Below are positions 1 to 64,000 of a DNA stretch of 64,000 nucleotides, piece by piece. How positions within the stretch are numbered: position 1 is the stretch's first letter; each line of letters starts with the position of its first letter. Source of the stretch: Muricea muricata (lineage: Eukaryota > Cnidaria > Anthozoa > Malacalcyonacea > Plexauridae). The position numbers were made by a program, and so were the translations under genes. The notes beneath the pieces are model-generated. The model saw only the letters and a list, made by a program, of their open reading frames with translations. It was not told where the DNA came from and ran no database searches. The stretch spans positions 4,078,330 to 4,142,329 of the forward strand of contig OY979728.1 in NCBI GenBank assembly GCA_963855995.1, in the 5' to 3' direction.

Positions 1-1148
1 TTATAGATAACATTCCATGCAGCTCAGACGCGAACCACGACAGTTTATTGCTAGGAAAAACTCCCTTGCCTATACTGGATCACCATGTTTGATGCGTTTT
101 TCTTTCGATGAAATAGAAATGCTATCGGATATCTTATCCACTGCAAGTTGCAATGAAGGCCAGGACTCTTTATCCAGGTAAAACGCACAGTTTAAGTCAT
201 GTATACATATGCATCTTCTGATCCTCTATAAAAAATCAGACAAGCAGACTACATTTAAGGAAATATAGCAACTCAGTGTATAACCATGCTTAATTCAGCA
301 GCAGCGAACTCTATAAAGCATCAAGTATCTTTAAGGTAGCTGACATGCTAGGGCATGATCTGACTATGTTTAACCCAGCAACGAGTTCTATACAATATCA
401 GACCATTTTAAGGCAGCTCACGTTCAAGAACATGTACCATCTCTACATGATCTAACCATGCTTACCTCAGCAGTGAGTTCTGTACAACATCAGATCACTT
501 TAAGATAGCTCTCATTCAAGAACATGTACTACCTCAGTATGATCTAACCATGCTTAACTCAACAGTGAGTTCTGTACAACTTCAGATCACTTTAAGCCAC
601 CTCACATTCGAGAACATCATCATGATCTAACCATACATGATCGAACCATAACTCATGATCTGACAATACATGATTATATTCCAGGGCATACTATCACCTA
701 GCACGGCTCAAGAGACTTGTGTCAGCGAGCAGAGAAGTTGCAGCATGGAAGTGAAAGGTAATGTCTCTAAAGCTTACCATCACACAAAAGGAATCAGCTA
801 CTTCGTGCCGAATCGTTGAGACTGAGCAAAGATTCAAGCTAACCTACCACGGACGACAGGATCAGTGCTAATAACATAGCAAATAAGTCATCATTGCTAA
901 TGCAATACAGTACAGTACAGCTGCTGTGCGGCAGCTCTTCGGTATGGTTTACTTCTTGGAACATGATAATGAACAGTTTAGAACTACTGGTGTTATCCAG
1001 TTAAAATGTTTATGGTTGGGATATTTGACTTTTTGCAAGTCAACCTAGAGGACAGACAACTGAGAAAATATACCTTTTTACGCCAAAACGTTTGTAATCA
1101 GCCTTTGCAGTGAACGTTAACATCGAGTCATAAAAACATAATTCATAT
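1..1148. other. Gene-less left edge
   Basis: I see no exon with credible splice borders here. The only structure is the minisatellite at about 281-645. The last 90 bases (about 1060-1148) resemble 41860-41945 near the hAT element, so this stretch belongs to the repeated flanking sequence of the gene array. Confidence 0.5.
281..645. repeat. Minisatellite, about 4 units of 85-100 bp
   Basis: Four successive degenerate units share the blocks 'taaccatgctta', 'cagtgagttctgtacaac', 'cagatcactttaag' and 'ttcaagaacatgtac'. Units begin near 281, 367, 458 and 547. The two right-hand units are most alike, and the array fades into shorter 'catgatctaaccata' pieces near 610-660. No coding potential is seen. 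Confidence 0.8.
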
Positions 1149-2120
1149 CAACCTGATTCTCAGGGTCTTCAGCTCCGCTACCCGCGCTACGGCGAAGACC
1201 CTGACACAGGCTGGTCACGTGGCACCCAGATCTTGGGTGCCACGTGGAGCGGCTAAACGTGGGAGGGGTGGGAAAGGATCTTTTGTTTATAAACGCGTTA
1301 ATTATGAATTGTCTGTCAAAAGCGGTCATAATGCATTTAGAGTTGGAACAGTTCGGAATTAAATATTTACATTTATAATACTTCACTCGATTGTCGTCCA
1401 TGTGAACGTAAAGTTAAGAATGCTTCGAGCATTAGACAACAACTTTCCCAAACTCAGGACTCGCTTGCAAAGAAAACTAGAGCCAAGCGATGCATTAACG
1501 TTTCTCCTTTTTCGGGGCAACCTCAACAAAAAACACGCCATATCGCTGCAAGACGAAGCCCTTAAAATGAAACATTTTTTGGTGGGTTGTCTTTCATTAC
1601 ACCTGACCAGAGTCCAAAAGTAAAATACATTTGTTTCCTATCGCGCTTATTATGTTTTTATCATTTAGCAATTTATAGCCAGCAATATTGCTACATGTGT
1701 ATACTGCAAAAATAAGCGCAGTATTTCAATGTTATTATAAAGGTTGCTACATCTAAGTTATTCTTTTAGAAATACGGTATTTGAGAAAGGAAATATTTAT
1801 ATTACGATAATGCATGTATCAAAGGGTCATTCGTTTTCCGGCCTTTAGAAAACGTATTCTATTGTGTCCATATCATTAGTTTTGTCTGAGTGTTCACGAA
1901 ACAATGAAATACGCTACGTTTTGCTACGATACGGATGAAGTGGAAAACGGGCTTTAGAGCCACTGTTGTTTGACAATAATAATTTGTGATAGCGTGTTTT
2001 TACCTACGCCTGCTAACTACGAATGTCAAGCACCCAAAATCTGGGTGCCACGTGACCAGCCTGTGTCAGGGTCTTCGCCGTAGCGCGGGCAGCGGAGGTG
2101 AAGCCCTGAGAATCAGGTTG
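1149..2120. mobile_element. DNA transposon with about 90-bp terminal inverted repeats
   Basis: The left end starts CAACCTGATTCTCAGGG and the right end is its reverse complement. The arms (about 1149-1240 and 2030-2120) match over roughly 90 bp and include a GC-rich 'cgcgctacggcgaagaccc' block and subterminal 'GGGTGCCACGTG' motifs. Flanks AATTCATAT (left) and AATTCACAA (right) look like a degraded 9-bp target duplication. The paralogous sequence at 41935-41950 (aattcatatacaagctgg) is the empty site. The interior holds a 73-codon ORF (1402-1623) that I do not recognise, and near 1938-1951 a piece ending 'gtggaaaacgggct', identical to the terminus of the MITE at 62491-62661. A duplication of 9-10 bp would fit a Mutator-like element; this is inference. 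Confidence 0.75.
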
Positions 2121-2834
2121 AATTCACAATCAAGCTCATTCATTCTTGTCACTGACTTCATACGCGGCGCGTTTGTCATCAGTTGCACATTGCAAACATT
2201 TAGTTATTTATGTGCAATCTTCATAATTTGGTTTGTGCTTCACGTCTTAAAATAAAATATAGCCGAATTAAATAAAATATAGCATAATTGCAAACCCACC
2301 GCATGTATTTTTTAATTACTTTCGAGTGTACGTGAACACCTAACGCAAAATGCTTGACAGCAATAGTATTTTTTCGACATTTGATTATCGTTGATAATTT
2401 AACTACTCTTTAGTCAACAATAATCGTTTATTATGAAATATTCTTCCTCAGTTAATTCAAATTTGAAGGCTTTTCTATTTGTGATGTTTCTGATATTAAA
2501 TTATCAGTGTCGCTTACTGATTCAAAAACAACTATTATAGTCTATCACTTGCTGTCGAACATTTTGCGTTGGTGGTCTCGTATAACTTGAAACTGCCAAT
2601 ATGAAATTGTAATTAACATTTTGAATTCGCGAACTAGACAAGGTAGAAGAACAGGTCATGCTGCGAGGAAAACAACAAAAAAGCAACTAAACAGAGGTCA
2701 CCAGAGGGGAAACTGTAAGATACGTGTTCCGGTGCGTGTGGCATTACGCATGTTCGTTAAGCAGGTCTTGGGTGGTCAATTGCATTTTTAGCTAATAGAA
2801 ACGGCGAATAGAATTTGTGCGGCAAGTGATCTAT

Positions 2835-2842
2835 TATATAAA
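2835..2842 (+). promoter_or_regulatory. Possible TATA box of gene A
   Basis: TATATAAA lies 139 bases before the gene A start codon, followed at about 2882 by an ATTGG (inverted CCAAT) motif. In genes C and psiD the TATATAAA lies about 50-60 bases before the ATG instead, so the placement here is less convincing. Confidence 0.3.
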
Positions 2843-2980
2843 CAGAACGCAATTGGCTGCTAAATATTCTAAAATTGCTGTGATTGGCTTGTTCCCGAAA
2901 TTACGTCAACCGTGCGTCTGTCGTCCTCTTAGAGATAATCGCGACGCGTTTCTGTTCAATTTGCGCACAAAACCTCAAGA

Positions 2981-5900
2981 ATGAAGAACCTTCAAATAAA
3001 ATTCCTATGGCAATTTCTGGCCACGATTTTCCTCTCCAGCCATGGCAAAGCAAAGAAGACTTGCAAGCCTGGTCAAGTGAACGATGTGTTTCAATATTTT
3101 CATGTGACAGCTCGTAGTAAGTGACACTGTAAAATATTTCGAAACTTTTTGCCTGTTAGAATTTTCTGCACGACTGTAACCGTATTGAAGTACGTAAGAG
3201 CAAATTACTTTCGTCCTGTTTCAAACATCGCTATAAATGTACAAATTGTAACCTAGCGAACACAATTTCTATGTCGATGCGAACTAAATTTTGATTGCAT
3301 ATTTTAAAGTACAATTAGCATACGGCATGAAATGCTATCGACTGATTTCTGAATATCGACTGAATGTAATTTTAATGTGCAGTGGTAACCAAATTTATAC
3401 AGTAATGAAAGCAAAATACAGTGAGGTAGTGATAAAATTTGGATTGCTATTTAAAAACATATTTAACAAGGAAAGTAATAAGTTACGTAGTAACTAAATT
3501 AAGGTCCTTGCAGGTGTGCTGGATAAACAATAGTCACTTGGGTTTAGTTTGATGAAAACACTATATGCAGCTTCTGTAACAAAGCCGCTTTTTGATGGGG
3601 AGGGGCTCATTTTTTGGCAATCCCCTGTGTGGCGAGAGGTACAGTAAATATTTAGATGTCCACAAAATAGCTAATTAAAACAAATCAAACTCGTCTTCAT
3701 AGTGTCTGGCATATACATGATGAGTTTGTATGGATATAATTGCCAACCCACCGAACGTATTTTTTTGTAAAATATTACAGATATTATGCATAAATCGTGG
3801 ATGATATTGCATGTCTGCTGGGAATATTACAATGATTGACCGGTCCGGACTAAAAAATGTTTATATTTCAGACGTAGCACAGTTGAATCAAAATATCATA
3901 GTTAAATCAAACGTGTTGGACTGGTTAGAATGTGGTGAACTCTGCTTGGATACTCGTTTTTGTGTCGGGTACAACTTTAAGAAAAGCTCTACAGATGGTC
4001 AAGTTAACTGTGAGCTAACCGACACTGGTAATCACATCTTTGAAAGAATCAGAACTGAAGACAGTGACTGGACATTTTACAGAACAGAAGGAAAACAAAT
4101 AGTAAGCGTATTTTCTAACTTAATAAAACGGTATTGTTTAACTTAGAACAAAATTATACTGCTTCGCGCCGCCTTGGACACAACGTGTTCAGATATACGT
4201 CGCAATAATTTTTAATAACTGCTTCAGTCTGAATGCGAAGAAGAGAATGAATGTCAAAATGGTGGGAAAATGGTGTGGGATCCAGTAAAGCCTTTCAAAT
4301 GTCAATGTCCAAAGAACTATCTTGGAGAACTTTGTGAAAAATGTGAGTAACTCAGTACTGTAAGCTAGACTCGTTCCAAACCTTTGCAGATCAATTCATC
4401 AATGCAGACAACCTAACGAACTATCTAAACTGTATAAAATGAACTTCGACGGATGGGTTTCTAGCGCATGCCTTCCTTCGTTGAATACTTAGAAAGGACA
4501 AAATACGGGAACTGTGGGTTGCCTTGTTGAAATATCATATAGTTTAGTGCCTTTCGTGGCTCAAATGGATAAATTGACTAAATTATCTTATTATCTCAGT
4601 TGACAATTGTTGAGGCACATCAAACCCCCTAAAATGAGCGAGGTGAATAGCTGGCCCTATACAAGTTATAAAAATGCCAAAAAAGAAACTATTAAACTAC
4701 TGAAGCTTGAACTTTGGTACACAGTCGTCAAAATTTTTCTTTTTTTCCCAGCGAATACTGTAAATGACATTGAAGTTAACATAACTAGTGACAATGGTGG
4801 AAGCCTAATGGTCGATACTGGTGAAAAGCACAATCTAAAAACCGACTGGTGGGAAACAGAGAGATTTGCCTTACCTGGAGATACAAAAGTTGTCACAATT
4901 AAAGGTGATAATGGGCCAGGGAGTCCGGGTGGAATACTTGCCTCTTTCAGTAATGGCGTGGTCACAGATGGTACGTGGCAATGTGCTGACATGAGCTCGT
5001 GTACTACCACTGAATGTGAGAATTCTGTAACATGGCAAGGTGCAAAAACATATGGTATAAACGGGGAAAACCCACCACCATGGAATACAAGACCATATAT
5101 CGACTCAACAGCAAAGTGGATATGGGTGGACAACCAATTTGCGGGAAGGGTTTGGTGCAAGAAGACGTTTGGTAAGTCGCGCATGTTGGTATGTTAATAG
5201 CGACACAAAATGCGACAATATTTCCTTTTGCAATGGATGATTGAAAGTCCAATAGCGCAAATATGTTTTAGTTTACATGTGTTATGCGTGCCAAAGACTT
5301 CGGCTTTACAACTTTAGAAATAAACTAGTTGTACGAACCTGTCTCACGTCGCACATTATTCTATTTCAAAGAAATAATTTTGTGTTTAATGGTGAAAATA
5401 CTGTAAATAATAATCCGTCATCCCTTGCGTGATCGTATATAGTTTAAGCTTTTGAAAGGATATTGAATTAGCTGTAATTTGGACGAAATTATACTTATTA
5501 TTATAAGGAAACATTTAAATGTATCTATACACTGTTTCAAGTAATGTTTGCTGACAAATGTTTTGTGTTTAAACCTCTACAGTAATTGCCAATTGTGGCA
5601 ATTAATTAACAACTTCGTGTACCTTAATTATATAGAATCTAATTTTTCATTATTTTAGTCAATATCTTAAGTGTTGTGTACCATTTCATTTTTTCGTTTC
5701 GCGGATCTTTTTTCTCGTTAATTGTTAATTGTGAAATGATTCTTAAAGAATCGATATTTTCAAACTATTATTGTCTCTCTGTAGTTGACAATTGTTCCTC
5801 CTCTCCGTGCTTATAAAACGGATCTTGCGCTGTCAATGGATCTATGTCAATGGATGTAGATAACCTGTATATATCCTTTCAATCTTTGAAAAATGACAGT

Positions 5901-6490
5901 TTTGCTTCCCTAAAGAGCAAAACATAAAAAAAATAGTATTTAAAGAAAAAAGACTTTGAAGCAACGAACTGCTCTTCCGCTAAAGTGCGGGAAAATCAAA
6001 TAACGCCTAGGCCTATTAGAGATCTGAGTAACTTGTCGGTTATTATTTCTACATGTTATTCTGCAAAACTGCTGTATCTTCTTAGAAAAATCACACATCT
6101 TGATTTCAGCTGAAATTACATTGAAATCAGTTTCAAATACGATCACCTACCAGGAAGCTACTTTGAACTGTAAATCAGATGGAAAAGAACTGTGCAGTTC
6201 TAAAGTGATATGCAAAGATGGTAAAACACCGTACGGAGGTATTAAGTCTGGTGACCACTGGGCGCCTGTAGCTGACAGTTCTAATGAGTGGATTCAAATT
6301 GGTAAGACAAAATGACGGATAACAAAAACGATATACACTAAAAATTTTAACTTTTATTTTTCTTTTGTTTGTAGGAAGTTCTCCACATCGTCCATGTATC
6401 CTTCACACTTCACTTGGCTCCAAACCTTCATGGGGATTGGGAAATGTCCGCAATAATTTTAAAGGACATCTTTTCTGTTGTAAAATTTAA
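2981..6490 (+). CDS. Gene A: secreted PAN-EGF-module G-module W protein (six coding exons)
   Basis: Exons: 2981-3116, 3872-4101, 4228-4342, 4752-5171, 6110-6301, 6375-6490, giving 402 aa with consistent GT/AG borders and phases (1,0,1,1,1). Exon 1 encodes a signal peptide (MKNLQIKFLWQFLATIFLSS). Exon 2 is a PAN/apple domain with four cysteines. Exon 3 is EGF-like but has only five cysteines: the usual third one in 'NGGxC' is Met. Exon 4 is 'module G' (about 140 aa, four Cys, ending IWVDN...RVWCKKTF), possibly a beta-sandwich; I cannot name it. The last two exons are 'module W' (WAPVADSSNEW...; ends HLFCCKI). A second EGF exon between modules G and W is broken (5785-5870) but can be skipped without a frame change. 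Extracellular, probably adhesive or matrix; the function is inference. ATTAAA at 6519 may be the poly(A) signal. Confidence 0.72.
5785..5870 (+). pseudogene. Broken EGF exon inside gene A
   Basis: After a polypyrimidine tract and TAG acceptor the sequence matches the intact EGF exon of psiD (37389-37499). An in-frame TAA arises at the 'cttataaaac' position, and the second half of the exon, including the last cysteines and the donor, is deleted. The flanking exons are both phase 1, so skipping leaves gene A open. Confidence 0.75.
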
Positions 6491-6741
6491 GAAAAAGACG
6501 TTTCTTAAGACAAGTTGCATTAAAATATTGTAACGTTTGCACTGTGTAAATAGACGTTAGAAACCACGAGCTCCTTCTCTAGGAAAATTGGAGTACATTT
6601 CCAGTGAACGCGTCTGCCGGTATAAACAACAAACTTGTTTTTGTAACCGTAATATTATGTAAATATTTTAACCACTGTGTATCTGTAGCTGATGGTTATG
6701 AAGAAAATGTGGAGTTGCGAAACCATCAAGTAATTACATGG

Positions 6742-6884
6742 GGCCGGTTGTATAAAAAAGTGATTAAAGTTAACTATGATTAGTGGAAACGTCAACCAAT
6801 CAGAGCAACGTATTTTGTACTTAATCACCATTTAACTACAAAACAGTGATTAAAAAAGTGATTAAGAGTTTTATACAACCGGCC
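6742..6884. mobile_element. MITE, 143 bp, with CATGG target duplication
   Basis: Termini GGCCGGTTGTATAAAA and its reverse complement flank a short AT-rich core with inner 'aaaagtgattaa' repeats. CATGG lies on both sides. The paralogous 3' flank of gene C (around 28135, 'aattacatgatctttagc') is the empty site, so the insertion happened after duplication. Confidence 0.85.
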
Positions 6885-7040
6885 CATGGTCTTTAGCGCT
6901 TCTGCACGGCCGCAAGGTTCTGGGGACTAGAATAGGCTTTTATCGCTTGCATTTGCACTATTGCGCATACATCCCAGCGTCCTGAGATAAAAAAATACAA
7001 CTGGGGTCAGGCTTGCCTTCTACCACGTTTTAGGTCTTAA

Positions 7041-10000
7041 GAGGCTGTCTCCCTAAAAACCGACCACTAACGACGTTTTTTAAGTAGGAAAGAAACCCAA
7101 CTAAAACGTTTTAATCAGAAAGATTTAGGTTAGCAATTATCTGAATCGGGCTTACTTTTTTTAAACATGTTTTTATAGAGATATAGCAATCACTAACTAT
7201 CATGGCTTTTTAGGCCAAAATGGCGGCCATGAAACTTGATAACTCCTCCTGATTTTGGTAGCCGCTCGCGAAGGAATGCATCGTGCAATCGCAAATTTCG
7301 TAGGGATATTTCATAACAATTGGTGGTCCAAAACTATCTAAAGCACTGTCGGTTTAAATTTTATCTTTAAAAAATGGAAAAAAATGCATAGATGCAAGGC
7401 GAAGTCGAGTCCGCCTTGTCTGCGCAGCCAACACACTGCGTCAGCTAAAATTGATATTCTCAAATCTGGATTGAAATTTCCACAAATTGTCATCGTAGTT
7501 ATGTTATTTTACTGTCAATGGAAAAATATGGTAGTAATTTCATGTGGATCGATTTGCATTTCTTTTGCAGAACGCTGGTAATGTACATCATATTTGCAGA
7601 CGGTCCATCACACTTCGCTGAGCCTTCGCTACTGTTTAAGTAATATTTGACCGGGATTTTATCCAATATTTACTTAAAAAATAATAGATAACATGGGAAT
7701 AGCTGCTTCACACTTTTAGAAGTTGTTATATGCGGAAGATTTATTGATTCTAGCGCCTTGACAAGAACTTACCGGATCGTGCACCTCAAGATTTAATTAT
7801 TATTTGCATATATAAATAAAGTCTTGAATTTTGTAAATTTACACAAACATGGTTCAGATCAATCACGCACGTAGTTAGACATAGTTTTAACTATTTACAT
7901 GTTGTATCTTGTACTACCTTTCAAATGTATAGATCGCAGCCATAGTCTTTAAAGACAGGCGCAATAATTCGACTATCCTAAATGACTTCGATCGATGGGT
8001 TAAAATTAATCGATTGTAGATACCCAAAGATCGTAGTATACGCGTTTGGCTCTTGAGAAATCGTGACAAGCAATAATCTGTGAATTTTTTTCATTCGACT
8101 TATAATTTGTATTTAAAACAAAACGCTGTTGCAGGGAAAACCTCTGGGACACTAATCATTCATGGATATTTCGTGTTGCACGTTTATCATGTTGAAATTT
8201 TATTCTTTTGAAAGCCTGATATTTTATTCACGCGTACATTTTTGTTATTATAACTATTATTTTCACAGTAATATGGTACTTTCCATCGTTACTTCCACTG
8301 TTCATTGTTTTAACAGCTATAGTTTCCCTTGATTTCTGCGAAATTCCCTTGATTTCTCTGAAATTTAAATTTCAACACTTCCGGTCTGCCGGTAAACAAC
8401 ATGAATGTAATTAAGGAATCGCCAATTTCTATCACCGGGCGTTACAGATATTTACATTGGCGTTTGTTTTAATAATATTACGATATATAGAGTGAATTTA
8501 GTTTCATCTCTGATAAAACGTATTGCTTCAGCGATGTCTTTGTCATCTTGTTTTATCGGAGAAATTAAAGGAAACTCCAGCTGCGGCGAGAAATTACTTC
8601 GTCTGACAGAATGTCAGTGATATACGACATCATCTAGAAGTTAACCATCTTTCATCTGAACCTCTAACAGAAGTTGAGTTAATCCTTTTGAGGTCAGGAG
8701 TAGGCCATCTTAGTCAAGGGCAAGTAGATACTATGTGGATATGTCATAGAAATAATAGATATCTTTTATTTCTATGGGATATGTACGAAGCACCGACTCG
8801 CTCTTGGAAAACAATGGAGACCGTCTCGCCTTTCCTGCCACTCCCCCAAACATGACGGCAAGAGAACCGGCCTAAAAACGCGTGATACGATTGGCGTAAA
8901 GATGTGTCAAAATATAAAACAGTTGTATCAAGTACATGTCCCTGTTGGATCACGTAAGGAAATTATATATCTATCAGTTTCTTTGAAGGGTTCTCTTGGG
9001 ACTGTTTTCCAGTTACACGTTTATCATACGTTCGTACACACGCGGGGAATTGTTAATGTTTCTACTTTTTTAACATTATTTTAACGTATAAGTTAACAAA
9101 TGTATATTAAAACATGCGGGAAAATATGCTCTTTTCATTTATTTCCTTAGTTTTGTCAGAGGTAACATGCAAATGAATTTAGGCTTTCACGTGTGTGTAT
9201 GTGCGTATGAAAACAAATGACTGGAAAACAGCCCTCATGCAGTTCTGTACACCGAGGAACGATTATATCGCTCCACCAGTCGTTTGGGTTTGGCAACCTC
9301 GCTGATCATGATATCATTGAAGTAAACCTTCCTTTATTCATGTTCAACAATATTTGTTAAATGCAGAAAAGACTATAAGCAGACCATTAAGTCCAGCAGC
9401 GGGCTTGATCTGACCACGCCTCCTGAACCGACAAAAAATGATGATTTGACTGAGAGGTACTATTAACACGCGGGTATTAATAATCATTTAAATTTTTGGT
9501 ATTTTAGCATATATTAGGTTTGTAAACATATTTCAATTCACATATGTGTGCGATGTGTAATAAACGATAATGATGATGATGACGGTGGTAACGGTGGTGA
9601 TGGTGATACGTACGATTGTACGTACACCTTTAATCATTAACGTTGTGAGTCATGCACTATCATTTTCTTACTTGCAGAGTAGCTTTTGGTATAGCTACAT
9701 TGAAACTGAAAGAAACTTTAGAATCTACACCATTGGCAACCCCGAAGAGAGCCCCCCGGTTAAGCACGATAAAAGAGTGGAATCCAAACGATGATGCACA
9801 TGAAGAAGAAGACAATTTTCTTGACAATGTGATTTAGCTCTTGAGGTGCACGATACGGTGTCTGCGTTCTTGTCAAGGCGCTAGAATCAATAAATCTTCC
9901 ACATATATCAACTTCAAAAAGTGTGAAGCAGTTATTCATATGCTATCTATTATTTTTTAAGTAAATATTGGATAAAATCCCGGTCAAATATTACTTAAAC

Positions 10001-10588
10001 AGTAGCGAAGGCTCAGCGAAATGTCATTGACCGGCAAATATGATGTACATTGCCAGCGTTCTGCACAAGAAATGCAAATCGATCCACATGAAATAACATA
10101 CCATATTTTTCTATTGACAGTAAAATAACATAACTACGATGACAATTTGTGGAAATTTCAATCCAGATTTGAGAATATCAATTTTAGCTGACGCAGTGTG
10201 TTGGCTGCGCAAACAAGGCGGCCTCGACTTCGCCTTGCATCTATGCATTTTTTCCCATTTTTTAAGATAAAATTTAAACCGACAGTGTTTTAGATAGTTT
10301 TGGACCACCTATTGCTATGAAATATCCCTACGAATTTGCGATTGCACGATGCATTCCTTCGCGAGCAGCTACCAAAATCAGGAGGAATTATCAAGTTTCA
10401 TGGCCGCCATTTTGGCCTAAAAAGCCTTGATAGTTAGTGATTGCTATATCCCTATAAAAACAACATGTTTAAAAAAAGTAAGCCCGATTCAAGTAATTGC
10501 TAATCTAAATCTTCCTGGTTAAAACGTTTCAGGTGGGTTTCTTTCCTACTTAAAAAAACGATTGGTCTGTTTTTAGGGAGACAGCCTC
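7041..10588. mobile_element. 3.5-kb transposon with about 750-bp inverted arms, TTAA-flanked
   Basis: Left arm 7041-7791 and right arm 9840-10588 are near-identical reverse complements, starting GAGGCTGTCTCCCTAAAAA. TTAA is on both sides (7037-7040 and 10589-10592). The empty site is preserved at about 15573-15580 after gene B ('gtcttaataattataaagg'). TTAA duplication is the hallmark of piggyBac-type elements, but the palindromic target also permits a TA duplication with termini AGAGGC/GCCTCT. No transposase is recognisable in the 2-kb core. One spliced-looking terminal exon (9678-9837) and GAT/GGT triplet runs (9568-9606) are present. It interrupts the 3' flank of gene A. Confidence 0.8.
9678..9837 (+). 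other. Candidate terminal coding exon inside the TTAA element
   Basis: A CAG acceptor after 'tttcttacttg' opens an in-frame stretch of 52 codons ending in TAG at 9837. It is rich in Lys/Pro/Thr and then acidic (EEEDN) at the end, and sits just inside the right arm. I do not recognise the product. It may be the last exon of a lost transposase or a captured host exon; equally it may be chance. Confidence 0.25.
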
Positions 10589-10592
10589 TTAA

Positions 10593-11328
10593 TAATTATA
10601 AAGGTTTCTAACTTTCCAATTTTACTGGAGTGATACTTTTCTTCTGTTCAACAGACCAATATCTTGAAAGGATAATTAATTTTAAACGGCAGTTTTAAAC
10701 TTACTAAATAATGACTTATTTGGAAAAAATATTTAGTCTAACCTTGGACACGACACAATTAAGATCGATAACAATAATGTTAACTACTTAGCAACATCTG
10801 CTTCGTTGCTTGTGTTTATTGCGATGTTTCTATAAAGATGTTTTTGAAGACAATTGCTCAAAAGCGAAGATACGGCAATTTGGAGCTAAACCATACGCAT
10901 GACTGTCGTGGATAGAAGCTTTGCAGTTCCAACGAACGAAAGATCTTCATTTAGTTATTACACTTCAATAAAGAGTAAGTGTGTTCTATCTCAAATTATA
11001 AGGTGACCATTTATACACGTATCACTTTCAAGTATGAAGTTTGTAGCAAATTAATTTTGGAATATTAGACCGAAACGTTTTTTTTTTAAGTACTAGAGCA
11101 ACTCCCGTGCTTCATTCAATTATTTTACGATTTTTTGCAGAGATTCTACTAAGGTTTGAATATAAGTATTCTTTCTAGTGTGGAAGACAGACTTCGTCAA
11201 CAAGACATATTCTGATCGTACGAGATACTCTGCCTTCTTAACACTCGAGAGTTTTGAATGATCATGAGAACACGAGTAAATGCAAATTAGTTCCTTTTAC
11301 CTTTTAAAGGTTTGTTTGTTTCTTGTAG
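10593..11328. other. 5' flank of gene B, shared with gene E upstream
   Basis: No ORF is convincing. The stretch matches 38440-38630 (left of the hAT element) and 43430-44190 upstream of gene E, so it is the type-2 promoter/5' UTR region. A polypyrimidine tract and TTGTAG lie directly before the gene B ATG, suggesting that a non-coding first exon lies further upstream. Confidence 0.5.
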
Positions 11329-14300
11329 ATGCAAGGAAAAGACTCGCAAGGACTATACGCCAATGTGGCTCAACATCTTCAGTCCAAGATATTAAAGCTT
11401 TTATGTCTGTTCATTTGTCTGATGGTCATTTTCAAGGTATCGCAACCGCAAGAAATTATTTCCAAGTCAGAAATAATCTTTTGCCAATCCTCGCTACAAG
11501 GTTAGTATATACTACTGAAGCTGAAGATATAAGGACACCATATAAACTATATTTGTTTAAACGTGATAGATCGCTTTCATTCCCAAAAATGCGCTGTAAT
11601 TTCGACAACTCAATATCTATCGCACATTTTGCATAAGTTTAAACCACGTAGGGCTGTGAGGCTTAGTTTGGTCTCACTTTCTTGAACTTTCTTGCCGAAT
11701 CTAGCACCCTCTGCACAATATGGAGGACATGCCTGAAGCTCCGGCTAAAGAGCTGTTGACACAAACATATAATCGTTTAGATGATAATTATTTGAACACT
11801 ATATGCATGACTTCTTTCTAAACTTGGTCTTTCAACGCGTTGCTTTTAAGGTTTTCGATTTGACGTCCCAGTCCTTGAAGTGCGCAATGTTTCCTCACAA
11901 AGCGGATGTATTGAAGAGTGCAAAGCAAATCCATGTTGCAGGTCTATGAACTACGAACGTGCTACCTCAGCCAATCACTCCAACAAATGTGAATTCTTGC
12001 ATCATTTCTTGGATAATACGTCTTTCGTTTTGGAGATGAATGCTTCGTTTGAGTACCTCTTTTTGGACACACCACTGAAGGTCATTGCCAAGACTCGATT
12101 TAACGTTTCTCTGCGAGAATTCTATGCATATTATAAAATCATGTCTTTAATTGACGTATAGCAGCTTGATTTATTTTTGACATAATTTCGTAAGGGGAAA
12201 TTCACGAGGGTGGAAACGACGGGGAGGAATTTTATCATCACCTTCAATAGTCTCTGCTATTAGGTCTCTGCTATTACTTGACCTGTACTCTTATTGTTGA
12301 ATTTTCCACTTGTGCTGTGAGGGTTCGAGAATAACGAATGGCGTACAGTAGTGACACGTTTCCTTTTTTTCTAGGAATATAATGCCAGTTGCATTCCTAA
12401 AGAACCCAAGAAATTCGAGAATGAAACTAGAGATAATATAAGTAAGGGTTGGTTGTTGTTAAAAGGTCCTCTCGCGCCATAACTCTTCATCTATCGCCGT
12501 GTTACTGGGCTATGACTTTGTACCGGGTCAAGTATGTGTTCCAGGACGCAAAAAGTTAAATTGTCCTGCATGTGATGATTGTCCTGAACGGGAATCCAGA
12601 GCAAAATGCCCACCGAACATACGACCTGTCAAAGAATGATCCCACGAAAAGCTCGTATGCATGCATCTTCTCGTATATGTCGACTGACTCTATTTTTCTT
12701 TTCTATGATGTGACCGCAATCCTTTAAATCAAACGCCTACATAGTTTGGAAAGGGGTTTAACCGCTCCCCCCCCCACCCCTTTATCACCCCTTTTTAAAA
12801 ACATTTTATCCCCCAACCCCAATAAAAAAATCAACAAAAATGGGCGAAAATTTTTTCGTTAAATTAATCGGTCAAAATGACACACCAAACAATTACATCC
12901 AACTGAAATTAATTTTACTTTCATCCTTTTTAAATTTTTTTAAAAAAAAACACTAACGCCTCGCTTGTTGCTAATATGTGTGAGAGCTTTGTGACTCATC
13001 CTCCCCTTTTAAATGAACCCACCCCTTTTTAGTAGCCTTCAATTTTTAAAGAAAAATATTTACCCCCCCCCCTTCTTCTATTTTTTCGGAAAGTTTATCC
13101 CTCGCCTTAAAAAAAGGTGGATCGAACTATGGGCCCCCTAAAATGAATGAGGTGAATAGCTAGCCCTCTAAAAGTTATATAAATACCAGAAAAGAAACTA
13201 TTAAACAACTATATTTGAAGCTTGAACTTGGTACACAATTTTTCTTTTTTCTAAGCAAATGCTTTAAATGACATCGAAGCTAACATAACTATTGACGATC
13301 GTGGAAGTCTAAATATCGATACTGGTGAAAAACACAATCTAAAAACCGGCTGGCAGAAAACAGAGAGATTTGCCTTAGCCGGAGGTACAAAAGTTGTCAC
13401 AATTAAAGCTGATAATCCAGGGAATGTGGGTGGTATACTTGCCTCTTTCAGTAATGGCGTGGTCACAGATGGTACGTGGAAATGTGCTGACATGAGCTCG
13501 TGTACTACTACAGATTGTGAGAATTCTGTAACATGGCAAGGTGCAAAAACATATGGTATAAACGGGGAAAAACCGCTACCATGGAATAAAAAGCTAAACG
13601 ATATTGACTCAACAGCTCAGTGGATATGGGTGGACAGCCGTTCAGCTGAAAGGGTCTGGTGCAAGAAGACGTTTGGTAAGTCGCACATGTTGGTATCTCA
13701 ATAACGACATAAAATGCCACAATATTTCCGTTTGCATGGGATGATTGAAAGTCCAAATTCAATCTGCACTATTACAATTGTTAGAACTTTAGAAGGAAAC
13801 ATTTGAAGGTATATATTATACTTTTGCAAGTAATGTTTGCTGACAAATGTGTTTTTTTTCCAATTGTGGTAATTAATTAACAACTTCGTGCACCTTTATT
13901 ATATACATTCTAATTTTTCATTACTTTATTCAGTTCCTTAACTGTTGTGTACCATTTAATTTATACCTTGATTATTAAACATAAGTTATAGTTTCGCCTA
14001 TTCTTTTTCCAGAAGTTATTGCGAAATTAATGCTTAAAAGATCGATAATTTTAAACTTTTATTATCCGTGCTTAAATAACGGGTCATGTGTTGTCAATGG
14101 ATCAACAGGATATCTTTGTACATGTCGACCTGGATATTCAGGCATTCGTTATGAAAGTAAGAAGTATATATGGATAACTTGTATACATCCTTTCGAAAGT
14201 ATTTAAAGAAAAAAAGACTTTGCAGCAACGAACTGCTCTTCCGCTTAAGTACAGGAAAATCAAATAACGCTAAACGCTTTTAGAGATCTTAGTTACTTAT

Positions 14301-14751
14301 TATCTATACATGACATTCTACAAAACTGTAGTATCTTCTTGAGAAATTCACATATCTTGATTTCAGGTGAAATTACATTAGAATCACTTGCAAATACAAT
14401 CACTTACCAGGAAGCTACTTCGAGCTGTAAATCAGATGGAAAAGAACTGTGCAGTTCTAAAATGATATGCAAAGATGGTAAAACACCTTACGAAGGTATT
14501 AAGTCTGGTGACCACTGGGCGCCTGTAGCTGACAGTTTTAATGAGTGGATTCAAATCGGTAAGAAAAACATGAATGATAACAAAAACGATACACACTAAT
14601 AATTTTGACGACTTTTATTTTTCTTTTGTTTGTAGGAAGTTTTCCACATCGTCCATGTATCCTTCACACTTCAATTGCCTCAAAACCTTCATGGGGATTG
14701 GAAAATGTCCGCAAAGGTTTTAAAGGACATCTTTTCTGTTGCAAAATTTAA
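11329..14751 (+). CDS. Gene B: chimeric anchor-PAN-module G-module W protein
   Basis: Exons: 11329-11500, 11851-12080, 12375-12441, 13256-13675, 14367-14558, 14636-14751, giving 398 aa with phases 1,0,1,1,1. Exon 1 has a hydrophilic N-terminus of about 24 aa and then a hydrophobic run (LKLLCLFICLMVIF), so it is a signal anchor (type II membrane) or a long signal peptide. Exon 2 is a PAN domain ([13 protein letters not shown]...). Exon 3 is a 22-codon linker with one Cys. Exon 4 is module G with the 'KLND' loop variant shared with gene E. The last two exons are module W, nearly identical to genes A and C. The EGF exon between G and W is decayed (14062-14156). The gene joins an E-type front to an A-type back. 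A different reading frame across exon 1 (11280-11636) is longer but is not conserved and encodes no signal. Confidence 0.68.
14062..14156 (+). pseudogene. Decayed EGF exon inside gene B
   Basis: It matches the 3' four-fifths of the EGF exon of psiD. The acceptor and the first cysteine region are deleted, and the last cysteine is Tyr ('cgttatgaaag'). Gene C carries the same deletion, showing that the two share this segment by descent or conversion. Confidence 0.75.
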
Positions 14752-14979
14752 ATGTTTCATTAAAATATTGTAACTTTTGCACTGCGTAAATAGACGGCAG
14801 AAACCACGAGCTCCTTCTCTACGAAAATTAGAGTACATTTCCAGTGAACGCGTCTGCCGGTATAAACAACAAACTTGTTTTTGTAACCGTAATATTATGT
14901 AAATATTTTAACCACTGTGTATCTGTAGCTGATGGTTGTGTAGAAAATGTGGAGTTGCAAAATCATCAAGTAATTACAT

Positions 14980-15414
14980 GGTCATGGCTTTAAAGGATAC
15001 CCTAAAGGTCGAAATGTCGAGAGAGCACTGGAACCGAGTTGCCCCTGTGTTTTGGGTCATGGCTTTATACGTTACCCTAAAGGTCGAAATGTCGAGAGAG
15101 CACTGGGATCGAGTTGCCCCTGTGTTTTGTGTATTTCTCACTCACTGGGACTGTATCTACTTCACCAAATTTAGCTAAAGAGGGAGGGCGTAGCGCGACA
15201 ATAAGCGCACTGTTTTGCTGCATTAAAACTATTCTCACTCACTCCCTCTAGCTAAATTTGGTGAAGTTGATACAGTCCCAGTGAGTGAGAAATGTGACAA
15301 CCCAAGAATGACTCGATATTGATAGTTATTTATATGGGGATACACAAAACACAGGGGCAACTCAGTCCCAGTGTTCTCTCGTCATTTCGACCTATATCCT
15401 ATAAAGCCATGACC
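14980..15414. mobile_element. Foldback element, 435 bp, with 10-bp target duplication
   Basis: Arms start GGTCATGGCTTTA and end in the reverse complement. The inner arm parts ('ctcactcactgggactgtat...ttcaccaaatttagct') also pair. The left arm has an extra 74-bp tandem copy (14980-15053 and 15054-15127). Flanks GTAATTACAT and GTAATTAGAT are a 10-bp duplication with one mismatch. The empty site is seen at 28131-28140. Foldback/Mutator-type elements make 9-10-bp duplications, so that class is likely. Confidence 0.85.
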
Positions 15415-15589
15415 GTAATTAGATGGTCTTTAGCGATTCTGCACGTCCGCAAGGCTCTGGGGACTAGAATAGGCTTTTATCGCTTGCATTTGCACTATTG
15501 CGCATACATCCCAGCCTCCTGAGATAAAAAAATACAACTGGGAATCAGGCTTGGCTCCTACCACGTTTTAAGTCTTAATAATTATAAAG

Positions 15590-15830
15590 GTTTGCTAACT
15601 TTCCAATTTTACTGGAGTGATACTTTTCTTCTGTTCAACAGACCAATATCTTGAAAGGATAAGGACGCCATATAAACTATATTTGTTGAAACGTGATAGA
15701 TTGCTTTCATTCCCAAAAATGCGCTGTAATTTCGACAACTCAGTATCTATTGCACATTTTGCATAAGTATTAACTGCGTAGGTTTGTGAGGCTTAGTTTG
15801 ATTTCACTTTCTTTCCACAGTGTCATTTTA
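15590..15830 (+). other. Orphan intron-1 remnant of a type-2 gene
   Basis: After 'gaaaggata' the sequence jumps to 'aggacgccatataaactat', which matches intron 1 of gene B (from about 11527). Exon 1 and the upstream part are missing, marking a deletion or recombination junction at about 15661. The rest of 15830-17030 shows no exon I can support. Confidence 0.6.
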
Positions 15831-17036
15831 TAATAATAATCTCCTTTCACCTTAATAACTTAAGTACAATGTTGAGTGGTGAACAAGGATGTCTTTTAAA
15901 GCAGTTCTAACTGTACCAACAATTTACTGGATGAGGGGATTCCAAAACAAATAGCAGGAAATTAATAACATGTGCATGAGAACGTTCATACTTGTTTGAT
16001 CGATTGAAAAGGTCTAAGGACAATTTTTTCCGAAATTGAGATCAAAACTTAGTCGATAATTGAAGTTGCCCATTCAAATAATTCAATTTAATAATTCCGT
16101 TTTCTGAAGATGTCTTAAAGTACATGCTCAAAAGTACACAAAATAAGAATATTCATTAAGATGTACCGATGGCATGGGGAGTTCGATAAAAATACACCCG
16201 TTATACCTGTTTTCAAAATCGCGTGACTTTATACGAAAACGCTCAAATGTCATTTCGTGTCACATTTACCGCTAAAAATAGCGAACGTAAACAAGAGAGA
16301 TTTCAAATCATATTTTGTCTTCACAGACGAATATTGAACCAATGCAAAGTAGATGTACAAATAATTATAAACAGCAAACTATCAGCACCGAAACTTATAT
16401 CGTGATAAGAATTTATTTACCATAACTGAAATAATATAACAATTTTGCTGCTATAATCTGGCGGGAAATACGCAGTTTAATTTGAGCGTAAATGATGATA
16501 TTGTAAAAGTATCGCCGAAAATTTGTTGAAGTATATTCTATATATACATATAAGCGTTCGGCGGTCACGAAATATACACGCGATTAGTCGATTACAGGTC
16601 TGTATACATGTGCTGAGTTCAATAAGGTGGATTCCGGGGGGGGGTGTTGGAACTTTGTTGATAATATAAAATCAACCACAGGTTGACATGACGCAAATAA
16701 CTTGCACGCGGATTAGATACAATATTGCTCCTTTAACTATCTTTACCATCGGTAGAAATATCAGCCAGACACTTTGTGTATTACTGAAATATGGCAGTTT
16801 TGATTGAAACGATGTTAAGGTCCAAAGATAACATTCGTGCAACGTATTCAAGCGACAGTACTAAATGTACACCCCCCGGAGTTTACACTATGACTGACAG
16901 TCTGATGTAAATTTTCGCCACTCATCACAATGCTGCAAAGTTTCTTTCTGAAACTTTGCACTAACAATTACATTTGCCTCATCATTTGTCATATTTGCCT
17001 CATAGTGCCTGACCACTCTCTATTATCTCTCTTCAG

Positions 17037-19007
17037 TAAGCAGTTGTTCTTCCTCTCCGTGCTTAAATAGCGAATCATGCGTTGTCCAGGGATCTACAGG
17101 ATATCTTTGTACACGTCTACCTGGATATTCAGGCGCTCGTTGTGAAAGTAAGAAAGATACAGTCATCTTTTAAATAGTTGAAATTATAAAACATTCCTTG
17201 AAAAATCACGAAAAATCGTCCCAGAAACCAACATGAGATTGCTGGTGCAATTATGCGATTTAACTGACCACAATTTTGTCGTTTTAGCGCACATTTGTTC
17301 TCCCTCTCCATGTCAAAATGGAGGGACATGTAATGTTGATAAATCTGCAAAATATATTTATTCTTGTCTACCTGGATATTTCGGCAATCATTGTGAAAGT
17401 AAGAAATAATATTTTTAGACCTTTAAAAGTATGAAGAGTTCTATGAAATATTATTAAGGTATCGTTGCAAAGACCCACATCAATTATTTACTATGGTTGA
17501 GTAAACTAACGCTAATCGAACGGCAAAGACTGGTGGTGCATTTGTTTATGAATTTAACTGACCACTGTTTTCGCACACACTTGTTTTCCCTCTCCATGTC
17601 AAAATGGAGGGACATGTAATGATGAATATGGAGAATATCTTTATTCTTGTCTACTAGGCACTTCCGGCGCTCGCTGTGAACGTAAAAAATTTTTCAGATA
17701 CATTCTAGATAAATATGTAACATCCGAAAAATACTTTTACATACAATAGGAGTTCCATCTAATTTAATGAAGCTGCTTCCGATTTTAAAATCTAAAGTCT
17801 GCTGACATCTGCAACCAATTTGTATGTTTTAGCAACCCGCACTTCGTGCAAAGAAGTTCTTGACAATAGTGTTAATACGTATCAACAGTAAAAGGAGGGG
17901 GGGGGTGAAATATCTTAACAGTCTTTTAAGGTTGCTGAATCAATAATACAAATTTTTGCTGCACCATTGCAAGATAATTTACTTTGAAGCTTGAAATCAG
18001 AAACAAATGGCACGTTCTGAACAAAAGACAAAATAAATTTTTCTTTTATTTAGATTGGCTACCGATGGAATTTACCACCTCAAGTCAAACGAGAACTCAT
18101 AAATATATCCAGTTTATTGTCATATGTCGAGTTTATCTGCCAAATGTGGTGGAGGGGGTTGGACACTAGTCCTGAAATTAGATGGCAGCAAGGTGAAGCA
18201 TATGTCATATATATTAAGCAAGAAAAGATTTAATGCAATTCAGAAAAGATTTAACTCCACCGATCTATTTATATAAATTGTTAGTGATTTCTTAATATTG
18301 GACTGCATGCGTTTACCTTGAACCATGAATGTTGAGATGAAGAAAAGTGCATTCAGCCTGGCTAAAGGAAACTCGGCATGGAGAGTATGCATTCTCAGCG
18401 CGAAATTAAATCAATACTGACGAAAAAATGCCAACAGCTGACAAAGAGTTGTGAAAAAAATATGAAATTGTCTGATACTAAAGTTCTTCTTTATTGGTTT
18501 GTAGACAACATTTGAATACGATTCTGTATTTTGGACAAACAAGAAAACAAGGAATGTTCATGAAGATCTGAATGGTTTGGCACAGAATGAAGCAAAGCTA
18601 GCTTCATATCACAACACTCTCTTCACCAAACTATGCCTGGGAATGACACGAAATGACGTCACAAATTGGATACTTGTCAAACACACCGCAACTTCGCTGT
18701 ACAGTGTGATCGCAGACGGAAGTTACCACGAAACAAGGGAAGAGCAGAATGGATGTCACTACTAAATGACGCCGTTTTACAATCTACTTGCAATAAGGAA
18801 GGTTTTAATGCTCAGTGTTCGGAGCTCAGGCGAATGTCGCGAATTGGTATTTTAGGTGATGATGAAGATGATTGTTCATCGTGCAATACAGTCATCGGTT
18901 TTGGCTTTGAAATGAAGAGTTTGAAATGGTCTAGCGGGCACACCTATGATAAATACGGTGAACCCGTTAAAAAGCTCGAGACATTTGGATGTATTTTCAT
19001 TCATTAA
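17037..19007 (+). pseudogene. psiB': EGF-EGF-EGF-fibrinogen-like pseudogene
   Basis: It is closely similar to the 3' half of gene E. EGF exon 17037-17147 has lost Cys5 (Arg), 17288-17398 has Cys4 changed to Tyr, and 17574-17681 lacks an AG acceptor and also has Cys4 changed to Tyr. The linker exon at 17833 has lost its GT donor. Fibrinogen exon 1 (18054-18192) has an in-frame TAA at 18100, and exon 2 (18505-19007) has a 4-bp deletion near 18738 that shifts the frame. The rest of the exon stays readable in the new frame to TAA at 19007. No PAN or module G exon is left upstream. AATAAA lies at 19051. Confidence 0.85.
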
Positions 19008-19009
19008 CA

Positions 19010-21500
19010 TTGTAATCTGAACGATAAAGGATTTTAAAATTCTGTTGCACAATAAAATTGTTACTCATACGTGTATTTAAAAATAGTCAGTAAACCGTAG
19101 ACATCGAGTTTTATGTAGACCCATTTACTCTATCAAAGATTGTGAATTAAGTAGGATTTTACATGTGGAAATTAAGAAATTTCGCTAGAAATCTTCGACA
19201 AAATTAATAGCCCGGTGCATCAACAAGCAGTCCGTTTCCTTGAAGGTTTCTTTCCAGTTCTTCAAAACTCAGAATTCACTCATTCTGTGAGATTCCTCTT
19301 GTGCTCACATAAACTTTAATCAACGGTGTAGACACTGTTTTATTAGTTGTAATTTAAATTATTACCTTACACATATGCCCATATATCCATGGTTATTACA
19401 TTTTAGAAAATGACTTCATATTTTAATTTTTAAGCACGAAAGACCTGTATATATAGTAAATAATAAGGAATTGTGGCAACAACATTGCAAAATGCCCGTA
19501 ATGCAAGACAAGAATAAATTTCAAGACTTTTTAGATCACTTACAATTTTCAACACTCGATAATTGCAAATTTTTGCTCGGCATATTTTTCCATAGGTGGT
19601 TTTGCGAAATGATATTTCTTTAGGTCAAAGAATTCTGATTTCAGTATTTAGCCTTTATAGGCTGTGACACAGGCAAGGAAGCACAAAAGAGAGACGGGGG
19701 GGGGAGGATCTACTCGTAGTTATATAATTGATTTCATAAAGAAAGAACGAAAAAATAGCGAACGATATCAGAAGCAAGTCGAATAACTTAAGTTTAAAAA
19801 ATTTAAGTTTTAAATTAATTAGTTTTGAAAAACGCAGCCGGCATTTCCTCCACTCGTCAATGTTGTAAAGGTGACAGAACAAGTACAAATGCGCAGCTGT
19901 ATACTACAATACAAATTGTTGCAGTGTTTATGAAGTGTTACGTATAGCTGATGCAGAATTACGGTCTCTACATGGATACATACATAAACCAAAATATTCA
20001 AGTATTCGATAAAACAATTGTAATGCGTTATCCCCATATTGCCATAACGATAAATTTATCAATATAGATAAATACCTACACCCGCGCTAAGTGAAACATT
20101 CATTATTTACGCACTTTATAATAACATGTGCATGAATATCGCGTTATATTGGTTTCCAAGGAAATCTAGAATTTTCCTAAAATTTTTGACGCTGTTTAAT
20201 GTTATTTTGCTGGCATACCCTATAAATACCTGTGCTGTAGCGTTACGGAATATTACAAACTATATACTTCGCCGCCTTTTTTTGTTGGCAAGCTTCCGAA
20301 CTCAAATGTGCCAAACGCATACAACGGAATTACGATCGTTATTTTTCAACAATTTTAATTATTAATGCGCACTTGATAGACTTTGAAGTTCCTAATCTTT
20401 TTATTGCTCAAGAATTGAATAAATCTTTAGTATAATATACCTCACCGTTCGTTGCGTTTTACCCCATCAGGCCTCCCTTTCATGTCGTTATTTTTCTGTG
20501 GCTTCTGTGTAATAGAGTTGAGGATGGATTTGTAATAGAGGTCGCCAGACTCAGAGACAAAGGTTTCTGCTCAGGTGATAAAATATGGGAACTGAATTAA
20601 CGTTCAGGAAAGCCTTCCGAGTAAAATAAAGCCAAGATCAAAATAGTAAAAATACTATGGTAAAAATTCCATAAAAATATGATATATGCGCTAAAGTCTA
20701 TTGCTCGACATTTAAGCCTGGCTTCCATTTACTCAATAAATATATTCGTAATTGTCGTGAACATATCAACGTGACTGATGTGATAGAGTATTCAGACAGA
20801 TATACAGTAAATTGCACAGTTGACTTGAAAACAGCTCACAAATGTTTGAATAAATCTATTGACTATATATGTATCCATCGTCCAAGGTGACTTAGGCAAT
20901 AACCTCCGGTACAACCTCCGGTAAAATTATACCGGTAAAATTAGTGTCGTAAAATTATCAGGGAACATATAAGGAAGGGTCTTCAGCTCTCTTTGATTGA
21001 GAACCATACAGAAAATTATTTTGAAGTGGGACTTTAATTTATTGTTTCTACCGATCGTCACTTTCGATAGAGTTGACATGTCATTAATTAGAGTCAAACT
21101 GTTTCTATACTGTTTCATCCTACTTATCTTAATCACTTTAACACACCACGTGCAGGGTGTAAAAAATGCTTCAGTACTAAAAATTCACATTTATAACAAG
21201 GTGGGCTTAATTTGTTATGAAGTCTCGTCTTTTCTTGAGGTTTGCTAAAATTATAGGCCCTAACAAAAAGATAAATTTGTTTATTTACCAAAAGCGAGAA
21301 TTAGTTGCTATGTTTGGTTCGTTGAAAAATTATCTATCAAAGCTTTCAAAGCTCTAATCTTAATTTAATGGAGTGCATGCGCCCTTCGAGAAGATAGATA
21401 TTGTTGTCTCGCCCGTCACAACAAAATTATTTGATCATAAACAACCTTCCCACCCGCATTTAGTTCAAATGCCTCTGATTGGCCATAAATATTTGTCAGT
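19010..21500. other. Non-coding block of copy I
   Basis: There is no supported gene. The block is AT-rich and strongly conserved with 28770-31590, including a G tract (about 19694), a pair of 'accggtaaaatta' repeats at 20905-20945 and many stop codons on both strands. Short ORFs here are not conserved between the two copies. Confidence 0.55.
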
Positions 21501-21506
21501 GACGTT

Positions 21507-21515
21507 TATATAAAG
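21507..21515 (+). promoter_or_regulatory. TATA box of gene C
   Basis: TATATAAAG lies 64 bases before the ATG, with ATTGG (inverted CCAAT) at 21477-21481. The whole block is conserved in psiD (31591-31599). Transcription would start near 21535-21545. Confidence 0.6.
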
Positions 21516-21570
21516 ATTATAGGACCCTTCTCAATTCATTGTTCACCTCGAACGTCAGGAGTGAATGAAA

Positions 21571-24500
21571 ATGAAGGACCTTCAAACAAAATTTCTATTG
21601 CAATTTTTGTCCATGTCTTTGTTCTTCAGCCGTGGTAGAGCAAAGAAGGTCTGCAAACCTGGTCAAGTAAATCACAAATCTCAACATTTTCAGGTCGCAG
21701 CGCAGAGTAAGTTTAATATAGCTTTGAGTTATTATTAGGTCTCATATATGCCTCGTATTGTCCACTGTGCATGAAAACAAGCAATATCCATATAAAAGAA
21801 ATTAATGACGACGATAATTTAGAATATGTGTCGCGGACTTATTATCGGGCTGGGTACGCAACTGGTTCCAAAGAACAGAATTAATTGAATACAACGGTTA
21901 TAAGGATAATTTTGCTATAACCAACTACATAGAATAATCAGTATTTCCACGTTTCATTTTTTTCTTCTTTCTAAACAGCATGCGCCAGAAAGTGCATGTA
22001 TATAGTGGCAGTGTAAAATACTGACCGTATCCTTGATTATTGCCACATGTCGAGCTTCTCCGCCAAATGTGATGGAGAAGGTTGGACAATAGTTACAAAA
22101 TGTGATCGAGTTAAGGTGAAGACTGTCATTAAGCAAGTGAAGCTTTAATGTGATTTATATAATGTACGGACGGACTTCAATTAAACCATGAACAATCATT
22201 TATCAACCATTATTTCTTCTCTCAAGACATCTAGTAAGTTACGAAGTTGAAGATATAGATTTTCCCTGTCATGCTTTTCTATATGGATGGCTTTACGAAT
22301 CATTAATTGTAGCTAATTAAATTTTGCAGTAAAGAACTTTATCAATATATTCAAGCTACAATTAAAACACACAATTATTAGCTTGCCCATACTTGTTTTT
22401 GCCTGGAAGGCCAAAGAGTTTCAATTATAAAATTTTAGAAGCAAAAAACAATATTGTAATAAATTTCAGCGTTTCAACCTCGTGATTTTGAAGGGGATTT
22501 GCCTGAGTTATCGTGCCCGTCAAAATGTGGAAAATTGGTCTTTTCAATTCCATCATCAACATCTAGTGAATTAAGTGCCACAAAATAATGATCAACAATC
22601 TTGGACATAACTCGTTGAGACTGTTCTCCACGCAATAGTAAATTAGTTTTTTCCCCATTACAAATTCTGAGCAAAGCTACGCTCTTGCCTCCAAACCCTC
22701 TCTCCCCCATTCATTGTTGAGTTGACGTTATTGTTAATTGCAAAAAGTTGTTTGGTGGTTCTTCACAGCATTGAAACGGGGGAGAGGGAGTTACGATTGA
22801 GTCTGTGTCACGAATAAGAAGTGTCCCCGGTATTTTAAACGTAACTGTCTCATGATTATTATCCAAGATTGTAGCTCTTCTTTCTTTTTAACGACCAAAG
22901 TTGCATGCGTTTTTCTTTAATGAAGTAAAATAATGAAAACTCAGAAACGTCGTACAAATAAAACATAAATTGCCGTCTCAGTTTTATACTTAAAACACTG
23001 AGCAGAATTAAATGATTTTTGCCTTATTTTTTCCGTCAAAAGAAACAGAAAATGAGAATCCAATGTTTATAAAGATCAATTATTCATGCGGTTTTACATG
23101 CAGGTGTATATGTTGCGTAGTTATATGTCTGTTGCAGAATTATGTCTAAAAGCAAGCTAAAACACCGATCGCTACTAACAATCGTCACTTTCGACCGAGT
23201 TAACATGTCACTTTAATCGGTGGTGATATACTTAGAGACAAACTGTTTCTATAGTGCTTCATTATCCTACTTATCTTAATCACTTTAACAAACTACATAC
23301 AGGGTGTAAAAATAGCTCCAGTACTATAATTGCACATTTATAACAAAGTGAACTTTGTATAAAACAAAGTGAAACATTGTATAAGTCTTGTCTTTTCTTG
23401 AGGTTTGTTAAGATTATAAGCCCCAACCAAAAGATAAATTTGATTTTTTACCAAAAGCTAGAAGTTGCTACGTTTGGTTCGTTGAAAAATTATCTATACA
23501 TATGCATGATTTATCTATACATCGTTTAGCGATGCAATTGACAAACAAGTTCATGTAAAATCTTTTTTTGTTCCCAAAATTATGATTACTATAACGTTAG
23601 GTCACTCGTACCTAAAATAGATGAAGTGCAGGAATTTTTAAATCGCAACGATATATCCATAGCATTTATTATCGAAACTTGGCTAAGGCCAGCTATTGTG
23701 GATTCTGTCATAGATATACCAGGATATACTGTTTTAATAAGGAAAGACCGAATATCAGACAATCATGGCGGGGTATGTCTTTACCTCAGGAATAATTATT
23801 CGATGTATACAGAATTGCGAAACCTGACATGTTGTAGCGAACACGAAATTCTATGGGTGAAATTACCACCAAAACGTCTACCTAGAGGTTTTTCTGGCCT
23901 TATGATTGCTATTGTATACCATCCTTATTGGTCTGATTTTGAAAATAATCTTATGCGCGACCATTTGTTTCAATCGCTGAGAATTGCAGACTGAAACAAA
24001 GCACGCTACGCCTCATCAAATATTTAATGACTCATGTCTTTAATGACCATGAAACCAATACTATAGTTTACTTGTATCAGGGGCTGATTATATGATCCCG
24101 CTTACCAGGGATTACGTGAAGCGTAACATGATTTTAAGGTATTGAAAAAAGTCATAGTTTACGTTGTAAAAACTGTTTAATCCTTGATTGCTTGAGATTT
24201 TCGTTTTGCCGAAATATGAAGTAAACAAAATGGTGTATATCGCATTAATTTTTGTTACGGTGAATCTATCTTTGTATTGATCAATGCTGAAAGCATTCGA
24301 ACGTTGGTCGTTTCGTTTCATAAAATGACATTTTTCAATACCTCAAGATCATTTTACGCTTCACTTAATCCCGGGTAAGCGGGACCATATAATCAGCCCC
24401 TTTTAGTATAGACATATGTGGACTAGACGCGACACTATCGGAACGTTTTTGCGATAAATACTGACAGTATGTGTCCGTGTTTCGTTGTTACGTGGGCCGT

Positions 24501-27500
24501 TCGGTTCCATCGATATTAATTGGATTTGGCGCATCAAGTTGCTTGAGTATATGAATGAGATGGTTCCCGTTTCAAGACAGATGCCAGCAGAACATGCAAT
24601 GTAATTTATATTTTGTTACTTTGTACTTTACAATATTAATACGTTTCTACTCCTATTTTGATACCCTAATCTTAATTAAGAACTACAAGACAATGTGTCG
24701 ACGTGTTTCTATTGTAACTGTTAAACGCGAACTCGATGCCAATTCTTACAGCCGGAGCATATTCGAATATAAAAAGTTCCATATTTAAAATAATTTGGCC
24801 ATGTTTAAATAATATGACGTTTGTTGATCCGATTATTCGCATTTTGCTGTAATCTTTATCGTTTTGACTGCTGCATGTTTCGCTTTTAAAGTTACTAATA
24901 GTATATAGATCCATAGTAATATATCGTAGAAAATATGTCCCGTCTCATGGCAGTCGTTTATAAACACACTATAACATCTAATTTTACTACGTTCTATATC
25001 ACTATTGCGAATGTACAAGTTATCTGAGGCTTTTGACTCGAAAGCACTCGAAAGTCTCGAGTCGCGAGTGCTTGCGAGGGAGACGAAATTCGAGTACTCG
25101 CGAGTAGCGAGTCGGAACGCGTATTCGCCTTGACTCGCGCGCACTCGCGAGTACGCGCTACGCGCGAGTGGAGGTACCCTTATTCGCGGCTGGTACTGTA
25201 TTTCCTAGCGTACACGGTCCGGATCACGGTTTATGCATAAAGTCTATTCCGAGCATGTTTCGTTGATACTAGAGTATTATAATTATTGACCAGTCCGGAC
25301 TAAAAAATGTTTATATTTCAGACGTAGCACAATTGAATGAAAATATCATAGTTGAATCAAACGTATTGGACTGGTTAGCATGTGGTGTACTCTGCTTGGA
25401 AACTCGTTTTTGTGTCGGGTACAACTTCAAGAAAAGCTCTAAAGATGGTCAAGTTAACTGTGAGCTAACCCATACTGGTGATCACATTTTTGAAAGAATC
25501 AGCACTGAAGACAATGACTGGACATTTTACAGAACAGAAGGGAAACAAATAGTAAGCGTATTTTCTAACTTAGAACAAAATTATACTGCTTCGCCCCGCC
25601 CTGGATACAACTTGTACAGAAATACGTCGCAATAATTTTTAATAACTGTTTCAGTCTGAATGCGAAGAAGAGAACGAATGTCAAAATGGTGGGAAAATGG
25701 AGTGGGATCCAGTAAAGCCTTTCAAATGTCAATGTCCAAAGAACTATCTTGGAGAACTTTGTGAAAAATGTGAGTAATTCAGTACTGTAAGCTAGACTCA
25801 AGCATAGCTTGTTCCAGTTGTTCCAAAACTCTGCACATCAATTTATCAATGCAGACAAGCTAACGAACCATCTAAACTGTATAAAATGAACTTCGACGGA
25901 TGGCTTTCTAGTGCACGCCTTCCTTCGTTGAATAGTTAGAAAAGACAAAATACGGGAACTGTCGGTTGCCTTGTTGAAATATCATATAGTTAAGTGCAGT
26001 TTGTGCCTCAAATTGATAAATAGACTAAATTATTTTATTATCTCAGTTGACAATTGTTGAGTCACAAAGTTTAATTATCCTATGAAAACCTTATATACTG
26101 TACAATTTCATCCAGTGGAACAGTAATCTAGTACAAAACGCGGACCGCACGTACAACTTGTTAAGAATGATCCCACGAATAGCTTGCATGCGCATCTTCT
26201 CGCATTTATCGACTTACTGTAGTTTTTATTTTATGATGTGGCAGCAATTCTTTGAATCAATATATCTGGCCCTGTATAGCTGGCCCTATACAAGTTATAA
26301 AAATGCCACAAAAGAAACTTATTAAACAACTGAAGCTTGAACTTTGGTACACAGTTGTCGAAATTTTTCCTTTTTTTCCAAGCTAATGCTGTAAATGACG
26401 TCGAAGCTAACATAACTATTGACAATGGTGGAAGTCTAATGGTCGATACTGGTGAAAAGCACGATCTAACACCCGACTGGGCGAAAACAGACAGATTTGC
26501 CTTACCCGGAGATACGAAAGTTGTCACAATTAAAGGTGATAATGGGGCAGGGAGTCCGGGTGGCATACTTGCCTCTTTCAGTAATGGCGTGGTCACAGAT
26601 GGTACGTGGGAATGTGCTGACATGAGTTCGTGTACTACTACTGAATGTGAGAATTCTGTAACATGGCAAGGTGCAACAACATATGGTGTGAACACAAACC
26701 ATCCACTATATAGTACAAGACCATATATCGACTCAACAGCTCAGTGGATATGGGTGGACAACCAATTTGCGGGAAGGGTTTGGTGCAAGAAGACGTTTGG
26801 TAAGTCGCACATGTTGGTATGTTAATAACGACATAAAATGCCACAATATTTCCGTTTGCATGGGATGATTGAAAGTCCAAATTCGATCTGCACCGTTACA
26901 ATTGTTAGAGCTTTAGAAAGAAACATTTGAAGGTATATATTATACTTTCGCAAGTAATGTTTGCTGACAAATGTGTTTTTTTTCTACTTGTGGTAATTAA
27001 TCAACAACTTCGTGCACCTATATTATATACATTCTAATTTTTCATTACTTTTTTCAATACCTTAACTGTTGTGTACCACTTAATTTATACATTAATTATT
27101 AAACATAAGTTATAGTTTCGCCTATTCTTTTTCCAGAAGTTATTGCGAAATTGATGCTTAAAAGATCGATAATTTTAAACTTTTATTATCCGTGCTTAAT
27201 TAACGGATCATGGTTGTCAATAGATCTACAGGATATCTTTGTACATGTCGACCTGAATATTCAGGCATTCGTTATGAAAGTATAAGAAGTATATACAGGT
27301 ATAGATAACTTGTATATATCTTTTGAAAGAAATAAAAAAAGAGTATTTAAAGAAAAAAAGACTTTGCAGCAACAAACTACTCTTCCGCTAAAATGCAGGA
27401 AAATAAAAAAACGCGCTTCAAAGCCTATATATAGAGATCTGAGTTACTTATTATCTATACATAACATTCTAAAAAACTGTAGTGTCTTTTTCAGAAATTC

Positions 27501-27896
27501 ACATATCTTGATTTCAGGTGAAATTACATTAAAATCAGTTGCAAATACGATCACCTACCAGGAAGCTAATTTGAGCTGTGAATCAGATGGAAAAGAACTG
27601 TGCAGTTCTAAAGTGATATGCAAAGATGGTAAAACACCGTATGGAGGTACTAAGTCTGGTGACCACTGGGCGCCTGTAGCTGACAGTTTTAATGAGTGGA
27701 TTCAAATCGGTAAGAAAAACATGAATGATAAGAGAAACGATATACACTGATAATTTTAACTTTTATTTTTCTTTTGTTGGTAGGAAATTCTCAACCTCCA
27801 TGTATCCTTCACACTGCACTGGGCTCCAAACCTTCATGGGGATTGGGAAATGTCCGCAAAGATTTTAAAGGACATCTTTTCTGTTGTAAAATCTAA
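21571..27896 (+). CDS. Gene C: secreted PAN-EGF-module G-module W protein with a long first intron
   Basis: Exons: 21571-21706, 25322-25551, 25655-25769, 26383-26799, 27518-27709, 27784-27896, giving 400 aa, all phases compatible. Exon 1 encodes a signal peptide (MKDLQTKFLLQFLSMSLFFS) followed by a KKVCKPGQ motif as in gene A. The PAN exon keeps four Cys. The EGF-like exon again lacks the third Cys. Module G carries the 'NTNHP...STRPY' loop. Module W is intact. Intron 1 is 3.6 kb against 0.75 kb in gene A because it has taken in a fibrinogen relic, a LINE fragment and a MITE; splicing across it is inferred only from matching phase. The EGF exon between G and W is dead (27186-27277). Confidence 0.62.
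22026..22115 (+). pseudogene. Fibrinogen exon relic in intron 1 of gene C
   Basis: It reads as a fibrinogen-like exon ('CHMSSFSAKCDGEGWTIV' compared with gene E '[18 protein letters not shown]') ending at a GTGAAG donor. One extra base upstream of the Tyr-Cys-His codons and stop codons at the front destroy the frame. The same frameshift occurs in copy II (32108-32198), so it predates the duplication. Confidence 0.75.
22140..23590. other. Intron-1 stretch of gene C without recognised exon
   Basis: No host exon is recognised. The block 22474-22710, readable on the minus strand for 78 codons, is repeated at about 32545-32815 in copy II but with indels that break the frame, so I treat it as non-coding repeat sequence. 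23160-23480 is a second, diverged copy of 21040-21310, so there is an internal duplication. Confidence 0.45.
23590..23995 (+). mobile_element. LINE endonuclease fragment (copy I)
   Basis: An open stretch reads as the N-terminal part of an apurinic-type endonuclease of a CR1/jockey-group LINE: 'NVRSLVPKIDE', 'FIIETWLRP', 'YTVLIRKDR', 'GGVCLYLR', 'IAIVYHPY'. It ends with TGA at 23992-23994. No reverse transcriptase follows, so this is a truncated fragment. Confidence 0.8.
24080..24400. mobile_element. MITE with GGGGCTGATTATATG termini, 321 bp
   Basis: Long imperfect inverted arms start GGGGCTGATTATATGATCCC and end in the complementary sequence. 'aggtattgaaaaa' and 'tttttcaatacct' pair further in. 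The element is absent from copy II, where a different MITE occupies nearly the same site (33947-34080). Confidence 0.85.
25025..25175. repeat. GC-rich ACTCGCGAGT palindrome cluster (copy I)
   Basis: In about 150 bp the core 'cgcgagt' or 'actcg' recurs at least ten times in both orientations, with several perfect ACTCGCGAGT palindromes and a GCGCTACGCGCGAG block. It stands out as a CpG-dense island in AT-rich DNA. Copy II has a shorter version at 34705-34825. Confidence 0.7.
27186..27277 (+). pseudogene. Dead EGF exon inside gene C
   Basis: It has the same loss of acceptor and first Cys as in gene B, plus a frame-changing deletion ('catggttgtc' for 'catgtgttgtc'). Confidence 0.75.
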
Positions 27897-28769
27897 GAAA
27901 AAGACATTTCTTAAAACAAGTATCATTAAAATATTGTAACGTTTGCACTGCATAAATAGACTTTAGAAACCATGAGCTCCTTCTGTAGGAAAATTAGAGT
28001 ACATTTCCAGTGAACGCGTCTGCCGGTATAAACAACAAACTTGTTTTTGTAACCGTAATATTATGTAAATATTTTAACCACTGTGTATCTGTAGCGTATG
28101 GTTGTGTAGAAAATGTGGTGTTGCGAAATCGTCAAGTAATTACATGATCTTTAGCAGTTCTGCACGGCCGCAAGACTCTGGGGACTAGAATAGGCTTTTA
28201 TCGCTTGCATTTGCACTATTGCGCATATATCCCAGCGTCCTGAGATAAAAAAATACAACTGGGAATCAGGCTTGGCTTCTCCCACATTTTAAGTCTTAAT
28301 AATGATAAAGGTTTGCTAACTTGCCAATTTTACTGGGGTGATACTTTTCTTCTGTTCAACAGAACAATATTTTGAAAGGATAAGGACGCTATATAAACTA
28401 TATTAACTTTGTTAAAACGTGATAGATCGCTTTCATTCCCAAAAATGCGCTGTAATTTCGACAACTCAATATCTATCACACATTTTGCATAAGTATAAAC
28501 TACGTAGTCTGTGAGGCTTAGTTTGGTTTCATTTTCTTTCCACATTGTCATTTCATAATAGTCTGAGATCATTTTCATCTGTCTTTCTAGCTGAGAAAAA
28601 TTAACAATGTCAAGTCGAGGTAGTTTATCACTGATAAAACTAGGGATCCAAGGATATAGTGCAAAGTTTGAAATACGGTACATATGTGCAAACGCACACA
28701 CCTCGTTAGTATACGGTGAACCCGTTAAAAAGCTCGAGACATTTGGATATATTTTCATTCATTAACATT

Positions 28770-31590
28770 GTAATCTGAACGATAAAGGATTTTAAAATTC
28801 TGTTGCACAATAAAATTGTCACTCATACGTGTATTCAAAAATAGTCAGTAAACCGTAGACATCGAGTTTTATGCAGACTAATTTAGTTATTTACCCTATC
28901 AAAGATCGTGAATTAAGTAGGATTTTACATGTGGAAATTAAGAAATTTTGCTAGAAATCTTCGACAAAATTAATAGCTCGGTACATCATCAAGCAGTCCG
29001 TTTCCTTGAAGGTTTCTTTCCAGTTCTTCAAAATTCAGAATTCACTCATTCTGTAAGATTTCTCTTGTGCTCACATAAACTTTAATCAACAGTGTAGACA
29101 TTGTTTTAGTTGTAATTTAAATTATTACTTTACACATATGCCCATATATCCATGGTTATTACATTTTAGAAAATGACTTCATATTTTGATTTTTATGCAC
29201 GAAAGACCTGTATATATAGTACATAGTAAGGAATTGTGGCAACAGCATTGCAAAATGCCCGTAATGCAAGACAAGAATGAATTTCAAGACTTTTTAGATC
29301 ACTTACAATTTTGAACACTCGATAATTGCAAATTTTTGCTCGGCATATTTTTCTATAAGTGGTTTTGCGAAATGATATTTCTTTAGTTTAGGTCAAAGAA
29401 TTCTGATTTCAGTATTTAGCCTTTATAGGTTGTGACACAGGCAAGGAGGCACAACAGAGAAACGGGGGGGGGGGGATCAAGTACTGCTACTCGTAGTTAT
29501 ATAATTGATTTCATAAACAATTCGAAGGAACGAAAAAATAGCGAACGATATCAGAAGCAAGTCGAATAACTTAAGTTTAAAAAATTTAAGTTTTAAATGT
29601 AGTTTTGAAAAAACGCAGCCTATTTCCTCCACTCGTCAATGTTGTCAAGGTGACAGAACGAATACAAATGCGCAGCTGTATACTACAGTATTGTTGCAGT
29701 GTTTATGATGTCGCAGTGTTTATGAAGTGTTACGTACAGCTGATGTAGAATTACGGTCTCTACATGCATACATACATAATCCAAAATATTCAAGTATTAG
29801 ATAAAACAATTGTAATGCGTTATCCCCAAAATAACGATAAATTTATCAATACAGATAAATACCTACACCCGCGCTAAGTGAAACATTCATTATTTACGCA
29901 CTTTATAATAACATGTGTATGTATATTGCGTTATATTGGTTTCCAAGGAAATCTAGAATTTTCCTAAAATTTTTGACGCTGTTTAATGTTATTTTGCTGG
30001 CATAACCTATAAGTACCTGTGCCGTAGCGTTACGGAATATTGCAAGCTATATACTACGCCGCCTTTTTTTGTTGGCAAGCTTGCGAACTCAAATGTGCCA
30101 AACCGGCATACAACGAAATTACGATCGTTATTTTTCAACAATTTTAATTATTAATGCGGCGCACTTGATAGACTTTGAATTTCCTGATCTTTTTATTGCT
30201 CAAGAATTGAATAAATCTTTAGTATAATATACCTCACCCTTCGTTGCATTTTACCCCATCAGGCCTCCCTTTCATGTCGTTATTTTTCTATGGCTTCTGT
30301 GTAATAGGCCGGTTGAGGATGGATTTGTAATAGAGGTCGCCAAACTCAGAGACAAAAGTTTCTGTTTAGGTGAAAAAAATATGGGAACTGAATGAACGTT
30401 CAGGAAAGCCGTCCGAGCAAAATAAAGCCAAGAAGATCAAAATAGTAAAAATAATATGGTAAAAACTCCATAAAAATATAATATATGCGCTAAAGTCTAT
30501 TGCTCGACATTTCAAGCCTGTCTTCCATTTACTCGATAAATATATTCGTAATTGTCGTGAACATATCAACGTGACTGATGTGATAGAGTATTCAGACAGA
30601 TACACAGTAAATTGCACAGTTGACTTGAATACAGCTCACAAATGTTTGAATAAATCTATTGACTATATATATATCCATCGTCCAAGGTGACTTAGACAAT
30701 AACCTCCGGTACAACCTCCGGTAAAATTATACCGGTAAAATTAGTGTCGGTAAAATTATCAAGGAACATATAAGGAAGGGTCTTCAGCTCTCTTTGATTG
30801 AGAACCATACAGAAAATTATTTTGAAGTGGGACTTTAATTTATTGTTTCTACCGATCGTCACTTTCGATAGAGTTGACATGTCATTAATGCGTGCATTGC
30901 GTGGTGATATACTTAGAGTCAAACTGTTTCTATAGTGCTTCATTATCCTACTTATCTTAATCACCCTTAACACACCACGAGCAGGGTGTAAAAAATGCTT
31001 CAGTACTAAAAATTCACATTTATAACAAGGTGGACTTTGTTATGAAGTCTCGTCTTTTCGTGAGGTTTGCTAAAATTATAGCCGCCCTAACCAAAAGATA
31101 AATTTGATTTTTTACCAAAAGCAAGAAGTTGCTATGTACGTTTGGTTCGTTGAAAAATTATCTATCAAAGCTTTCAAAGCTCTGATCTTAATTTAATGAA
31201 ATGCATGCGCCCTTCGAGAAGATAGATATTGTTGTATTGACGGTGCAATGACTACATACACAAGCTATATAACAATCCATGATTTAATTATCAATGTATT
31301 TTGTTTGCCGCGCTGCAGTTTATAAGATGAAAAATGTACAAATGCCTGGACTTAAGATACTTTGTACGCATGTGCTCTGAACAATTTGCTATTGCAAAAT
31401 GTGATCATTTGCTCTTCTTATTCAGGTCGCAAGTATGCTGTTATATGCCGCGGTATGGGGGCGCAAGTCAGAAGTTAAGCTATTTTTCTCGCCCGTCACA
31501 ACAAAATTATTTGATCATAAACAACCTTCCCATGCACCCGCATTTTGTTCAAACGCCTCTGATTGGTTATAAATATTTGTCAGTGATGTT
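28770..31590. other. Non-coding block of copy II
   Basis: It parallels 19010-21500 without a supported gene. It has about 240 bp (31240-31485) that copy I lacks. The 142-codon minus-strand ORF at 28330-28758 just to its left crosses the duplication junction and is not conserved elsewhere. Confidence 0.5.
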
Positions 31591-31599
31591 TATATAAAG
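31591..31599 (+). promoter_or_regulatory. TATA box of psiD
   Basis: TATATAAAG lies 60 bases before the ATG at 31651, with the same ATTGG motif upstream as in gene C. The initiator-like 'ctcagtg' near 31619 is plausible. Confidence 0.5.
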
Positions 31600-32107
31600 A
31601 TAATAGGACCCGTCTCAACTCAGTGTTCACCTCGAACTTCAGGAGTGAAAATGAAGGACCTTCAAACAAAATTTCTATTGCAATTTTTGTCCATTTCTTT
31701 GTTCTTCAGCCGTGGTAGAGCAAAGAAGATCTGCAAGCGTGGTCAAGGAAATTACAAATCTCAACATTTTCAGGTCGCAGCGCATAGTAAGTTTAATATA
31801 GTTTTGAGTTATTATTAGGTCTCATATATGTCCCGTTTGTCGACTATGCATGAAAACAAGCAATATCCATGAAAACAAGCAATATCCATATAAAAGAAAT
31901 TAATGACGACGATAATTTGGAATATGTGTGGCGGACTTATTATTGGGCTTGGTACGCAACTGGTTCCAAAGAATGGAATTAATTGAATAAGGATAATTTT
32001 GCCATAACCAACTACATAGAACAATCAGTATTTCCGCGTTTCATTTTTCTCTTCGTTCTAAACAGCATGCGGCAGAAAGTGCATGTAGTGGTAATGTAAA
32101 ATACTGG

Positions 32108-32198
32108 CCGTACCCTTGATTATTGCCACATGTCGAGTTTCTCCGGCAAATGTGATGGAGAAGGTTGGACAATAGTTACAAAATGTGATCGAGTGAAG
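32108..32198 (+). pseudogene. Fibrinogen exon relic in psiD intron 1
   Basis: It is the partner of 22026-22115 with the same frameshift. In addition the GTGAAG donor has become ATGAAG. Confidence 0.7.
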
Positions 32199-33564
32199 AT
32201 GAAGACTGTCATTAAGCAAGTTAAGCTTTAATGTGATTTATATATTATATGGACTTCAATTTAACCATGAACAATCATTTATCAGCCATTATTTCTTCTC
32301 TCAAGATATCTAGTAAGTTATCTCGTAAGTTTCCCTGTCATGCTTTTTTATAGGGATGGCTTTACGAAATATTAATTGTAGCTAATTAAATTTTGCAGTA
32401 AAGAACTTTATCAATATATTCAAACTACAGTTAAAACACACAATTATTAGCTTGCCCATACTTGTTTTTGCCAGGAAGACCAAAGAGTTTCAATTATAAA
32501 ATTTTAGAGGAAAAAAACAATATTATAATGAATTTCAGCGTTTCAACCTCGTGATTTTGAAGGGGGTTTGCCTTCAAAGATAGAATATCACCTGCATTAT
32601 CGTGCCCGTCAAAATGTGGAAAATTGGTCTTTTCATGCAATTCATGCATCGTCAACATCTAGTGAATTAAGTGCCACAAAATCATGATCTACAATCTTGG
32701 ACATAACTCGTTGATACTGTTCTCCACGCAATAGTAAATTAGTTTTTTTCCCCATTACAAATTCTGAGCAAAGCTACGCTCTTGCCTCCAAGCCCTCTCT
32801 CCCCCATTCACTGTTGATTAGAAGATCAAATAATTAACAATACAATGAGTTGGTACGGGAAAGTAGGAGTTCCATACGATCCCTATCCAAGACTGATCAC
32901 TAGGCACTAATACAGGTGGATATATTTAGGTTGAATGACGTGGGAGATTGTGAAATGTACATTAATTAATCTAACAATAAGACATTTGGACGCCTGTTCC
33001 ATTAGCTGTACAAACATTTAACATTCACATGAATTTGAGTCACACAATGAATATTAAAACAGAAATAAATACATGTTTCATAACACTACTGATCGTTACT
33101 TTAAAATTCGATAGAGTTAACATGTCATTATAATCCGTGGTGATACTTAGAGACAAACTGTTTCTATAGAGCTGCATTATCCTAGTACTTATCTTGATCA
33201 ATAGCAAACTACGTGCAGGGTGTGAAAATAGCTCCAGTACTTTAATTGCACATTTATAACAAAGTGCACTTTGTATATGAAGTCTCGTCTTTTCTTGAGG
33301 TTTGTTAGCATTATAAGCCCTAACCAAAAGATAAATTTGATTTTTTACCAAAAGCTAGAAGTTGCTACGTTTGGTTCGTTGAAAAATTATCTATCAAAGC
33401 TTTCAAAGTTCTGATCTTAACTTAATTAGGAGTAAAAACGTATTAATTATACGCATCACAATCCTTTTTTATCTCACCGTCGAGTCAACCCCAATCCTTT
33501 CCAGTCTCCTCGGAGTTATTATCTGGACCCAGGGAGATTTCCAGCTGTTCCAGTTTCTTTGAAC

Positions 33565-33863
33565 ATAGATGAAGTGCAGGAATTTTTAAATCGCAACGAT
33601 ATATCCATACCATTTATTACCGAAACTTGGCTAAGGCCTGCTATTGTGGATTCTGTTATAAATATACCAGGATATACTGTTTTAAGGAAAGACCGAATGT
33701 CAGACAATCAGACAATAAGTACTCGATATATACAGAATTGCGAAACCTGACTAGAGGTTTTTCTAGCCTTATATTTGCTGTTGTATACCATCCTCATTGG
33801 TCTGATTTTGAAAATAATCTTATGCACGACCATTTGTTTCAATCGCTGAGAATTCCAGACTGA
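33565..33863 (+). mobile_element. LINE endonuclease fragment (copy II)
   Basis: Same fragment as 23590-23995 but with an internal deletion of about 90 bp ('GGVCLYLR' and following lost), a lost codon and a frameshift. It ends with the same TGA. Confidence 0.75.
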
Positions 33864-33946
33864 AACAAAGCTCGCTACGCCTCATCAAAGATTTAATGAC
33901 TCATGTCTTTAATGATCATGAGACCATAGACTATAGTTTACCTGTA

Positions 33947-34080
33947 TTCTTGACTTGCAACCAATCTCTCGGGACACACGAGACAATGTTTCTCACCCAC
34001 GTTGGCTGGTGCCCACAATAGAGCTGATAAAATATTCTTTTGTACTTCACCACCAACATGGCCGACGTGCAAGTCAAGAA
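33947..34080. mobile_element. MITE with TTCTTGACTTGCA termini, 134 bp
   Basis: Terminal inverted repeats TTCTTGACTTGCA and TGCAAGTCAAGAA. It lies where copy I carries the unrelated MITE 24080-24400; both are followed by 'ttagtatagac'. Confidence 0.8.
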
Positions 34081-34098
34081 TTAGTATAGACATTATAT

Positions 34099-34281
34099 GT
34101 GGACTACACGAGACTATCGGAACGTTTTTGCGATAAATACCGACAGTATGTGCCCGTGTTTCGTTTTTACGTGGGCCGTTCCTTCGATATTAATAGGATT
34201 TGGCGCATGAAGTCGCTTGAGTATATGCAGAATGAGATGGTTCCCGTTTCAAAACAGATGCCAGCAGAAGATGCAATGTAA
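34099..34281 (+). other. Unrecognised open stretch after the MITE
   Basis: Sixty codons, rich in Arg/Tyr and open without stops, lie at the start of the sequence shared with 24420-24605. In copy I the same stretch has an early TAG and frame changes. It may be part of an old transposon ORF; I cannot name it. Confidence 0.2.
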
Positions 34282-34704
34282 TTTATATTTTGTTACTTTG
34301 CACTTTACAATATTAATACGTTTTTACCCCTAATCTGATACCCTAATCTTAAGAACTACAAGACAACGTGTCGACGTGTTTCTATTGAACTCGATGCCAA
34401 TTCTTACAGCCGGAGCATATTCGAATATAAAAAGTTCCATATTTAAAATAATTTGGCCATATTTAAATAATATGACGTTTGTTGATCCGATCATTCGCAT
34501 TTTGCTGTAATTTTTATCGTTTTGACTGATGCATGTTTCGCTTTTAAAGTTACTATAGTATATAGATCTATAGTAATATATCGTAGAAAATATGTCCCGT
34601 CACATGGCAGTCGTTTATAAACACGCTATAACATCCATAATTTTTCTACGTTCTATATCACTATTGGCTATTGCGAATGTACAAGTTATCTGAGCCTTTG
34701 GCTT

Positions 34705-34825
34705 TAGACTCGCAAGCACTCGAAAGTTTCGAGTCGCGAATGCTTGTGAGTGAGACGAAATTCGAGTACTCGCGAGTAGCGAGTCGGAACGCGCACTCGC
34801 GAGTACGCGCTACGCGCGAGTGGAA
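34705..34825. repeat. ACTCGCGAGT palindrome cluster (copy II)
   Basis: It matches 25025-25175 but lacks an internal 28-bp part. The CpG-rich palindromic cores remain. Confidence 0.65.
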
Positions 34826-35741
34826 GTACCCTCACTTACCGCTGGTACTGTATTTCCTAGCATACACGGTCCGGATCACGATTTATGCATAAGGTCTATT
34901 CCGAGCAAGTTTCGTTGATATTGCATGTCTGCTGGGAATAGAGTATTAAAATTATTGACCAGTCCGGACTAAAAAATGTTTATATTTCAGACGTAGCACG
35001 ATTGAATGAAAATATCATAGTTGAATCAAACGTGTTGGACTGGTTGGAATGTGGTGAACTCTGCTTGGATACTTGTTTTGTGTCGGGTACAACTTCAAGA
35101 AAAGCTCTACAGTGGTGATCGTATCTTTGAAAGAATCAGCACTGAAGACAATGACTGGACATTTTACAGAACAGAAGGGAAACAAATAGTAAGCGTATTT
35201 TCTAACTTAATAAAAGGATATTTTCTAACTTAGAACAAAATTATACTGCTTCGCCCCGCTCTGGATAAAACGTGTACAGATATACGTCGCAATAATTTTT
35301 AATAACTGTTTCAGTCTGAATGCGAAGAAGAGAATGAATGTCAAAAATATCTTGGAAAACTTTGTGAAAAATGTGAGTAATTCAGTACTGTAAGCTAGAC
35401 TCAAGCATAGCTTGTTGCAGTTGTTCCAAAACTCTGCAGATCAATTCATCAATGCAGACAACCTAACGAACTATCTAAACTGTATAAAATGAACTTCGAC
35501 GGATGGGTTTCTAGCGCATGCCTTCCTTCGTTGAATAGTTAGAAAGGACAAAATACGGGCACTGTAGGTTGCCTTGTTGAAATATCATATAGTTTAGTGC
35601 AGTTTGTGCATCAAATTGATAAATTGACTGAATTATTTTATTATCTCAGTAGACAATTGTTGAGGCACAAAGTTTAATGATTCTATGAAAACAGTATATA
35701 CTGTACAATTTCATCCAGTCGAACAGTAATCTAGTGCAAAA

Positions 35742-36050
35742 CTATGATGCTGAGGATCCACGAACATGGAAGTCTATTTGTTTGTCTTGTAACATGTGTC
35801 GTAATTTGTCTTGCCCTATATTGTGTTGTTGTTAGCTGTTAGGGAATACTTCTTCTTTCAATTTTCTAATCTGCTTCTAATTCTATATGTTTGTCTGTAC
35901 TATATATATGTATACAAGGGCCGCTATAATTGGCGAAAGCTGTTGCGTTACCCAACCATTTTGTCTTATTTGTATGTTTTGTTTTATGTAAATGTTGTTT
36001 TATGTTTAAATGGTAAATCTTAATAAATAGATAATTAAATAAATAAATAA
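35742..36050 (+). mobile_element. 3' end of a retroelement with TAAA-type tail
   Basis: About 309 bp are present here but absent at the same place in gene C (26130-26136, 'acaaaacgcgg'). The insert ends 'taaataaataaataaa', a tetranucleotide tail typical of 3' ends of LINE-like elements, and it lies in the intron before module G. The short A-rich overlap (aaaa) is the only target-duplication candidate. Confidence 0.65.
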
Positions 36051-39000
36051 AACGCGGACCGCACGTACAACTTGTCAAGAATGATCCCACGAATAGCTCG
36101 CATGTGCATCTTCTCGCATTTATCGACTGACTGTAGTTTTTATTTTATGATGTGGCAGCAATTCTTTGAATCAAACGCCCCCTAAAATGAACGAGGTGAA
36201 TAGCTGGCCTTATGCAAGTTATAAAAATGCCAGAAAAGAAACTAATAAACAACTGAAGCTTGAACTTTGGTACACACTTGTCGAATTTTTTCTTTTTTTT
36301 TCAAGCTAATGCTGTAATTGACATCGAAGCTTAGATAACTATTGACAATGGTGGAAGCCTAATGGTCGATACTGGTGAAAAGCACAATCTAGAAACCGAG
36401 TGGTGGGAAACAGAGAGATTTGCCTTACCCGGAGATACAAAAGTTGTCACAATTAAAGGTGATAATCCAGGGGGTGAGGGAGGAATACTTGCCTCTTTCA
36501 GTAATGGCGTGGTCACAGATGGTACCTGGCAATGTGCTGACATGAGCTCGTGTACTACAACAGATTGTGAGAATTCTGTAGCATGGCAAGGTGCAACAAC
36601 ATATGGTATGAACACAAACCATCCAACATGGTATACAAGACCATATATCGACTCAACAGCTCAGTGGATATGGGTGGACAACCAATTTGCGGGAAGGGTT
36701 TGGTGCAAGAAGACGTTTGGCAAGTCGCACATGTTGTTATGTTAATAGCGACACAAAATGCGACAGTATTTCATTTTGCATGGGAAGATTGAAAGTCCAA
36801 ATTTAGCCTGCAGTATAAATATGTTTTAGTTATTCACAAAGCGAAGCCTATAGTGCTATGCGTGGCGTCAGCTTTACATACAACCCTAGAAATAAACTAG
36901 AAGTGGAAAACCGGTCTCACATTGCACTTTCCTCTGTTCTAAAGGAATAATTCCGTATTTATATTGTGGAAATTATCAGTCATCCCTTGCTCTCTCATAA
37001 TCTACAGTTCAAGCTTTTGAAGGGACAACCTTTATCGAATTAGCTGTAGTTTGGACAATATTATATTAATTATGATAAAGAAATATTTAAATGTACATAT
37101 ACGTTTGCAAGTAATGTTTGCTGACAAATCTTTTGTGTTTATACTTCCAGAATAATTGACAAATGTTGCAATTAATAAACAACATCGTGCACCTTAATTA
37201 TATACAATCTAATTTTTCATTATTTTAGTCAATATCTTAAGTGTTGTGTACCATTTAATTTTTACGTTTCGCGGATCTTTTTTCCGGAAGTTAGTTGCGA
37301 AATGAATTGCTATAAAATCGATGTTTTCAAACTTTTATTTGCTACAGCAGGCATCCTGACCGCTCTAAAAATTATTGTCTCTCTGCAGTTGACAGTTGTT
37401 CCTGCTCTCCGTGTTTAAATAATGGATCATGTGTTGTCAATGGATCTACAGGATATCTTTGTACATGTCTACCTGGATATTCAGGCATTCGTTGTGAAAG
37501 TAAGAAATATAGATAACCTGTATATATCCTTTCCATCTTTGAAAAAATGCCAGTTTCTCCTACAAAAATATCGAGTTATTATTCATACACGATATTCTAC
37601 AAAACTGCAGTACCTTCGTCAGAAATTCACATATCTTGATTTCAGGTGAAATTACATTGAAATCAGTTGCAAATACGACCACCTACCAGGAAGCTACTTC
37701 GAGCTGTAAATCAGATGGAAAAGAACTGTGTAGTTCTAAAGTGATATGCAAAGATGGTAAAACACCTTATGGAGGTATTAAGTCTGGTGACCACTGGGCG
37801 CCTGTGGCTGACAGTTCTAATCAGTGGATTCAAATCGGTAAGAAAAACATGAATGATAAAAAATACGATCTACACTAAAAATTTTAACTTTTATTTTTCT
37901 TTTGTTTGTAGGAAATTTTCCACATTCTCCTTGTATCTTTCACACTGCAATGGGCTACAAACCTCAATGGGGCTTGGAAAATGTCCAGAAAGGTTTTAAA
38001 GGACACCTTTTCTGTTGCAAAATCTAAGAAAAAGACATTTCTTAAGACAAGTATCATTAAAATATTGTAACGTTTGCACTGCATAAATAGACGTTAGAAA
38101 CCACGAGCTCCTTCTGTACGAAAATTAGAGTACATTTACAGTGAACGCGTAATAAACAACAAACTTGTTTTTGTAACCGTAATATTATGTAAATATTTTA
38201 ACCACTGTGTATCTGTAGCTGATAGTTGTGTAGAAAATGTGGAGTTCAAGTAAATATATGGTATTTAGCAGTTCTGGACGGCCGCAAGGCCCTGGGGACT
38301 AGAATGGGCTTTTATCGCTTGCAATTACACTATTGCGCAAACATCCCACCGTCCTGAGATAAAAAAATACAACTGGGAATCAGGCTTGGCTTCTACCACG
38401 TTTTGAGTCTTAATAATTATAAAGGTTTGCTAACTTGCCAATTTTACTGGAGTGATCAACAGAACAATATTTTGAAAGGATAAAAAATGTTAAAAGCAGT
38501 TTTAAACTTACTAAATAATTACTTATATGGAAAAAATATTTAGTGTAACCTTGGACACGACACAATTAAAGATGGACAACAATAATGCTAATTACTTAGC
38601 AACATGTGTTTTGTTGCTTGTGTCTGTTGCGATGTGACATAGGCGGATTTTTAGATTTCCGTTGGGGGGGGGCTAGGGGGAGGTAATATCTGGGGGAAAT
38701 CATAAAGGTCAAAGAAGTCTATTTGACTAAAATTGTGAGGCCATCGTATTTATTTAGCAAAATAATATAAAATTGGAAATATCAATTATCAAGTAGATTG
38801 TATTCTGTATTACTTTGTGTTTTGCAATTGTATTATGATTATTTACAAGGAACAATTAACATTCCAAAACATGTGACATGTCCATTTTTCAACTTGATAA
38901 GTTTGATTATTGTCCAAATTCCAACGCCCAACAGTACTGATCTGAGAAACTCGAAGACAACCTGAAGCTGAAGCCTGATTAAGTTACATATATTAATTAA

Positions 39001-39135
39001 TATAAACATAATCTTTTTATTTACACAATTACACGTAGTCAGTAATAGCAAAATAGTCAAACACAATGTTCGTGAAGGGTCAGACCACGTGAAATTTAAC
39101 TCTAACTTATATTACTTATAACTAATATGTACAAT

Positions 39136-41365
39136 TTACACTTTCACTCTCCTGTCTGCCTTTGACGCCCACGAATTAATGAGACCATCAATGTCCAGTT
39201 GCGGTACCAAGTCTTTGTTGAGGGCAATGCAAAGAAGAGGTCCCCGAGTCTGCTTGGGGTCGGCCTTTGATCGCAACTCAGAACAGACTCTGTTCATTGC
39301 AGAAAAGCTACGCTCAGCAGTTGCCGTAGTTGTCGCAATGGCGTTCTTTAGGTTTATTAGCTTCATTAAGTTAGCACATCTCTTTTCACTAATCGGTAGC
39401 CCCAGTCGAAAATCGATTTTGGCCCTCGACAATTCCAGTTTGAGCGCGGATCTGTTAATGTCCAAACAGTCAAAATGCTCTACAAGATAACCCAAAGTAT
39501 CGATATCCAAGTAGCATGGATGCATCCAAACCATTGAAAGCTTTCATCTTTTGGATGTTCTTGCTGTCGAACCGGATTCGGAACTCTTCTTCAATCATGC
39601 TTTTCATGTAAGATTTGAGATTGGAAATTTGGTTATTGATTGAATATGCAGCACTGTTTGATGAAGTTGATCTATAGTTTGGTGTATTGGCATGGTGAGC
39701 GTAAGTTCAAGGGGTACGCCAATCTTGTCACAATACTCGTTTACCTTTGCTTGTATTTGATCATCGTCTATTACGGAAACTGATTCGCGGGTCCGTTCTG
39801 CCTCATACTGAACATCTTTCCAGGTGACGCTTTGACACTGCAGCTCTTTGGACAGGAAGAACATTTCAGCAAGGTATATACTGAGTGTGACAAGCCCAAT
39901 AATCTGCTTTGCCGTTGTTAACCTACGGTAAAAGCCTCCCGCTTGCTCAACATGTTTTGGGTCATGTCCTCTCAGGTTTTGAGTAACTCTGATCAAAGTT
40001 TCTAAAATAACGCGAGGTTTGTCGGTTATAAACTCCACTAACTCAAACTTTCAGCCCCAACGTACGTCGATCTGCTGAGCGGGAAGATGTTCAATTTGTA
40101 AATGAGGGTAAAGCTCGCTGTATACAGTATGATAGACTTCTCTGAATTTTCCATGATTCAACATTGTATGGAGGGAGTTGTGTGTAGAGCGGTGTATCAA
40201 GCGCAAGATTGGATCCTTTGATTAGATCGTTCACTAAAAGATTAATACGATGAGCAGTGCAATGTATGTATATTAACCAGTAAAAATAATCTCAATGCGA
40301 CAGTTCTGTAGCACCAGAAAATTCACCTGCCACGACACTTGCACCATCCGCTCCTAGACATATCACCATTGAGCCCCCAGAGGATATGATTATACAATTA
40401 ATACGTTCATTTACACATTCTTTGATTGCCTGGCCATCGAACTGTTCTAGCTTCCGAGGGTACACAAATCTTTCCACAACATTTCCTGCTGAATATCTTA
40501 CAGCCAAAGCTAACTCTTCTCGTTTTGCAGTGTCTTTGCTTTCACCAATAAGTGCTGAAAACATGCTGACATCTTTGATCTGAGAATAAATAATCTGACG
40601 AGTATATCATTGACACTTGTTTTACTGGTACATGTCTAGTCAATGCCTCTTGTCCTGGTAAACTTTTGGTGGAACTGTCTGAACGAGGGATTTGTTTGCA
40701 GGTGGAGGCGAATGAAGGAAACCGATTTACCGCTCAGGGATTCGTCTGTTTCATCGTGAGCCCTCATTGGAACTTCGTTAGTTGCAAACTAGAGGATATA
40801 TTTGAACAGGCATCTAAGATATTCTCCGTTTTTACGCCTTATTTCTTCCCTTTCAGGACATATTCCTTCGATTATGTTCTTTTCTTTTCCTTCTTGGATC
40901 TGCATGTTCTAGCTCTATCCACCTGGCAAAACTGTTTCTATGAGGCTCAGTTCTTTCATGCTGCTGAAATTCTTTACTGCTGTCGAGGGCATTTGCCAGT
41001 TAGTGTATCCTGTTTGAGTGAATGTCAGAGCAGCAGATGAGGCACTCGTTTGTGAAAAAAACTAGGACAACAGTAGCAAAAAGCGGCGTCTTTTACAACA
41101 TCATATTCGAAATAAAAGAATTGTTGATACCATGATACGTTGAAGCTCTTAGCTTTACTTCACTTGGGATCACGTACTGGGCTGGGAAGTCTAAGAGTTT
41201 CGGCTGCCTTGGTCCTGCATGCGTATCAGTATCCTCGGTGTTAGATGGTTCGCTTCTGTTTCGTTTCGTGAAAAAAGACCCCAATGTCGCTTGCCTTTTC
41301 TTTAGAGGCGATTTATATATCGTCATAGCAATCATCCGTCTGTCCTTTACTGTGAGCATATTCAT
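39136..41365 (-). pseudogene. hAT transposase of the ZMYM1/TTF-finger type, decayed
   Basis: Minus-strand pieces in order: 41365-41093 gives the N-terminal region ('KRQATLGSFFTKR', 'KLLDFPAQYVIPS'). A short stretch near 41075 reads like the start of a TTF-type zinc finger ('KDAAFCYCC'). 40564-40292 gives a central catalytic-core segment ('FSALIGESKDTAKREELA'). 40038-39604 gives a further domain. 39534-39136 gives the C-terminal hAT dimerisation region ('TTTATAERSFSAMNRVCSE'). Stops and frameshifts separate these pieces, so no functional protein is expected. Confidence 0.8.
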
Positions 41366-41585
41366 TAATTTTAAACAACAGGAATTTTAAGAATATATTT
41401 TGTGCATAACGTCAGGTAAAAAATGGTAAAAAAAAATTCAACTTCGTTGTATCAGCACATTAACCGGCAAAAACAAAAAATACTTGCACCAAAAACTTTC
41501 CACGTGTTTCCACAACACATAAAAATTGGTGGCAGCAAGAAGAGCGTTGTGAATATATAAAATTGGGAGGGAGGGTAGAAAATCC

Positions 41586-41726
41586 GGTAATAATTCCGTG
41601 TTCTCAGTACGCGAAATTAATCTTCAATCCATCAAGGTTAAAACATGACAAATAAAATGCTGGTTAGGATTAGGGTTTGGATTAGGGCTTGGATTAAGAT
41701 TTATATTAGAACACGGAATTATTACC
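41586..41726. mobile_element. MITE nested in the hAT element, 8-bp duplication
   Basis: Inverted ends GGTAATAATTCCGTGTTCT and the complement are flanked on both sides by GAAAATCC (41578-41585, 41727-41734). The core has repeats of the form 'ggattagggttt'. The 8-bp duplication points to a non-autonomous hAT. Confidence 0.85.
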
Positions 41727-42031
41727 GAAAATCCTTTTTCTTGGGGGGTGGGTACATCCTCGCATCCCTCCCCTCAGAAAATCCGCGTATGCGATGTGAC
41801 TCATTTCAAGTTTACGTTAACCCAGGGTTGAGCTAACTCACTTTTGAACAACTCGCCTATGAGAAATATATCTTTTTACACCGAAACATTTGTAATCAGC
41901 TATCGCAGTGAACTTTAACATCGAGACACAACAACAGAATTCATATACAAGCTGGTTCATTCTTGTCACTGTCGCTTATACTCATGTACTTATATATACT
42001 GATATATTTCTGCCAAATACAATTACAAGAA

Positions 42032-42237
42032 CAGTGGCGGGTCCAGGGTCAGTGAAAATAGACTATAGCAGCTCAATTTTAAATTCAAAATAGCTTTACA
42101 ACAATGTCATAGGTTATGAATTTCAAAAGAATAAAATCTAACCAATGAAGTTGCTTTGAAGGTATTTTAAAATGTAAATATATCCTATAAGAATGAGCTG
42201 TGGTAATTTATTTTGACTTATGCTAGATCCGCCACTG
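42032..42237. mobile_element. Non-autonomous hAT (CAGTGGCGG ends), 206 bp
   Basis: Ends CAGTGGCGGGTC and GATCCGCCACTG are flanked by the perfect 8-bp duplication TACAAGAA (42024-42031, 42238-42245). The CAGTGGCGG terminus is widespread among hAT elements. Confidence 0.9.
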
Positions 42238-42690
42238 TACAAGAACATGATAGTAAGTCCTGTTAGTTTTGGTTTCGACTGGGGTAAATAATAAACTATA
42301 GTTGTGTAGGCTAAATGAATGTCGATGTTTGTAATTATTAATGAACTCAAGGTGCATATTGCGTTATTCGGTTTTTGCAGTTGTTAGTTACTAGGCCTAA
42401 TTCTTTTCTTTTGCACAATAACGAACTCGAATTCTAAAAGTTGTATAGAATAACGGGGCAATTTTACTGTAAACGTCCTGGCAGAATTCCCCCTCCCCCC
42501 GAAATTCGGCTTGTTAGTTTTGGCCTAAGACGAAATGACAATCTTCTAATTTACTTAATATTTTCCCAGTAATATTATCAAATCTTCATACTCTTTCTCA
42601 ATTTCTGTTGAAAATCCCAAACTATCAAGAACGGGTTGTCGAAATAAATTTAGCATGTCACTACAAAGTACTGAAAAGTCAAACAAGAAC

Positions 42691-42776
42691 GCCAGTTCAT
42701 TGTCACATGTTGAATTTGTCTGCCAGATATGGTGAAGGGGGGTTGGACACTAGTTATGAAATTGAATCGAGATAAG
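42691..42776 (+). pseudogene. Fibrinogen exon relic upstream of gene E
   Basis: It resembles gene E 48417-48503 ('ttgtcacatgttgaatttgt', 'ggttggacactagttatgaa') and ends at a GTGAAC donor. One extra G in the glycine run shifts the frame. Confidence 0.75.
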
Positions 42777-43153
42777 GTGAACATTAGCATACAACTTTAA
42801 TTTCTTTGTGAGTTTTCGTAGCAAACATCAACGTCAGTTTAGTTTAGTAAACTACTGCAAAGGTTTTGGCCTTCACCAGTGCTGGTTAACCACAGATGCT
42901 CGCATCTTCATTATAAGCACTGAGGAATAGTCGCAATAAATTTACGCGATTCCACAAAACATAAACGCAAGTTGTGTATTTCCCCTAATAGTCTTAGAGA
43001 TTACTGGACATGCTTTAATGTTAATGGATATGTGTTGGGGGACTGCGGCATCATCCCTCATTTATTGGAAAAGTATAGGTATGGTCAGGCGAATTAGACA
43101 TAATAAAAATATACAACATAATGGGCTGGCTGCCATAATTCTAAAAGAGTGAT

Positions 43154-43935
43154 ATTAAAACTGTAAATTTTGTAAAGTACCCAAAACCGGTCAACTGCTA
43201 TAAGTAAACTTGTAGCTGTTACAGATCTGAATATCTGATATGTTGATCATGGTATGATCAATTGCATTAACCGCCTTCAGCGGTCGCGCACGGTCCCAAG
43301 GTCCTGAGGACGAAGTCACGAAGTTAGGCTTTTATCGATTGCATTTGCATTGTTGCCTAATAACGGGTCCCAGCGCCCTGCGATGAACTGGGACCATGCA
43401 TGCTACGTTTTACTTTATAATAGTTTGCTATCTTGTTATTCTTATTCTTTTGTTCTGTTCAACAATTCGATATCTTCATAGGATCAAGCTGAAGGCAGTT
43501 TTACATTTAGTGTAACCTTGGACGTGACAGAATTAAAGATGTATGATAACAATTTCAAGTGCCTGGCGACATCTGTTTTTTGCTGTTGTGTTAATTGAGA
43601 TCTGACTCATTTCCTAAAGATGTTTTTATAAAGGTGTTTCTTGTAAACTGTTGAAGACAATTGCTCAGAGGTCAAGATACGGCTACTTGGTGCTGGTTGA
43701 ACAGATATTAAAACTGTAAGTTTTGTAAAGTACATCGTTGTGTGCCATAGATCAAAACCGGTCAACTGCTATAAGTAAACTTAGCTATTACAGAGTTGGC
43801 ACTTCTGGTATGATCAATTGCATGCCTTCAGCGGTCGTGCACGGTCCCAAGGTCCTGAGGACGAAGTCACGAAGACAGGCTTTTATCGATTGAGTTTGCA
43901 TTATTAGGCACAGGTCCCAGCATCCTGCGTTAAAA
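43154..43935 (+). repeat. Local duplication of array 3' flank, two copies about 550 bp apart
   Basis: 'ccggtcaactgctataagtaa' and 'ggtcccaaggtcctgaggac' blocks occur at 43188-43315 and 43756-43862. Both are diverged relatives of the 3' flank that follows module W (for example 6905-6990, 28150-28240). Between them lies sequence matching the region upstream of gene B. No exon is seen. Confidence 0.7.
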
Positions 43936-44193
43936 ACTAGAGCCATGCATGCATCATGCATGCAACCCAAGCCTCCCCTTCAATAATTTTAGGACTTTAG
44001 AATTAAGAGCTACGTTCTGCCAAGGTTTGAATCTAAATAGTTTACTGTGGAGGACAGGCCTATATAGTCAACAAGACATATTCTGATTTTACGAGGTACA
44101 CTTCCTTCTTGACACTCGAAAGTTTTGAATGAGAACACGAGTAAATGTGAACTAGTCCCTTCTACTCTTTGAAGGTTTGTTTGTTTCGTTTAG

Positions 44194-47100
44194 ATGGAAG
44201 GAAGAAACTCGCAAGAAGCTTGCCACGGACTATATTCCAATGTCGCTCAAAAGCTTCAGTTCATGACATCGAGACTTCTCTGTCTGTTGATTTTTCTGAT
44301 AGTCATGTTCAAGATATCACAACCGGAAGAAATTTTTTCCATGTCAGAAATAATCTTTTGCCAATCCTCGCTACAAGGTTAGTATATACTACTGAAGCTG
44401 AAGATATAAGGACGCCATATAAAGTATGTTTTTTGATATTTGATAGATCGCTTTCATTCCGAAAAATCACTCTCCCACATTGAAACTCTATCTTTTTTGC
44501 ATAAGTATAAGCTACGTAGGTCTGTGGGGCTTAGTTTGGTTTAATTTTCGTCTGGTTTTCCAGCTGAGAACGATTAACAATGGCAAGTCGAGGTAGTTTA
44601 TCACTGAGAAAAAATTACATTTGCGTCATAGTGGAAGTAGAGTTATCATCCACTATATCCGTTTTCAGATTCTATCCTGTATAAAAATAATTAAACTTTC
44701 TTTCTTAATCCAGCATCCCCAGGGCAATATGGAGGACTGGCTAGAAACCTCAGCTAAAGAGCTTTTGACATAAACATATAATCGTTTAGACGATAATTAT
44801 AAAAATAACACCATATGCATGACTTCTTGCTAAACTCAGTCCTTCAACGCGTTGCCTTTCAGGTTTTCGATTCGACGTGCCAGTCCTTGAAGTGCGCAAA
44901 GTTTCTTCACAAAGCGAATGTATTGAAGAGTGCAAAGCAAATCCATGCTGCAGGTCTATGAACTACGAACGTGCTACCTCAGCCAATCACTCCAACAAAT
45001 GTGAATTCTTGCATCATTTCTTGGATAATACGTCCTTCATTTTGGAGATCAATGCTTCGTTTGAGTACCTCTTTTTGGACACACCACTGAAGGTCATTGC
45101 GAAGACTCGATTTAATTTTTCACTGCGAGAATTCTATGCATATTGTAAAATCATGTCTTTAATTTACGTATAGTAGCTTGATTTATTTTTGACATAATTT
45201 CGTGAGGGGAAATTCACGAGGGTGGAAACGACGGGGAGGTGACGATTTTATCATCACCTTTAAAAAGTCAGACTTCTTTTGCAGGATATTTAGGTCTCTG
45301 CTATTACTTGACCTGTTCTTATTGTCGAATTTCCCACTTGTGCAGTGAGGGTTCGAGAATAATGAATGGCCTGCAGTAGTGACACGCTTCCTTTTTTCTA
45401 GGAGTATAATGCCAGTTGCATTTCTGAAGAACCCAAGAAACTTGAGAATGAAACCAGGATTAATATAAGTAAGGGTTGGTTGTTGTTAAAAGGTTCTCTC
45501 GCGCCATAACTCTTCATCTATCGCCGTGTTACTGGGCTATGACTTTGTACCAGGTCAAGTGTGTGTTCCAGGACGAAAAAGTTAAATTGTACTGCATGTG
45601 ATGATTGTCCTGAACCGGAATCCAGTGCAAAATGCCAACCGAGCATACGACCTGTCAAAGAATGATCCCGCGAAAAGCTAGCATGCATGCATCTTCTCGT
45701 ATATTGACTGACTCTATTTTTGTTTTTCTTATGTGACAGCAATCCTTTAAATCAAACGCCTACATAGTTTGGAAAGGGGTTTAACCCCCCCCCCCCCCTT
45801 ATCACCCCTTTTTTAAAACATTTTATCCCCCAGCCGTTTGGAAAAATATATGGTGTAAAATATCCGACAAAAATTCAACAAAAATGCGCGAAAATTTTCT
45901 CGTTAAATTAATCGGTCAAAATGACGCACCAAACATATATGAGTGCCATAATTTGCGTGAGAGCATTTTGACTCATCCCCCCCTTTTAAATGAACCCACC
46001 CCTTGTTAGTGCACTTCAATTTTTTTAAAGAAAAATATTTACCCCCCCCCCCTTCTTCCATTTTTCGTAAATTTACTTCCCGCCTTAAAGGGGGGGTCGA
46101 ACTATGGGCGCTCTGAAATAAGTGAGGTTAATAGCTAGCCCTATACAAGTTATAAATGCCAGAGAAGAAACTATTAAACAACTATATTTGAAGCTCGAAC
46201 TTTGGTACACAGTTGTCAAAATTTTTCTCTTTTTTCCAAGCTAATGCTGTAAATGACATCGAAGCTTTCATAACTATTGACAATAATGGAAGCCTAATGG
46301 TCGATACTGGTGAAAAGCACGATCTAAAAACCGGCTGGACGGAAACAGAGAGATTTGCCTTACCCGGAGCTACAAAAGTTGTCACAATTAAAGGTGATAA
46401 TAGGCTAGGGGGTGTGGGAGGTATACTTGCCTCTTTCAGCAATGGCGTGTTCACAGATGGTACGTGGAAATGTGCTGACATGAGCTCGTGTACTACTACT
46501 GATTGTGAGAATTCTGTAACATGGCAAGGTGCAAAAACATATGGTATAAACGGGGAAAAGCCATCACCATGGAATAGAAAGCTAAATGATATCGACTCAA
46601 CAGCTCAGTGGATATGGGTGGACTATAGTAATGCGGAAATGGTTTGGTGCAAGAAGACGTTTAGTAAGTCGAACATGTTGGTATGTTAAAAACGACATAA
46701 AATACGACAGTATCTCCTTTTGCATGGGATGACTTACAGTTCAAATTTAATCCGAAGTACAAAATTTTTTTAGTTACACACAAAGCGAAGCCTATAGTGT
46801 TATGCGTGGCAAGGTTTTCGTCTTTACATCCTTAGAAATAAACTAGCAGGGCAAAACCGCGTTCTCACATCGCACTTTCCTCCGTATTTATACGGTGGCA
46901 ATTATCTGTCATCCCTTGCTCTCTCATAATCTACAGTTTAAGCTTTTGAAAGGACAACCTTTATTGAATTATCTGTAGTTTGGAGGAAATTGTACTAGTT
47001 ATCAGAAGGAAATATTTAAATGTACATACACGTTTGCAAGCAATATTTGCTGACAAATGTTTTGTGTTTACACTTCTAGAATATTAATTGCTAATTGTGG

Positions 47101-49308
47101 TAATTAATTAACAACTTCGTGCACTTTAATCATATACAATCTATTTTTTCACCAATTTAGTCAATACATTTTTCTCGAAGTTGGGCCAAATTAATGCTTA
47201 AAAGATTGACAATTTAAACTTTTATCAGATACAGCAGGCACCCTGACCGTTCTCTATTATCTCTCTTCAGTTACCATTTGTTCGTCCTCTCCGTGCTTAA
47301 ATAACGGATCATGCGTTGTCCATGGATCTACAGGATATCTTTGTACATGTCTACCTGGATATTCAGGCGCTCGTTGTGAAAGTAAGAAACATATATACAG
47401 TCATCTTTTAAATAGTTAAAATTATAAAACATTCCTTGAAAAATCACGAAAAATCGTCCCAGAGACCAACTGCATTAGGTTGAGCTTACCAACCCTAGCC
47501 GAGGGGCAAAGACTACCGGTGCAATTTGCGATTTGTTAAACTGACCACAATTTTGTTGTTTTAGCGCACATTTCTCCCTCTCTATGTCAAAATGGAGGGA
47601 CATGTAATGTTGATGAATCTGGAAAACATATTTGTTCTTGCCTACCTGGATATTTCGGCAATTATTGCGAAAGTAAGACATAATATTCTTACACCTTTAA
47701 AAGTATAAAGAGTTCCTTAAAACATCAAAAGTATTGTTGCAGAGACCCATATCAATTATTTACCATGGTTAAGCAAACTAACGCTAGTCGTACGGCAGGG
47801 ACTGCCGGTGCATTTCTGAATTAAACTGTCCGCAATTTTGTTGTTTTCGCGCACATTTGTTCTCCCTCTCCATGTCAAACGGGAAGGACATGTAATGTTA
47901 ATGAATCTGGGGAATATATTTGTTCTTGTCTACAAGGTACTTCCGGGGCTCGGTGTGAACGTAAGAAATTATTCAGATACATTCTAGATAAATACGTAAC
48001 ATCCTTCAAAATATAATTTTACATGCAATAGGAGTTCCGTCTAATTTAATGAAGTTGCTACGGATTTTAAAAACTTGTTCAATTATAATGTTACAGCACT
48101 GACATCTGCAACCGATTTGTATGTTTTAGAAACCTGCACTTCCTGCAAAGAAATTCTTAACAATAATAGGTAATAAGAGCTGATAATACGTATCAACAGT
48201 AAAAACAAGGGAAGGGGGAGTGAAATGACTTAACAGTCTTTAAAGGTTGCTGAATCAAAAATACGAATTTTGCTGCATCATTGCTGGTAATTTACTTTAA
48301 AGCGTGGCATCAGTAACGAATGGGAGGTTCTGAACAAGGCATAATAAATCTGTCTTTTGTTTAGATCGGCAACCAATGGAATTTACCACCTCAAGTTAAA
48401 CGAGAACTCAGACATGTATCCAGTTTATTGTCATATGTCGAATTTGTCTGCCAAATGTGGTGGAGGGGGTTGGACACTAGTCATGAAATTGGGTGGAGAT
48501 GAGGTGAAGCATGTCATATATATTAAGCAAGAAAAGCTTTAATGCAATTCAGAAAAGATTTAAATTAACCGATATCATTATTTATATCAATTGCTATTAA
48601 TTTATTTATATTGGACTGCATGCGTTTACATTGAACCATGAATATTAAGAGTGAAGAAAACTCGACACGGCGAACGTGACATTTTCAGCGCGAATTTAAA
48701 TCACACTGACGAAAAATGCCAACAGCTAGCGCAGTTTTGGAAAAACATGAAATTGTCTGATACCAAAGTTCTTCTGTGTTGGTTTGTAGACAAGATTTGA
48801 ATACGATTCTGCATTTTGGACAAACAAGGAAACATGGAATGTTAATGAAGGTCTGAATGGTTTGACAGAGAATGAAGCAAAGCTAGCTTCGTATCACAAC
48901 ACTCCCTTCACCAAACTATGCCTGGGAATGACACGAAATGACGTCACAAATTGGATACTTGTCGACTACACCGCAACTTCGCTGTACAGTGTGATCGCAG
49001 ACGGAAGTTACCAGGAGACAAACTTGGGGAGAGCAGAATGGATGTCACTCCTAAATGACGCCGAATTACAATCTGCTTGCAACAAGGAAGGTTTTAATGC
49101 TCGGTGCTCAGAACCCATGCGAATGTCGCGAATTGGTATTTTAGGTGATAATCAAGGACAAAAAGATGGTGATTGTTCATGGTGCAATACAGTCATCGGT
49201 TTTGGCTTTCAAATGAAGGATTCGAAATGGTCTAGTGGGAACGTCTATGATAAATACGGCGAAACCGTTAAAAAGCTAGAGACATTTGGATATATTTTCG
49301 TTCAGTGA
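44194..49308 (+). CDS. Gene E: anchor-PAN-module G-EGF-EGF-fibrinogen-like protein
   Basis: Exons: 44194-44377, 44863-45092, 45402-45468, 46241-46663, 47271-47381, 47565-47672, 48130-48169, 48365-48503, 48790-49308, giving 606 aa with all phases agreeing. The N-terminus has a hydrophobic run ([15 protein letters not shown]); starting at Met24 would give a classical signal peptide. PAN ([13 protein letters not shown]), a Cys-bearing linker and module G ('KLND' variant) follow. EGF 1 has six Cys; EGF 2 has lost its first Cys through a 3-bp deletion. The fibrinogen-like domain starts [16 protein letters not shown], has [11 protein letters not shown] and ends with a '[12 protein letters not shown]' segment characteristic of the anthozoan matrix-protein-5-like group. 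A third EGF (47850-47960) has no AG acceptor and is assumed skipped. AATAAA lies at 49363. Probably a lectin-like or matrix protein; ligand unknown. Confidence 0.75.
47850..47960 (+). other. Third EGF exon of gene E with lost acceptor
   Basis: 111 bp, open, with all six cysteines and a good GTAAG donor, but the 3' splice AG has become CG ('gttttcg' where EGF 2 has 'gttttag'). The psiB' counterpart at 17574 shows the same CG, so the loss predates their split. Inclusion would add 37 aa without frame change (643 aa). Confidence 0.65.
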
Positions 49309-49362
49309 ACGATTATTAACATTGTAATCTGGACGATGAAGGATTTTAAAATACTGTTGCAC

Positions 49363-49368
49363 AATAAA
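49363..49368 (+). promoter_or_regulatory. Poly(A) signal of gene E
   Basis: AATAAA lies 55 bases after the stop codon. The same motif in the same context follows psiB' (19051-19056) and its copy at the start of duplication II. Confidence 0.65.
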
Positions 49369-49478
49369 ATTATCACTTATAGGTGTATTCAAAAATAGTC
49401 AGTAAACCGTAGACATCGAGTTTTATGTAGACTCATGTACGCTATCAAATATGAACATCTAAATCTATCATAAAAACA

Positions 49479-49528
49479 GTGAACCTGTTAAAAAGCTGGA
49501 GACATTTGGATATATTTTCGTTCCGTGA
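49479..49528 (+). pseudogene. Second copy of the fibrinogen exon tail
   Basis: Fifty bases repeat the last codons of gene E (lysine-rich '...[10 protein letters not shown]') and its stop. This is a small downstream duplication with no upstream exon. Confidence 0.75.
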
Positions 49529-49529
49529 A

Positions 49530-51030
49530 CAACGTTGTAATCCAACGAATTCATCCTTTAACTAACGATGAAAGATTTTTAGAATTCTTCATCGTTTGTG
49601 CAATAGAATTATCATAACACATACGTGTATTGAAACAATAGCTGCATCTAACAGTCGATAATGATTTTTATTTTGGTTCAGTTTAAGGCGGATTTCTAGT
49701 GTTCATAGGAAGCTCCTCGTAGCTCGCAACGAGTGGAATTTACACTATCAAGTTACTATTGACACAGTGCAGTAATTTTTCATCTGTAAATTAGGGAATT
49801 TCGTTAGAGATCTTCGAGAAAACTAATAAATCAGTACCATAATTTTATGGAAACACCACGTATTTTTTTCCTATAAAAAATTTACCTGGTGTTTCGACAT
49901 AAAACTAATATTAATAATCTAATGCATGCAATTATGATATCACTTGCACTTTATACATACAAAAACATGTATATATAGTATATAGTAAGGACTTGTAGCA
50001 AGAACGTTACAAAATGTCCGTTATGCATGTAGAGTTCAGTGTACTAAATAAATTTCAAAACCTTTAGCAAGATACAAACACGTTTTTAAATGCCTCTTCT
50101 GGTAATGCCCCACTTTAGAACCTTTGAAAATATGTATATGACCTACATGTCCAAGGTTGGATCATCGCTGACCCTCGTTAAAATTTAACCCTCATTTAAC
50201 CATGCATGATGTCTTAATCGGTGCATTTATAAATGCCTGTTTAGTTCATTGAAAATTCAGTTCACAATGAAGCATCTGATGTTGATCTTTACAAATAAAG
50301 TTACAGGAAAGCGATTCTATGTTGATATGTAAACCCTTGTGACATTTTATTGAAATGTTTAATTGTTTTGGATTCAACCTGATTCAATGATCGAACAACT
50401 GACAAAAACTTAGCTTTTTGCATAACAAAGTTTGTGATTAAATTTTGAAGTAAACTTTATTAATAGATACAATTATTGGTTTGCCCATTCTTGACTCTGC
50501 CAAGCTTGTTTTCGACTATTGGCCGTATATTATCAGAACAATTTTCATTTGACACAGATCAGGCTGGGGTTAAAGTTTGCGCTTCGTCTTACGGAACGTG
50601 ACTCGAAAAAAATACACGTGTGGCCGTTTGCCAAGAAATATCGGTTTTCTAACATGCGCTTTCATGCGTGCTGTCTTGTGACTTGAAAATATACAGATAT
50701 TTCAATTAAGGTTGTCCTTCCAAAAGCGTAAACTGTGAACTGTGAGCGCGAAAGAGATGATGGATTATTGTTTATTTAGGCCCTGATTTCTATAGAATTA
50801 CCTTTGTAGCAAGTAAATTTGCCGTAATAAGTTTCCTGTGTTCCTTTATGCTGTTTCACAGAAATAATTCTGAGTTTAGAGGTGAAAATAAGCAATTACC
50901 CGTCATCCCTTGAGCATCCCTCATAGCCTACACTATACGCTTTTAAAAGGACAACCTTTATTAAAATAGCTATAAATAAATCTCTTCAAATAGCAGTGTT
51001 GTTTGTACCGTATGAACAATATATACCGGA
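49530..51030. other. Intergenic region after gene E
   Basis: I see no exon or RNA gene. 50845-50970 resembles the intron that follows module G (for example 46880-46975), so array sequence continues here in decayed form. Confidence 0.45.
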
Positions 51031-51037
51031 CAATTCA

Positions 51038-51166
51038 AGTTTATATTAAATTTTATTTGCTAACGTTTCGTTGCTGCATCGCAACATCAGAGCTACAACA
51101 AAACGTTAGAACAAAACGAAAAACCTTAGCGACGAAACGTTAGCAAATACAATTTAATATAAACTC
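51038..51166. mobile_element. Short palindromic MITE
   Basis: 'agtttatattaaattttatttgctaacgtttcg' (described by its ends: AGTTTATATT...ACGTTTCG) at 51039-51072 pairs with 51132-51165. The central loop has an extra 'aaaacgtta' repeat. No clear target duplication is visible. Confidence 0.7.
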
Positions 51167-51602
51167 AAATTGTTTGATATGTATGCATTTAAACTAACTT
51201 CCTGGGCATTAGTACATTAATATTTCAGATTACGTTTTCCGCCTGGTAGTTCAATTGTCAATATATACCGTCGTTGTAGCAATTAACCACGTTGCTCCAC
51301 GTGCTTTTTACAAGCACTGCAGCGAAAAGAAGACGCTGGTTGATTTCGATATTGAAGAGAATAAAAACCTAAATACTACACTTGCTCTTTGGAATACTAA
51401 CAGTCCTCATTTCCTGCTCGATATGCGCAGACTCCCGAAGTTTATACTGAATGCTCATCTTGATGGCTTGTGATGAGTACGAACCCAAGGAATTGGAATT
51501 TTTAGAATATTTTTTTAAAACTAGATTGGTAAGTTACCAACAGGGGGAGGGGTGGTTTTGCTCCTCAGTGAGATCACTCATTCGATATTCTCGAAGTATT
51601 AA

Positions 51603-51764
51603 CATAGGCGGCCCAATTCAGTGTGTAGTTTCATATAGAGATCAGTAGCTAGCGGTAGCGTATTGTTTACATATATAAAACATGTATTTTATATATGTAA
51701 ACAATACGCTACCGCTCGCTACAGATCTCTATATGAAACTACACACTGAATTGGGCCGCCTATG
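51603..51764. mobile_element. Near-perfect 162-bp palindrome, hAT-like MITE
   Basis: The element is almost fully self-complementary, with ends CATAGGCGGCCC and GGGCCGCCTATG flanked by GTATTAA on both sides. The first nine bases equal those of the hAT element at 38638, suggesting mobilisation by a related transposase. Confidence 0.85.
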
Positions 51765-53089
51765 GTATTAATTGCAAAATTTGGTGCATAAAACATTTTT
51801 ATGAAAAGTCTGAAGTTATCTGGCATCACCAGTACTGAGCTCTGACTTATTTCACTTAAAATTGTGAAAGCTTTCATCATTGTGACATTTTTAATTGTCA
51901 ACCATGGCCTTGCTCAATATCAAATAATTGGAAGCTGACGCGAGTTTTGTTTCAGAAGAAGTATTTTTTTTCTTCTTTGTTCTAGTGCGCACTGTTAGGA
52001 GCTGGGAAATTTGTCTGAGCATGCGCCAGATAAGCCTGCGTGAACGCGTGGAAATTGCGTGATTTACGCGTGATATTTAAAAATCATATGACAAACATGG
52101 ATCACAAGTATTTTCAATGGACTAAACGACCTTTTAGCGTAATTTTTAAGAGCACGCAAACAAATCAGGTGAGTAGATATAAACATGAAGGCCAAGTTCC
52201 AGCTAAAATCATGTTGGAGCAAAAGGCTGATTTTTTAAAATTCGACTCAAACTAGTCAACGCTCGTACTCGAACAACAGTACAAAAATGTGACTGAAATC
52301 GATCGACTAAACGCATTAGTCAATTGAAAAATATCCTTACCATTTGTACGAAAACATTTATACAGTATCAAAGACATCATTGCACTGACAGCCCACGTGA
52401 TTGTGGATGTTTTATCACTTTCACGACCATTTCAACAACAACCGTAATTTAAAGTACTTTTCCGGTAGCGAGTTTCATAACAAACTATTGGCCATGAGCG
52501 GAATTTATAAAACAAAAAAATTGGTTTCGAAAGGAACATAAACATATTGGAAGTAACAGGAAACACATAACTTTTTGGAGCAAAAGCTAAATTTTTCAGT
52601 ATTAAGTCAAACGTAAATTCAACATCGCGCTTAATTCTTGGCAACCCACTCGCATGTCAAAGTTTGGAAATTTGCTTCAACAGACGATGTCATCAGTTCA
52701 AAATATGATTAACTGACAGCTATATCAGTCCTTTACTGAAATCAATAAAAAATTGTGAACAAAATTATAACTGGCTCCTCAAAGAAACTAAATTCCGAGC
52801 ACCTCTGAAACCAATCTGTATTTCGCAAATAATATGCTAATTACATTTTGTGTTCAGCCGCCAACAATATTTTTGCACAGCGGTGACAAATTTCCCAGCT
52901 GCTCGCACTGTTGGTATTCGTCGTACGGGTACGCTGTGGCCAGCTACTCTGGGCCAATTCTGAGTCAGCATATTAGCATTCTCATTCGAATCAAAACAAG
53001 GCACTTTGAGTAAAGTCGATCGCACTCGATAACGTTTTAAATGTGATTTTTAGCGCTTTTGCTCGTTTCAAAGCTAGCAAAAGACTACC
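51765..53089. other. No gene seen
   Basis: Short ORFs only, none with splice context or recognisable composition. 52860-52930 contains a GC-richer patch but no motif I can name. Confidence 0.4.
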
Positions 53090-53168
53090 ATGTCTACCTT
53101 TGCGTTCCTGCTACTAGTTGGAGTGACTTCAGGCGGTTATCAAACAGTTTTTGGTTCAAACTGTTGCG
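53090..53168 (+). CDS. Candidate signal-peptide exon of an unrelated gene (partial)
   Basis: The ATG at 53090 opens a 26-codon signal-like sequence (MSTFAFLLLVGVTSGG) with a double Cys near the end, then a GTAAGC donor in phase 1, the phase used by the array genes. 'accATGt' is an acceptable start context. No following exon can be identified in the next 3 kb, so the downstream gene, if real, has a long intron or is broken. Confidence 0.35.
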
Positions 53169-56100
53169 GTAAGCTATTAACGTTACGTTTTGCGAAATTG
53201 TATTTATAGGGCTTTCTTGACTGGTTGTAAAAGCTAGTAATACACAAAGCGGCTTGTTTAGAACGATTGTACTCTCCGCTGCAACCGCATATTGTTTCTA
53301 TGTGGTGTTACGTATAAATTCACTTAGGTACTGTTAGTTTTGTATCTTTGTTTTGACAAACCAACGGCAAAAGCATTGGTGCGTATGTTGATCTTTTCCA
53401 TTAATTCTTTCATATGTCGTGTTTGAACAATTGCGCGATTACAGTTATACACTGGCAGGTTTTGTCGCTTTGGGCGTTTATAAACGGAAGATGGCGAGCA
53501 AGCAATAATCACTTCCTGGCAAGAATGTACTTATAAGCATAAATAATTAACAGTTCGCGGATGTATAATACAATATTTGCGGTAACTCAAGGTCAGAGTG
53601 GCTTAAAGATATACAAGAAAAGTCTAGATAAAATTGAATTAATTAATTATTAACTCGTTTAGTTCACAGAACTACTCTTCACAAACATGGCTTTTTAGGA
53701 ATTTGGTCATCTCAACGCAAATGCAAATGTTTTTCCCCTGTTTAAAAAATGCTACTACAGCTTGCACTGTGTTATAGTCTGTCATCTTAGTAGCATACCA
53801 CTATGTCAGCACCCTAGTCCCCAGATAAAAATAGTATGCTACTAGTAAATTATGATCAAGCGGTTTTGCTGCTTGTTTATTGATCAACTTTTAACAGGGC
53901 CATGAGAGTGATTGAAACTTTGTAATTTTCAGTTAAGGCATGGCTATGGTAGTAGATCTGTTAACACTGTAATGGTGTAAGTATGGCTACACAGTGCTAG
54001 CCAATAAGATATCAAAGCATGTTGGTGTAAACAGGGTTATTTTGACTGCACTGTTTTAACCATTTAACAATACCAGCTCAAATATCAAAATGTAAACATT
54101 TGATATTCAAATCAAACAATTTGAACATTTAGCTGTGTCAAGTTACTGGAGTTGCCAGTTGAGTAATACTGTAACTGGCTTCTTTCCGACATCAATATTT
54201 TACATTTAGAAGTGAATTGAAATTGAATGGTTCCCGTGAAGCAATAGCAGAGATAAAAAATTAGAGAAAAAAAAGTTTAGCAAACACAGATTTGCAAGAT
54301 ATGTACATTTGAGTGTAAATCGCAAAATACCATTAATTTGGTACTGACATTTTGTCTTGGGGATATTTTGAGCATGCCATAGCGACATGGCATGTGATAC
54401 TGGTTATTCTAACTAGCACAAAACTTAAATAGGAATTGAAGTCCTTAAACTTTAACAAATGCTTTGCTTACATTTTGAACTTTTATATTGGGTGAAATAT
54501 GATATACTGCATGTCTAACACTGTTTTGGTTCACTGTGCTTGTAAATGGATGTAAACCAGTGTTCTGATTCAAAACGAGTTGAAAAAAATGCAAATTTGA
54601 ACGTTGTTTACAACAGTGGGTTCCTTTTGCAAAAATAATGTGCAGAAGGACTGTAACAATCAAACTTTTGATATTCCAAGCTCAATTAGAAACTAATGTA
54701 GTAGTGGTCGTAACTTTAATCAAACTCGCAAAAAGTTTACAACAATGAAGAATCAGCAAAACAAACAACAAGGACATAGGTTAAAATAACAACAATAATG
54801 CCAGCATGATAAGGGATAAGCAAACAGACTTAAAGTCTCGAAAACACAGATCCCATAATGTCAGTGTTACCTTGCCTTAATGATAATTTGAATTGTGCAG
54901 TTTTTGTATGAAATATTAAAGTTGAGAGCATTAGGGCATAAAGCGACGTCATACTGGCCGAGATTGTCTGATTTCAATGCCTTTTTATGAGTAAACTTAA
55001 TTATATAGAATAAGGCAATAGCAGTAAGCAATATAGATGACCACATCAAGGCACAGTGCCACTCAATATCGGTAAGTTTCAATGTCTAAACAGGTGGCAG
55101 GATTTACTCATTGCAGGCATAACTGAACAGTTGGGCAACAGATATTTGCCTAACTGAAAAATTCTAAAATTTATTGTTTTCATCCAAACATCTTCAGTGT
55201 GAGTTCCCTGGTTCTCCTATATTTTATTCCCCCCCCCCCCCCCCTTTGTTCTCAAATTATTTTTTGCATTTCTATGTTCCAATTAGAAAATGTACAGTGT
55301 TTCCTTGTCCTCCCACCCAGCAAGAAAACAAAACCCTGGAGACCCTCATAAAAGCCTGAGGTTGTTTTGATTTTTTCATCACCATTTACTGTACTTGCAG
55401 CATTCAAATTTCAAGCTTATTAAAATATGTGTAATTTGTTCAAACCCATACTGTATATTAAAGAATGTAAATAATTAGGAACCAATTTATTATTTATTTT
55501 ATTAATATTTCCTAAATTATTCATAAAAAGAACAACTTAAACAGAAAATACTCACGGTAAGGCGAAACTTTTTTGAAACGATAAGAGCTCCTATAACAAC
55601 ATTAATAGATCAAAATTTATAACAGCTAATCAGTTGATGATTGTTATCGAGGAAATAATTATATATCTATACACAATAATATATAAGGAAATAGTAATAT
55701 ATATGAATATATACAGTTGTATTTAATGAATGACGATGCAAAGGAGTGAAGAACGTCATGGTGTGAGATGAATATTTGGTCGATAATCCGAGAAAAATAG
55801 CTTAATTTTCACTAATTACATTATATTATTTAACCTTAAAGAATACCTGTGCTTCGTTTTTCGTCTTTTTTTGGGGTATTCCCATTATTTCGGTAGAAAT
55901 ATGTTTTTTCTGCGAACCATGACCGGTTCGTTTCTCGCGCAAGCGTCGCCATTGTGAAAATACAAAATTTTTAGCGGGAAGTGATCACGTGATTGGAGGG
56001 AGTATGATTTGTGCGTACGATACAGAGGGTGGGGTGGTTGGGGGGGGGGGGGGTGCGGGGTAAACCATTACTATACTAAAAAATATACTTTGGTGAAACT

Positions 56101-56394
56101 TCGTTGAAAGTAGTACTGAAGTAGAATGTTTATTTGGGCAGTAGAAAACCAAAGTCAAAGCCCGGCTGTGCCAAGCAGATTCTCACTTGCCTGATCACAG
56201 TTGACTCTAACTTTAATTTTTTTACCATGCCAAAGTATAAGAAAAGTAACGAGAAAAAGAAGTGAATATATATTAACCAGAAATCGTACTCCGTCGTTAA
56301 AACAAATATTGCTATTATTTTATATTGTTATTTAGTAATTAGTGAGTTTTTAACTTAAATAAAAAGAATAAATAACACCTTCGAAAACTTGAGA
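53169..56394. other. Gene-less stretch
   Basis: No exon is supported. Notable only are a C tract at 55230-55246 and a G tract at 56040-56053. AT-rich with scattered stops in all frames. Confidence 0.45.
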
Positions 56395-57530
56395 GGGACT
56401 GCGATAATAGCTGACGATCTGCTGGTGTTAAGGGGAAGGTGATGATATCGAGTCCGCTACAAAAGATCACGACGAGAATCTCAAAAACGCTTTACAAAGA
56501 GCTCGGGAAAAAACCTTAAGCTAAACAAAGAGAAATTCAAATCAAGGATGACTGAAGTTCCATAAATTGGACATCTGCTGACGTCCGAAGGAATTCAAAC
56601 CAGACCAGAACAAAGTCGAAGCTGTACAGAAGATACCACAACCAACGGATGTGCCCTCGGTGAAGAGATTCCTCGGAATGGTGAACTATCTTTCCAAATT
56701 CCTTCCCAACATTTCAACGATAACTAAACCACTTTGCAAGCTGGAAGCGAAAGGTGTTGAGTGGCACTTGGACGACAATCAGCAGAAAGCATTTGATGAG
56801 GCAAAAACACTGATCACATGTCATCCGGTTCTGCAATACTACGATGTAACCAAATAAGTTACCGTCCAATGCGACGCATCGCAGTCAGGAGTTGGAGCAG
56901 CACTTCTACAAGAACGACATCCAGTAGCATTTACATCCCGAGCACTCACCTCTACCGAGAAAAACTACGCCCAAATACAAAAGGAGCTTTTAGCCATAGT
57001 GCATGCTTGCGATCGTTTTGATCAATGCGTATTTGGGTGAGATTACCGTCGAAACCGATCATAAGCCACTGGAGGTGATTTTAAAAAAGCCTGTTCTTGC
57101 AGCACCCAAACGGCTACAAGGAATGATGATGCAATTCCAAAAATAAAACTTGAGAGTCGTCTACAAACGAGGGTCTGAAATGTACATCGCCGATACCTTA
57201 AGCAGAGCTTATCTGACTGCCCCAAACCAAGTTAGCGAAGAGGAGCAAGAGTTTATTAGGGCTGTTGAAAACGTAAAAATGACTAAGCACCTCCCCATTA
57301 GCCCAGAACGCTTGCAGGAAATGCAAGAGAAAACACGAGACGATGTAACTCTCCAAGATCTAAAAAAGAATATTGAAAATGGATGGCCAGATGAGAGAAG
57401 CAAAGTACTACCGCGAACAAGAGCTTACTATAAATTCCGCGGCGAACTGTCAGTACAAGGTGGTGTTCTCTTCAAAGGCGAACGAGTTATTGTGCCGATG
57501 GCGATGAAAGCTCCATTGTGCCTCCTTGAG
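56395..57530 (+). pseudogene. Ty3/gypsy-type pol fragment, broken
   Basis: Pieces in order: an RT catalytic segment (ADDLLV, about 56409), the RT end ('IGHLLTSEGIQT'), the connection region ('KRFLGMVNYLSKFLPN', 56662-56710), RNase H ('QCDASQSGVGAALLQ', about 56866) and its end ('IADTLSRAYL', 57186-57215), then part of the pre-integrase region to about 57530. Frameshifts occur near 56540-56625 and 57035, and a stop lies at 56855. No protease, integrase core or LTR is seen. This is a dead internal fragment. Confidence 0.85.
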
Positions 57531-57796
57531 TCGACGTGTGTCGAAGTGTTTCTAATAAATTGGCAGATAATAGCTGAATTTCTGTATTTATATAAGCTGA
57601 AGAATTGATTATTATTATTGTCCTGGCATTTAAGAAAAGATTAGTAACAGAGGAACTACAATATAACATCATATAAAGTCTAGTAAATACCGGTCCGGTT
57701 ATTACTAGTAAATATCTACTTGATCGACTCGTGGTTATACAACATCATTCGAGCCGCTTTATCGGAGAATAGACTACAATCATGTCGCTGTCATAC

Positions 57797-57843
57797 CATT
57801 ATTATTATTATTATCATTATTATTATTATTATCATTATTACAT
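57797..57843. repeat. ATT microsatellite at the 5' side of the R2-like LINE
   Basis: (ATT)n with ATC interruptions directly precedes the LINE. A further (ATT)n stands at the 3' side (61346-61363) and a third one at 61722-61747. Confidence 0.9.
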
Positions 57844-60800
57844 TGAGCAGGGACAGGTTTATACGTGCTCTGTACATGTCAGCAGTTTTATCGCTATTTT
57901 GTATTTGAATCACAGTATTTCCTAACAAATCTTGATCTTTTTAATCATATAAAGAATAACATAATGATTCGTTCAAGTATTATCGCTATGTTATCGATTT
58001 GTGTCGTTTGTTCGTTTTGTGATCAAGATTTCGTCTCCCTTGGTCGCCATACATGGCGTTGCAAACAACGCATTAATCATGCTGAACAAGATCGTCCTAA
58101 TACTTCATCAAGAGAAGTGCCTGTTATGCAGTCGCCTAATGTTGCTGTACAAAGCCGCACTGTTGTAAAATGTTGTTGTGGTAAGATATGCAAAGGTGCA
58201 CGGGGCCTTAAAATGCATCAGCGAAGTTGTCAAGTGATACACGGCCTTAACGACGAACTGTCTGCTGATATTGAAGAGCAAATAACGACGGATAACACTA
58301 CAGATCCTCCTGAAACTTATAGTCATAGTATTGATACTGATATAACTAATGACGAAAGTTTACCCGAACTGAAACAAGGCATAAATTTACCCAAAAATGA
58401 CTCTGGATGGCTAACGGCTAACGATTATTTTAAATGTACGCTCCAGTTGTATGATCCAATCAGATTGCCTGACGTGAACTCAAAAATCAAGCTACTAAAT
58501 GACGTTATATACAACTACTTTGCAGATAATTTTGGTCATAACGAAACTGTACCTGACGAATGTATGGTTGATAAATATAAAGAATGCACCGTAAAGGAGT
58601 TAAAGAAAGCTTTACAAAATTTAAAGTCCAACCATGGTGACCTCAGTGAAATTAAATACGTCTCCCGCACGTTGCGTAACAAGCTTCGTAATAACAACAA
58701 CAATGAGTTAACCTCTAGCAGCAATGAGTCATTCAATCACGACAATTTTATCGGACGGAACTTTTGGGGCTATATTAAAAAAGTTATCAATAAGAAAGAC
58801 TCAATATTGCCATCATTTAACGTGACAGATTGCTTTACTTATTTTTCTAAATCTCTGGCTAAAATTAATCCGACTAAACTCTTTAATATTCCCAGCTGGA
58901 TTCCAAATTTATCTGATCCCGAAGTTCAATTCAACCTTGACCCCCCAACATATCAACAAATTTCCAATATTATACGTAAAATGAAATCGTCTGGCTCTCC
59001 TTGCCCTCTCGACCAGCTTTCAATAATATGTTTTAAACGATGTCCCTATCTGAGAACCTACCTCAGTGAACTAATTCATGAAATTTGGCTATCTGGAACT
59101 GTCCCAACTGAATGGAAAAAAGCATGTACCATTTTAATCCATAAGAAAGGCAACACTAATGACCCTTCAAATTTCCGTCCAATAACACTTGAGTCCATAC
59201 CCCTAAAAGTATTTACATCTTGTTTGCGAAACGCAATGTATTCCTTCCTCGCATCTAATAACTTCATCGAACATAGCATACAAAAAGGCTTCACACCTAA
59301 CCTGTCTGGCACTCTAGAACACACATCGCAAATGGCCGACATCATCAATAAAGCCCGGATCAGACAACGATCTATTGTCATCACCTTACTTGATCTGAAG
59401 AATGCTTTTGGCGAAGTTCATCACAATCTCATCCAATCGGTACTCGACTATCACCATATCCCTGATCACATCAAATTTGTTATCAAAAGTTTATACACTG
59501 ATTTCCAAACCTCAATAATTACCTCAGAATTCTGCACCCCCTTTATATCTGTTGGCCGTGGCGTATTGCAAGGAGATTGCCTCAGTCCTCTTCTTTTTAA
59601 TATGTGCTTCAACACTTTCATCCAACATATCAAAGCTGAGAAGTACCGTCAATTTGGCTTCTCCTTCAAATTATTAAATCCAATCCACTGGTTCCAATTC
59701 GCTGATGACGCAGCCGTAGTCACTGGCCAAGAATCTGAGAACCAGCATCTCTTAAATCGTTTTTCCATCTGGTGCCAATGGTCCAATATGATTATCAGAG
59801 TTGATAAGTGCAGTACGTTTGGCATCAAGAAAGCAATCTCAAAATCGGTCCAATATTTACCAAAACTCATCATCAACAATAAACTGATACCAACAACAAA
59901 GATTGGAGAAGCATTTCAATATTTAGGGCGTTATTTTGATTTTAACATGTCGAATGATAACCATAAGATGGAACTAACCAAACTCATTAATGAACTAATG
60001 ACTGATATTGACTCAAAGCCACTCCATCCAAGAAATAAGCTTCTCGTGTACAGTCGTTATGTTTTATCTAAATTGTCCTGGCACTTCACCGTTGCAACAC
60101 TTTCTAAAACATGGGTTATTGAAAATATTGATCCCGTAGTCAACCAATACATCCGTAAATGGCTTGAAATTCCAATCTCGGGGACATTAAGTTCTGTTTT
60201 CCTAACCTGCAGCAAATTTGGTCAAAGTATTTATCCTCCATCGGTGAAATTTATCCAATGCCAAACAGTTCTTCGACAAGCTTTAAAACTGTCTCCTAAT
60301 GAATCAATTAACGAACTGTGGAAATCAACTAATACTCATACGAATATCCAATATGACGTTTATAACTCAACCAAAGAAGTACTTAAAGTTTTTCGCTCTG
60401 AACATGAAGAAAAATTGCAAAACCAATTAACTTGTCAAGGATCCTTTTTCTCTAGTGTTACAAAGTTTTCATTGTCAAAGCTGAACAAGATGTGGTCCAC
60501 TGCTCAGTCAAAACTCCCGAAAAACATTTTCAACTTTACCATACGCTATATTAATAACTCTCTTCCGACAGGTAAAAACCTTAACCGATGGGGTATATCT
60601 TCAAGTCCAGGATGCACCTTTTGTCTCAGCCCAGAATCATTACTACACGTGGTCGCTGGATGTCAGTTTTATCTCGATCGATTTACATGGAGACACAATT
60701 CTATCCTGAACTTTGTTGCTAATACTTTTCAAACTGTGAACGGTGCTACACTCTATGCTGATATACCTGGATTCAAAAGTCCAGCAATAATTACTGGTGA

Positions 60801-61363
60801 CACGTATCGCCCGGATTTGTTGTTATCATGCTCCAATGGCTCTCTATATGCGGTCGAGCTCACTGTTGGTTACGAAACAAATCTTGAGAATAACGTAAAG
60901 CGGAAAAAAGCTAAATATAGAGAACTAGTAAAGCAGCTAAATCAAGACTTTAATGAAGTAAAATTTGTAAATCTTTCGATGAGCTCCCTAGGTATTTTTG
61001 CACAAGAGTGTTCTTCATTCCTAGAAATGTTAGCTAATGTTGGTCTTGAGACAAAGCACCAAACGTACTGTATTAGAAGAATGATGAATATTGCCATTAG
61101 AAGTACTTACTATATTTTCTGCCGCCGAAACAAGGAATGGGAAAGCCCAGACTTGCTAGCTATTTAAAATACCTGATTGTCTTGTATATATATTTGCATG
61201 TATTTTGTTTGGGTTTCTTTTTTTGGGGGGGGGGGGTGGTTATCAATTCATAGTGGTGATTCAAATAGCCAATTGTAAGTTACCTTATTTAGCGAGATTT
61301 ACAATTGTATATAATATATAAGAAAATAATAAATAAAGTTTCCATTATTATTATTATTATTAC
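57844..61363 (+). mobile_element. Full-length R2-group LINE (restriction-like endonuclease type)
   Basis: A single long ORF (57865-61167) is followed by about 180 bp of 3' UTR with a G tract (61226-61237), AATAAA at 61332 and an (ATT)n tail. Both ends border on ATT repeats, which could be the insertion target, the tail, or both. The 5' boundary is uncertain. Confidence 0.75.
57865..61167 (+). CDS. R2-like retrotransposon protein, apparently intact (1100 aa)
   Basis: N-terminus: two CCHC-type fingers (residues about 51-66, CSFCDQDFVSLGRHTWRC, and 103-121, CGKICKGARGLKMHQRSC), expected to bind target DNA. RT: fingers motif 'CTILIHKKG', motif A LLDLKNAFG (about 508), motif B GVLQGDCLSPLLF, motif C FADD (about 611). 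C-terminus: zinc knuckle CTFCLSPESLLHVVAGC (916-932, C-x2-C-x7-H-x4-C) and restriction-like endonuclease residues YRPDLLL (about 980) and AVELTVG (about 995). This is the order of R2/NeSL/HERO-type LINEs, which act by target-primed reverse transcription. All hallmark residues are present and there is no stop or frameshift. The true start may be Met at 57964. The exact clade cannot be assigned by eye. Confidence 0.88.
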   Translation: MLCTCQQFYRYFVFESQYFLTNLDLFNHIKNNIMIRSSIIAMLSICVVCSFCDQDFVSLGRHTWRCKQRINHAEQDRPNTSSREVPVMQSPNVAVQSRTVVKCCCGKICKGARGLKMHQRSCQVIHGLNDELSADIEEQITTDNTTDPPETYSHSIDTDITNDESLPELKQGINLPKNDSGWLTANDYFKCTLQLYDPIRLPDVNSKIKLLNDVIYNYFADNFGHNETVPDECMVDKYKECTVKELKKALQNLKSNHGDLSEIKYVSRTLRNKLRNNNNNELTSSSNESFNHDNFIGRNFWGYIKKVINKKDSILPSFNVTDCFTYFSKSLAKINPTKLFNIPSWIPNLSDPEVQFNLDPPTYQQISNIIRKMKSSGSPCPLDQLSIICFKRCPYLRTYLSELIHEIWLSGTVPTEWKKACTILIHKKGNTNDPSNFRPITLESIPLKVFTSCLRNAMYSFLASNNFIEHSIQKGFTPNLSGTLEHTSQMADIINKARIRQRSIVITLLDLKNAFGEVHHNLIQSVLDYHHIPDHIKFVIKSLYTDFQTSIITSEFCTPFISVGRGVLQGDCLSPLLFNMCFNTFIQHIKAEKYRQFGFSFKLLNPIHWFQFADDAAVVTGQESENQHLLNRFSIWCQWSNMIIRVDKCSTFGIKKAISKSVQYLPKLIINNKLIPTTKIGEAFQYLGRYFDFNMSNDNHKMELTKLINELMTDIDSKPLHPRNKLLVYSRYVLSKLSWHFTVATLSKTWVIENIDPVVNQYIRKWLEIPISGTLSSVFLTCSKFGQSIYPPSVKFIQCQTVLRQALKLSPNESINELWKSTNTHTNIQYDVYNSTKEVLKVFRSEHEEKLQNQLTCQGSFFSSVTKFSLSKLNKMWSTAQSKLPKNIFNFTIRYINNSLPTGKNLNRWGISSSPGCTFCLSPESLLHVVAGCQFYLDRFTWRHNSILNFVANTFQTVNGATLYADIPGFKSPAIITGDTYRPDLLLSCSNGSLYAVELTVGYETNLENNVKRKKAKYRELVKQLNQDFNEVKFVNLSMSSLGIFAQECSSFLEMLANVGLETKHQTYCIRRMMNIAIRSTYYIFCRRNKEWESPDLLAI

Positions 61364-61369
61364 AGCAGA

Positions 61370-61564
61370 TTGGCTGAGTTAATCGCTGACAAGAAAGCCG
61401 AAAGCTATGCCAATACCATATCCTGGATCAGAGCAAAAGTGTCTTTTGCAATTCTGCGTTCGGCCATATTATGTCTTAGAGGGTCAAGGTCAAGAAGACG
61501 ATCACCATTAAACATTACTGACCATGATATGAACTTGGATAATATTAGAGCATTTTCAAATTGA
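61370..61564 (+). other. C-terminal fragment of an unidentified repeated ORF
   Basis: Directly after the LINE tail and a TTACAG acceptor-like site, 64 codons read '[18 protein letters not shown]' and '[19 protein letters not shown]' to TGA. The amphipathic, Arg-ending composition looks like the end of a mobile-element protein. I cannot name the family. Confidence 0.4.
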
Positions 61565-61721
61565 CTCTATCCTATCCCCTATTTTTATTTTTTTTAATTT
61601 TACTTTTATTTATTTATTTTTTTTATTAATTTTATGATTGGAACTTTAATAGGAAGGACCTACTCTTTTTAAAATATTTAAATTGTACGTAATTTGTAGT
61701 ATATTTTAATAAAAGTTATTA

Positions 61722-63030
61722 TATATTATTATTATTATTATTATTATAGTCTTTATTAGGGTCATTGACATGCAAATATATGACAAAAAAGCTATTTACA
61801 ACTGACACAAGTATGTACCCTAAATGGGCAAGGCACGAACGGGACTCAAAGAACCATGCAAGGCACCTTCCCATATTTAACACTAAGAACTTACGTGAAC
61901 AAACATATAAAAAAAAACATTACATTTACATTACACTATAAATGTCGATTTACACAGCACGACAAGCCGCTTGAGATTCTCACTCCGGCGCATGTAACCT
62001 GGGCCACGTGCACACACAAGGCTCCCGAGTTGTTAAATAATTTAAAGAAACCAGCATAGACCTTACAACTTACTATGTCTTCCGGTAAAGAATTAAACGG
62101 TCTCGGAGCCTGGTAAATAACTGGAAATTGACGAATATTAGTTCTGCATAAAGGAAGTATAATTTTCCGAGCATTTCTAGTATTATAATTATGAATTTCA
62201 TTATGCTTCTGAAATAAGTTTAAAAAAGCTTCTGGCCATATTCGATGATTATAAGAATACATAAACTGACCCATTTCTAATGAACATATATCAATAATTT
62301 TTAATATTTTACCTTTTTGGAATAACGGGCTAGTTTGATCTAAAAACCAAGTTTTGTTCATGATTCCATACGTTTTTGAAGTATTAGAATTCTATTAACA
62401 TTACTTTTATATGTAGACGCCCAAACGATGTTACAATAAATTAAGTATGGATAAACAAGAGAATAATAAAGAGTTCGCAGAGATGATTTAAGCCCGTTTT
62501 CCACTTGGCGAATTTGTTCGCGCGAACAGAAAAAAAAGTAGGAACGGTTCCTACTTGTTCGCGGCGAATTTTTTCGCCAACCAATGTTAACCAATCACGT
62601 TGCCGAATTCTTGTTTTCGCTTCGCGTCGCGCGAACAAATTCGCCAAGTGGAAAACGGGCTTTAGGAAGGAAGAAACTTGCTTTATAAATTATTCCTATT
62701 GATTTGGAAATTTTGTTAGCGACATTGTAAACATGAGATTTCCAAGATAAATGTTCATCAATAACCACTCCTAAAAAAATATTATCTTTCGTTTGCATAA
62801 TTTGTTTGCCATCGATAACCAGGTTAATGTTAAGTTTATTTCTTTTTTGCCTTGGGGTAAACTTTTTGAAAAGCTGAGCCACACCCATGATACTAAACGT
62901 ACTGATACCTGTTTGAGAGGTAACTTTTTATCCAATCCAATGCTAACCCACGTATACCATAAACATGTAATTTTTTAACTAAAATAGCATAATTAACAGT
63001 ATCAAATGCTTTCGAAAGATCTAAGAATAT
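61722..63030 (-). mobile_element. LINE fragment (CR1/L2/jockey group), internally deleted, with (TAA)n tail
   Basis: Read on the minus strand: RT motif A region ('[13 protein letters not shown]', about 63025-62990), '[15 protein letters not shown]', then a deletion that removes motifs B and C, then the post-RT region ('FLGVVIDEHLSWKSHV', 'LVYPYLIYCNIVWAS', 'NYNTRNA', 'RPFNSLPEDI'), ending in a (TAA)n tail at 61747-61722. The reading is cut by the MITE at 62491-62661 and by frameshifts. Confidence 0.82.
62491..62661. mobile_element. MITE with TTA target duplication inside the LINE
   Basis: Ends AGCCCGTTTTCCACTTGGCG and the complement, with TTA on both sides (62488-62490 and 62662-62664). The inner sequence has 'gaacaaattcgcc' and 'ggaaccgttcctac'-type pairings. 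TTA duplication fits PIF/Harbinger. Removing it with one TTA rejoins the LINE frame exactly. Confidence 0.88.
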
Positions 63031-64000
63031 TCAGACAGAGTATTCCTTACGATCTATCGCAGCAGAAATTCTATCACACAAATCTGAGAAATGAGAATAA
63101 AGTAGACGTTGATGAAGTTAATCACTTGCTTAAGGATACACCGCCTCGACAACCTTCGATTGGTCAAGTCAAAAGTCATCCAAATCACTTAAGCCCAAGG
63201 AAAGCGACCGGGGTAGACGATATCCCGGCATGGATACTTAAGCATTTCTCGGAAGACCTCGCACCTGTGATACATGACATTATTATATGTAGTATTAGTC
63301 AATGCCGTTATCCAACCTTATATAAACATGCTTTAATAACGCCGGTACCTAAGGTCACAAACTCATGCGACTTTGAAAATGACTTCCGCCAAATATCTAT
63401 TGTCTCGCAGATGGCCAAAATCATAGAAAAAATTCAACTCCAACTGAATGGTCCGGATCTTAAGGTTAAAAATAGCCAGCATGCGTTTACTCAGGGAAGG
63501 TCTACTGTATCCGCCTTAATATCTATCACTCAAAAATGGTATGACGCCACAGACAATTCTCTCTCTGGCAGAAAAGGTGTTCACGCTATATTCCTAGACT
63601 TCTGCAAGGCCTTCGATTTGGTGAACCATAAAATCTTACTCGAAAAACTTGCGTATATGAGAATAAATAAATCCTTTTGGCTATGGATAAGTAGTTTTCT
63701 CTCGAGCAGAACTCAACAGGTAAATTTAAATGGAACTTCATCATCAATTGCCAATTGTCCTTGTGGCGTTTCGCAAGGGTCTGTACTTTCACCAGCACTT
63801 TTTAATATACACATAAATGATCTGGAAAACTCGATTCCTGACGATTTGGATATAGATACAACCAAATACGCTGACGATTGCACTGAAGACCAGCTAGTCG
63901 AACAAGGCAATTCCAGCTCCATGCAAATAGCAATAGATTATGTCTGTAAGTGGGCAGAAACGAACAAAATGGAATTGAATAAAAAAAAAACTAAAGATAT
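63006..64000 (+). CDS. LINE reverse transcriptase, 5' truncated, runs off the window
   Basis: The frame is open from ATG at 63006 to the edge. The first codons belong to the neighbouring minus-strand LINE; the element itself starts about 63031. RT landmarks: '[14 protein letters not shown]', 'PVPKV', '[11 protein letters not shown]', motif A '[15 protein letters not shown]', motif B '[15 protein letters not shown]', motif C 'YADD', then '[16 protein letters not shown]'. It is of the CR1/jockey type common in anthozoan genomes. The endonuclease domain is missing, so this is a 5'-truncated copy, but with no stop in over 320 codons it is young. Confidence 0.82.

Follow-up and report, generated by a model that had tools for sequence, protein, structure and literature searches.

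We consider it likely that the genes described here form a tandem family that encodes extracellular proteins, has one common exon, G, at its core, and is rearranged by non-allelic homologous recombination together with gene conversion. In the window, which is the whole stretch of 64,000 nucleotides analysed (C13:4078330-4142329, from a genome of 453 Mb in 74 contigs), five units that join a front to G (units A to E) lie on one strand within positions 2981-49308 (Table 1). A sequence-only reading had described six loci in 46 kb at this place. The modules are indeed present in the order that it gave, with A, B, C, and E reading as open proteins, but its sixth locus is the decayed 3′ end of unit B, and the array continues beyond the window. 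We mapped the modules by tblastn and by predicted spliced frames over 264 contiguous kb without N (the window and the sequence downstream of it), and the resulting array comprises at least 10 units in the same orientation, from 2.9 to 136 kb in window coordinates (133 kb). Repeat copies occur far above chance: the sequence around G is present in five copies of 300 nt (61-90% of the reference copy) and that around W in four (83-93%). The architecture, the open predicted frames, the intron phases, and the mosaic breakpoints were all computed directly.

Table 1. Positions (window coordinates) of the units, their exons, and associated features
Feature	Position	Strand	Content
Unit A	2981-6490	+	front 1 + G + W, 402 aa
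Unit A, front exons	signal 2981-3116; F1 (PAN-like) 3872-4101; EGF1 4228-4342
Unit A, G and W exons	G 4752-5171; W1 6110-6301; W2 6375-6490
Unit A, EGFa remnant	5793-5843	+	contains a stop; in the G-W interval
Unit B	11329-14751	+	front 2 + G + W, 398 aa (W end)
Unit B, front exons	F2a 11329-11500; F2b (PAN) 11851-12080; F2c 12375-12441
Unit B, G and W exons	G 13256-13675; W1 14367-14558; W2 14636-14751
Unit B, EGFa remnant	14066-14155	+
Unit B, second back	17037-19007	+	decayed (psiB′ of the sequence-only reading)
Second back of B, first exons	EGFa 17037-17147; EGFb 17288-17398; FbgA 17833-17869		FbgA donor lost
Second back of B, last exons	FbgN 18054-18192; FbgC 18505-19007		FbgN with stop; FbgC with frameshift
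Unit C	21571-27896	+	front 1 (second signal/upstream type) + G + W, 400 aa
Unit C, front exons	signal 21571-21706; F1 25322-25551; EGF1 25655-25769
Unit C, G and W exons	G 26383-26799; W1 27518-27709; W2 27784-27896
Recombination breakpoint in C	26823-26828		24-29 bp past the G exon; sliding identity and maximum chi-square scan
Unit C, EGFa remnant	27195-27278	+
GGGWT-back tail remaining in C	28711-29066	+
Unit D	31651-38027	+	broken front 1 + G + W
Unit D, front and G exons	signal 31651-31786; F1 34991-35188; EGF1 35315-35372; G 36306-36719
Unit D, EGFa and W exons	EGFa 37389-37499; W1 37646-37837; W2 37912-38027
Unit E	44194-49308	+	front 2 + G + EGFs + GGGWT back, 606 aa
Unit E, front and G exons	F2a 44194-44377; F2b 44863-45092; F2c 45402-45468; G 46241-46663
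Unit E, back exons	EGFa 47271-47381; EGFb 47565-47672; FbgA 48130-48169; FbgN 48365-48503; FbgC 48790-49308
Unit E, third EGF exon	47849-47959	+	open, without AG acceptor
U6	66.8-73.8 kb	+	front 1, GGGWT back; 601 aa
U7	77.0-85.7 kb	+	front 2, W, then GGGWT back; W form 402 aa
U8	101.0-108.7 kb	+	front 1, W; 405 aa
U9	121.3-126.3 kb	+	front 2, GGGWT back; 599 aa
U10	131.8-136.0 kb	+	front 1 without first exon, GGGWT back
Further copy	205-209 kb	minus	signal, F1, EGF1, EGFa, G; behind G only a GGGWT tail found

As reconstructed here, a unit consists of a 5′ cassette, the G exon, and a 3′ cassette. The 5′ cassette is either front 1 (a putative signal peptide, a PAN-like exon, and an EGF) or front 2 (a short hydrophobic start that is a possible membrane anchor or signal, a PAN domain, and a linker), and the 3′ cassette either W or two EGFs followed by a GGGWT part. 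Exon F2b of front 2 belongs to the PAN/apple domains (PAN_1, 26.4 and 28.2 bits; cut-off, 21.4), and the PAN-like exon of front 1 scores under the PAN cut-off. W corresponds to Pfam DUF7495 (78.5 bits; cut-off, 27; profile positions 9-108 of 109); it had no match in NCBIfam, and no paper on DUF7495/PF24325 was found in the literature searched. The back that had been called fibrinogen resembles GGGWT/intelectin sequences only at its short start. There, the GGGWT segment scores 42.8 bits against NF040941 (cut-off, 30), and the best solved-structure match is intelectin-1 (E value, 7e-5; residues 5-64 only). A complete fibrinogen C-terminal domain, as expected of fibrinogen-related proteins (FREPs), was rejected; the Pfam Fibrinogen_C match covers residues 5-88 of 232 and, at 20.1 bits, stays under the cut-off of 22. 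The structure model of the FbgC exon was unusable (pLDDT, 34). G is predicted to be an all-beta domain without a name. Sequence searches against solved structures gave best E values of 0.69 for G and 0.22 for W, an Rfam search of the window matched nothing, and neither W nor G had a confirmed relative in viral contigs.

The analysis of identity along the units revealed that their nearest relatives change from one part to the next. Left of the breakpoint in unit C, in G and before it, the sequence is closest to front-1 units, and to the right it is closest to B. By sliding identity, positions 26783-27382 of C are 0.91-0.98 identical to B and 0.69-0.91 identical to D, and in the maximum chi-square scan of the C/B/U6 triple (128 sites) the match to B is 0.20 on the left and 0.96 on the right. 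The G exon of U10 is U8-like to the left and U6-like to the right of position 133075, and A tracks U6 and U10 until ∼5.35 kb and is nearer to W-type units from ∼5.6 kb. In the intron before G of U7, type-2 sequence gives way to sequence nearer to type 1 at low identity, a weak switch (∼0.77 versus 0.62) seen in one window of the comparison. At its 5′ edge, the EGFa exon of U9 carries five consecutive W-type sites and one more at +42, being otherwise GGGWT-type, as judged from 24 diagnostic sites that separate D, U7, and U8 from E, U6, U10, and the second back of B; the reference groups did not include the EGFa remnants of A, B, and C. Across the scan, 131 of 360 triples gave the lowest value attainable in a screen of 400 permutations and were retested with 20,000 permutations; 87 of them pass Bonferroni correction, a number that does not stand for 87 events, since the triples overlap. 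The PHI test was significant for G (P = 0.001) and FbgA-FbgC (P = 0.006) but not for W1-W2 (P = 0.084; 30 informative sites), F2b-F2c (P = 0.199; 11 sites), and F1-EGF1 (P = 0.809; 4 sites). At the 5′ end, C and D are 0.49-0.51 identical to A, U6, and U8 over the 200 bp upstream and 0.72-0.76 identical in the signal exon, and the F1 exons of these five units are 0.93-0.97 identical to each other, which places an additional exchange point between the signal exon and F1.

Mosaic copies with abrupt changes of nearest relative, the mark of an array undergoing non-allelic homologous recombination, were thus found, and the module combinations come at least partly from recombination between copies. 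The phases agree with the sequence-only reading: G is flanked by phase-1 introns, and the borders that precede W, the EGFs, and the GGGWT part are likewise in phase 1; introns within cassettes are in phase 0 (F1-EGF1, F2b-F2c, and FbgN-FbgC) or phase 2 (FbgA-FbgN). That reading had placed the recombination between neighbours at exon borders. Mosaics exist as it supposed, B and C among them, and the frame is kept, but some switches fall inside exons (the G exon of U10 and the EGFa edge of U9) and therefore indicate homologous recombination or conversion, and not exon shuffling of the classical type. The latter was rejected as the sole cause: phase is kept, but the joins lie in alike sequence and some of them within exons. 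In the mechanism that we propose, copies would pair out of register at G, its flanking introns, and EGFa, all of which are alike across units, and an exchange near G would swap a whole front or a whole back, with the frame kept because G is in phase 1 on both sides. Such exchange would yield all four pairs of front and back, and later deletion or decay would remove one of two backs (C and B) or whole units (D and U10). All four pairs are occupied by open predicted frames, namely, front 1 with W (A, C, and U8), front 2 with W (B and U7), front 2 with EGF/GGGWT (E and U9), and front 1 with EGF/GGGWT (U6, outside the window). These eight units give uninterrupted predicted proteins with GT-AG introns, modelled from the genomic sequence. 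D is broken by front deletions and a frameshift, a stop in G, and a GC donor, and in U10 both the signal exon and the acceptor of F1 are missing.

Beyond these features, we infer that the array is transcribed, that soluble and tethered products may both arise from it, and that G would act as a constant binding core. Our best guess for the products, which reaches further than the sequence features themselves, is extracellular recognition or adhesion proteins in which the shared core carries one of two heads. Tethering concerns front 2, where the longest open frame of the first exon is misleading and the frame that starts with ATG splices in phase to F2b. This ATG frame encodes 12 hydrophobic residues flanked by basic ones, and the mean Kyte-Doolittle hydropathy over 19 residues is 2.07-2.27 in B, E, U7, and U9, whereas the highest means along A, C, U8, and U6 are 0.88-1.45. 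Judged by hydrophobicity, front 2 may be membrane anchored rather than secreted; a run of 12 residues is short for a membrane span, so both an anchor and a signal peptide are possible. Selection does not support the frame of this exon (dN/dS, 0.92 versus 1.00 and 1.31 in the other frames). Among the seven modules tested, pN minus pS has an interval wholly below zero in just two, F2b and W1, indicating purifying selection, and G, FbgC, FbgN, W2, and F1 are indistinguishable from neutral; diversifying selection was rejected in all seven, with intervals that include zero or fall below it. Departures from neutrality that are confined to two modules, both purifying, also suit a structural extracellular function, as in egg or skeletal matrix, in which changes in copy number are tolerated, and domain shuffling and EGF proteins are known among coral skeletal proteins, according to the available part of the source (PMC4890752). 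We regard such a function, in place of recognition, as possible if somewhat doubtful. On the side of recognition, one could speculate further that germline mixing and matching presents G as a soluble (front 1) or a membrane-bound (front 2) core, joined to either head and placed under either upstream/signal cassette, that the phase-1 edges of G supply new in-frame combinations, and that individuals consequently differ in their recognition proteins for symbionts, pathogens, or self/non-self. This extended scenario appears unlikely.

W and EGF-GGGWT might also be alternative terminal exons of one gene, and U7 fits this idea, since its W form is open and skipping of W would leave an open GGGWT form with 566 aa. 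However, the EGFs of E, U6, and U9 follow G without an intervening W, a complete GGGWT back was found in none of A, C, D, and U8 before the next unit, and the second back of B is broken, which makes alternative 3′ ends a rather unlikely account of the array. Alternative ends could hold for some units beside recombination. The third EGF exon is probably skipped, since none of its six copies has AG at the border (five have CG instead).

The recombination that we favour does not act alone. Each of the six W-type units has a copy of EGFa in the G-W interval, so W was probably added to a gene in which an EGF was already present. Five of the six copies are damaged, those of A, B, C, U7 (cysteine short), and U8 (donor gone), and the undamaged one belongs to D, an otherwise broken unit. 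In B and U7, both backs stand in line, and in C the counterpart of B 15836-18952 (∼3.1 kb) is missing between W and the GGGWT tail; therefore, loss from two-ended units is real and acts alongside recombination. The combinations, which had been viewed as recombination products, are so in part and in part result from such loss. Differential loss alone, starting from an ancestral unit with both backs and with the fronts as old paralogues, would need no swapping, and the paired backs of B and U7, the tail retained behind W in C together with its deletion, and the EGFa between G and W all speak for it. However, the abrupt changes of nearest relative in C, in the G exon of U10, and in A require exchange between copies, as do unlike 5′ cassettes on alike F1 exons, and we judge loss by itself to be distinctly improbable. 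Long tandem paralogues are a familiar assembly problem, and collapsed or misjoined copies could produce both an apparent array and apparent mosaics, but an uninterrupted 264 kb without N within a 13-Mb contig, and copies that are distinguishable in most segments, make an artefact extremely improbable.

In the genome as a whole, G is encoded at no fewer than 28 places (14 on C13, which carries the array, 8 on C11, 3 on C3, and 1 each on C1, C6, and C7). The surroundings were examined for 19 of the 28, that is, the ten array units, the unit at 205-209 kb, L005, L029, L034, and five places on C11. L005 (C13, 4.62 Mb) combines front 2 with G, EGFs, and a GGGWT start; L029 (C1) has G, EGFa, and W, with no front in the 3.7 kb upstream; and L034 (C3) joins front 2 to G and to an EGFa that contains a stop. 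On C11, the five G copies lie in four pieces, with the other modules absent at E values below 0.01. An additional, remote G-like frame on C11 has 25% identity.

Our literature search, which covered titles and the beginnings of abstracts and was incomplete, returned no such family among the matches listed. Snail FREPs carry IgSF domains, whereas the front of the present family consists of PAN, EGF, and G, and only the GGGWT start of its back is recognised. The comparisons that follow draw on the available parts of the papers cited. Like the predicted proteins of the present family, FREPs are expanded, secreted multi-domain proteins with a fibrinogen-like part, and variation in snail FREPs is attributed to gene conversion and point mutation (PMC12074976, PMC12549020). 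In the sea urchin, the Sp185/333 genes form a tight cluster of alike copies for which duplication and conversion have been proposed as sources of diversity, as they have here, but those genes are shorter than 2 kb, have two exons and microsatellite-bounded flanks, and encode unrelated proteins (PMC3091723). For expanded gene families of Acropora, it has been proposed that recurrent non-allelic recombination, together with transposons, reshapes tandem clusters, in likeness to the present array (PMC12314368). That work names families such as TPR-CHAT, NACHT, glycosyl transferase, and P450, and the words fibrinogen, EGF, lectin, and exon were not found in the text available from that source; in the present array, in contrast, domain ends are exchanged at a fine scale. 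Coral skeletal matrix proteins, some with EGF and some in tandem, show domain shuffling and are modular and extracellular like the present family, as judged from their description (PMC4890752, PMC7579821). In coral genomes, tandem duplication is described as pervasive and gene conversion as very rare (PMC10236652). The present array shares with those duplicates the tandem arrangement and the EGF-rich families, and, if the host is a coral, its clear exchange between copies contrasts with that rarity. It would then be a clear exception, in which the breakpoints are resolved finely enough to reveal the in-frame exchange of whole protein ends. The birth of new domain combinations through recombination between neighbours thereby becomes directly testable, and the array provides candidates for variable surface or secreted proteins.

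The central exon shared by the units of the array, G, is part of other genes as well, since G copies on contig C11 are accompanied by a divergent G-like frame, and module mapping found none of the other array modules in their surroundings at an E threshold of 0.01.

Upstream of front-2 units (hydrophobic start, PAN and linker), FbgN remnants of a different type lie ∼1.4 to 2.1 kb 5′ of units E, U7, and U9 and of the copy on contig C3 (L034), as if an older GGGWT gene had once stood ahead of each of them. Similar remnants also occur at 82.8 kb and on contig C1 (L029:9833-9932). In units C and D alike, an FbgN-like remnant follows the signal exon ∼0.3 kb downstream; another adjoins a signal exon near 216 kb.

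Coordinates of the features discussed (window positions unless a locus is named; positions beyond 64 kb lie past the window's end)
Feature	Position	Strand	Remarks
Divergent G-like frame	L030:624-1061	-	25% identity; adjoins G copies on C11
Third EGF exon, unit E	47849-47959	+	Open frame, no AG acceptor
FbgN remnant, different type	42659-42776; ∼74.9 kb; ∼119.4 kb; L034:963-1074		Module mapping
FbgN-like remnants, units C and D	22017-22100; 32121-32183		Module mapping
Insert with long inverted arms, ∼3.5 kb	7041-10586		Inside 3′ flank of W, unit A
hAT-transposase-like frame	39136-39540	-	Dimer_Tnp_hAT, E 3e-4, just below cut-off
Non-LTR retrotransposon frame	57847-61167	+	1106 aa, open

The third EGF exon is open in the units listed (B, E, U6, U9, and U10), and an AG acceptor precedes none of the copies; such persistence without decay is odd.

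In the retrotransposon frame, the reverse transcriptase is recognised by RVT_1 with an E value of 4.6e-23, and zf-RVT matches at E 1.8e-7. In unit A, the insert breaks the 3′ flank of W (DUF7495) that is common to the units, and this flank continues beyond it with a 6-bp overlap, as would be seen after the insertion of a transposon.
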